A stretch of DNA of 64,000 nt from Loxodes magnus (Eukaryota > Ciliophora > Karyorelictea > Loxodida > Loxodidae): positions 767,712 to 831,711 of the forward strand of contig CAMPDV010000095.1 in NCBI GenBank assembly GCA_946699065.1, written 5' to 3'. This document shows, piece after piece, positions 1 through 64,000 of the stretch. Position numbers and translations under genes: made by a program. The stretch's first letter is position 1; each line of letters starts with the position of its first letter. The notes beneath the pieces are model-generated. The model was given only the letters and a program-made list of their open reading frames with translations, did no database searches and had not been told where the DNA came from.

Positions 1-296
1 GCAAGATTGTTTATTTTATAATTCCCTTCCTATTAATCTAGAATATCTTTGCTTAGTATATCTCATTCTATATTTATAATAAACCAGCTTTGTAGTTTCC
101 GCTTTTTGGGAGTAAGCAAGTTTAAATAAAAAAGTTGCAGAAACTATTTTAAGATTACTAAGAAAACTAGAAGCTAGATATGCTATTTGGCTATCTTTTA
201 ATAGCCTTATTAATTAATAGGATAGCTATGATAAATGGATGTATGCTTGCGATTTAAAAGTATAAGGATTTTAGTCAAAAGTATTATATCATTCAT
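1..296 (-). CDS. 5' part of unrecognised minus-strand gene, cut by window start
   Basis: This is the first part of the gene described at 18201-19463. The start codon is at 296 and reading runs leftward off the window. About 98 residues are visible, ending in the stretch that contains the conserved-looking IEWDILSK motif. Its tryptophan codon there is TGA. Confidence 0.5.
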
Positions 297-883
297 TTTT
301 CAGCTGATTTGTACTGAATCTTATTGAGTAATAGCTTATAATATATTAAGGTGATAAACAGTATACATTCAAATAAAAAGTTAACTAGCCTATTCCTTAA
401 TAGCTGCCTTCAAAAAAATATTTGAACTTTAAAAAGATTTGCTCAAAACAAGAAAAGGCAACTTGAAATATTAGAGCAGGAATAACCCAAAAACTAAGAG
501 AAGAAACAAAATTGGAAGATTAAAAAAATAGAATGATAGGATTCTATGAAGCAAAAACTTAATCGAGACAGAATAAAATATAAGAAGCTTTAGTGGCTTT
601 AGAGAATAAAATTATATATGATAGAAAAAGTATAAAAGTCTTAAAGATTTAATGTTTAAAAGGGTTTACTTAAATAGGTATACTCAATCTTAGTTAAATA
701 TATAATAACTTGAACTTAGTTTAGAGAATTATGAAACTTATTTTCTTAAAATTAAGTTAAGTTTTACATGAGTTTTTAATAGTTTAAAGGCAAAACTTAA
801 CTATTATTTAAGATGTGCCTTGAGTTTATTTGTTTATTTGAAAGCAAAACTACGAAGATAATTAGAGTTATTATATATTAAAT
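297..883. promoter_or_regulatory. Divergent intergenic region between the minus gene and the giant gene
   Basis: About 590 bp of AT-rich sequence separates two start codons pointing away from each other (296 minus, 884 plus), so any promoters of both genes should lie here. I see no recognisable motif beyond poly(A/T) tracts. The equivalent stretches are 19464-20050, 38633-39219 and 57805-58391. The last one sits in front of only a 28-nt stump of the giant gene. Confidence 0.4.
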
Positions 884-3800
884 ATGTCAAGCTAAGGAGA
901 CATCTAGCAAGCATTCTTTTAAATTTCGTTAACTTTGCTTGTGTTCCATGCTTTCATAGCAAGTTTAGGAGGATAAATATATCTCTAAAAGCAAGGAGGC
1001 AGCTACCCTCCTAGCTTATTTCAGCAAAACTTAATATTTGCTTTGCAATAAGTCTGAGAAGATTCGGAAATCTTAGTAATGAACGGAGAGCATTATATTT
1101 AAACAGGATCATCTGGAGCTGTCTAAACAGGAGTATGTCCCGATTAATTTGATGAGAATTTTGTAACAAGTGCTGATGAAAATTACCCTTAATCATAATA
1201 AGAAATTACTTATAGGAATCCTTTAAGATATGCTGAAACATGGTCTTATATCATAGGGAAAAAATACTATACAGAAGATAACGAAAACCTAGACAAATGC
1301 TCAAAAGAAAGAGGATAAAAATACAGCGATCATGTTTATTATCCTTACGTCACCAATTGGAAAATTACAATTCGCCCTCTATATTGCAGCGAAATAGAAG
1401 AAATAATGTAGAAAACTTAAACTTTAATTAAAAAGAAGGATTGTGTAAAGCAAGGTATTGAAAAGCCAATTTTCTACGTTTTAAATCCTTATATAGTCTT
1501 CGAAGTAAAGCATTACCTGACATTCTAAGATATTATTTTTAGCGGATTAAAGCTAATTCTATCTTCTTGTGATAATGAGCATTGCTCATATTGCAAAACA
1601 GGAAATGAAGCAAGCACATAGCAGTCTTCAAATTGCTAATATTATGACTAAAAGGAATGTGCTGAAGGGTGCAAAGAAAAGTGGCTTGGAGATGGAATAT
1701 GTGATGAAGAATGCTTGAATTTTGCATGCGATTATGATAAATATGACTGCTGCTAGTGCGATAATATAGTCCCTGAAAATTGTGATATAAATTGCTTTAA
1801 TTTAGAATGTGGATATAACAAATTTTCTTGCTGTTAAAATTGCAGCTACAATTTAATTACTAACTACATATGTGACCCAGAATGCAACACAGAAAAATGT
1901 AAATATGATGATGGAAAATGCAGAAATCCTAACGAAGAAAACAATAACGAAGAAAACAATAACGAAGAAAACAATAACGAAGAAAACAATAACGAAGAAA
2001 GCAACAATTAATAAAATGAGACTTCAAATAATGAAACTTCTAATAATGAGACTTCAAATAATGATACTTCTAGTAGTGAAACTTAATAAAATACGTCTTA
2101 ATATGGGAATTAATAAAATATCCCTAGCAAAGTTATTTTATTAAGATAGAGGCTTCTATATATGAATTTTAAAACGGATTAGGATTTAATTTATGATAAT
2201 GTTGATAAAGAAAATTAGAACTGATAGTCATTTTTAAACTTTGTCGACAATTACTGCGCTTAATGATGCAATTCCTAAACTTTATAGAATAAAACGTGTG
2301 ATTCTCAGTGTTATTTATTATAATGCTAAAACTAGAATAATAATTGTGAGGATTGCCTTAGAAGTGAATGCTAAATTGATAAGTTAGGAAATAATTAGTG
2401 TGACTTAGAATGCAACAATCATTTTTGTGATTACGATTAAGGAGATTGCTAAAGACTACTATAATAGAATGACTATAACAATTACTACTATTCAAGCAAT
2501 GATTACTACTACTCGAGCAATGATTATTACGATTCTAATAGTTATTATAATGGAGCTAGTAATGATTACTATAATAATGATTATTATGGTAATAACGATT
2601 AAGGATCTAGTCCAGGATAAAGTGCTGTTTATGACTGTGATATTTACAATATGATAAACAACAGTATATGCAACTATGAGTGCGTTAGATATTGGGATTC
2701 ATATTACGCTTCATTAGAAATTATCTGAGATTGTCAGTAATGCTTCAACTAAACTGAATGTAAAGTAAGCGAAAATAGTTTGGGAGATGGAAAGTGCGAT
2801 ATTAAATGTTACTATACAGAGTGTGATAATGATGGCAATGATTGTATTTAACAATGTATGAATAGCTTGGCTTCATTTTATAGTAATATAGAGTATTGAA
2901 AGGAACAAACTTTATAGTTATAGAGTTGCACAACTGAAAAAAACGAAAATTCGATATGTAATTTTGAATGTAATACTTAAGAATGCAATTATGATGGAGG
3001 AGTATGCACAAAGAAATGTGAATAAAAAGGATGTAGTTATAATAATTTCAATAATCATAAGTGTGACTTGGAATGCGTTTGGTTAGAATGTTTCGAAGAA
3101 GCAAATGATTGCCAAAGTTGCCTTGAAAATGGTTGCTTATGACACAATATTGGTGATGGCATTTGTCAACTTTAATGTTATCATGAAGACTGCTTTTTTG
3201 ACAAAGGAGATTGCGATTAATGCCTAAAAACTGATTGTAAAATCGAAAATTTAGCAAATGGAAAATGTGACTTAAATTGCTACAGTTCCTAATGCTTCAA
3301 TGATGGAGGTGACTGTGATGAATGCATAAATAAAGGATGTGATTTAAAATACTTAAAGGATAATCTATGTACTCCATCTTGCTGATATTCAGTTTGTAAT
3401 TGAGATAATCAATAGTGCAATTAGTGTAGCACAAAATGTACTTAAGATTCTTACTTTTTAAATTAAGTATGCAATGCAGAATGCCTAAGTAATGAATGCG
3501 CTTTCGATAATAAAATGTGTGATAATTGCATTTCAGAAACTAAATGCACAAATTAGATGCTTTTAAATTCCTATTGTGATTATGATTAATGCAATAATTA
3601 ACTATGTAATTATGATTCAGGAACTTGCTAGTAATGTTAAAATTTAGGCTGCTAGATATCATTATTACAAAATAATGAGTGTGATAAAGTTTGCTTTGCA
3701 GAAGTTTGTAATTGAGATTATGGAAAATGTGATGCGTGCAAATCTACAGGATGCTAAATTTTCTGATTAGGAGATGGTGAATGTGATTCGGAATGCAATA

Positions 3801-6800
3801 ATGAAATATGCAAATATGATTAATATGATTGTATCCCTCCAAGTTAATAAAGCTGCTATGATTCTGGTTGCCCTAAGCCATGGACTTAGTTAGGAAATAG
3901 TATTTGCGATGTATAATGTAATACATAATAATGTGAAAACGATAAAGGAGATTGTGACAAAACAGAATCATGAAGATTAGAGTGCGTAGAGAAAACAAGC
4001 TGTTAAGAAATAAAATATCTTGGAGATGGAACTTGTGATGATTTTTGCTATAATGAAATTTGCCATTATGATGATGGAGATTGTGATTATTTAAGTAATA
4101 TTACCAAATGCTAACGCTTTACATCATGTTCCAATCCAACCTTTATGTTAGAAAATGGATAATGCGATTTAGACTGTAATAATAAAGATTGCTAATATGA
4201 TAATGGTGATTGCAAATAGCTATGCTAAATATAATACGGTTGTACTTCTGAATTACTAAATAACAATAAATGTGATGCAGCATGTGATAATGAAGAATGT
4301 GCAAATGATTTCAATATGTGCAAATGTACTAATAATGAAGAATAAGAAGAAAAATGCTCAAAATGTTGCACAGATTCCAAGAAAGCTTCAAGTATCTGCG
4401 ATTTAGAATGTGATTTAGAATCATGTGAATATGAAAATAATTGAAGATGCTTTATCGAAGATAGAGAAGCAATCAATTTTGGCTGCTCAAATACTTAAGG
4501 AAGATCACTATTTGTAATTGGAGATTCTGATGATTATTATCACATGTCAATTAGTAGAGATCCTGAAGGCAAAGTCAGCTTCGAAAGATAATAATTTTGT
4601 ACATAGTATAAAGGTGCAGGTCCTAATTATTAGTATTCTTCAGAAAACAAAAACATGATTATAGGAGGCAAGTAACCTTAACCAGCATTTTTAAATTTAA
4701 TAAACGTAACATTTGAGCACTTCAATAATTAGTGGTTCTCACTTATTAGGTTTGATCACCTATGTGCAAATTCGTAGATTTATGTTGAAAACGTAGCTTT
4801 TAAGGATATATCTACAAGAAGTGCAATAATATCTTCATATCTTAGATGAGTCGAAGTTTAAGATGGTGTAGGAAGTACTTCAGTTTGCCACTGGAAAGGG
4901 CATCCAGTATATGGAAATATAAAGATGAAGAATATTATTGTATAAGATATAAATACGAGACCTGAATAATTAAATGGAATATTTTTAGACGCATATTGTC
5001 TAAAGTAGGTATAAATATCAAATCTTACTGCATAGAATATTTTTAGCTAAAATAGCTATGGATCTCTAAGAATTGAAAATGTGCAGGATTTCACGATTTC
5101 AAATTCAAAATTTGAAAAAAACATGGCAATCAATGGTAATGGGGCAGCTATATATATAAAAAATCCAGTCTTAGAGTTTAAAAACTTTTCACTGGAAAAT
5201 CCAGGTCTTTAGTATAGTACTTCAAAAGGAATGTGACTAAATAAGCAAACTGGCAAAGCCTAAAATGAATTTTTCTTGAGTTGAAACAATCCAAAATACT
5301 ACTAAATTATAAATTCTCTTTTCCAATATAACTCTGCTAAGCATAATGGAAATGCTATTTCTATTATCTCAAACAACTTAATTTCTGCTTTCATTTAAAT
5401 AAGAAATTGTCTTTTTACTAAAAATATTGGATCCAGCTTAACTGGAGGAGGAGCAATTTATCTTGATAACACAGCCACTAATTATTAGAAATTACCCTCA
5501 GATTTAGGGGTTTTAATTTAGTAAAACGATTTTATTCAAAACTTTGCTGGAAGTGATGGGTTTGCTATTTTAGCTAGGAATATTTATAAAATCTTTATAG
5601 ATAAAAACAATTTTATAAGCAACACTTAGCATTCTAACGGACTTAACTATATATGAACTACCTTAAATAATTCTTGAATCTATTTCCAAAAGCAAAATGA
5701 CTTGCTATATCTAGAAGACGGGTAAGGGCAAGCTACAGTTTCCTTATAGTTTTGCTTAACTATTCAAGTATCTAATAACTTATTTTAGCTTAATGAAGCT
5801 ATTTAGAAATCAAGCAGTTTATATATTTAGGAGCCATCAAAAGTTTGTAACTTAACTAGCAATATTTTTTATAAAAACAGTTGCTAATCTATGAAAGGAT
5901 CTGCTGGAATTACAATAGAGGATGGAAGAGGAAACATGTCATAGATCTTAATTTCCTCTTCAACTTTTACTGAAAATTACTTAATAAGTTCAAAGGGATT
6001 AGGAGCAGCTATTTATTTCGACGCTAAAGGATAGAACAGATAAGTTTACATAGCAGACTGTGTTTTTAAGAAAAATATGGCTTAAAGAGATGGAGGAGCA
6101 ATAGGAGTAAAAGTTTCATTTTTATCAATAAAAAATAGTTTATTTGAAGAAAACAGAGCTGGAGGAAGGGGAGTGGCAATATATTTCTACTATTTTAGAG
6201 AATCCTAAAATAGCAATTAAGGAGGCTTATTTATCAACTCTAGTATTTTCATATCAAATAAAGAATAAGAGTATGGGGTACAAGGAGGAGCTATTTACAT
6301 AGATGGAGATCCTTATGTAGAAACTATAATTTAAGTTTAAAAGTGCTGGTTCGAAGATAACATAGTTACTGAAGGGGGAGCTATATATATAGGCTAATTA
6401 TCTTTAAAAAGCAGCTTTATTTATAACTGCACATTCAAATAAAATAAAGCTTAGTTCTAGGGAGGAGCGTTAAATCTTAACTATGTGATAGGATTATTTT
6501 AAATAGACGAATGCTACTTCGTTAGTAACGAAGCTGTTAACAAAGGCTCTTCAATTTTGAATTCAATAGGATCTTCATTTCCTTTAAATGACTTAGATAC
6601 CAAAAGAACTCTCTTAACTATATCAAAAAGCTCATTTCTAAATCATGAGAAGGGTTCTGCAATTTATGACTAAACCAAAGAAATAAAAGTAACTACACAG
6701 TTTAAGATGCTAGACTTTACAAGCAACCTAATTCATTGTGTTAATCTAAAAGAAGCGATACTTTATGATTGAAAGTCATTATGGTTCTAAATTAGGATAC

Positions 6801-9800
6801 AGTAATCTAATCTGAGAACTCCCTAATATTCATTTAGTAATCTCAGTTCAAAAATAATGAAGCTTATGAAGGGGCTTGCTTCAATTTGAAAAACTCAATA
6901 ATTGGTGCTAATGGAACCCTTTTCACTGAAAATAAAGCTTAAAATCTAGGTGGCGTGCTATTTGCTTAAGAAAACTGCGAAGTTTAATTTTTAAGAACTA
7001 ATTTTAGCAAAAATAAAGCTAAAGAAGGGTCAGCTATTTATATGCTCAAATCAGAAGGCAGAAGCTATATACAAGATTCGGTTTTTACTTTAAACCAGGC
7101 TTCATTCCGCTCTTTATTATCACTACAATACTCAAATATTTAAATTTAATCTTGCACATTTTAAAACAACTCGGCTAATGACGAAACATCGGGAATACTG
7201 GCAATTTATTCAGATGTTAATGTATCCTCAAGCACTTTTAAAAACATGATAGGAGTACAAGGAACAGCTATTTATATATAAAGCGGATCTACTGTAAATA
7301 TCAAAGATTCCATTTTTACTTACTTATAAAGTCTAACTTCGGGAGCTGCAATCGAATCTTAGGAAAGTTCTGTTTAAATAACTAATTGCAGCTTCTAGTA
7401 TTTATAAGCTTAATATAGTGCAGCAATTAGAGCTTTGAAGTCTACAGTAACTATTTAATAGACTATTTTTAATAATATCAAAACACTTGAAAATCCTTCA
7501 GCAATCTACGTGTAAGATGGCTAATTAAATATGATGAACATATAAACTAGCTAGACAAAGGAAGGGTGTATAAGTGTAGAAAATTCACCTGTATATATTG
7601 AAAGGTTAGCATGCAATAATAGTTAGGGCTAATCTGAAGGTTCATGCTTAAACATTCAAGAAGCGAGTTCATTAATTCTTAAAAAATTAGATTTATAAAA
7701 TTCTTAGTCATATAAGGGCTTTGGAGGATGTCTTTATATAGGCGGAGCAAACAAATTGGCTTAAAAATAGAGGTTCTTCATTGACAGTTCTAACTTTTAA
7801 AATTGTAGTGCAGTATCAGGCGGTGCTTTGTATATCAATCTTTATAATCTTACTCTTAAGAATTCAAAATTTTAAAATAATATAGCATTTGGAAACTAAG
7901 CCTTTTAAGGGAATAATAAATAGCGCTTCCTATAGGATAAAGAAACTGGAAGAGGAGGAGCTATCTTTTTTGGATGCTCAGAGAAACCTTGCGATTTTCA
8001 ACTAGAAGAAGTTTAATTTGAGCAAAATAAAGCTTATTAAGCTGGAGGAAGTTTTTACTACACTGAAAATGAACCTAAGTAAAGTAAAATATCTTTTAAA
8101 GATAATGTTGCAAACTATGGTTCAAATTTGGCTTCATATCCTATAGGAATGGTTTTACTTCCTAATAACTAAACTTAAAGTATAAATACAAAGTACTTTA
8201 ACTATAGCTTTGTATAGAAGCAAAATAAGCTTATTAAAACCTAATTTGTCTGAAGAAACTTATTATAAGATAATATTGATCCTTTGCCTCCTTTAGAAGA
8301 AAAAGAAAAATATATGGATTTAGCTCCTGGGTAGTTTTTCAACGATTACTGGTATGTAGGATTAATCGATAATTTTGGCCAGATCTTAACCCTTGATTAA
8401 ACAAGTACAGCCACGCTAAAAGTTTCTGAAAGTAATAGTTAGAATGAAACTTCTGTTTCTGGAAAAATAGAAGTAAAGGCATTTAGAGGAATTTTCACTT
8501 TTACAGATTTTATCGTTAAAGGAACTCCAGGCTCAGAGGTCATTTTACAAATTTTTTGCTCTAATATAGATTCAACTTAAGTTAATGAGGAGCTAAGTTA
8601 TGCAGGCTAAACTTTGGATTTTTCTGTGAAGCTTAGAAAATGCATTTATGGTGAATAATAGACTAAAGATTCATGCTTGATATGTGGATCTGAAAAAGAC
8701 TTAAAAGGAAGAGCTAATAAATATTCCTTCGAAGCAGGTGCTAATTAATGTGACAAATGCGAAGAAAATACTTATTGCTATGGAATGGCACAAGTATATC
8801 CTCAAGAATATTATTGAAGACCATAATGAAATTCAACCTAAATTTTAGAATGCTGAAATCCAGACGCATGCCTAGGCAGCGAACTATAAAAAGACCCGTT
8901 AGGGGAGTGTTGGGAAGATCAGGGTTATTACGAAAAATTATGCTCATAATGCAAAGATGGCTATGCAAACGTTGGGAATAATAAATGCTCCTTATGCCCA
9001 GATTAATAAATGAATGCTTTAAGATTGTGGGGAAATTTAGTGATTATAATAGCCTTCAATGCCTTTATAGTTAAGTCAGCTATTAAATCAGCAGAATAGC
9101 CGTCAGAAATTCATAGTGTCTACTTAAAAATATTTACTAATTACTTGTAAATAATAACATTAATTTAGACTTTTAGACTTTCATGGCCTGAAGCTATCAT
9201 GAACATATTTAAACCTGCTCACACAGCTGAAAAAGTTCCTTAGTAGTTCATGTCCTTTGACTGCTATGTAAAAGATAATTTAGAGATAGAGCCTTATTAT
9301 TTCAAGCTACTCTTGTACTCAGTTTTACCTCCTATTTGTGTAGTAAGTAGTGTTGTTTTCTTTATTATTCTGGGAATCTTTAAAGGAAGAGTAAAAAAGT
9401 ATCTTTTTTCCTATAATATGACTTCAATAGTAGTGTTGCTATTTCTATTCCATCCTGATATTATTACAATCACTACCTCAGCTTTTTCCTGCATTCAGCT
9501 AGAAGATGAACTATATTTAGTTATGGACGTGAAAATTAAGTGCTATGAAAGAGAGCACTTATATTACGCTCTTTTGATAGCTCTTCCTGCTATTATTTTA
9601 TGAGCTATAGGAATTCCGCTCTTTGCAATCTTTTTGCTATATAAGCACAATAAAAAGCAGAGCTTATACAAAACTGAAACAATGAAGAAGCTTGGATTCC
9701 TATATTTAGGGTATAAGCCTAAGACCTATTATTGAGAAATGGTAATCACTTACAGGAAAATTGCTATCATCTTCATCTCAGTTTTTATGGTTTAACTCCA

Positions 9801-11183
9801 GACTTCAACTTAAGCTCTTGCAGCTCTGTTTGTAATGGGTGTTTCGTTTATATCTCATTGAACTTATTAACCCTATGATCCAAGTGAACTAGATGAATGC
9901 GAATTTAAATCTATCCTATGTGCTGGAATTACTCTTTACTGCGGACTTTATTATCTAACTGAAAGTCTAAACGAGCTCTTTAGCTGGATATTTGTTGCCA
10001 TAATTATAGCAGTTAACTCTTACTTTCTGAGATACTGAGCATTTAAGTACTTGATTTCCTTAAAATCGTATATAGAAAATATGAATCTTGAAGAGAAACT
10101 AAGGAAAATCTGGAGCATCATAAAACGTAAGAAATATTAAGAAGACATTAAGCTTCCAGAAGAAAGCATTAATGTCCTGATAGAGATGAACCTTAAGAAG
10201 TTTACAGCCAAGAGTTACCCTTAATTTATGCTATAAGTAGAAAAAATAATTCATAGAAGGTTATAAAAGCAAGGCAAAGTATACAACCAACTCTAATAAG
10301 AAGAAAAAGAATTTATCATTAAAGACTTAGCTGATAAATATAAAATCGATCCTGTTAAAATAAGATCATTCTTAGTATTCTAGCAAGAAAATGCGCCTTT
10401 CTAGTAAGAAATTACTATCGGAAGTGGAGAAATAAAAGAAACTTAGTCTCCTATTTCTAGTTAAGAATAAAAATAGAATTAAGACGAAAAATAATAAGAT
10501 TAAGACAAAATGTAGACGCCTCGTTCTAATAGAATCAAATAGCATTACTAGAGTATTGGGGATTATGAAGATAATGAAATTTTAGAGAGCAGTCATTTAT
10601 TATCAGAAGACTAGAATTAAGTAAATGATAGTTCTGAAACAGTACAATCAAATGCCTTATGCATCAAAAATATGTTTTAGAATAAATAACAAATTTCTAA
10701 AAATTAGAAAGAAGAATGCAATTCCAGCAATTACTCTATAATTTAAGGCAATTAGCCAGAAGAAAGCAGTAAGTAATAGACTTCTTCTGATACAAGTTAA
10801 AATATAAATGCAATGCAATAAGATAAATCATTGAAGGAAAGCAGACTCTCAAAAAATTTTGTCCAGTTTAGAGAAAATACAAGAAGGGAGGGAGAAAGCA
10901 TTTACTAAAGTATGAATTTAAGGTATTTTAAATAATATAGTAATAACTTCCAGGATTAAAGCAACAATAAGGAGGAAACAAGTGAAAAAAAGAACTTACA
11001 AAACGATTTAAAAAACTAAGAATCTTAACCTACAAATGAATAGAAATCTTTTTCCTTTGACCAAAAGAAAATAAGCAATTAATAGCTGAGTAATTTTTTA
11101 TTGTAGGAGATAAAAGTTTTGATTAAGTCAATAATAGCAGAAATGATAAAAGTAATGGGAAGATAGCTAAAGAATTTGAATGA
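884..11183 (+). CDS. Giant LNR/beta-helix multi-pass membrane protein, unit 1 (1-nt frameshift)
   Basis: Read with TAA/TAG as Gln and TGA as Trp, the frame opens at 884 with a signal-peptide-like hydrophobic segment (residues about 10-30). In order follow an N-terminal region; about twenty cysteine repeats of LNR/Notch type, with C-x-Y-D-x-G-D-C endings (nt 1690-4460); a low-complexity run of NEENN repeats (1930-2000); a long region with GGAIY-type turns typical of parallel beta-helices (4500-8270); a CxxC-rich module (8630-9000); seven to nine membrane segments (9020-10040) including a GFLYLGYKPKTYYWE stretch whose Trp is TGA; and a Q/N/S-rich cytoplasmic tail. Related architectures are common among large ciliate surface proteins. 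A 17-nt intron is inferred at 11090-11106, with stop TGA at 11181. An A is missing at 6789-6791 relative to units 2 and 3, which breaks the frame mid-protein. Function is unknown; a surface receptor or adhesion role is inference. Confidence 0.85.
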
Positions 11184-11191
11184 ACTCTTCT

Positions 11192-13275
11192 ATGAATAAA
11201 TTAAATTTAAATATTCCATAGCTAAAATCTTAGTTTCTCAATTAAAAAGTCATATATAGTTACTATCTAACTATTTAAAGACTTTTATTAGCATTTCTTT
11301 AAAATATCTAGCTGCTTAACTCATAAATCTAGAAATAGCTTCTATATAAAATCCAATTTAATATGGTTAGATGTATTATTACGTATTAGCTTTAAAGGAA
11401 ATAAAGAGATAATTGAATCACTAGTTATGTAGATCTTAAAGCTATAAATAAATATAGTTAAATTAAATAAAGAAGAGCTCAGTTAAAGAATAACTCTTAT
11501 TTAAATATTACCATTTGGCTATATAACTATTCAATTTAAAGAATAGCTATACTTAGTTAAACTTAAACTGGCTTAAAGAAATATTAATAATAGCTTCTAT
11601 TAAATATTGCTTAAAAGAAAGCTAATTAGAAAGCTATATAATAGGTATCTAGTCACTCTCTTATATCATTAATTGAAATACTTTGTAATATCTTTTACTA
11701 AGAAATTTAAGTTCCTTTGCTTATATAATTCGAAGCAAATAGCATAATAAATAAATGATCCTCAAGCTTTGGTTATATGAAAATCTAATATAGTTAATGC
11801 AATCAAAATAATTTAGTTATATATTAATAAAATAGATTACCAGCATGTTCTTTAGAAAACTACCTTAAAGAAGTTTAAGGATAATTTAATTTGGCTAAAG
11901 AAAACTTCACTGCTATAAGGAGAAATTTAGGTATTATTTATGAAAAATACCTATAGAAAATGGTATTGCCAAATATATGAAAATATATAGAAGAAAGTTA
12001 TAATGAATATTGATCACTTTAATTTCTCATTATTTAAGTTTACCTTTCACTAAAATTAAATTCTAAAATGAAGTTAAATATTTATTTTGGTTTAACATTG
12101 TAAATTTAAGTTATTCTTTAGGAAATTATCTTAAGTTCACTAGTTTTAAAATTACTTAAGATAAGAAAGTCACTAATTATGGAATGTCTAAATAAAGTAG
12201 CTAAGAAAGTTTCTTAAATATAAAAGCTATAAGCACTTTCTAATATTACAGCTTTATATTCCATTGCTAATTTAAATATTTAAGATCATAAAGATTTTTT
12301 CGCTAACTCTTTAACTCAATTTTATATCAATAAAACTCTCAATTTTATCCTTTATTTATCCTCTAATTTTCTTTTTAATTTCTTCAATTTTTTAAATATT
12401 TTTGCTCAATTAAGCAGTTTAAGGTTTTAAAGGCGATAAAGAAGCCTTTTACTAAAGTAAGAGTTTTCTAATAATTTTAAATAAACTATGTAATTATCTT
12501 CTTCTATGAAATATCTCCTTATAAAGATTAAAAACCGGTATTTAGTTACAATCGAGTATTAAACAAAAATATACCTAAATTAAAGGCTTTTCTTAACTTG
12601 CTTGATCCCTAAATAAAAATAGAATATAAAGCTTAAGAAAGGTTTATTTAGAAATGATTAAGCAAAATGCTTATTATCATAGGGCTATCATATCCCTCTT
12701 CTTTCTTATTTCTATTAACAAGCTTCTAAATCGATGCTTTGTTACTTAAGCTTTCTATTTATTTAAGTTTCTTAAATTGCTTGGAATAAAAGAGTAATAG
12801 AAGAAAATATTTAAATCTCATAGTTTAGAAGGAAAAATAAAATATAAGTAAAGTAGATTTAAGTGTTCCCTATCTTTGAAAGCAGATAGTAAATAACTAG
12901 TTATATAAATAGATTTAATTGAGATATAACGCTTAATATATTTAATGAGCTAGCAAATAATAAATCAATAGCTAAAACATTTATGCTTAATTGCAAAACA
13001 TATAAGATATATACCTTAAGTTAGATATTCTAAAACCTTTACTGTCGCAACTAATATTTCATTTATCCTTTAAAAGATAAGATAATTGAGAACTAACACA
13101 AATACCAAGTTCATTAATTCCATAAACAACTTAATTTTTAAATCCAAATAGAAAATAACAATTAGAGAATAATTATTTGCGATAAGCTTCAATAATAAAA
13201 ACTAATTTTATCAACCTTAAAGCAACAGAAATTAAAGAAGAATCTAGATAGAAGCAAGAAAGAAGCAAGTGCTAA
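11192..13275 (+). CDS. Helical-repeat protein with several mini-introns, unit 1
   Basis: The ATG lies 8 bp after the giant gene's stop. The frame changes several times and candidate GT...AG introns explain most changes: 11233-11249 (17 nt), 11373-11389 (17 nt), 12417-12432 (16 nt) and 12848-12863 (16 nt). One change between about 11520 and 11640 is not settled; a 23-nt GT...AG stretch is the only candidate I found. The product, roughly 650 aa, is Leu/Ile/Lys/Gln-rich with recurring amphipathic helices such as ITALYSIANLNIQDHKDFF and GFSQLAWSLNKN, which recall FASTK/OPR-type organellar RNA-binding helical repeats. That assignment is tentative. The end is read as TAA at 13273, because codon bias and sense disappear after it and the opposite-strand gene begins to read. 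Confidence 0.55.
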
Positions 13276-13281
13276 TTTTAT

Positions 13282-14747
13282 TTATTCCTTAATAACAATA
13301 AAAATATTTTAAGAATATTTACCATTTTATTAGGCATTAGCCACACTTCCACAATTTCTAAAAGCTTAATTTCTATAATTAATTTCGCTACAAAACTGCT
13401 TTATCTATATAAAAGCTTACAGTTTCTAAATTTGGCGTATAAAATTCTATTCTCTTAACCCAGTCATTTTCTTTCGCAACTTAAAGGTTTAAAAAGTCTA
13501 ATGCTGCTTGGAAATAAATTACTGAGCAAGCTTTAGGGTCTATCTTAAATTCAGAAGTATTGATAATTTAAATTTTAAGCTTATTTAGGCAAAGACTATA
13601 GGCATGATTTTAAACTTCCATCAAAGCATCACAGAGTTGCTAAAACAGCTCAGATTAATCATTATATGATTTAACTAAAATTATCCAAACTTCTTTATCC
13701 TTTTTCTTATTCCAAATTTTCTCTTTTAGCTTGATAAAATTAGGAATTTAAGGTTACTCTATTAATAATTCAATGAAGCTTTAGTTTTAAGGAGCTAATT
13801 TTTAGAATAGATCACTGCTTTGAAATGATTAAGTATCTAGAACATAGACTAAATTATCATCTTCTACATTAGTCAAATAAATAATGCAATTTTTATATAA
13901 TAACTAAGTATTTTACTATTAGCTTGTTATTTAGCTATTTTATAAGGATTATTAGTTCACTTAATTTACTTTTTCCTCTTCTTAGTTACTCTCAATAGTT
14001 TGAATGCTAGTCTATTTTTGAATTTTTTACACTTAGGAATTTTTTTAAGACTTAGACTAATTGCTCGCTTAAGTTTCGACTAATTAGGATTTTAATTAGT
14101 TTTCAATAATTTGAAAGTTCTCGAAATAAGTTGTAAAAGGTATTATCTGAATAAAAATTTACTTGATCTTCTTCAAATAGCACTATTCTTATTTCCTTTA
14201 AAGTATTCTATATTTAGCTTTCTTGTACTAAGTTCTGATAATCTTAAATCGAATTAAATGCACATTGAATACAAACATCTAATGGAATATTGTAAACGCC
14301 AGATGAAATAGGAGGAATACTGACGCTTTCACATTTCAATTCGTTAGCTTATTTTAGAGTATTGAAGAATGCATCTTTTAATTTTTAAGTAGTACCTTTG
14401 TTACTGTTATGCGAAGAGCTTAAATAAGGTCCTACAGCATGTATTATATACTTAATTCCTTTTCTTCGTAAATTTCCAGATGATGTGAAAGTTACTTCCC
14501 CATCTTCTAGCTGATTATTCTTTAGTTTTTTTAATTTATCTTGGCATTCCTTTTCAATAGATTATCCTGCTTTTTCCCTAATAGCTCCGGCCACTCCAGA
14601 TCCAAATCATAATCTGGTATTAGCAGCATTAGTAATTGCATCGATATTGGCTTCATTTGTAATATCTCCATAAACAATCTTGATTACTAAATTTTAAAGG
14701 AGCTAGCATTGGAACATGATGATATTTTCCTAGATTTAAGACTTCAT
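13282..14747 (-). CDS. Macro-domain protein, unit 1
   Basis: From ATG at 14747, residues about 20-195 form a macro domain: GDIT at 27-30, NAAN at 40-43, GSGVAGAI at 49-56 (preceded by a TGA-coded Trp), then IIHAVGP and the SIPPISSGVYNIP loop. Macro domains bind or hydrolyse ADP-ribose, and the NAAN and GVY loops of ligand-binding members are present. A Gln/Ser-rich linker follows. The C-terminal part ends in a stretch (IEFYTPNLETIKQFC) that resembles the tail of a second, degenerate macro fold. Two introns of 16 nt are needed to keep sense: 14147-14162 and 13405-13420. With both removed the gene is 478 codons, an exact multiple of three. The stop is taken as TAA at 13284-13282, only 6 bp from the convergent neighbour's stop. 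It could act in ADP-ribose signalling or removal; no substrate can be inferred. Confidence 0.75.
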
Positions 14748-15728
14748 GATATTATATTGATTTATTTTAATTATGAATAGATATGCTATTATTGCTAGTA
14801 GTTATTATACTATTTTATTTTAGAAATTAATTATTTATGTTTAGTATAACTTTAATTGTTTATTCCTTTATCCCTTCAACTAATATTAAGCTTTATATCA
14901 TAATTTCCTTTTAGTTTTATTCGTATAAATTGTATTGTTAACTAAGATTAGGCTATTAAACTACTTAATTGATTAATAAATTTAAAGCTATAACTGATTA
15001 AGCAAAGCTTATTTAGCTTATTAATTAGTAATAAGTATAAATCAATTTAGCTCTTATATTATATGCTTTAACCTAATTAAAATGTATACTTTTACATTTA
15101 GAGTATGGATAAATAGGAAAGGTATTCTATTATTCTTATTATCTTTAATTTATTGGTTAAATAATAACTCTCACTATAATTGTTCTTAAGCTTAGTAACT
15201 ATTAAACTAATATGAGTTATTGTTTTTTATTCTTTTACTAAATTATTATTAAATAAAGGAAAATAATCTACTACATAAATCAACTTATTTACTATACTCT
15301 CTAGCATTTATTTATAACTATCTTATTAAATAAATATCCTTTATTTCTATGTTTATACTCTAGAAATAAAGAAGATTATATAGTTCTTAGTTTATATTAC
15401 ATGGAACTTATATACATTTCTATTTATTAATATAATAACTTAGATTTGTTAAATTGCATCATTTAGCTTTAAGAGGTTTAATAGCTAGATGCTTTAGTTA
15501 GTTATTTAACTTCATTCTCTACTCTCCTACTTGTTTCCTTCTAAGAATACTTAATTGAATTACAACTATTCAATAATAACTTATTTGTATCTATTAATAA
15601 CCTTTTATGCTTTTTAGATCATTAGTTATCTTAAATTTCTAATGTTTATATATCATAATTATTTTTGCTACCATGAGAAGTTTTATGTAGAAATATAACC
15701 ATATTAAGAGCCTTAATGATATAGCTAT
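14748..15728. other. AT-rich gap without recognised gene
   Basis: About 980 bp between the macro-domain gene start and the mobile insertion. It is rich in TAGCTA-, TTAATTAA- and TTATTA-like words on both strands. I found no frame with convincing protein character. Its left end must hold the promoter of the minus-strand macro gene. Equivalents: 33916-34896 and 53089-54069. Confidence 0.5.
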
Positions 15729-16729
15729 TAGAAATATATTAAATAATAATACTAATTTTAAGTTTTCCGCTTTAGGGATTTCCAACCCCGTCAGGAATAC
15801 AGCAGTTCATGCTCTCTGCTGTTAAATATAAAATTTCGGGTCGCCCAATTTTAGCGACATTGGGAACTCGGATTTTTCCAGGTTTTCCCTCCTTTAGCTT
15901 GCCTTGGTTCCGTCTTAATCTTGTATATTGAACCATCCGGGTTGCAATACATTCTTTTCATTCTTCCTTCTTCTTTTGTTGTTCTTTAATCCAATAGTTT
16001 CTTTATTTCTATTAGAATTTCTAGCACTTCCGATAAAAATGTCATACGCTTCCTCAGCAGAAGCATTTCTTTTTTATTTTGAATTATTTTCCTTGATTTG
16101 CTTGCTCTTTCTAGGCTTCGATTTCCATTTGTATAGCTCCAGTTTCCCTTTACTCTTTCTTAAAAGTTTACAATTTCTCTTCTACTTTTCCGAGTCTGTT
16201 ATCCAGTTCAGTCTGTTTCTAAAGCTAATTTTAGGATTTGTTAGTCTGACTTTGTGAGATATTCCAAAAGGCGTTAAGATCTCTTTCCTAGGACATAAGT
16301 CTTGACTCAATTCCTTCTGCTAGGTCTAGCTTTGCCATCAGCATATCATTGTCCTTCTTCAATCTCTTGACCTCTTCCTGGAGGTTCAGTACCACTTTGA
16401 TGAGCTACTCCATGCTCATCTGGCCAGAAGGGTTGAACTCTGATACCTCCTGGTGGAGAACAGACTTCATCTGCTTCCTCGGTTTCTCGCTTGAAGTTGG
16501 AATTTCCGTGTGTATATTTTTCAAGGTTGGCTTTCGTTCGTTTTGTTAGATCCCAAGTTTTTAGTTCAGTGTTGGTTAAGGTTGTGATAGAGAAGATTAT
16601 TAAGATTATTAAGACTTGGCTTCTTGCTTCCTCCCTTGCTTTTTGGCTTAGGAAGAGGTGGCATAGAAGCCTGACTTGAAAGCTTGAAGCATTTTTTGAT
16701 GGTAAAATAACTAGAAATATATTAAATAA
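15729..16729 (-). mobile_element. GC-richer insertion with 18-bp target duplication, unit 1
   Basis: The 18-mer TAGAAATATATTAAATAA occurs at 15729-15746 and again at 16712-16729. Between them lie 965 bp of clearly higher G+C than the surroundings. A direct repeat this long is typical of target-primed retrotransposition rather than DNA transposons. The internal reading frame runs on the minus strand, and there is no clear poly(A) or terminal inverted repeat. No reverse transcriptase or endonuclease is present, so it is either non-autonomous, 5'-truncated or an ORF1-only element. The same insertion is present in all three units. Confidence 0.65.
15810..16664 (-). CDS. Coiled-coil protein encoded in the insertion, unit 1
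   Basis: From about 16470 leftward the frame gives a long heptad-like segment (MEQLIKVVLNLQEEVKRLKK and onward) using TAG as Gln. A later segment in another frame is basic then acidic (KNNKRRRKNEKN, QDQDGTKAS). An upstream ATG at 16664 opens a Pro/Lys-rich leader (MPPLPKPKSKGGSKK) in a third frame. G at codon position 1 is strong in both the coil and the C-terminal frames, so both were selected as protein, but no GT...AG intron convincingly joins them and the copy may be frameshifted. Coiled coil plus basic region resembles non-LTR retrotransposon ORF1 proteins, which is a structural guess only. The use of TAG as sense shows the element is adapted to this host code. Confidence 0.5.
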
Positions 16730-16940
16730 ATATTTATTTTAGCTGCTGTTTAGTATTTAGTTTAATAGTAATAAACTAGGTTCTTAATTATTTTATTAGA
16801 TATTTAGCTATATAATGTTATGCAAATCTATTATGCTTGAGTGCTAAAATTTAAATATACTAAATGATTTATTTAAGATGCTTATAAATATAAGCTATTT
16901 AGTCTATTCTTTTCTATAACTTAGAATTATTAGATTATTT

Positions 16941-18196
16941 ATGCCAAACTAATGTTTTAGTGATGCTTGGCCTTTGTATTCATTAATAGCTTTCACTTTG
17001 TTTAGATCTTATAATCCTTATTATCTGCTTAATTACCTTACATTCATTTAACTTTAAATAATTTAAAGGAATTTTGCTTTCTGCTAACTAGAAAATGTGG
17101 AAATAAAAGAAATAGGCAAAAGATTTAAGGAATATAAGATTAAAATGCTACAATCCAAATGCTTGTAAAAGCAACTTTATAAAGGAGACCAGAACCATAA
17201 TATAAATCTAGCAAACTTACTCTCACAAAATAACTCTTATTACATAATAAAAAAGTTAAAGTTTCCTTCTATTGGACATTAAATATTAGTGTAATATACT
17301 AAAGGAAAAAATCACTTTTAAAGAAATTTATGCAGCTATTCTCTGATAAAGTTGATATACAAAATTGATATTTGGAAAAACTAAAAAGAGGAATAGCAAA
17401 CTTAATTTCCATATCAATACTTTTGAGACTAAAATAATCAAGCAGTCAAATCAAGAAAAACCTCAAATAAAAATAGATTAACTCTTTTCTGCAGTTATAT
17501 AATCCTTATCTAAAGCATATATGATCAGTTGATATATATTCCCTTATTAGATATAAAATTAATAATTAAAGCTTAACATCAAGAAAATTCATAACTATAA
17601 TCCCTTTACAATATGGCTTATTTAAGGAACAGAAGGAAATAATAGATTAAAGGGTTTAACTTTATTTTTATAGAGTAAAGAACATTAAAGCTAAATATAA
17701 TAAATTAATAAAAATAGCTTTCTACGATAAAACTAAGAACTAACGAAAGATGTTGAAGACAAATTTAAAATTAAAGCATAAATTGAGAAGTAAATTATAT
17801 ATCAATAAATGAAAATTTAAACATATCTTGAAAATGTTCTACTATGCAAAAGCTGTAGAAGATTTAGAAATTTTAAGTGCTATTGTAATAAAATTTTAAA
17901 AGAAATATTAAGCAAAAGATAATAAATTGTTGACAAATATAAAGATATATGCATGCTTTGTATTTTAGCCTATAAATATCATTTAAATTTTTAATTTATT
18001 TAATTAGTTAAAATTTCATTTTAATTAGCAAATTTTTATTATAGATTGGTTTTAAATTATCTCTCATCCTGCTAGTTAGAATGAAAATAATTTGATTCCT
18101 TCTTAAGATAACAGGAAAGCTATAAATATTGTAGGAGTAAGTTTTTTAGACTCTTAAATAGAAATATTGGAAGCAAATCACTATTTAAATGCTTAA
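16941..18196 (+). CDS. Unrecognised plus-strand gene, unit 1
   Basis: ATG at 16941 opens a sensible N-terminus (MPNQCFSDAWPLYSLIAF), followed by LENVEIKEIGKRFKEYK. A change of frame is needed near 17283-17310; candidate GT...AG segments of 14 and 16 nt lie at about 17290-17306, and I could not decide between frames for 17310-17800. From about 17820 frame 2 is clear (FYYAKAVEDLEILSAIVIKF, then AINIVGVSFLDSQIEILEAN). The end is read as TAA at 18194, since composition turns to noise after it and the minus-strand gene stops 4 bp further on. The protein is about 410 aa, Lys/Gln/Ile-rich, with no motif I can name. Confidence 0.5.
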
Positions 18197-18200
18197 TTTA

Positions 18201-19463
18201 TTATATTTTATTTATTTTTAATTGATAACCTAAATTTAGAAATTCCTCTTTGAAGTCATAAATAAAAATGTCCTTGTTATCAATTATTTTATCCTTGTAT
18301 TTGATAGCTTCTTTCTACTTATCACAATGAAGAAAGGCAATCATTATAATATCAGTTATAAGTTATATTTCATAATAATCTTCTAGGATAATTTCTTGCT
18401 TTTATTATCTCCTAGAGCGATAAAAAGAAAGTTATAAATTTAAATTAGATTTTAAAGACTTAATATTTTAAATAATGAGGATTTAGCTTTAAGATTATAT
18501 TAATACATCTCTTTTGACTATCTCTTTGGCTTTCAATTATTTATTATTGCATTTAGTTTAACCTCATCACTTATCTATGATATCCTTAATATATTTTAAT
18601 TCTTTTTCTTAAAATGTCGAATTATTTCAATGAAAACAAATAAGGTAAAGCATATTAATATTATGCACCTTACTTGTATCATTAAAATAACTTATCCGTT
18701 CGCTTTCCCATAAAGTCTTTATTTCTAAAGGACTTCGTCCTAGCTATATATAATGCTCTCCAAAATTTATTGCTCCTTATGTTTTTAAAGTAACTTAACT
18801 ATAAATAAATTTTCCATTATACTTATCTATAGAATGCTTCACATTATATGGATAATATCTGACTATCAAGTCTTTGAGTTTTAAGCTGGAAATGTAAGTT
18901 TATATTATTTATTTAATTGTATAAAAATTAATGTAAGCTGGGAATTTTATTTAGAGCAAAAGCAGCATTTCTTTTCTAAGTTATTCCTTTAAAAGTAAGA
19001 AAAGTTTAATATACTTAGTTTGCTAAATATCTTCATGTAATTTCTTTTTATTTTCAGTATATGAAGTACAGTCTAAGCCATAAAGCAAGCAGATTGGTTC
19101 TATTAGGTGTAAATTGAAACGTGAAAGTAAATCTTAGCACTTAATTATTTAAATTTCTTAAAAAGAAGCAAGATTGTTTATTTTATAATTCCCTTCCTAT
19201 TAATCTAGAATATCTTTGCTTAGTATATCTCATTCTATATTTATAATAAACCAGCTTTGTAGTTTCCGCTTTTTGGGAGTAAGCAAGTTTAAATAAAAAA
19301 GTTGCAGAAACTATTTTAAGATTACTAAGAAAACTAGAAGCTAGATATGCTATTTGGCTATCTTTTAATAGCCTTATTAATTAATAGGATAGCTATGATA
19401 AATGGATGTATGCTTGCGATTTAAAAGTATAAGGATTTTAGTCAAAAGTATTATATCATTCAT
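18201..19463 (-). CDS. Unrecognised minus-strand gene spanning the unit 1/2 junction
   Basis: Start ATG at 19463, stop TAA at 18203-18201 followed directly by a second TAA. The frame runs unbroken for 420 residues with no intron needed. The N-terminal 60 residues are hydrophobic and may form one membrane anchor or a targeting signal (ILLTKILILLNRK). The body includes TPKKRKLQSWF, IEPICLLYGLDC and GAINFGEHYIQLGRSPLEIK. TGA appears as Trp in IEWD and as a tandem WW. G at codon position 1 is clearly enriched in this frame compared with the other two across the GAINFGEH region. No family recognised. The 1-nt-gapped copy in unit 2/3 differs only in the last codons. Confidence 0.6.
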
Positions 19464-20050
19464 TTTTCAGCTGATTTGTACTGAATCTTATTGAGTAATA
19501 GCTTATAATATATTAAGGTGATAAACAGTATACATTCAAATAAAAAGTTAACTAGCCTATTCCTTAATAGCTGCCTTCAAAAAAATATTTGAACTTTAAA
19601 AAGATTTGCTCAAAACAAGAAAAGGCAACTTGAAATATTAGAGCAGGAATAACCCAAAAACTAAGAGAAGAAACAAAATTGGAAGATTAAAAAAATAGAA
19701 TGATAGGATTCTATGAAGCAAAAACTTAATCGAGACAGAATAAAATATAAGAAGCTTTAGTGGCTTTAGAGAATAAAATTATATATGATAGAAAAAGTAT
19801 AAAAGTCTTAAAGATTTAATGTTTAAAAGGGTTTACTTAAATAGGTATACTCAATCTTAGTTAAATATATAATAACTTGAACTTAGTTTAGAGAATTATG
19901 AAACTTATTTTCTTAAAATTAAGTTAAGTTTTACATGAGTTTTTAATAGTTTAAAGGCAAAACTTAACTATTATTTAAGATGTGCCTTGAGTTTATTTGT
20001 TTATTTGAAAGCAAAACTACGAAGATAATTAGAGTTATTATATATTAAAT

Positions 20051-23000
20051 ATGTCAAGCTAAGGAGACATCTAGCAAGCATTCTTTTAAATTTCGTTAAC
20101 TTTGCTTGTTTTCCATGCTTTCATAGCAAGTTTAGGAGGATAAATATATCTCTAAAAGCAAGGAGGCAGCTACCCTCCTAGCTTATTTCAGCAAAACTTA
20201 ATATTTGCTTTGCAATAAGTCTGAGAAGATTCGGAAATCTTAGTAATGAACGGAGAGCATTATATTTAAACAGGATCATCTGGAGCTGTCTAAACAGGAG
20301 TATGTCCCGATTAATTTGATGAGAATTTTGTAACAGGTGCTGATGAAAATTACCCTTAATCATAATAAGAAATTACTTATAGGAATCCTTTAAGATATGC
20401 TGAAACATGGTCTTATATCATAGGGAAAAAATACTATACAGAAGATAACGAAAACCTAGACAAATGTTCAAAAGAAAGAGGATAAAAATACAGCGATCAT
20501 GTTTATTATCCTTACGTCACCAATTGGAAAATTACAATTCGCCCTCTATATTGCAGCGAAATAGAAGAAATAATGTAGAAAACTTAAACTTTAATTAAAA
20601 AGAAGGATTGTGTAAAGCAAGGTATTGAAAAGCCAATTTTCTACGTTTTAAATCCTTATATAGTCTTCGAAGTAAAGCATTACCTGACATTCTAAGATAT
20701 TATTTTTAGCGGATTAAAGCTAATTCTATCTTCTTGCGATAATGAGCATTGCTCATATTGCAAAACAGGAAATGAAGCAAGCACATAGCAGTCTTCAAAT
20801 TGCTAATATTATGACTAAAAGGAATGTGCTGAAGGGTGCAAAGAAAAGTGGCTTGGAGATGGAATATGTGATGAAGAATGCTTGAATTTTGCATGCGATT
20901 ATGATAAATATGACTGCTGCTAGTGCGATAATATAGTCCCTGAAAATTGTGATATAAATTGCTTTAATTTAGAATGTGGATATAACAAATTTTCTTGCTG
21001 TTAAAATTGCAGCTACAATTTAATTACTAACTACATATGTGACCCAGAATGCAACACAGAAAAATGTAAATATGATGATGGAAAATGCAGAAATCCTAAC
21101 GAAGAAAACAATAACGAAGAAAACAATAACGAAGAAAACAATAACGAAGAAAACAATAACGAAGAAAGCAACAATTAATAAAATGAGACTTCAAATAATG
21201 AAACTTCTAATAATGAGACTTCAAATAATGATACTTCTAGTAGTGAAACTTAATAAAATACGTCTTAATATGGGAATTAATAAAATATCCCTAGCAAAGT
21301 TATTTTATTAAGATAGAGGCTTCTATATATGAATTTTAAAACGGATTAGGATTTAATTTATGATAATGTTGATAAAGAAAATTAGAACTGATAGTCATTT
21401 TTAAACTTTGTCGACAATTACTGCGCTTAATGATGCAATTCCTAAACTTTATAGAATAAAACGTGTGATTCTCAGTGTTATTTATTATAATGCTAAAACT
21501 AGAATAATAATTGTGAGGATTGCCTTAGAAGTGAATGCTAAATTGATAAGTTAGGAAATAATTAGTGTGACTTAGAATGCAACAATCATTTTTGTGATTA
21601 CGATTAAGGAGATTGCTAAAGACTACTATAATAGAATGACTATAACAATTACTACTATTCAAGCAATGATTACTACTACTCGAGCAATGATTATTACGAT
21701 TCTAATAGTTATTATAATGGAGCTAGTAATGATTACTATAATAATGATTATTATGGTAATAACGATTAAGGATCTAGTCCAGGATAAAGTGCTGTTTATG
21801 ACTGTGATATTTACAATATGATAAACAACAGTATATGCAACTATGAGTGCGTTAGATATTGGGATTCATATTACGCTTCATTAGAAATTATCTGAGATTG
21901 TCAGTAATGCTTCAACTAAACTGAATGTAAAGTAAGCGAAAATAGTTTGGGAGATGGAAAGTGCGATATTAAATGTTACTATACAGAGTGTGATAATGAT
22001 GGCAATGATTGTATTTAACAATGTATGAATAGCTTGGCTTCATTTTATAGTAATATAGAGTATTGAAAGGAACAAACTTTATAGTTATAGAGTTGCACAA
22101 CTGAAAAAAACGAAAATTCGATATGTAATTTTGAATGTAATACTTAAGAATGCAATTATGATGGAGGAGTATGCACAAAGAAATGTGAATAAAAAGGATG
22201 TAGTTATAATAATTTCAATAATCATAAGTGTGACTTGGAATGCGTTTGGTTAGAATGTTTCGAAGAAGCAAATGATTGCCAAAGTTGCCTTGAAAATGGT
22301 TGCTTATGACACAATATTGGTGATGGCATTTGTCAACTTTAATGTTATCATGAAGACTGCTTTTTTGACAAAGGAGATTGCGATTAATGCCTAAAAACTG
22401 ATTGTAAAATCGAAAATTTAGCAAATGGAAAATGTGACTTAAATTGCTACAGTTCCTAATGCTTCAATGATGGAGGTGACTGTGATGAATGCATAAATAA
22501 AGGATGTGATTTAAAATACTTAAAGGATAATCTATGTACTCCATCTTGCTGATATTCAGTTTGTAATTGAGATAATCAATAGTGCAATTAGTGTAGCACA
22601 AAATGTACTTAAGATTCTTACTTTTTAAATTAAGTATGCAATGCAGAATGCCTAAGTAATGAATGCGCTTTCGATAATAAAATGTGTGATAATTGCATTT
22701 CAGAAACTAAATGCACAAATTAGATGCTTTTAAATTCCTATTGTGATTATGATTAATGCAATAATTAACTATGTAATTATGATTCAGGAACTTGCTAGTA
22801 ATGTTAAAATTTAGGCTGCTAGATATCATTATTACAAAATAATGAGTGTGATAAAGTTTGCTTTGCAGAAGTTTGTAATTGAGATTATGGAAAATGTGAT
22901 GCGTGCAAATCTACAGGATGCTAAATTTTCTGATTAGGAGATGGTGAATGTGATTCGGAATGCAATAATGAAATATGCAAATATGATTAATATGATTGTA

Positions 23001-26000
23001 TCCCTCCAAGTTAATAAAGCTGCTATGATTCTGGTTGCCCTAAGCCATGGACTTAGTTAGGAAATAGTATTTGCGATGTATAATGTAATACATAATAATG
23101 TGAAAACGATAAAGGAGATTGTGACAAAACAGAATCATGAAGATTAGAGTGCGTAGAGAAAACAAGCTGTTAAGAAATAAAATATCTTGGAGATGGAACT
23201 TGTGATGATTTTTGCTATAATGAAATTTGCCATTATGATGATGGAGATTGTGATTATTTAAGTAATATTACCAAATGCTAACGCTTTACATCATGTTCCA
23301 ATCCAACCTTTATGTTAGAAAATGGATAATGCGATTTAGACTGTAATAATAAAGATTGCTAATATGATAATGGTGATTGCAAATAGCTATGCTAAATATA
23401 ATACGGTTGTACTTCTGAATTACTAAATAACAATAAATGTGATGCAGCATGTGATAATGAAGAATGTGCAAATGATTTCAATATGTGCAAATGTACTAAT
23501 AATGAAGAATAAGAAGAAAAATGCTCAAAATGTTGCACAGATTCCAAGAAAGCTTCAAGTATCTGCGATTTAGAATGTGATTTAGAATCATGTGAATATG
23601 AAAATAATTGAAGATGCTTTATCGAAGATAGAGAAGCAATCAATTTTGGCTGCTCAAATACTTAAGGAAGATCACTATTTGTAATTGGAGATTCTGATGA
23701 TTATTATCACATGTCAATTAGTAGAGATCCTGAAGGCAAAGTCAGCTTCGAAAGATAATAATTTTGTACATAGTATAAAGGTGCAGGTCCTAATTATTAG
23801 TATTCTTCAGAAAACAAAAACATGATTATAGGAGGCAAGTAACCTTAACCAGCATTTTTAAATTTAATAAACGTAACATTTGAGCACTTCAATAATTAGT
23901 GGTTCTCACTTATTAGGTTTGATCACCTATGTGCAAATTCGTAGATTTATGTTGAAAACGTAGCTTTTAAGGATATATCTACAAGAAGTGCAATAATATC
24001 TTCATATCTTAGATGAGTCGAAGTTTAAGATGGTGTAGGAAGTACTTCAGTTTGCCACTGGAAAGGGCATCCAGTATATGGAAATATAAAGATGAAGAAT
24101 ATTATTGTATAAGATATAAATACGAGACCTGAATAATTAAATGGAATATTTTTAGACGCATATTGTCTAAAGTAGGTATAAATATCAAATCTTACTGCAT
24201 AGAATATTTTTAGCTAAAATAGCTATGGATCTCTAAGAATTGAAAATGTGCAGGATTTCACGATTTCAAATTCAAAATTTGAAAAAAACATGGCAATCAA
24301 TGGTAATGGGGCAGCTATATATATAAAAAATCCAGTCTTAGAGTTTAAAAACTTTTCACTGGAAAATCCAGGTCTTTATTATAGTACTTCAAAAGGAATG
24401 TGACTAAATAAGCAAACTGGCAAAGCCTAAAATGAATTTTTCTTGAGTTGAAACAATCCAAAATACTACTAAATTATAAATTCTCTTTTCCAATATAACT
24501 CTGCTAAGCATAATGGAAATGCTATTTCTATTATCTCAAACAGCTTAATTTCTGCTTTCATTTAAATAAGAAATTGCCTTTTTACTAAAAATATTGGATC
24601 CAGCTTAACTGGAGGAGGAGCAATTTATCTTGATAACACAGCCACTAATTATTAGAAATTACCCTCAGATTTAGGGGTTTTAATTTAGTAAAACGATTTT
24701 ATTCAAAACTTTGCTGGAAGTGATGGGTTTGCTATTTTAGCTAGGAATATTTATAAAATCTTTATAGATAAAAACAATTTTATAAGCAACACTTAGCATT
24801 CTAACGGACTTAACTATATATGAACTACCTTAAATAATTCTTGAATCTATTTCCAAAAGCAAAATGACTTGCTATATCTAGAAGACGGGTAAGGGCAAGC
24901 TACAGTTTCCTTATAGTTTTGCTTAACTATTCAAGTATCTAATAACTTATTTTAGCTTAATGAAGCTATTTAGAAATCAAGCAGTTTATATATTTAGGAG
25001 CCATCAAAAGTTTGTAACTTAACTAGCAATATTTTTTATAAAAACAGTTGCTAATCTATGAAAGGATCTGCTGGAATTACAATAGAGGATGGAAGAGGAA
25101 ACATGTCATAGATCTTAATTTCCTCTTCAACTTTTACTGAAAATTACTTAATAAGTTCAAAGGGATTAGGAGCAGCTATTTATTTCGACGCTAAAGGATA
25201 GAACAGATAAGTTTACATAGCAGACTGTGTTTTTAAGAAAAATATGGCTTAAAGAGATGGAGGAGCAATAGGAGTAAAAGTTTCATTTTTATCAATAAAA
25301 AATAGTTTATTTGAAGAAAACAGAGCTGGAGGAAGGGGAGTGGCAATATATTTCTACTATTTTAGAGAATCCTAAAATAGCAATTAAGGAGGCTTATTTA
25401 TCAACTCTAGTATTTTCATATCAAATAAAGAATAAGAGTATGGGGTACAAGGAGGAGCTATTTACATAGATGGAGATCCTTATGTAGAAACTATAATTTA
25501 AGTTTAAAAGTGCTGGTTCGAAGATAACATAGTTACTGAAGGGGGAGCTATATATATAGGCTAATTATCTTTAAAAAGCAGCTTTATTTATAACTGCACA
25601 TTCAAATAAAATAAAGCTTAGTTCTAGGGAGGAGCGTTAAATCTTAACTATGTGATAGGATTATTTTAAATAGACGAATGCTACTTCGTTAGTAACGAAG
25701 CTGTTAACAAAGGCTCTTCAATTTTGAATTCAATAGGATCTTCATTTCCTTTAAATGACTTAGATACCAAAAGAACTCTCTTAACTATATCAAAAAGCTC
25801 ATTTCTAAATCATGAGAAGGGTTCTGCAATTTATGACTAAACCAAAGAAATAAAAGTAACTACACAGTTTAAGATGCTAGACTTTACAAGCAACCTAATT
25901 CATTGTGTTAATCTAAAAGAAGCGATACTTTATGATTGAAAGTCATTATGGTTCTAAAATTAGGATACAGTAATCTAATCTGAGAACTCCCTAATATTCA

Positions 26001-29000
26001 TTTAGTAATCTCAGTTCAAAAATAATGAAGCTTATGAAGGGGCTTGCTTCAATTTGAAAAACTCAATAATTGGTGCTAATGGAACCCTTTTCACTGAAAA
26101 TAAAGCTTAAAATCTAGGTGGCGTGCTATTTGCTTAAGAAAACTGCGAAGTTTAATTTTTAAGAACTAATTTTAGCAAAAATAAAGCTAAAGAAGGGTCA
26201 GCTATTTATATGCTCAAATCAGAAGGCAGAAGCTATATACAAGATTCGGTTTTTACTTTAAACCAGGCTTCATTCCGCTCTTTATTATCACTACAATACT
26301 CAAATATTTAAATTTAATCTTGCACATTTTAAAACAACTCGGCTAATGACGAAACATCGGGAATACTGGCAATTTATTCAGATGTTAATGTATCCTCAAG
26401 CACTTTTAAAAACATGATAGGAGTACAAGGAACAGCTATTTATATATAAAGCGGATCTACTGTAAATATCAAAGATTCCATTTTTACTTACTTATAAAGT
26501 CTAACTTCGGGAGCTGCAATCGAATCTTAGGAAAGTTCTGTTTAAATAACTAATTGCAGCTTCTAGTATTTATAAGCTTAATATAGTGCAGCAATTAGAG
26601 CTTTGAAGTCTACAGTAACTATTTAATAGACTATTTTTAATAATATCAAAACACTTGAAAATCCTTCAGCAATCTACGTGTAAGATGGCTAATTAAATAT
26701 GATGAACATATAAACTAGCTAGACAAAGGAAGGGTGTATAAGTGTAGAAAATTCACCTGTATATATTGAAAGGTTAGCATGCAATAATAGTTAGGGCTAA
26801 TCTGAAGGTTCATGCTTAAACATTCAAGAAGCGAGTTCATTAATTCTTAAAAAATTAGATTTATAAAATTCTTAGTCATATAAGGGCTTTGGAGGATGTC
26901 TTTATATAGGCGGAGCAAACAAATTGGCTTAAAAATAGAGGTTCTTCATTGACAGTTCTAACTTTTAAAATTGTAGTGCAGTATCAGGCGGTGCTTTGTA
27001 TATCAATCTTTATAATCTTACTCTTAAGAATTCAAAATTTTAAAATAATATAGCATTTGGAAACTAAGCCTTTTAAGGGAATAATAAATAGCGCTTCCTA
27101 TAGGATAAAGAAACTGGAAGAGGAGGAGCTATCTTTTTTGGATGCTCAGAGAAACCTTGCGATTTTCAACTAGAAGAAGTTTAATTTGAGCAAAATAAAG
27201 CTTATTAAGCTGGAGGAAGTTTTTACTACACTGAAAATGAACCTAAGTAAAGTAAAATATCTTTTAAAGATAATGTTGCAAACTATGGTTCAAATTTGGC
27301 TTCATATCCTATAGGAATGGTTTTACTTCCTAATAACTAAACTTAAAGTATAAATACAAAGTACTTTAACTATAGCTTTGTATAGAAGCAAAATAAGCTT
27401 ATTAAAACCTAATTTGTCTGAAGAAACTTATTATAAGATAATATTGATCCTTTGCCTCCTTTAGAAGAAAAAGAAAAATATATGGATTTAGCTCCTGGGT
27501 AGTTTTTCAACGATTACTGGTATGTAGGATTAATCGATAATTTTGGCCAGATCTTAACCCTTGATTAAACAAGTACAGCCACGCTAAAAGTTTCTGAAAG
27601 TAATAGTTAGAATGAAACTTCTGTTTCTGGAAAAATAGAAGTAAAGGCATTTAGAGGAATTTTCACTTTTACAGATTTTATCGTTAAAGGAACTCCAGGC
27701 TCAGAGGTCATTTTACAAATTTTTTGCTCTAATATAGATTCAACTTAAGTTAATGAGGAGCTAAGTTATGCAGGCTAAACTTTGGATTTTTCTGTGAAGC
27801 TTAGAAAATGCATTTATGGTGAATAATAGACTAAAGATTCATGCTTGATATGTGGATCTGAAAAAGACTTAAAAGGAAGAGCTAATAAATATTCCTTCGA
27901 AGCAGGTGCTAATTAATGTGACAAATGCGAAGAAAATACTTATTGCTATGGAATGGCACAAGTATATCCTCAAGAATATTATTGAAGACCATAATGAAAT
28001 TCAACCTAAATTTTAGAATGCTGAAATCCAGACGCATGCCTAGGCAGCGAACTATAAAAAGACCCGTTAGGGGAGTGTTGGGAAGATCAGGGTTATTACG
28101 AAAAATTATGCTCATAATGCAAAGATGGCTATGCAAACGTTGGGAATAATAAATGCTCCTTATGCCCAGATTAATAAATGAATGCTTTAAGATTGTGGGG
28201 AAATTTAGTGATTATAATAGCCTTCAATGCCTTTATAGTTAAGTCAGCTATTAAATCAGCAGAATAGCCGTCAGAAATTCATAGTGTCTACTTAAAAATA
28301 TTTACTAATTACTTGTAAATAATAACATTAATTTAGACTTTTAGACTTTCATGGCCTGAAGCTATCATGAACATATTTAAACCTGCTCACACAGCTGAAA
28401 AAGTTCCTTAGTAGTTCATGTCCTTTGACTGCTATGTAAAAGATAATTTAGAGATAGAGCCTTATTATTTCAAGCTACTCTTGTACTCAGTTTTACCTCC
28501 TATTTGTGTAGTAAGTAGTGTTGTTTTCTTTATTATTCTGGGAATCTTTAAAGGAAGAGTAAAAAAGTATCTTTTTTCCTATAATATGACTTCAATAGTA
28601 GTGTTGCTATTTCTATTCCATCCTGATATTATTACAATCACTACCTCAGCTTTTTCCTGCATTCAGCTAGAAGATGAACTATATTTAGTTATGGACGTGA
28701 AAATTAAGTGCTATGAAAGAGAGCACTTATATTACGCTCTTTTGATAGCTCTTCCTGCTATTATTTTATGAGCTATAGGAATTCCGCTCTTTGCAATCTT
28801 TTTGCTATATAAGCACAATAAAAAGCAGAGCTTATACAAAACTGAAACAATGAAGAAGCTTGGATTCCTATATTTAGGGTATAAGCCTAAGACCTATTAT
28901 TGAGAAATGGTAATCACTTACAGGAAAATTGCTATCATCTTCATCTCAGTTTTTATGGTTTAACTCCAGACTTCAACTTAAGCTCTTGCAGCTCTGTTTG

Positions 29001-30351
29001 TAATGGGTGTTTCGTTTATATCTCATTGAACTTATTAACCCTATGATCCAAGTGAACTAGATGAATGCGAATTTAAATCTATCCTATGTGCTGGAATTAC
29101 TCTTTACTGCGGACTTTATTATCTAACTGAAAGTCTAAACGAGCTCTTTAGCTGGATATTTGTTGCCATAATTATAGCAGTTAACTCTTACTTTCTGAGA
29201 TACTGAGCATTTAAGTACTTGATTTCCTTAAAATCGTATATAGAAAATATGAATCTTGAAGAGAAACTAAGGAAAATCTGGAGCATCATAAAACGTAAGA
29301 AATATTAAGAAGACATTAAGCTTCCAGAAGAAAGCATTAATGTCCTGATAGAGATGAACCTTAAGAAGTTTACAGCCAAGAGTTACCCTTAATTTATGCT
29401 ATAAGTAGAAAAAATAATTCATAGAAGGTTATAAAAGCAAGGCAAAGTATACAACCAACTCTAATAAGAAGAAAAAGAATTTATCATTAAAGACTTAGCT
29501 GATAAATATAAAATCGATCCTGTTAAAATAAGATCATTCTTAGTATTCTAGCAAGAAAATGCGCCTTTCTAGTAAGAAATTACTATCGGAAGTGGAGAAA
29601 TAAAAGAAACTTAGTCTCCTATTTCTAGTTAAGAATAAAAATAGAATTAAGACGAAAAATAATAAGATTAAGACAAAATGTAGACGCCTCGTTCTAATAG
29701 AATCAAATAGCATTACTAGAGTATTGGGGATTATGAAGATAATGAAATTTTAGAGAGCAGTCATTTATTATCAGAAGACTAGAATTAAGTAAATGATAGT
29801 TCTGAAACAGTACAATCAAATGCCTTATGCATCAAAAATATGTTTTAGAATAAATAACAAATTTCTAAAAATTAGAAAGAAGAATGCAATTCCAGCAATT
29901 ACTCTATAATTTAAGGCAATTAGCCAGAAGAAAGCAGTAAGTAATAGACTTCTTCTGATACAAGTTAAAATATAAATGCAATGCAATAAGATAAATCATT
30001 GAAGGAAAGCAGACTCTCAAAAAATTTTGTCCAGTTTAGAGAAAATACAAGAAGGGAGGGAGAAAGCATTTACTAAAGTATGAATTTAAGGTATTTTAAA
30101 TAATATAGTAATAACTTCCAGGATTAAAGCAACAATAAGGAGGAAACAAGTGAAAAAAAGAACTTACAAAACGATTTAAAAAACTAAGAATCTTAACCTA
30201 CAAATGAATAGAAATCTTTTTCCTTTGACCAAAAGAAAATAAGCAATTAATAGCTGAGTAATTTTTTATTGTAGGAGATAAAAGTTTTGATTAAGTCAAT
30301 AATAGCAGAAATGATAAAAGTAATGGGAAGATAGCTAAAGAATTTGAATGA
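20051..30351 (+). CDS. Giant LNR/beta-helix multi-pass membrane protein, unit 2 (intact)
   Basis: This is the only copy that reads through cleanly. Removing the 17-nt intron at 30258-30274 leaves 3,428 codons including TGA at 30349. Compared with unit 1 it has four A residues at 25956-25959, restoring the frame, and a handful of substitutions, all in the extracellular half. Approximate layout in residues: signal segment 1-35, N-terminal region 36-268, LNR-like repeats 269-1192, beta-helix 1205-2462, Cys-rich module 2582-2705, membrane domain 2709-3064, tail 3065-3427. The segment just before the LNR block (FYVLNPYIVFEVKHYLTFQD) already has beta-helix character, so the LNR repeats may be an insertion into the helix. 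The spacing to the next start codon is again 8 bp. Confidence 0.88.
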
Positions 30352-30359
30352 ACTCTTCT

Positions 30360-32443
30360 ATGAATAAATTAAATTTAAATATTCCATAGCTAAAATCTTA
30401 GTTTCTCAATTAAAAAGTCATATATAGTTACTATCTAACTATTTAAAGACTTTTATTAGCATTTCTTTAAAATATCTAGCTGCTTAACTCATAAATCTAG
30501 AAATAGCTTCTATATAAAATCCAATTTAATATGGTTAGATGTATTATTACGTATTAGCTTTAAAGGAAATAAAGAGATAATTGAATCACTAGTTATGTAG
30601 ATCTTAAAGCTATAAATAAATATAGTTAAATTAAATAAAGAAGAGCTCAGTTAAAGAATAACTCTTATTTAAATATTACCATTTGGCTATATAACTATTC
30701 AATTTAAAGAATAGCTATACTTAGTTAAACTTAAACTGGCTTAAAGAAATATTAATAATAGCTTCTATTAAATATTGCTTAAAAGAAAGCTAATTAGAAA
30801 GCTATATAATAGGTATCTAGTCACTCTCTTATATCATTAATTGAAATACTTTGTAATATCTTTTACTAAGAAATTTAAGTTCCTTTGCTTATATAATTCG
30901 AAGCAAATAGCATAATAAATAAATGATCCTCAAGCTTTGGTTATATGAAAATCTAATATAGTTAATGCAATCAAAATAATTTAGTTATATATTAATAAAA
31001 TAGATTACCAGCATGTTCTTTAGAAAACTACCTTAAAGAAGTTTAAGGATAATTTAATTTGGCTAAAGAAAACTTCACTGCTATAAGGAGAAATTTAGGT
31101 ATTATTTATGAAAAATACCTATAGAAAATGGTATTGCCAAATATATGAAAATATATAGAAGAAAGTTATAATGAATATTGATCACTTTAATTTCTCATTA
31201 TTTAAGTTTACCTTTCACTAAAATTAAATTCTAAAATGAAGTTAAATATTTATTTTGGTTTAACATTGTAAATTTAAGTTATTCTTTAGGAAATTATCTT
31301 AAGTTCACTAGTTTTAAAATTACTTAAGATAAGAAAGTCACTAATTATGGAATGTCTAAATAAAGTAGCTAAGAAAGTTTCTTAAATATAAAAGCTATAA
31401 GCACTTTCTAATATTACAGCTTTATATTCCATTGCTAATTTAAATATTTAAGATCATAAAGATTTTTTCGCTAACTCTTTAACTCAATTTTATATCAATA
31501 AAACTCTCAATTTTATCCTTTATTTATCCTCTAATTTTCTTTTTAATTTCTTCAATTTTTTAAATATTTTTGCTCAATTAAGCAGTTTAAGGTTTTAAAG
31601 GCGATAAAGAAGCCTTTTACTAAAGTAAGAGTTTTCTAATAATTTTAAATAAACTATGTAATTATCTTCTTCTATGAAATATCTCCTTATAAAGATTAAA
31701 AACCGGTATTTAGTTACAATCGAGTATTAAACAAAAATATACCTAAATTAAAGGCTTTTCTTAACTTGCTTGATCCCTAAATAAAAATAGAATATAAAGC
31801 TTAAGAAAGGTTTATTTAGAAATGATTAAGCAAAATGCTTATTATCATAGGGCTATCATATCCCTCTTCTTTCTTATTTCTATTAACAAGCTTCTAAATC
31901 GATGCTTTGTTACTTAAGCTTTCTATTTATTTAAGTTTCTTAAATTGCTTGGAATAAAAGAGTAATAGAAGAAAATATTTAAATCTCATAGTTTAGAAGG
32001 AAAAATAAAATATAAGTAAAGTAGATTTAAGTGTTCCCTATCTTTGAAAGCAGATAGTAAATAACTAGTTATATAAATAGATTTAATTGAGATATAACGC
32101 TTAATATATTTAATGAGCTAGCAAATAATAAATCAATAGCTAAAACATTTATGCTTAATTGCAAAACATATAAGATATATACCTTAAGTTAGATATTCTA
32201 AAACCTTTACTGTCGCAACTAATATTTCATTTATCCTTTAAAAGATAAGATAATTGAGAACTAACACAAATACCAAGTTCATTAATTCCATAAACAACTT
32301 AATTTTTAAATCCAAATAGAAAATAACAATTAGAGAATAATTATTTGCGATAAGCTTCAATAATAAAAACTAATTTTATCAACCTTAAAGCAACAGAAAT
32401 TAAAGAAGAATCTAGATAGAAGCAAGAAAGAAGCAAGTGCTAA
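30360..32443 (+). CDS. Helical-repeat protein, unit 2
   Basis: Same structure as at 11192-13275, shifted by 19168. I saw no difference between the two copies. Candidate introns fall at 30401-30417, 30541-30557, 31585-31600 and 32016-32031. Confidence 0.55.
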
Positions 32444-32449
32444 TTTTAT

Positions 32450-33915
32450 TTATTCCTTAATAACAATAAAAATATTTTAAGAATATTTACCATTTTATTA
32501 GGCATTAGCCACACTTCCACAATTTCTAAAAGCTTAATTTCTATAATTAATTTCGCTACAAAACTGCTTTATCTATATAAAAGCTTACAGTTTCTAAATT
32601 TGGCGTATAAAATTCTATTCTCTTAACCCAGTCATTTTCTTTCGCAACTTAAAGGTTTAAAAAGTCTAATGCTGCTTGGAAATAAATTACTGAGCAAGCT
32701 TTAGGGTCTATCTTAAATTCAGAAGTATTGATAATTTAAATTTTAAGCTTATTTAGGCAAAGACTATAGGCATGATTTTAAACTTCCATCAAAGCATCAC
32801 AGAGTTGCTAAAACAGCTCAGATTAATCATTATATGATTTAACTAAAATTATCCAAACTTCTTTATCCTTTTTCTTATTCCAAATTTTCTCTTTTAGCTT
32901 GATAAAATTAGGAATTTAAGGTTACTCTATTAATAATTCAATGAAGCTTTAGTTTTAAGGAGCTAATTTTTAGAATAGATCACTGCTTTGAAATGATTAA
33001 GTATCTAGAACATAGACTAAATTATCATCTTCTACATTAGTCAAATAAATAATGCAATTTTTATATAATAACTAAGTATTTTACTATTAGCTTGTTATTT
33101 AGCTATTTTATAAGGATTATTAGTTCACTTAATTTACTTTTTCCTCTTCTTAGTTACTCTCAATAGTTTGAATGCTAGTCTATTTTTGAATTTTTTACAC
33201 TTAGGAATTTTTTTAAGACTTAGACTAATTGCTCGCTTAAGTTTCGACTAATTAGGATTTTAATTAGTTTTCAATAATTTGAAAGTTCTCGAAATAAGTT
33301 GTAAAAGGTATTATCTGAATAAAAATTTACTTGATCTTCTTCAAATAGCACTATTCTTATTTCCTTTAAAGTATTCTATATTTAGCTTTCTTGTACTAAG
33401 TTCTGATAATCTTAAATCGAATTAAATGCACATTGAATACAAACATCTAATGGAATATTGTAAACGCCAGATGAAATAGGAGGAATACTGACGCTTTCAC
33501 ATTTCAATTCGTTAGCTTATTTTAGAGTATTGAAGAATGCATCTTTTAATTTTTAAGTAGTACCTTTGTTACTGTTATGCGAAGAGCTTAAATAAGGTCC
33601 TACAGCATGTATTATATACTTAATTCCTTTTCTTCGTAAATTTCCAGATGATGTGAAAGTTACTTCCCCATCTTCTAGCTGATTATTCTTTAGTTTTTTT
33701 AATTTATCTTGGCATTCCTTTTCAATAGATTATCCTGCTTTTTCCCTAATAGCTCCGGCCACTCCAGATCCAAATCATAATCTGGTATTAGCAGCATTAG
33801 TAATTGCATCGATATTGGCTTCATTTGTAATATCTCCATAAACAATCTTGATTACTAAATTTTAAAGGAGCTAGCATTGGAACATGATGATATTTTCCTA
33901 GATTTAAGACTTCAT
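32450..33915 (-). CDS. Macro-domain protein, unit 2
   Basis: Apparently identical to the unit 1 copy. Introns at 33315-33330 and 32573-32588. The convergent stops again lie 6 bp apart (32443 and 32450). Confidence 0.75.
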
Positions 33916-34896
33916 GATATTATATTGATTTATTTTAATTATGAATAGATATGCTATTATTGCTAGTAGTTATTATACTATTTTATTTTAGAAATTAATT
34001 ATTTATGTTTAGTATAACTTTAATTGTTTATTCCTTTATCCCTTCAACTAATATTAAGCTTTATATCATAATTTCCTTTTAGTTTTATTCGTATAAATTG
34101 TATTGTTAACTAAGATTAGGCTATTAAACTACTTAATTGATTAATAAATTTAAAGCTATAACTGATTAAGCAAAGCTTATTTAGCTTATTAATTAGTAAT
34201 AAGTATAAATCAATTTAGCTCTTATATTATATGCTTTAACCTAATTAAAATGTATACTTTTACATTTAGAGTATGGATAAATAGGAAAGGTATTCTATTA
34301 TTCTTATTATCTTTAATTTATTGGTTAAATAATAACTCTCACTATAATTGTTCTTAAGCTTAGTAACTATTAAACTAATATGAGTTATTGTTTTTTATTC
34401 TTTTACTAAATTATTATTAAATAAAGGAAAATAATCTACTACATAAATCAACTTATTTACTATACTCTCTAGCATTTATTTATAACTATCTTATTAAATA
34501 AATATCCTTTATTTCTATGTTTATACTCTAGAAATAAAGAAGATTATATAGTTCTTAGTTTATATTACATGGAACTTATATACATTTCTATTTATTAATA
34601 TAATAACTTAGATTTGTTAAATTGCATCATTTAGCTTTAAGAGGTTTAATAGCTAGATGCTTTAGTTAGTTATTTAACTTCATTCTCTACTCTCCTACTT
34701 GTTTCCTTCTAAGAATACTTAATTGAATTACAACTATTCAATAATAACTTATTTGTATCTATTAATAACCTTTTATGCTTTTTAGATCATTAGTTATCTT
34801 AAATTTCTAATGTTTATATATCATAATTATTTTTGCTACCATGAGAAGTTTTATGTAGAAATATAACCATATTAAGAGCCTTAATGATATAGCTAT

Positions 34897-35897
34897 TAGA
34901 AATATATTAAATAATAATACTAATTTTAAGTTTTCCGCTTTAGGGATTTCCAACCCCGTCAGGAATACAGCAGTTCATGCTCTCTGCTGTTAAATATAAA
35001 ATTTCGGGTCGCCCAATTTTAGCGACATTGGGAACTCGGATTTTTCCAGGTTTTCCCTCCTTTAGCTTGCCTTGGTTCCGTCTTAATCTTGTATATTGAA
35101 CCATCCGGGTTGCAATACATTCTTTTCATTCTTCCTTCTTCTTTTGTTGTTCTTTAATCCAATAGTTTCTTTATTTCTATTAGAATTTCTAGCACTTCCG
35201 ATAAAAATGTCATACGCTTCCTCAGCAGAAGCATTTCTTTTTTATTTTGAATTATTTTCCTTGATTTGCTTGCTCTTTCTAGGCTTCGATTTCCATTTGT
35301 ATAGCTCCAGTTTCCCTTTACTCTTTCTTAAAAGTTTACAATTTCTCTTCTACTTTTCCGAGTCTGTTATCCAGTTCAGTCTGTTTCTAAAGCTAATTTT
35401 AGGATTTGTTAGTCTGACTTTGTGAGATATTCCAAAAGGCGTTAAGATCTCTTTCCTAGGACATAAGTCTTGACTCAATTCCTTCTGCTAGGTCTAGCTT
35501 TGCCATCAGCATATCATTGTCCTTCTTCAATCTCTTGACCTCTTCCTGGAGGTTCAGTACCACTTTGATGAGCTACTCCATGCTCATCTGGCCAGAAGGG
35601 TTGAACTCTGATACCTCCTGGTGGAGAACAGACTTCATCTGCTTCCTCGGTTTCTCGCTTGAAGTTGGAATTTCCGTGTGTATATTTTTCAAGGTTGGCT
35701 TTCGTTCGTTTTGTTAGATCCCAAGTTTTTAGTTCAGTGTTGGTTAAGGTTGTGATAGAGAAGATTATTAAGATTATTAAGACTTGGCTTCTTGCTTCCT
35801 CCCTTGCTTTTTGGCTTAGGAAGAGGTGGCATAGAAGCCTGACTTGAAAGCTTGAAGCATTTTTTGATGGTAAAATAACTAGAAATATATTAAATAA
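34897..35897 (-). mobile_element. GC-richer insertion, unit 2
   Basis: Same position, same 18-bp flanking repeats (34897-34914 and 35880-35897) and same content as in unit 1. The coiled-coil reading frame spans about 34978-35832 on the minus strand. Confidence 0.65.
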
Positions 35898-36108
35898 ATA
35901 TTTATTTTAGCTGCTGTTTAGTATTTAGTTTAATAGTAATAAACTAGGTTCTTAATTATTTTATTAGATATTTAGCTATATAATGTTATGCAAATCTATT
36001 ATGCTTGAGTGCTAAAATTTAAATATACTAAATGATTTATTTAAGATGCTTATAAATATAAGCTATTTAGTCTATTCTTTTCTATAACTTAGAATTATTA
36101 GATTATTT

Positions 36109-37364
36109 ATGCCAAACTAATGTTTTAGTGATGCTTGGCCTTTGTATTCATTAATAGCTTTCACTTTGTTTAGATCTTATAATCCTTATTATCTGCTTAA
36201 TTACCTTACATTCATTTAACTTTAAATAATTTAAAGGAATTTTGCTTTCTGCTAACTAGAAAATGTGGAAATAAAAGAAATAGGCAAAAGATTTAAGGAA
36301 TATAAGATTAAAATGCTACAATCCAAATGCTTGTAAAAGCAACTTTATAAAGGAGACCAGAACCATAATATAAATCTAGCAAACTTACTCTCACAAAATA
36401 ACTCTTATTACATAATAAAAAAGTTAAAGTTTCCTTCTATTGGACATTAAATATTAGTGTAATATACTAAAGGAAAAAATCACTTTTAAAGAAATTTATG
36501 CAGCTATTCTCTGATAAAGTTGATATACAAAATTGATATTTGGAAAAACTAAAAAGAGGAATAGCAAACTTAATTTCCATATCAATACTTTTGAGACTAA
36601 AATAATCAAGCAGTCAAATCAAGAAAAACCTCAAATAAAAATAGATTAACTCTTTTCTGCAGTTATATAATCCTTATCTAAAGCATATATGATCAGTTGA
36701 TATATATTCCCTTATTAGATATAAAATTAATAATTAAAGCTTAACATCAAGAAAATTCATAACTATAATCCCTTTACAATATGGCTTATTTAAGGAACAG
36801 AAGGAAATAATAGATTAAAGGGTTTAACTTTATTTTTATAGAGTAAAGAACATTAAAGCTAAATATAATAAATTAATAAAAATAGCTTTCTACGATAAAA
36901 CTAAGAACTAACGAAAGATGTTGAAGACAAATTTAAAATTAAAGCATAAATTGAGAAGTAAATTATATATCAATAAATGAAAATTTAAACATATCTTGAA
37001 AATGTTCTACTATGCAAAAGCTGTAGAAGATTTAGAAATTTTAAGTGCTATTGTAATAAAATTTTAAAAGAAATATTAAGCAAAAGATAATAAATTGTTG
37101 ACAAATATAAAGATATATGCATGCTTTGTATTTTAGCCTATAAATATCATTTAAATTTTTAATTTATTTAATTAGTTAAAATTTCATTTTAATTAGCAAA
37201 TTTTTATTATAGATTGGTTTTAAATTATCTCTCATCCTGCTAGTTAGAATGAAAATAATTTGATTCCTTCTTAAGATAACAGGAAAGCTATAAATATTGT
37301 AGGAGTAAGTTTTTTAGACTCTTAAATAGAAATATTGGAAGCAAATCACTATTTAAATGCTTAA
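36109..37364 (+). CDS. Unrecognised plus-strand gene, unit 2
   Basis: Same sequence as 16941-18196 with stop TAA at 37362. The extra T near 37374-37378 lies downstream of this stop and does not touch the frame. Confidence 0.5.
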
Positions 37365-37368
37365 TTTA

Positions 37369-38632
37369 TTATATTTTTATTTATTTTTAATTGATAACCT
37401 AAATTTAGAAATTCCTCTTTGAAGTCATAAATAAAAATGTCCTTGTTATCAATTATTTTATCCTTGTATTTGATAGCTTCTTTCTACTTATCACAATGAA
37501 GAAAGGCAATCATTATAATATCAGTTATAAGTTATATTTCATAATAATCTTCTAGGATAATTTCTTGCTTTTATTATCTCCTAGAGCGATAAAAAGAAAG
37601 TTATAAATTTAAATTAGATTTTAAAGACTTAATATTTTAAATAATGAGGATTTAGCTTTAAGATTATATTAATACATCTCTTTTGACTATCTCTTTGGCT
37701 TTCAATTATTTATTATTGCATTTAGTTTAACCTCATCACTTATCTATGATATCCTTAATATATTTTAATTCTTTTTCTTAAAATGTCGAATTATTTCAAT
37801 GAAAACAAATAAGGTAAAGCATATTAATATTATGCACCTTACTTGTATCATTAAAATAACTTATCCGTTCGCTTTCCCATAAAGTCTTTATTTCTAAAGG
37901 ACTTCGTCCTAGCTATATATAATGCTCTCCAAAATTTATTGCTCCTTATGTTTTTAAAGTAACTTAACTATAAATAAATTTTCCATTATACTTATCTATA
38001 GAATGCTTCACATTATATGGATAATATCTGACTATCAAGTCTTTGAGTTTTAAGCTGGAAATGTAAGTTTATATTATTTATTTAATTGTATAAAAATTAA
38101 TGTAAGCTGGGAATTTTATTTAGAGCAAAAGCAGCATTTCTTTTCTAAGTTATTCCTTTAAAAGTAAGAAAAGTTTAATATACTTAGTTTGCTAAATATC
38201 TTCATGTAATTTCTTTTTATTTTCAGTATATGAAGTACAGTCTAAGCCATAAAGCAAGCAGATTGGTTCTATTAGGTGTAAATTGAAACGTGAAAGTAAA
38301 TCTTAGCACTTAATTATTTAAATTTCTTAAAAAGAAGCAAGATTGTTTATTTTATAATTCCCTTCCTATTAATCTAGAATATCTTTGCTTAGTATATCTC
38401 ATTCTATATTTATAATAAACCAGCTTTGTAGTTTCCGCTTTTTGGGAGTAAGCAAGTTTAAATAAAAAAGTTGCAGAAACTATTTTAAGATTACTAAGAA
38501 AACTAGAAGCTAGATATGCTATTTGGCTATCTTTTAATAGCCTTATTAATTAATAGGATAGCTATGATAAATGGATGTATGCTTGCGATTTAAAAGTATA
38601 AGGATTTTAGTCAAAAGTATTATATCATTCAT
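37369..38632 (-). CDS. Unrecognised minus-strand gene spanning the unit 2/3 junction
   Basis: Start at 38632. One extra T in the run at 37374-37378 shifts the frame four codons before the expected TAA, so the stop used here would be a TAA a few bases further on, at about 37361-37363. This would overlap the convergent gene's stop codon. It is either a harmless C-terminal variant or a consensus error in a homopolymer. Confidence 0.55.
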
Positions 38633-39219
38633 TTTTCAGCTGATTTGTACTGAATCTTATTGAGTAATAGCTTATAATATATTAAGGTGATAAACAGTAT
38701 ACATTCAAATAAAAAGTTAACTAGCCTATTCCTTAATAGCTGCCTTCAAAAAAATATTTGAACTTTAAAAAGATTTGCTCAAAACAAGAAAAGGCAACTT
38801 GAAATATTAGAGCAGGAATAACCCAAAAACTAAGAGAAGAAACAAAATTGGAAGATTAAAAAAATAGAATGATAGGATTCTATGAAGCAAAAACTTAATC
38901 GAGACAGAATAAAATATAAGAAGCTTTAGTGGCTTTAGAGAATAAAATTATATATGATAGAAAAAGTATAAAAGTCTTAAAGATTTAATGTTTAAAAGGG
39001 TTTACTTAAATAGGTATACTCAATCTTAGTTAAATATATAATAACTTGAACTTAGTTTAGAGAATTATGAAACTTATTTTCTTAAAATTAAGTTAAGTTT
39101 TACATGAGTTTTTAATAGTTTAAAGGCAAAACTTAACTATTATTTAAGATGTGCCTTGAGTTTATTTGTTTATTTGAAAGCAAAACTACGAAGATAATTA
39201 GAGTTATTATATATTAAAT

Positions 39220-42200
39220 ATGTCAAGCTAAGGAGACATCTAGCAAGCATTCTTTTAAATTTCCGTTAACTTTGCTTGTTTTCCATGCTTTCATAGCAAG
39301 TTTAGGAGGATAAATATATCTCTAAAAGCAAGGAGGCAGCTACCCTCCTAGCTTATTTCAGCAAAACTTAATATTTGCTTTGCAATAAGTCTGAGAAGAT
39401 TCGGAATCTTAGTAATGAACGGAGAGCATTATATTTAAACAGGATCATCTGGAGCTGTCTAAACAGGAGTATGTCCGATTAATTGATGAGAATTTTGTAA
39501 CAGGTGCTGATGAAAATTACCCTTAATCATAATAAGAAATTACTTATAGGAATCCTTTAAGATATGCTGAAACATGGTCTTATATCATAGGGAAAAAAAT
39601 ACTATACAGAAGATAACGAAAACCTAGACAAATGTTCAAAAGAAAGAGGATAAAATACAGCGATCATGTTTATTATCCTTACGTCACCAATTGGGAAAAA
39701 TTACAATTCGCCCTCTATATTGCAGCGAAATAGAAGAAATAATGTAGAAAACTTAAACTTTAATTAAAAAGAAGGATTGTGTAAAGCAAGGTATTGAAAA
39801 GCCAATTTTCTACGTTTTAAATCCTTATATAGTCTTCGAAGTAAAGCATTACCTGACATTCTAAGATATTATTTTAGCGGATTAAAGCTAATTCTATCTT
39901 CTTGCGATAATGAGCATTGCTCATATTGCAAAACAGGAAATGAAGCAAGCACATAGCAGTCTTCAAATTGCTAATATTATGACTAAAAGGAATGTGCTGA
40001 AGGGTGCAAAGAAAAGTGGCTTGGAGAATGGAATATGTGATGAGAAAGCTTGAATTTTGCATGCGATTATGATAAATATGACTGCTGCTAGTGCGATAAT
40101 ATAGTCCCTGAAAATTGTGATATAAATTGCTTTAATTTAGAATGTGGATATAACAAATTTTCTTGCTGTTAAAATTGCAGCTACAATTTAATTACTAACT
40201 ACATATGTGACCCCGAATGCAACACAGAAAAATGTAAATATGATGATGGAAAATGCAGAAATCCTAACGAAGAAAACAATAACGAAGAAAACAATAACGA
40301 AGAAAACAATCACGAAGAAAACAATAACGAAGAAAGCAACAATTAATAAAATGAGACTTCAAATAATGAAACTTCTAATAATGAGACTTCAAATAATGAT
40401 ACTTCTAGTAGTGAAACTTAATAAAATACGTCTTAATATGGGAATTAATAAAATATCCCTAGCAAAGTTATTTTATTAAGATAGAGGCTTCTATATATGA
40501 ATTTTAAAACGGATTAGGATTTACTTTATGATAATGTTGATAAAGAAAATTAGAACTGATAGTCATTTTTAAACTTTGTCGACAATTACTGCGCTTAATG
40601 ATGCAATTCCTAAACTTTATAGAATAAAACGTGTGATTCTCAGTGTTATTTATTATAATGCTAAAACTAGAATAATAATTGTGAGGATTGCCTTAGAAGT
40701 GAATGCTAAATTGATAAGTTAGGAAATAATTAGTGTGACTTAGAATGCAACAATCATTTTTGTGATTACGATTAAGGAGATTGCTAAAGGACTACTATAT
40801 AGAATGACTATAACAATTACTACTATTCAAGCAATGATTACTACTACTCGAGCAATGATTATTACGATTCCTAATAGTTATTATAATGGAGCTAGTAATG
40901 ATTCTATAATAATGATTATTATGGTAATAACGATTAAGGATCTAGTCCAGGATAAAGTGCTGTGTTATGACTGTGATATTTACAATATGATAAACAACAG
41001 TATATGCAACTATGAGTGCGTTAGATATTGGGATTCATATTACGCTTCATTAGAAATTATCTGAGATTGTCAGTAATGCTTCAACTAAACTGAATGTAAA
41101 GTAAGCGAAAATAGTTTGGGAGATGGAAAGTGCGATATTAAATGTTACTATACAGAGTGTGATAATGATGGCAATGATTGTATTTAACAATGTATGAATA
41201 GCTTGGCTTCATTTTATAGTAATATAGAGTATTGAAAGGAACAAACTTTATAGTTATAGAGTTGCACAACTGAAAAAAACGAAAATTCGATATGTAATTT
41301 TGAATGTAATACTTAAGAATGCAATTATGATGGAGGAGTATGCACAAAGAAATGTGAATAAAAAGGATGTAGTTATAATAATTTCAATAATCATAAGTGT
41401 GACTTGGAATGCGTTTGGTTAGAATGTTTCGAAGAAGCAAATGATTGCCAAAGTTGCCTTGAAAATGGTTGCTTATGACACCAATATTGGTGATGGCATT
41501 TGTCAACTTTAATGTTATCATGAAGACTGCTTTTTTGACAAAGGAGATTGCGATTAATGCCTAAAAACTGATTGTAAAATCGAAAATTTAGCAAATGGAA
41601 AATGTGACTTAAATTGCTACAGTTCCTAATGCTTCAATGATGGAGGTGACTGTGATGAATGCATAATAAAGGATGTGATTTAAAATACTTAAAGATAATC
41701 TATGTACTCCATCTTGCTGATATTCAGTTTGTAATTGAGATAATCAATAGTGCAATTAGTGTAGCACAAAATGTACTAAGATTCTTACTTTTTAAATTAA
41801 GTATGCAATGCAGAATGCCTAAGTAATGAATGCGCTTTCGATAATAAAATGTGTGATAATTGCATTTCAGAAACTAAATGCACAATTAGATGCTTTTAAA
41901 TTCCTATTGTGATTATGATTAATGCAATAAATTAACTATGTAATTATGATTCAGGAACTTGCTAGTATGTTAAAATTTAGGCTGCTAGATATCATTATTA
42001 CAAAATAATGAGTGTGATAAAGTTTGCTTTGCAGAAGTTTGTAATTGAGATTATGGAAAATGTGATGCGTGCAAAATCTACAGGATGCTAAATTTTCTGA
42101 TTAGGAGATGGTGAATGTGATTCGGAATGCAATAATGAAATATGCAAATATGATTAATATGATTGTATCCTCCAAGTTAATAAAGCTGCTATGATTCTGT

Positions 42201-45200
42201 GTTGCCCCTAAGCCATGGACTTAGTTAGGAAATAGTATTTGCGATGTATAATGTAATACATAATAATGTGAAAACGATAAAGGAGATTGTGACAAAACAG
42301 AATCATGAAGATTAGAGTGCGTAGAGAAAACAAGCTGTTAAGAAATAAAAATATCTTGGAGATGGAACTTGTGATGATTTTTGCTATAATGAAATTTGCC
42401 ATTATGATGATGGAGATTGTGATTATTTAAGTAATATTACCAAATGCTAACGCTTTACATCATGTTCCAATCCAACCTTTATGTTAGAAAATGGATAATG
42501 CGATTTAGACTGTAATAATAAAGATTGCTAATATGATAATGGTGATTGCCAATAGCTATGCTAAATATAATACGGTTGTACTTCTGAATTACTAAATAAC
42601 AATAAATGTGATGCAGCATGTGATAATGAAGAATGTGCAAATGATTTCAATATGTGCAAAATGTACTAATAATGAAGAATAAGAAGAAAAATGCTCAAAT
42701 GTTGCCACAGATTCCAAGAAAGCTTCAAGTATCTGCGATTTAGAATGTGATTTAGAATCATGTGAATATGAAAATAATTGAAGATGCTTTATCGAAGATA
42801 GAGAAGCAATCAATTTTGGCTGCTCAAATACTTAAGGAAGATCACTATTTGTAATTGGAGATTCTGATGATTATTATCACATGTCAATTAGTAGAGATCC
42901 TGAAGGCAAAGTCAGCTTCGAAAGATAATAATTTTGTACATAGTATAAAGGTGCAGGTCCTAATTATTAGTATTCTTCAGAAAAACAAAAACATGATTAT
43001 AGGAGGCAAGTAACCTTAACCAGCATTTTTAAATTTAATAAACGTAACATTTGAGCACTTCAATAATTAGTGGTTCTCACTTATTAGGTTTGATCACCTA
43101 TGTGCAAATTCGTAGATTTATGTTGAAAACGTAGCTTTTAAGGATATATCTACAAGAAGTGCAATAATATCTTCATATCTAGATGAGTCGAAGTTTAAGA
43201 TGGTGTAGGAAGTACTTCAGTTTGCCACTGGAAAGGGCATCCAGTATATGGAAATATAAAGATGAAGAATATTATTGTATAAGATATAAATACGAGACCT
43301 GAATAATTAAATGGAATATTTTTAGACGCATATTGTCTAAAGTAGGTATAAATATCAAATCTTACTGCATAGAATATTTTTAGCTAAAATAGCTATGGAT
43401 CTCTAAGAATTGAAAATGTGCAGGATTTCACGATTTCAAATTCAAAATTTGAAAAAAACATGGCAATCAATGGTAATGGGGCAGCTATATATATAAAAAA
43501 TCCAGTCTTAGAGTTTAAAAACTTTTCACTGGAAAATCCAGGTCTTTATTATAGTACTTCAAAAGGAATGTGACTAAATAAGCAAACTGGCAAAGCCCTA
43601 AAATGAATTTTTCTTGAGTTGAAACAATCCAAAATACTACTAAATTATAAATTCTCTTTTCCAATATAACATCTGCTAAGCATAATGGAAATGCTATTTC
43701 TATTATCTCAAACAGCTTAATTTCTGCTTTCATTTAAATAAGAAATTGCCTTTTTACTAAAAATATTGGATCCAGCTTAACTGGAGGAGGAGCAATTTAT
43801 CTTGATAACACAGCCACTAATTATTAGAAATTACCCTCAGATTTAGGGGTTTTAATTTAGTAAAACGATTTTATTCAAAACTTTGCTGGAAGTGATGGGT
43901 TTGCTATTTTAGCTAGGAATATTTATAAAATCTTTATAGATAAAAAACAATTTTATAAGCAACACTTAGCATTCTAACGGACTTAACTATATATGAACTA
44001 CCTTAAATAATTCTTGAATCTATTTCAAAAGCAAAATGACTTGCTATATCTAGAAGACGGGTAAGGGCAAGCTACAGTTTCCTTATAGTTTTGCTTAACT
44101 ATTCAAGTATCTAATAACTATTTTAGCTTAATGAAGCTATTTAGAAATCAAGCAGTTTATATATTTAGGAGCCATCAAAAGTTTGTAACTTAACTAGCAA
44201 TATTTTTATAAAAAACAGTTGCTAATCTATGAAAGGATCTGCTGGAATTACAATAGAGGATGGAAGAGGAAACATGTCATAGATCTTAATTTCCTCTTCA
44301 ACTTTTACTGAAAATTACTTAATAAGTTCAAAGGGATTAGGAGCAGCTATTTATTTCGACGCTAAAGGATAGAACAGATAAGTTTACATAGCAGACTGTG
44401 TTTTTAAGAAAAATATGGCTTAAAGAGATGGAGGAGCAATAGGAGTAAAAGTTTCATTTTTATCAATAAAAAATAGTTTATTTGAAGAAAACAGAGCTGG
44501 AGGAAGGGGGAGTGGCAATATATTTCTACTATTTTAGAGAATCCTAAAATAGCAATAAGGAGGCTTATTTATCAACTCTAGTATTTTCATATCAAATAAA
44601 GAATAAGAGTATGGGGTACAAGGAGGAGCTATTTACATAGATGGAGATCCTTATGTAGAAACTATAATTTAAGTTTAAAAGTGCTGGTTCGAAGATAACA
44701 TAGTTACTGAAGGGGGAGCTATATATATAGGCTAATTATCTTTAAAAAGCAGCTTTATTTATAACTGCACATTCAAATAAAATAAAGCTTAGTTCTAGGG
44801 AGGAGCGTTAAATCTTAACTATGTGATAGGATTATTTTAAATAGACGAATGCTACTTCGTTAGTAACGAAGCTGTTAACAAAGGCTCTTCAATTTTGAAT
44901 TCAATAGGATCTTCATTTCCTTTAAATGACTTAGATACCAAAAGAACTCTCTTAACTATATCAAAAAGCTCATTTCTAAATCATGAGAAGGGTTCTGCAA
45001 TTTATGACTAAACCAAAGAAATAAAAGTAACTACACAGTTTAAGATGCTAGACTTTACAAGCAACCTAATTCATTGTGTTAATCTAAAAGAAGCGATACT
45101 TTATGATTGAAAGTCATTATGGTTCTAAAATTAGGATACAGTAATCTAATCTGAGAACTCCCTAATATTCATTTAGTAATCTCAGTTCAAAAATAATGAA

Positions 45201-48200
45201 GCTTATGAAGGGGCTTGCTTCAATTTGAAAAACTCAATAATTGGTGCTAATGGAACCCTTTTCACTGAAAATAAAGCTTAAAATCTAGGTGGCGTGCTAT
45301 TTGCTTAAGAAAACTGCGAAGTTTAATTTTTAAGAACTAATTTTAGCAAAAATAAAGCTAAAGAAGGGTCAGCTATTTATATGCTCAAATCAGAAGGCAG
45401 AAGCTATATACAAGATTCGGTTTTTACTTTAAACCAGGCTTCATTCCGCTCTTTATTATCACTACAATACTCAAATATTTAAATTTAATCTTGCACATTT
45501 TAAAACAACTCGGCTAATGACGAAACATCGGGAATACTGGCAATTTATTCAGATGTTAATGTATCCTCAAGCACTTTTAAAAACATGATAGGAGTACAAG
45601 GAACAGCTATTTATATATAAAGCGGATCTACTGTAAATATCAAAGATTCCATTTTTACTTACTTATAAAGTCTAACTTCGGGAGCTGCAATCGAATCTTA
45701 GGAAAGTTCTGTTTAAATAACTAATTGCAGCTTCTAGTATTTATAAGCTTAATATAGTGCAGCAATTAGAGCTTTGAAGTCTACAGTAACTATTTAATAG
45801 ACTATTTTTAATAATATCAAAACACTTGAAAATCCTTCAGCAATCTACGTGTAAGATGGCTAATTAAATATGATGAACATATAAACTAGCTAGACAAAGG
45901 AAGGGTGTATAAGTGTAGAAAATTCACCTGTATATATTGAAAGGTTAGCATGCAATAATAGTTAGGGCTAATCTGAAGGTTCATGCTTAAACATTCAAGA
46001 AGCGAGTTCATTAATTCTTAAAAAATTAGATTTATAAAATTCTTAGTCATATAAGGGCTTTGGAGGATGTCTTTATATAGGCGGAGCAAACAAATTGGCT
46101 TAAAAATAGAGGTTCTTCATTGACAGTTCTAACTTTTAAAATTGTAGTGCAGTATCAGGCGGTGCTTTGTATATCAATCTTTATAATCTTACTCTTAAGA
46201 ATTCAAAATTTTAAAATAATATAGCATTTGGAAACTAAGCCTTTTAAGGGAATAATAAATAGCGCTTCCTATAGGATAAAGAAACTGGAAGAGGAGGAGC
46301 TATCTTTTTTGGATGCTCAGAGAAACCTTGCGATTTTCAACTAGAAGAAGTTTAATTTGAGCAAAATAAAGCTTATTAAGCTGGAGGAAGTTTTTACTAC
46401 ACTGAAAATGAACCTAAGTAAAGTAAAATATCTTTTAAAGATAATGTTGCAAACTATGGTTCAAATTTGGCTTCATATCCTATAGGAATGGTTTTACTTC
46501 CTAATAACTAAACTTAAAGTATAAATACAAAGTACTTTAACTATAGCTTTGTATAGAAGCAAAATAAGCTTATTAAAACCTAATTTGTCTGAAGAAACTT
46601 ATTATAAGATAATATTGATCCTTTGCCTCCTTTAGAAGAAAAAGAAAAATATATGGATTTAGCTCCTGGGTAGTTTTTCAACGATTACTGGTATGTAGGA
46701 TTAATCGATAATTTTGGCCAGATCTTAACCCTTGATTAAACAAGTACAGCCACGCTAAAAGTTTCTGAAAGTAATAGTTAGAATGAAACTTCTGTTTCTG
46801 GAAAAATAGAAGTAAAGGCATTTAGAGGAATTTTCACTTTTACAGATTTTATCGTTAAAGGAACTCCAGGCTCAGAGGTCATTTTACAAATTTTTTTGCT
46901 CTAATATAGATTCAACTTAAGTTAATGAGGAGCTAAGTTATGCAGGCTAAACTTTGGATTTTTCTGTGAAGCTTAGAAAATGCATTTATGGTGAATAATT
47001 AGACTAAAGATTCATGCTTGATATGTGGATCTGAAAAAGACTTAAAAGGAAGAGCTAATAAATATTCCTTCGAAGCAGGTGCTAATTAATGTGACAAATG
47101 CGAAGAAAATACTTATTGCTATGGAATGGCACAAGTATATCCTCAAGAATATTATTGAAGACCATAATGAAATTCAACCTAAATTTTAGAATGCTGAAAT
47201 CCAGACGCATGCCTAGGCAGCGAACTATAAAAAGACCCGTTAGGGGAGTGTTGGGAAGATCAGGGTTATTACGAAAAATTATGCTCATAATGCAAAGATG
47301 GCTATGCAAACGTTGGGAATAATAAATGCTCCTTATGCCCAGATTAATAAATGAATGCTTTAAGATTGTGGGGAAATTTAGTGATTATAATAGCCTTCAA
47401 TGCCTTTATAGTTAAGTCAGCTATTAAATCAGCAGAATAGCCGTCAGAAATTCATAGTGTCTACTTAAAAATATTTACTAATTACTTGTAAATAATAACA
47501 TTAATTTAGACTTTTAGACTTTCATGGCCTGAAGCTATCATGAACATATTTAAACCTGCTCACACAGCTGAAAAAGTTCCTTAGTAGTTCATGTCCTTTG
47601 ACTGCTATGTAAAAGATAATTTAGAGATAGAGCCTTATTATTTCAAGCTACTCTTGTACTCAGTTTTACCTCCTATTTGTGTAGTAAGTAGTGTTGTTTT
47701 CTTTATTATTCTGGGAATCTTTAAAGGAAGAGTAAAAAAGTATCTTTTTTCCTATAATATGACTTCAATAGTAGTGTTGCTATTTCTATTCCATCCTGAT
47801 ATTATTACAATCACTACCTCAGCTTTTTCCTGCATTCAGCTAGAAGATGAACTATATTTAGTTATGGACGTGAAAATTAAGTGCTATGAAAGAGAGCACT
47901 TATATTACGCTCTTTTGATAGCTCTTCCTGCTATTATTTTATGAGCTATAGGAATTCCGCTCTTTGCAATCTTTTTGCTATATAAGCACAATAAAAAGCA
48001 GAGCTTATACAAAACTGAAACAATGAAGAAGCTTGGATTCCTATATTTAGGGTATAAGCCTAAGACCTATTATTGAGAAATGGTAATCACTTACAGGAAA
48101 ATTGCTATCATCTTCATCTCAGTTTTTATGGTTTAACTCCAGACTTCAACTTAAGCTCTTGCAGCTCTGTTTGTAATGGGTGTTTCGTTTATATCTCATT

Positions 48201-49524
48201 GAACTTATTAACCCTATGATCCAAGTGAACTAGATGAATGCGAATTTAAATCTATCCTATGTGCTGGAATTACTCTTTACTGCGGACTTTATTATCTAAC
48301 TGAAAGTCTAAACGAGCTCTTTAGCTGGATATTTGTTGCCATAATTATAGCAGTTAACTCTTACTTTCTGAGATACTGAGCATTTAAGTACTTGATTTCC
48401 TTAAAATCGTATATAGAAAATATGAATCTTGAAGAGAAACTAAGGAAAATCTGGAGCATCATAAAACGTAAGAAATATTAAGAAGACATTAAGCTTCCAG
48501 AAGAAAGCATTAATGTCCTGATAGAGATGAACCTTAAGAAGTTTACAGCCAAGAGTTACCCTTAATTTATGCTATAAGTAGAAAAAATAATTCATAGAAG
48601 GTTATAAAAGCAAGGCAAAGTATACAACCAACTCTAATAAGAAGAAAAAGAATTTATCATTAAAGACTTAGCTGATAAATATAAAATCGATCCTGTTAAA
48701 ATAAGATCATTCTTAGTATTCTAGCAAGAAAATGCGCCTTTCTAGTAAGAAATTACTATCGGAAGTGGAGAAATAAAAGAAACTTAGTCTCCTATTTCTA
48801 GTTAAGAATAAAAATAGAATTAAGACGAAAAATAATAAGATTAAGACAAAATGTAGACGCCTCGTTCTAATAGAATCAAATAGCATTACTAGAGTATTGG
48901 GGATTATGAAGATAATGAAATTTTAGAGAGCAGTCATTTATTATCAGAAGACTAGAATTAAGTAAATGATAGTTCTGAAACAGTACAATCAAATGCCTTA
49001 TGCATCAAAAATATGTTTTAGAATAAATAACAAATTTCTAAAAATTAGAAAGAAGAATGCAATTCCAGCAATTACTCTATAATTTAAGGCAATTAGCCAG
49101 AAGAAAGCAGTAAGTAATAGACTTCTTCTGATACAAGTTAAAATATAAATGCAATGCAATAAGATAAATCATTGAAGGAAAGCAGACTCTCAAAAAATTT
49201 TGTCCAGTTTAGAGAAAATACAAGAAGGGAGGGAGAAAGCATTTACTAAAGTATGAATTTAAGGTATTTTAAATAATATAGTAATAACTTCCAGGATTAA
49301 AGCAACAATAAGGAGGAAACAAGTGAAAAAAAGAACTTACAAAACGATTTAAAAAACTAAGAATCTTAACCTACAAATGAATAGAAATCTTTTTCCTTTG
49401 ACCAAAAGAAAATAAGCAATTAATAGCTGAGTAATTTTTTATTGTAGGAGATAAAAGTTTTGATTAAGTCAATAATAGCAGAAATGATAAAAGTAATGGG
49501 AAGATAGCTAAAGAATTTGAATGA
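39220..49524 (+). pseudogene. Giant membrane protein, unit 3 (many indels as given)
   Basis: Start codon, intron (49431-49447) and TGA stop (49522) are preserved, but the first 5.3 kb carry dozens of 1-nt gains and losses. Examples are an added C near 39263, lost bases near 39404 and 39476, an added A near 39595, altered spacing near 40027-40050, and added or lost bases throughout the LNR block. The remainder is nearly clean apart from extra T residues near 46890 and 46998. As written no full-length product is possible. The pattern, indels in or beside homopolymers with few substitutions, points to uncorrected sequencing rather than a true pseudogene. Confidence 0.55.
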
Positions 49525-49532
49525 ACTCTTCT

Positions 49533-51616
49533 ATGAATAAATTAAATTTAAATATTCCATAGCTAAAATCTTAGTTTCTCAATTAAAAAGTCATATATAG
49601 TTACTATCTAACTATTTAAAGACTTTTATTAGCATTTCTTTAAAATATCTAGCTGCTTAACTCATAAATCTAGAAATAGCTTCTATATAAAATCCAATTT
49701 AATATGGTTAGATGTATTATTACGTATTAGCTTTAAAGGAAATAAAGAGATAATTGAATCACTAGTTATGTAGATCTTAAAGCTATAAATAAATATAGTT
49801 AAATTAAATAAAGAAGAGCTCAGTTAAAGAATAACTCTTATTTAAATATTACCATTTGGCTATATAACTATTCAATTTAAAGAATAGCTATACTTAGTTA
49901 AACTTAAACTGGCTTAAAGAAATATTAATAATAGCTTCTATTAAATATTGCTTAAAAGAAAGCTAATTAGAAAGCTATATAATAGGTATCTAGTCACTCT
50001 CTTATATCATTAATTGAAATACTTTGTAATATCTTTTACTAAGAAATTTAAGTTCCTTTGCTTATATAATTCGAAGCAAATAGCATAATAAATAAATGAT
50101 CCTCAAGCTTTGGTTATATGAAAATCTAATATAGTTAATGCAATCAAAATAATTTAGTTATATATTAATAAAATAGATTACCAGCATGTTCTTTAGAAAA
50201 CTACCTTAAAGAAGTTTAAGGATAATTTAATTTGGCTAAAGAAAACTTCACTGCTATAAGGAGAAATTTAGGTATTATTTATGAAAAATACCTATAGAAA
50301 ATGGTATTGCCAAATATATGAAAATATATAGAAGAAAGTTATAATGAATATTGATCAGTTTAATTTCTCATTATTTAAGTTTACCTTTCACTAAAATTAA
50401 ATTCTAAAATGAAGTTAAATATTTATTTTGGTTTAACATTGTAAATTTAAGTTATTCTTTAGGAAATTATCTTAAGTTCACTAGTTTTAAAATTACTTAA
50501 GATAAGAAAGTCACTAATTATGGAATGTCTAAATAAAGTAGCTAAGAAAGTTTCTTAAATATAAAAGCTATAAGCACTTTCTAATATTACAGCTTTATAT
50601 TCCATTGCTAATTTAAATATTTAAGATCATAAAGATTTTTTCGCTAACTCTTTAACTCAATTTTATATCAATAAAACTCTCAATTTTATCCTTTATTTAT
50701 CCTCTAATTTTCTTTTTAATTTCTTCAATTTTTTAAATATTTTTGCTCAATTAAGCAGTTTAAGGTTTTAAAGGCGATAAAGAAGCCTTTTACTAAAGTA
50801 AGAGTTTTCTAATAATTTTAAATAAACTATGTAATTATCTTCTTCTATGAAATATCTCCTTATAAAGATTAAAAACCGGTATTTAGTTACAATCGAGTAT
50901 TAAACAAAAATATACCTAAATTAAAGGCTTTTCTTAACTTGCTTGATCCCTAAATAAAAATAGAATATAAAGCTTAAGAAAGGTTTATTTAGAAATGATT
51001 AAGCAAAATGCTTATTATCATAGGGCTATCATATCCCTCTTCTTTCTTATTTCTATTAACAAGCTTCTAAATCGATGCTTTGTTACTTAAGCTTTCTATT
51101 TATTTAAGTTTCTTAAATTGCTTGGAATAAAAGAGTAATAGAAGAAAATATTTAAATCTCATAGTTTAGAAGGAAAAATAAAATATAAGTAAAGTAGATT
51201 TAAGTGTTCCCTATCTTTGAAAGCAGATAGTAAATAACTAGTTATATAAATAGATTTAATTGAGATATAACGCTTAATATATTTAATGAGCTAGCAAATA
51301 ATAAATCAATAGCTAAAACATTTATGCTTAATTGCAAAACATATAAGATATATACCTTAAGTTAGATATTCTAAAACCTTTACTGTCGCAACTAATATTT
51401 CATTTATCCTTTAAAAGATAAGATAATTGAGAACTAACACAAATACCAAGTTCATTAATTCCATAAACAACTTAATTTTTAAATCCAAATAGAAAATAAC
51501 AATTAGAGAATAATTATTTGCGATAAGCTTCAATAATAAAAACTAATTTTATCAACCTTAAAGCAACAGAAATTAAAGAAGAATCTAGATAGAAGCAAGA
51601 AAGAAGCAAGTGCTAA
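49533..51616 (+). CDS. Helical-repeat protein, unit 3
   Basis: Same as the unit 1 and 2 copies apart from a C-to-G substitution near 50357. Candidate introns fall at 49574-49590, 49714-49730, 50758-50773 and 51189-51204. Confidence 0.55.
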
Positions 51617-51622
51617 TTTTAT

Positions 51623-53088
51623 TTATTCCTTAATAACAATAAAAATATTTTAAGAATATTTACCATTTTATTAGGCATTAGCCACACTTCCACAATTTCT
51701 AAAAGCTTAATTTCTATAATTAATTTCGCTACAAAACTGCTTTATCTATATAAAAGCTTACAGTTTCTAAATTTGGCGTATAAAATTCTATTCTCTTAAC
51801 CCAGTCATTTTCTTTCGCAACTTAAAGGTTTAAAAAGTCTAATGCTGCTTGGAAATAAATTACTGAGCAAGCTTTAGGGTCTATCTTAAATTCAGAAGTA
51901 TTGATAATTTAAATTTTAAGCTTATTTAGGCAAAGACTATAGGCATGATTTTAAACTTCCATCAAAGCATCACAGAGTTGCTAAAACAGCTCAGATTAAT
52001 CATTATATGATTTAACTAAAATTATCCAAACTTCTTTATCCTTTTTCTTATTCCAAATTTTCTCTTTTAGCTTGATAAAATTAGGAATTTAAGGTTACTC
52101 TATTAATAATTCAATGAAGCTTTAGTTTTAAGGAGCTAATTTTTAGAATAGATCACTGCTTTGAAATGATTAAGTATCTAGAACATAGACTAAATTATCA
52201 TCTTCTACATTAGTCAAATAAATAATGCAATTTTTATATAATAACTAAGTATTTTACTATTAGCTTGTTATTTAGCTATTTTATAAGGATTATTAGTTCA
52301 CTTAATTTACTTTTTCCTCTTCTTAGTTACTCTCAATAGTTTGAATGCTAGTCTATTTTTGAATTTTTTACACTTAGGAATTTTTTTAAGACTTAGACTA
52401 ATTGCTCGCTTAAGTTTCGACTAATTAGGATTTTAATTAGTTTTCAATAATTTGAAAGTTCTCGAAATAAGTTGTAAAAGGTATTATCTGAATAAAAATT
52501 TACTTGATCTTCTTCAAATAGCACTATTCTTATTTCCTTTAAAGTATTCTATATTTAGCTTTCTTGTACTAAGTTCTGATAATCTTAAATCGAATTAAAT
52601 GCACATTGAATACAAACATCTAATGGAATATTGTAAACGCCAGATGAAATAGGAGGAATACTGACGCTTTCACATTTCAATTCGTTAGCTTATTTTAGAG
52701 TATTGAAGAATGCATCTTTTAATTTTTAAGTAGTACCTTTGTTACTGTTATGCGAAGAGCTTAAATAAGGTCCTACAGCATGTATTATATACTTAATTCC
52801 TTTTCTTCGTAAATTTCCAGATGATGTGAAAGTTACTTCCCCATCTTCTAGCTGATTATTCTTTAGTTTTTTTAATTTATCTTGGCATTCCTTTTCAATA
52901 GATTATCCTGCTTTTTCCCTAATAGCTCCGGCCACTCCAGATCCAAATCATAATCTGGTATTAGCAGCATTAGTAATTGCATCGATATTGGCTTCATTTG
53001 TAATATCTCCATAAACAATCTTGATTACTAAATTTTAAAGGAGCTAGCATTGGAACATGATGATATTTTCCTAGATTTAAGACTTCAT
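51623..53088 (-). CDS. Macro-domain protein, unit 3
   Basis: No difference seen from the other two copies. Introns at 52488-52503 and 51746-51761. Confidence 0.75.
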
Positions 53089-54069
53089 GATATTATATTG
53101 ATTTATTTTAATTATGAATAGATATGCTATTATTGCTAGTAGTTATTATACTATTTTATTTTAGAAATTAATTATTTATGTTTAGTATAACTTTAATTGT
53201 TTATTCCTTTATCCCTTCAACTAATATTAAGCTTTATATCATAATTTCCTTTTAGTTTTATTCGTATAAATTGTATTGTTAATTAAGATTAGGCTATTAA
53301 ACTACTTAATTGATTAATAAATTTAAAGCTATAACTGATTAAGCAAAGCTTATTTAGCTTATTAATTAGTAATAAGTATAAATCAATTTAGCTCTTATAT
53401 TATATGCTTTAACCTAATTAAAATGTATACTTTTACATTTAGAGTATGGATAAATAGGAAAGGTATTCTATTATTCTTATTATCTTTAATTTATTGGTTA
53501 AATAATAACTCTCACTATAATTGTTCTTAAGCTTAGTAACTATTAAACTAATATGAGTTATTGTTTTTTATTCTTTTACTAAATTATTATTAAATAAAGG
53601 AAAATAATCTACTACATAAATCAACTTATTTACTATACTCTCTAGCATTTATTTATAACTATCTTATTAAATAAATATCCTTTATTTCTATGTTTATACT
53701 CTAGAAATAAAGAAGATTATATAGTTCTTAGTTTATATTACATGGAACTTATATACATTTCTATTTATTAATATAATAACTTAGATTTGTTAAATTGCAT
53801 CATTTAGCTTTAAGAGGTTTAATAGCTAGATGCTTTAGTTAGTTATTTAACTTCATTCTCTACTCTCCTACTTGTTTCCTTCTAAGAATACTTAATTGAA
53901 TTACAACTATTCAATAATAACTTATTTGTATCTATTAATAACCTTTTATGCTTTTTAGATCATTAGTTATCTTAAATTTCTAATGTTTATATATCATAAT
54001 TATTTTTGCTACCATGAGAAGTTTTATGTAGAAATATAACCATATTAAGAGCCTTAATGATATAGCTAT

Positions 54070-55070
54070 TAGAAATATATTAAATAATAATACTAATTTT
54101 AAGTTTTCCGCTTTAGGGATTTCCAACCCCGTCAGGAATACAGCAGTTCATGCTCTCTGCTGTTAAATATAAAATTTCGGGTCGCCCAATTTTAGCGACA
54201 TTGGGAACTCGGATTTTTCCAGGTTTTCCCTCCTTTAGCTTGCCTTGGTTCCGTCTTAATCTTGTATATTGAACCATCCGGGTTGCAATACATTCTTTTC
54301 ATTCTTCCTTCTTCTTTTGTTGTTCTTTTATCCAATAGTTTCTTTATTTCTATTAGAATTTCTAGCACTTCCGATAAAAATGTCATACGCTTCCTCAGCA
54401 GAAGCATTTCTTTTTTATTTTGAATTATTTTCCTTGATTTGCTTGCTCTTTCTAGGCTTCGATTTCCATTTGTATAGCTCCAGTTTCCCTTTACTCTTTC
54501 TTAAAAGTTTACAATTTCTCTTCTACTTTTCCGAGTCTGTTATCCAGTTCAGTCTGTTTCTAAAGCTAATTTTAGGATTTGTTAGTCTGACTTTGTGAGA
54601 TATTCCAAAAGGCGTTAAGATCTCTTTCCTAGGACATAAGTCTTGACTCAATTCCTTCTGCTAGGTCTAGCTTTGCCATCAGCATATCATTGTCCTTCTT
54701 CAATCTCTTGACCTCTTCCTGGAGGTTCAGTACCACTTTGATGAGCTACTCCATGCTCATCTGGCCAGAAGGGTTGAACTCTGATACCTCCTGGTGGAGA
54801 ACAGACTTCATCTGCTTCCTCGGTTTCTCGCTTGAAGTTGGAATTTCCGTGTGTATATTTTTCAAGGTTGGCTTTCGTTCGTTTTGTTAGATCCCAAGTT
54901 TTTAGTTCAGTGTTGGTTAAGGTTGTGATAGAGAAGATTATTAAGATTATTAAGACTTGGCTTCTTGCTTCCTCCCTTGCTTTTTGGCTTAGGAAGAGGT
55001 GGCATAGAAGCCTGACTTGAAACCTTGAAGCATTTTTTGATGGTAAAATAACTAGAAATATATTAAATAA
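54070..55070 (-). mobile_element. GC-richer insertion, unit 3
   Basis: Flanking 18-bp repeats at 54070-54087 and 55053-55070. Two substitutions differ from the other units, near 54328 (A to T) and 55023 (G to C). The first turns a TAA codon of one minus-strand frame into AAA, leaving a 71-codon stretch (54192-54407) open even in the standard code. I do not think that stretch is the gene. Confidence 0.65.
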
Positions 55071-55281
55071 ATATTTATTTTAGCTGCTGTTTAGTATTTA
55101 GTTTAATAGTAATAAACTAGGTTCTTAATTATTTTATTAGATATTTAGCTATATAATGTTATGCAAATCTATTATGCTTGAGTGCTAAAATTTAAATATA
55201 CTAAATGATTTATTTAAGATGCTTATAAATATAAGCTATTTAGTCTATTCTTTTCTATAACTTAGAATTATTAGATTATTT

Positions 55282-56537
55282 ATGCCAAACTAATGTTTTA
55301 GTGATGCTTGGCCTTTGTATTCATTAATAGCTTTCACTTTGTTTAGATCTTATAATCCTTATTATCTGCTTAATTACCTTACATTCATTTAACTTTAAAT
55401 AATTTAAAGGAATTTTGCTTTCTGCTAACTAGAAAATGTGGAAATAAAAGAAATAGGCAAAAGATTTAAGGAATATAAGATTAAAATGCTACAATCCAAA
55501 TGCTTGTAAAAGCAACTTTATAAAGGAGACCAGAACCATAATATAAATCTAGCAAACTTACTCTCACAAAATAACTCTTATTACATAATAAAAAAGTTAA
55601 AGTTTCCTTCTATTGGACATTAAATATTAGTGTAATATACTAAAGGAAAAAATCACTTTTAAAGAAATTTATGCAGCTATTCTCTGATAAAGTTGATATA
55701 CAAAATTGATATTTGGAAAAACTAAAAAGAGGAATAGCAAACTTAATTTCCATATCAATACTTTTGAGACTAAAATAATCAAGCAGTCAAATCAAGAAAA
55801 ACCTCAAATAAAAATAGATTAACTCTTTTCTGCAGTTATATAATCCTTATCTAAAGCATATATGATCAGTTGATATATATTCCCTTATTAGATATAAAAT
55901 TAATAATTAAAGCTTAACATCAAGAAAATTCATAACTATAATCCCTTTACAATATGGCTTATTTAAGGAACAGAAGGAAATAATAGATTAAAGGGTTTAA
56001 CTTTATTTTTATAGAGTAAAGAACATTAAAGCTAAATATAATAAATTAATAAAAATAGCTTTCTACGATAAAACTAAGAACTAACGAAAGATGTTGAAGA
56101 CAAATTTAAAATTAAAGCATAAATTGAGAAGTAAATTATATATCAATAAATGAAAATTTAAACATATCTTGAAAATGTTCTACTATGCAAAAGCTGTAGA
56201 AGATTTAGAAATTTTAAGTGCTATTGTAATAAAATTTTAAAAGAAATATTAAGCAAAAGATAATAAATTGTTGACAAATATAAAGATATATGCATGCTTT
56301 GTATTTTAGCCTATAAATATCATTTAAATTTTTAATTTATTTAATTAGTTAAAATTTCATTTTAATTAGCAAATTTTTATTATAGATTGGTTTTAAATTA
56401 TCTCTCATCCTGCTAGTTAGAATGAAAATAATTTGATTCCTTCTTAAGATAACAGGAAAGCTATAAATATTGTAGGAGTAAGTTTTTTAGACTCTTAAAT
56501 AGAAATATTGGAAGCAAATCACTATTTAAATGCTTAA
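55282..56537 (+). CDS. Unrecognised plus-strand gene, unit 3
   Basis: Same as the unit 1 copy, with stop TAA at 56535. No difference noticed. Confidence 0.5.
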
Positions 56538-56541
56538 TTTA

Positions 56542-57804
56542 TTATATTTTATTTATTTTTAATTGATAACCTAAATTTAGAAATTCCTCTTTGAAGTCAT
56601 AAATAAAAATGTCCTTGTTATCAATTATTTTATCCTTGTATTTGATAGCTTCTTTCTACTTATCACAATGAAGAAAGGCAATCATTATAATATCAGTTAT
56701 AAGTTATATTTCATAATAATCTTCTAGGATAATTTCTTGCTTTTATTATCTCCTAGAGCGATAAAAAGAAAGTTATAAATTTAAATTAGATTTTAAAGAC
56801 TTAATATTTTAAATAATGAGGATTTAGCTTTAAGATTATATTAATACATCTCTTTTGACTATCTCTTTGGCTTTCAATTATTTATTATTGCATTTAGTTT
56901 AACCTCATCACTTATCTATGATATCCTTAATATATTTTAATTCTTTTTCTTAAAATGTCGAATTATTTCAATGAAAACAAATAAGGTAAAGCATATTAAT
57001 ATTATGCACCTTACTTGTATCATTAAAATAACTTATCCGTTCGCTTTCCCATAAAGTCTTTATTTCTAAAGGACTTCGTCCTAGCTATATATAATGCTCT
57101 CCAAAATTTATTGCTCCTTATGTTTTTAAAGTAACTTAACTATAAATAAATTTTCCATTATACTTATCTATAGAATGCTTCACATTATATGGATAATATC
57201 TGACTATCAAGTCTTTGAGTTTTAAGCTGGAAATGTAAGTTTATATTATTTATTTAATTGTATAAAAATTAATGTAAGCTGGGAATTTTATTTAGAGCAA
57301 AAGCAGCATTTCTTTTCTAAGTTATTCCTTTAAAAGTAAGAAAAGTTTAATATACTTAGTTTGCTAAATATCTTCATGTAATTTCTTTTTATTTTCAGTA
57401 TATGAAGTACAGTCTAAGCCATAAAGCAAGCAGATTGGTTCTATTAGGTGTAAATTGAAACGTGAAAGTAAATCTTAGCACTTAATTATTTAAATTTCTT
57501 AAAAAGAAGCAAGATTGTTTATTTTATAATTCCCTTCCTATTAATCTAGAATATCTTTGCTTAGTATATCTCATTCTATATTTATAATAAACCAGCTTTG
57601 TAGTTTCCGCTTTTTGGGAGTAAGCAAGTTTAAATAAAAAAGTTGCAGAAACTATTTTAAGATTACTAAGAAAACTAGAAGCTAGATATGCTATTTGGCT
57701 ATCTTTTAATAGCCTTATTAATTAATAGGATAGCTATGATAAATGGATGTATGCTTGCGATTTAAAAGTATAAGGATTTTAGTCAAAAGTATTATATCAT
57801 TCAT
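56542..57804 (-). CDS. Unrecognised minus-strand gene spanning unit 3 and the partial unit 4
   Basis: A complete 420-residue frame identical in layout to 18201-19463. Its 5' end lies in the truncated fourth unit, so the array break leaves this gene whole together with its upstream region. Confidence 0.6.
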
Positions 57805-58419
57805 TTTTCAGCTGATTTGTACTGAATCTTATTGAGTAATAGCTTATAATATATTAAGGTGATAAACAGTATACATTCAAATAAAAAGTTAACTAGCCTA
57901 TTCCTTAATAGCTGCCTTCAAAAAAATATTTGAACTTTAAAAAGATTTGCTCAAAACAAGAAAAGGCAACTTGAAATATTAGAGCAGGAATAACCCAAAA
58001 ACTAAGAGAAGAAACAAAATTGGAAGATTAAAAAAATAGAATGATAGGATTCTATGAAGCAAAAACTTAATCGAGACAGAATAAAATATAAGAAGCTTTA
58101 GTGGCTTTAGAGAATAAAATTATATATGATAGAAAAAGTATAAAAGTCTTAAAGATTTAATGTTTAAAAGGGTTTACTTAAATAGGTATACTCAATCTTA
58201 GTTAAATATATAATAACTTGAACTTAGTTTAGAGAATTATGAAACTTATTTTCTTAAAATTAAGTTAAGTTTTACATGAGTTTTTAATAGTTTAAAGGCA
58301 AAACTTAACTATTATTTAAGATGTGCCTTGAGTTTATTTGTTTATTTGAAAGCAAAACTACGAAGATAATTAGAGTTATTATATATTAAATATGTCAAGC
58401 TAAGGAGACATCTAGCAAG
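57509..58419. repeat. Partial fourth unit, right end of the array
   Basis: The first 911 bp of the unit recur without visible change. Identity stops abruptly after 58419. The break falls 28 nt into the reading frame of the giant gene, so this copy keeps the whole divergent intergenic region and the start codon but no gene body. Confidence 0.93.
58392..58419 (+). pseudogene. Stump of a fourth giant gene
   Basis: Start codon plus eight further codons and one base (MSSQGDIQQ) before sequence identity ends. What follows, starting TAACAAGAAAC, does not resemble the gene body. Confidence 0.8.
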
Positions 58420-58869
58420 TAACAAGAAACATGTAAACATTTTTCTTAATATGAAATATTAATTATAAAAGTGCTGCGCATAAAGGAAGTGCTAATAATT
58501 TTTATTTATTTAAATTTTTTTATCTATTTGTATTAAAGTCATTAAATTTTTATCATTATGTTTTGTAATTTAATTTTTTTTATAGTATTTAAGATTTTTT
58601 TTTTCTTAAATTTAACATTTTCTCAGTTTTCTTATTTTATTTTTAGTTAAAATATTTTATTATTTAAATTTACATTTTAGTTTTATATATATAATTACAT
58701 TTTAATTTATTTTTTATTCAAAATACTAAATTATTTGTAATAAAATTTAATTTTTTAATTTTAAATTTTATTTATGTTCAATCTTTTTTTAAATAATAAA
58801 AATAATTTATCAATTTTTTTTTCAATATAATTAGTTTCTATATACTAAAATGTTTTTTAATCTTTATAA
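58420..58869. other. AT-rich leader of the RING/WD40 gene
   Basis: Very T-rich sequence joining the array edge to the next gene. No frame with protein character was seen. It must include the promoter of the gene starting at 58870. Confidence 0.5.
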
Positions 58870-61230
58870 ATGGATAGCAATCAATGTCCAAACTGTAAAG
58901 AGCAATTTGATTAAGACGAGAGATTATACAAATAGTTACCATGTGGTTGTACTTCATGTTTGAATTGTCTTAAAGCAGTTTATTAGCTTATTTAAAAAAT
59001 TGTATGTATAAAACACAACTAAGTCTTTAACATTAATCCTGAAGAGTTACAAGGGTATCAAGTTTAAGAGGAAGTTCAGTAAGAAGTACCGCAACATTAA
59101 GAAACAATAATCGATTAAGTACAGATCAATGAGTAGTTCAAGTGGTTGAAAAGTTATTAAGTCCATAAGCAAAATTACTATAACACAATAAGAGAAATAA
59201 TTGAAGACAGTGCTTAGCTTATAAAGCATATCCAATCGTTATCAGTAATTGAAATATTCAAAACTATAATAGGTTAAGTTTCTATTAGTAACAGCAAAGT
59301 TCAAAATTTAATATAACGATTAACTGAGCTTCAAGCAGTAAATCAGTTACAATAAGATTAAGCCTAAAGAACAGTTTAGTAATAAGAAGATTAAAACCGA
59401 ATTGATCAAGCTTAAGAATAATTTTAGGAAATCTTGCGAGAGATAACTGAACTAAAGAGAGAATAGAATTAGCAAATAGATGTTTAAACTTTAAGAAATA
59501 ATATCTAACAATGCATGTTCAACGTCTTCAATTATCTAAGAGAGAATACCAATGGTCAGTAATTTACATTAAGTTAGGCAGAGTATTTAGTCTAAAATTT
59601 TTTCATGCAATTTAAATTTACAAGAGGACGTATTTAGTAATAAAACCAGGCAGTGAAATAACAAAGTTAGATAAGATCTTAAAATTCCGAGCATTAAATT
59701 AAATAAGAAATTTAAAATATCCTTCAATATTAATAAAACTAAGCAATTGTTTAAAAATAGAGACAAGATATCGTTCAGGCTAAAGAAATTTCAGTCAATT
59801 TTGATTTATAGCAAAAGTAAAAATAATTTATCGATGTAAGAACTTTAGTTACAGCACTGGAGTAAAAGGTTAAAAATATCTAAAATGTCTTCAATGCTAA
59901 TAACCAAGTGATTGAAGTTTATTAAGAGTAAGCAAACTTAATTATGCCTCTGATTCCAAACCCCTCTAATCAATTGCTTAATAACTAACTATTTTTCATC
60001 AATTAAAGTTTCTCAAACCTTGAATTAACTAACGCAGATCTATCTGACACCACCTTCACAAATTGCAACTTCTAAAACTCCAACCTAACATCAACCAACC
60101 TTCGAAACTCCAAGTTCATCAACTGTGACATCTCCAACGTCAATCTTACCTCAATCTCTTCAGAGCACCCTCACATTTTCACTGGACACTCCGCAGCAGT
60201 CACCTCCGTGGCCATCTCCTCAGACGCTAATTTAATCCTTTCTGGATCCCTTGACTCTACTCTTAGACTTTACAACATAGCTGAAGGTACCTGTAAGACC
60301 ATGAGTGGTCACACTAGTTCTGTATTATCTGTGGCTAAATCCAGTGATTCAGAGTTCATCGTATCGGGAAGTGATGATAAGACGGTGAGACTATGGAACG
60401 TCAAGACAGGTACCTGTAAGACCATGAGTGGTCACACTAATTAGGTATTATCTGTGGCTATATCCAGTGATTCAGAGTTCATCGTATCGGGAAGTAGAGA
60501 TGAGACGGTGAGACTATGGGACGTCAAGACAGGTACCTGTAAGACCATGAGTGGTCACACTAGTTGTGTATCTGCTGTGGCTATATCCAGTGATTCAGAG
60601 TTCATCGTATCGGGAAGTCATAATTAGACGGTGAGACTATGGGACGTCAAGACAGGTACCTGTAAGACCATGAGTGGTCACACAAATTATGTATTATCTG
60701 TGGCTATATCCAGTGATTCCACTTTAATCATATCTGGATCGTTTGACAAAACTATTCGTTTATGGAACTCAAGAACATAATAATGTACTAAGGTCTTATC
60801 GGGACACACAGCTGATGTCTTATCGGTAATATTCTCGAGTAACAACAAGTATATCTTATCAGGATCACATGACAAGACCATAAGAATATGAAATATCTTT
60901 AATGGATAGTGTGAATGTGTACTTATGGGTCATACTAACACAGTGGGTAGTTTATCATTATCAAAGGACAACAATTGGTTGGTATCAAGTAATGGAAGTA
61001 TATTCGGTTCACCTTAATCAAAAGATTACGTAATTCGAAGATGAAATATAGGAAGAATATTGAATGGAGAATAGTCTAATAACTAATAACAGGTAAGTCC
61101 AAATTTAACGCACCACATTTAGTAGACTGACTGGAACAAAATATATGGTGACTATGGATTAAGATTTTAGAATTGCGTAATGACTAATACTACAATGAGT
61201 GTGGAGGACAAATAGAGATACATCAGGTGA
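58870..61230 (+). CDS. RING-like, coiled-coil, pentapeptide-repeat and WD40 protein
   Basis: The frame is 786 codons plus TGA at 61228 and needs no intron. Residues 6-49 hold paired Cys/His ligands (CPNC, then CGCTSCLNC, then CIKH), a RING or B-box-like zinc site. Residues about 60-370 are Gln-rich and helical, probably coiled coil. Residues about 380-425 are pentapeptide repeats ([19 protein letters not shown] pattern), a right-handed beta-helix. From about residue 432 come seven WD40 blades, each with a GH and a W(N/D) or equivalent, forming a propeller. In blades near 60889 and 61042 the conserved Trp is encoded by TGA (RIWNI, RRWNI), direct evidence of reassignment. Blades 2-4 are almost identical over 123-bp repeats. 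Zinc site plus propeller suggests a substrate-binding E3 ubiquitin ligase, which is inference. TGA at 61228 is taken as stop because composition collapses after it. Confidence 0.85.
60287..60690 (+). repeat. 123-bp near-identical WD40 blade repeats inside the gene
   Basis: The segment beginning GGTACCTGTAAGACCATGAG recurs at about 60287, 60410, 60533 and 60656. The 41-codon period equals one WD40 blade. Identity at synonymous sites indicates recent internal duplication or gene conversion. Confidence 0.85.
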
Positions 61231-61480
61231 TCTTCAAAGTTTAAACTATTTTAATTTTTTACATTTAAGAATATAAAATTTTGTTAAGTCTTTATTCTTA
61301 TTGAGTGCATTCTTTTTCTTCTCATTATTATAAGAAAAAAAATCTGTAAAGTTCAGAAATTTTTCTAAGTCTTTTTATTCGAAAGTGTTTAGTAAATTTT
61401 ACTAATAAAAGTTTATATTTAATTCAAAACAAAGTGTCATATTAACTATCTAAATTTTTTTAGTTAAGTATTAAAAAAAA
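61231..61480. other. AT-rich 3' flank
   Basis: Poly(T) and poly(A) runs after the WD40 gene. No coding character; likely 3' UTR and spacer. Confidence 0.5.
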
Positions 61481-61524
61481 AATAAAATCAGAGTTAAAAA
61501 GAAAAAAATTTTCTAGAGTTAAAA

Positions 61525-61770
61525 AATTTTTGAAGTATGTACTAAGGCTAAAAAAATTTAAATGTTCTAGTGCTAGAAATTTTTTTATAGTTATGTACTA
61601 AAATAAATTTTTTTTTTTATAGTTATGTACTAAAATAAAAAATTTTGAAGTATGTACTAGTCAAAAAAATTTTAAATTTTATAATGTTAGAAAATTTTCT
61701 GAAGTATGTACTAGAGCCAAAAAATTTTAATTTTTTAGTATAGTACTAGTATTTTTTGAGTTATGTGATC
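61525..61770. repeat. Interspersed short motif series (TATGTACTA)
   Basis: The word GAAGTATGTACTA or AGTTATGTACTA appears at about 61532, 61589, 61621, 61646 and 61700, with a decayed form near 61738. Copies are separated by A/T homopolymers at irregular intervals of roughly 25-57 bp. Confidence 0.7.
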
Positions 61771-61914
61771 GCGCATTTATTTCGTATAAAATTTAGTTAC
61801 GTTCGTTATAATCTTTTTATTATATACAAGTTGCATTATGTGTTTTTACGATAGGAAAAGTTTAGAATACTGCATTTGAATGTGCAGCAGATTAAATTTG
61901 AATGAGTTAGAAGC

Positions 61915-63070
61915 CCGAAAATCGTGAAAAACGCGAAAGCCTTTTTTTGCTCAGCGTTTTACACTATAGGGCTGAGTTGGGACGGAACAAGCTGGGGGAT
62001 TTCGGGATTGGTAAAAGGTCAGAAAGGAATAAATTTTTTTAAGAAAAAATTTCAAAGTATAAAAGGTTTTTGAAAAAATGGGAATAAAAAATTAGAGACA
62101 ATTTTTTTGATTTTGGTTTCGATTTTTTTTGATTTTGTTTTTAAAAATTTCGATATTGGTTTTTAAAATTTTTGATATTGGATTTGAAAAATTTTGATTT
62201 TGGTTTTGCAAGCTTTTGTTTCTTTGATTTGAAAATTTTCGATTTTGGTTCGTGATTAAAATTTTAAGAATTGGGTTTTGGTATTTTTTTTAAATTTTTT
62301 GAGCTAAATGAAAGGCGAATAAGAGTATTTAAAGCATTAAATCGTGAAAAATTTAATTTTGTTTTTTTGCTCAGCTTTTTACACTGCAAGACTTTTTTCG
62401 GAAGGAACAAACTTATAAAAATGTGAAAAGAACGTTTTTTTTTTTTAATGTATTTTGGAAATCTGAAAGTAATAAAGAGTATTTAAAATTGCAAAAAGTG
62501 TGAAAGCCTTTTTTTGCTCAGCGTTTTATACTATAGGGAGGACCTAGGACGGAACAAACTGGGGGAAATCGGGATTGAAAAAGGTCAGAATGGCATAAAT
62601 TTTAAAAAAGTTTCAAACTATAAAAGTGTTTTGAGAAAAAATAGGAATAAAAAAATTTCAGAAAAACTTTCAATTTTGGCTTCGAAATGTTTTAATTTTG
62701 GGTTGTGCTATTTTTTTGAATTGAGTTGTGATAACTTTTTTTATTTTGGGAAATAAATTTTTTTTTTTGATTTTTAGAGTTAATAAAAGTAAAAAAAGAC
62801 AATGTTCGGAATTAAATTGTGAAAAATATAATTTAATTTTTTTCCTCAGCTTTTTAAATTCCAAGACTTTTTTGGAAGGAATAAACATATAAAATATTTA
62901 TAAACAAGAGCTTTAAAAACGAATTTTTATTCGTTTAATGTATGAAAAGATATTTGAAAAATACAAAAATGTTTCAAAATGAAAAAGTGAAAATGACTCT
63001 TTGAAGTAAGAGTTAAACACCACAGGAATTGTTTGGGACGGAACAAAACAATAAAAAATTTTGGGAATAA
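61915..63070. repeat. Degenerate long repeat with a GC-rich core
   Basis: A block containing TTTTTTTGCTCAGCGTTTTA, ACTATAGGG, GGACGGAACAA and GGGGGATTTCGGGATTG at 61920-62037 returns with changes at 62489-62612. A shorter relative (TGCTCAGCTTTTTACACTGC, then GGAAGGAACAAAC) is at 62338-62430 and returns at 62814-62899. A further remnant (GGGACGGAACAAAAC) is near 63035. The order long, short, long, short suggests a compound unit of about 0.5 kb. No protein frame is persuasive. Confidence 0.6.
62100..62260. repeat. Simple TTTTGATTTTGG-like repeat tract
   Basis: Variants of TTTTGAT(A/T)TTGGTTT recur about seven times between two copies of the GC-rich core. Confidence 0.5.
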
Positions 63071-63286
63071 AACAATATGAAAAAATAGTAAACAAGCAAT
63101 GGACTAATTTATAATAAAAATTTAAAAAAAATTTAAACAAAAAATACAAAATTCACAAAGCTTAAAATAGATAAATAAATCAAAAAAAAAAAATAAAGTG
63201 AATTTATATAATTAAATGATTAAAATCTGATAAGTTAAAATAAATCTATTTAGAAAATAAAAAAAAAAAATAATAATTTGATTTAT
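63071..63286. other. A-rich spacer
   Basis: Long adenine runs between the degenerate repeat and the 80-bp array; nothing else seen. Confidence 0.5.
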
Positions 63287-64000
63287 AAAGTAAGAAAAAG
63301 AGTGTGAAGATCAGTAATTGAAAGTATCTAGAAGTTAAATAAGATTTCTAAGAAAAGTGAATAAGAAAAGTAAGAAAAAGAGTGTGAAGATCAGTAATTG
63401 AAAGTATCTAGAAGTTAAATAAGATTTCTAAGAAAAGTGAATAAGAAAAGTAAGAAAAAGAGTGTGAAGATCAGTAATTGAAAGTATCTAGAAGTTAAAT
63501 AAGATTTCTAAGAAAAGTGAATAAGAAAAGTAAGAAAAAGAGTGTGAAGATCAGTAATTGAAAGTATCTAGAAGTTAAATAAGATTTCTAAGAAAAGTGA
63601 ATAAGAAAAGTAAGAAAAAGAGTGTGAAGATCAGTAATTGAAAGTATCTAGAAGTTAAATAAGATTTCTAAGAAAAGTGAATAAGAAAAGTAAGAAAAAG
63701 AGTGTGAAGATCAGTAATTGAAAGTATTTGGAAGTTAAATAAGATTTCTAAGAAAAGTGAATAAGAAAAGTAAGAAAAAGAGTGTGAAGATCAGTAATTG
63801 AAAGTATTTGGAAGTTAAATAAGATTTCTAAGAAAAGTGAATAAGAAAAGTAAGAAAAAGAGTGTGAAGATCAGTAATTGAAAGTATTTGGAAGTTAAAT
63901 AAGATTTCTAAGAAAAGTGAATAAGAAAAGTAAGAAAAAGAGTGTGAAGATCAGTAATTGAAAGTATTTGGAAGTTAAATAAGATTTCTAAGAAAAGTGA
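63287..64000. repeat. 80-bp tandem array running out of the window
   Basis: The word AGTGTGAAGATCAGTAATTG starts at 63301 and every 80 bp after it to 63941, giving eight full units and one partial. The first five units carry GTATCTAGAAG and the last four GTATTTGGAAG; otherwise the units match. A period of 80 is not a multiple of three, so this is not a protein repeat. Confidence 0.95.

Follow-up and report, generated by a model that had tools for sequence, protein, structure and literature searches.

Tandem arrays of surface-antigen genes are already known in Tetrahymena. In Tetrahymena thermophila, the Ser surface-antigen genes form tandem arrays, mostly of a single subtype and orientation, that have been attributed to duplication or recombination (PMC4136848), and young gene families of Tetrahymena undergo frequent tandem duplication by ectopic recombination, for which unequal crossing-over has been proposed (PMC6564038). 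The array described here, from Loxodes magnus, appears comparable to the Ser arrays in that both consist of ciliate cysteine-rich surface-protein genes in tandem. However, Ser proteins are GPI-linked, whereas the Loxodes protein, of 3,597 aa, combines LNR and PMP-type repeats with a C-terminal part that is hydrophobic, and its gene shares a 19-kb cassette with another gene and a mobile element. The young Tetrahymena families concern other genes in a distant ciliate, and a 19-kb unit is absent from the text of PMC6564038 that was consulted.

The macronuclear (MAC) genome of L. magnus, according to its description, is read with table 27, in which UGA is either stop or tryptophan, contains repeats and LINE-like elements, has a heterozygosity of ~0.6%, and shows extra k-mer peaks at ~170x and ~430x that its authors interpret as some duplication or paralogy (PMC11441545). 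There is also a separate MIC assembly of 848 Mbp. The consulted part of the description makes no mention of the present array; its TRF settings end in 2000 which, taken as the period limit, would leave a 19-kb unit unlisted. A literature search for tandem duplication in Loxodes found no paper. The array looks like a fairly ordinary recent tandem duplication and, judged from its sequence, is quite likely to be a real, young, head-to-tail duplication of a ~19.17-kb block. The genes of this block are one for a macro domain and a giant one whose product is probably a surface protein, and a retroelement-like sequence has inserted into it.

The window, that is, the whole stretch of 64,000 nucleotides analysed here, corresponds to C95:767712-831711 at the right end of contig C95, and its last base is the contig end. 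Compared with itself, the window matches on the plus strand at 1-39247 against 19168-58419 (99.84% identity) and at 1-20078 against 38337-58419 (99.70%), which confirms the three full units and partial fourth at near identity reported by the first-pass annotation. No self-comparison match longer than 300 bp extends the array past 58419. The copies are direct head-to-tail repeats of one unit, i.e. a tandem segmental duplication, and all lie on the plus strand: copy A (912..20078; 19,167 bp, its phase set at the right-hand break), copy B (20079..39247; 19,169 bp) and copy C (39248..58419; 19,172 bp), preceded by a further partial copy, copy 0, whose last 911 bp fall within the window (1..911). 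The array had been placed at 1..58419; as assembled, it occupies C95:764301-826130 and begins 3,411 bp upstream of the window, in copy 0. This upstream part (C95:764301-767711) consists of unit positions 12595-15772 (C95:764301-767478) joined to unit positions 18934-19167 (767478-767711), so that copy 0 is without 3,161 bp (unit positions 15773-18933), a deletion private to it.

In copy B the giant gene (20051..30844, plus strand; other starts at 884, 39220 and 58392) is a single frame when TAA and TAG code for glutamine and any TGA within the frame for tryptophan, a code use that agrees with table 27. This one frame (20051-30841) unites the LNR, PMP-repeat and C-terminal parts; it contains 25 in-frame TGA codons in 20225-30841, and the other two frames of 20225-31200 contain 41 and 159. 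A bacterial reading was dropped, as no ORF exceeds 117 aa when table 11 is applied, neither a tRNA nor an Rfam match at gathering score is present, and the ciliate code fits. The predicted protein has a hydrophobic N-terminus that resembles a signal peptide (judged by eye), LNR (Notch) repeats in seven stretches that each pass alone (Pfam, E 9.9e-40) and Chlam_PMP repeats (Pfam, E 5.6e-11). Its hydrophobic C-terminal part matches no Pfam family above cut-off, and the best structure match to that part has an E-value of only 0.57. From these domains the product is probably a cell-surface protein. The second gene of the unit encodes a macro domain (33274..33870 in copy B, minus strand; Pfam PF01661, E 1e-29).

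As the first-pass annotation had noted, each unit also carries the same mobile insertion: a retroelement-like sequence of ~960 bp lies at the matching place in all three full units, at 15742..16698 in copy A, ~34909-35865 in copy B and ~54083-55039 in copy C. This is a high-copy element, with at least 36 relatives at 93-95% identity among the best 40 of 4,129 candidates scored. Its site is empty in a related copy of the unit on contig C137, and an 18-bp direct repeat, read by eye, borders the insertion in the array; two of the four other element copies looked at have 14-17-bp repeats, also by eye. A target-site duplication of variable length together with an empty site is the pattern of a non-LTR-type retroelement, and two readings of the element gave no Pfam match. 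The absence of the element from copy 0 was considered as a second empty site and rejected, since the breakpoint of the private deletion falls ~30 bases inside the element. The deletion is thus later than the insertion.

The comparison with contig C137 covered 30 kb (C137:206001-236000), in which C137:209081-224413 is the single related copy and corresponds to the unit from ~14.8k, through 19167|1, to ~12.49k. Across the giant gene the identity is 0.86-0.99 per 500-bp bin. The match is continuous through unit 911|912, which therefore is not the tandem join. Unit ~12.5k-14.8k is missing from C137, and it is within this gap, at 12595, that unit sequence takes over from the left flank of the array. 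From this left boundary I infer that the join lies at unit 12594|12595 (31762..31763 in the window, with equivalents at 12594|12595 and 50935|50936). The same boundary was considered as evidence against an assembly loop and dropped, since it is the boundary itself that defines the join. In the likeliest course of events, a first duplication would have created this join, and unequal crossing-over between near-identical copies would then alter copy number and keep the copies alike. All three full copies share the insertion and C137 lacks it, which supports tandem duplication.

By simple counting, dN/dS between copy B and C137 is 0.38 over 3,079 codons (20225-29500) and 0.85 over 442 codons after 29500. 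Gaps between the two in the giant gene, four on either side of 30094, are all multiples of three before that position and of 1-2 bases, not multiples of three, after it. Because of these four frame differences from C137, the 3' end of the giant gene, as predicted, is uncertain.

How far the copies are distinct was asked of their differences. Copies A and B differ by seven substitutions and two indels, and the seven substitutions separate copy A from both B and C. The earlier picture of substitutions scattered between units does not hold, as all seven lie within unit positions 943-5410 (4,467 bp), a clustering matched in tightness by a fraction of only 0.001 of 200,000 random draws. C137 has the base of A at four of the seven sites and that of B at three, so that derived states occur on both sides and two real versions exist, as alleles or as copies. 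Copy 0 has two private substitutions in 3,178 bp, and copies 0, A, B and C all differ pairwise at one position or more, some of these differences perhaps being errors. The units thus do show real differences, namely the seven substitutions polarised both ways, which alleles could also provide, and the private deletion of copy 0.

Comparison of copies B and C gives 12 runs of substitutions, some of them due to shifts of the alignment where indels lie close together, and 40 indel runs, of which 39 fall within the first 8 kb of copy C. The first 11.6 kb contain 39 B/C indels, 38 with a length of 1 bp and 33 next to the same base. The giant-gene frame falls into 30 segments in copy C, two in copy A and one in copy B. 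Decay of copy C was rejected as an explanation, because 38 of 39 indels are of a single base, compared with the giant-gene gaps between B and C137 before 30094, which are multiples of three. Rather, I infer that these indels are unpolished sequencing errors, probably retained from one poor read. For the 706-Mbp MAC assembly, Falcon joined HiFi reads whose overlaps could be as low as 96% identity, and Racon polishing used only reads of mapping quality >=20 (PMC11441545); near-identical units would attract few such reads, so that their errors would stay unpolished and the units themselves unresolved. A caution follows for the L. magnus assembly at large, in which unpolished stretches in near-identical repeats may mimic pseudogenes.

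The rival that fares best is one that leaves the duplication real and questions its extent. The 3.4 units could have arisen because the assembler walked repeatedly through two true copies, or through the alleles at a locus that is itself duplicated, and I would put even chances on this having happened. The tolerant overlaps and selective polishing just described speak for it, as do the stretch in copy C that resembles read errors, the limitation of A/B variants to 4.5 kb, and the way in which the array runs into the contig end. On the other side stand the mutual differences of all four copies, errors permitting, and the existence of tandem clusters of the same family with unequal scores elsewhere in the assembly (below). 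A and B may also be alleles placed in series, since seven differences in 19 kb are below the heterozygosity of the species. The earlier reading of the locus as a recent and large amplification around a giant, probable surface protein, which might raise its dosage or supply variants of it, remains the best one, whereas the number of 3.4 copies is unproven: A and B share 14.7 kb with zero substitutions, and over such a length a fresh duplication and the repeated walking of one stretch look alike.

Whether the family is arranged in tandem elsewhere bears on both the preferred reading, a real young duplication, and its rivals. In the whole assembly (705,730,643 bases in 7,843 contigs), the C-terminal domain of the giant protein gave at least 106 matches, the best 105 of 1,162 candidates having been scored; the cluster count used 105 matches, with one 37-aa fragment dropped and the three array copies included. 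Among these 105 listed hits, 20 pairs of neighbours share a strand and lie no more than 35 kb apart, on nine contigs, where 0.27 such pairs would be expected at random placement, and there are five opposite-strand neighbours; 30 of the 105 belong to same-strand clusters. Apart from C95, eight contigs carry such clusters of giant-gene relatives on one strand at 15-32 kb spacing, for instance four members at ~17 kb on C26, five at ~16 kb on C181 and four at 30-32 kb on C38. The two members have unequal scores in 17 of the 20 same-strand pairs, on seven contigs; the equal ones are two pairs on C95 and one on C1358. Local comparison of tandem pairs gave identities of 97.5% on C43 and 99.25% on C27, each over 400 bp without gaps, and 100% over 1,200 bp on C268. 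These three pairs (C268, C27 and C43 at 20 kb) come from five candidates picked for equal hit scores, the others being C38 at 60 kb and a second one on C43 at 43 kb. Looping of a single sequence cannot produce tandem members that have diverged, whereas it could have produced the C268 pair. An assembly habit may therefore still be at work, given the complete identity of the C268 pair and the equal scores of the C1358 and C95 pairs. A family with at least 105 matched places, some of them perhaps alleles or duplicate contigs, and with tandem clusters of graded likeness offers a testable case in a host lineage reported to be without extensive germline-soma DNA elimination.

A pure assembly loop or chimeric read, with one copy only and a false tandem join, is improbable. 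It would readily explain the near-perfect identity of the units, it has a possible parallel in the identical C268 pair, and it would not be out of place in a repeat-rich genome whose authors attribute a difference in size between their assemblies to misassembled low-complexity repeats (PMC11441545). It is opposed by the two versions polarised in both directions, even if these are possibly alleles, by the private deletion in copy 0, and by the tandem pairs elsewhere at 97.5% and 99.25% identity; taken together, the polarised versions, the deleted copy and the family clusters argue against it. Serial reading of a 19.17-kb extrachromosomal circle, whose circular continuity would look identical, is very improbable, as the left end of the array is attached to 764 kb of contig and searches with unit 912-4911, ~11133-15633 and 16733-911 found, besides C95, only C137 at 90-96% (for the remainder of the unit, the searches used protein sequence or included the element).

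A bolder extension of the preferred reading, that of a real duplication, is that the assembly shows only part of a longer array, in which active unequal crossing-over homogenises most of the unit but spares the cysteine-rich 5' half of the giant gene, so that distinct versions of this half persist. I consider this improbable on present evidence. If true, tandem cassettes of this family would generally drive the diversification of surface receptors in karyorelict ciliates, and this diversity would pass straight to the expressed nucleus in a lineage reportedly without extensive genome editing.

Finally, the right edge of the array deserves comment. Copy C ends with the first 28 bases of a fourth giant-gene copy (58392..58419, plus strand), cut inside codon 10, where it is joined at 58420 to the right flank (58420..64000, plus strand), and the contig terminates 5,581 bp later, at 64000. 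The flank encodes WD40 repeats and is a member, truncated on its left, of a dispersed gene family. Of the 41 non-self matches to 58300-59000, 34 begin exactly at 58420, which suggested at first that a mobile element has its 5' terminus there. That idea was rejected because seven other loci of the WD40 family share upstream sequence with one another (21 of 21 pairs; two of the seven are identical, and L003 and L005 have ~500 bp of other sequence in between). The member in the window does not share it, and is thus itself cut at 58420. The 58419|58420 junction could reflect either a genuine break or a chimeric read, and the flank, at less than 6 kb, could rest on one read; the junction is not proof that the array ends there. 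The segment 58870-61230, proposed by the first-pass annotation as a single-copy control for read depth, is unsuited to that use, since it has at least 40 non-self matches in the same assembly at 79-88% identity among the best 40 of 1,756 candidates, at ~39 or more places (two matches on C833 adjoin). A flank that looks unique can therefore belong to a multi-copy family. The last part of the flank, 63287-64000, consists of an 80-bp tandem repeat.

The mobile insertion carried by all three tandem units (15742-16698 in copy A, with equivalents at about 34909-35865 in copy B and 54083-55039 in copy C) is a high-copy element of about 960 bp, which has a (TAA)n-like end and direct repeats of 14-18 bp. 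By its sequence features it resembles a derivative of a non-LTR retroelement; a Pfam search with two readings of the element returned no match. This element, rather than the giant gene, led to another spaced repeat, on contig C268, where two loci (340001 and 360899) lie 20,898 bp apart and are 100% identical across the 1,200 bp compared.

Two relatives of the giant gene, with nearly equal scores, lie 17 kb apart in opposite orientation on contig C12 (1478526, plus strand, and 1495831, minus strand), possibly as an inverted duplication.

The right flank of the array (58420-64000) is a member of a WD40-gene family found in at least about 39 other dispersed places at 79-88% identity, and the downstream side of several of these, as judged by eye, is close to contig ends. 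The gene could be mobile or satellite-linked. At 63287-64000 an 80-bp tandem repeat, comprising about nine copies that are 99% matched, reaches the contig end.
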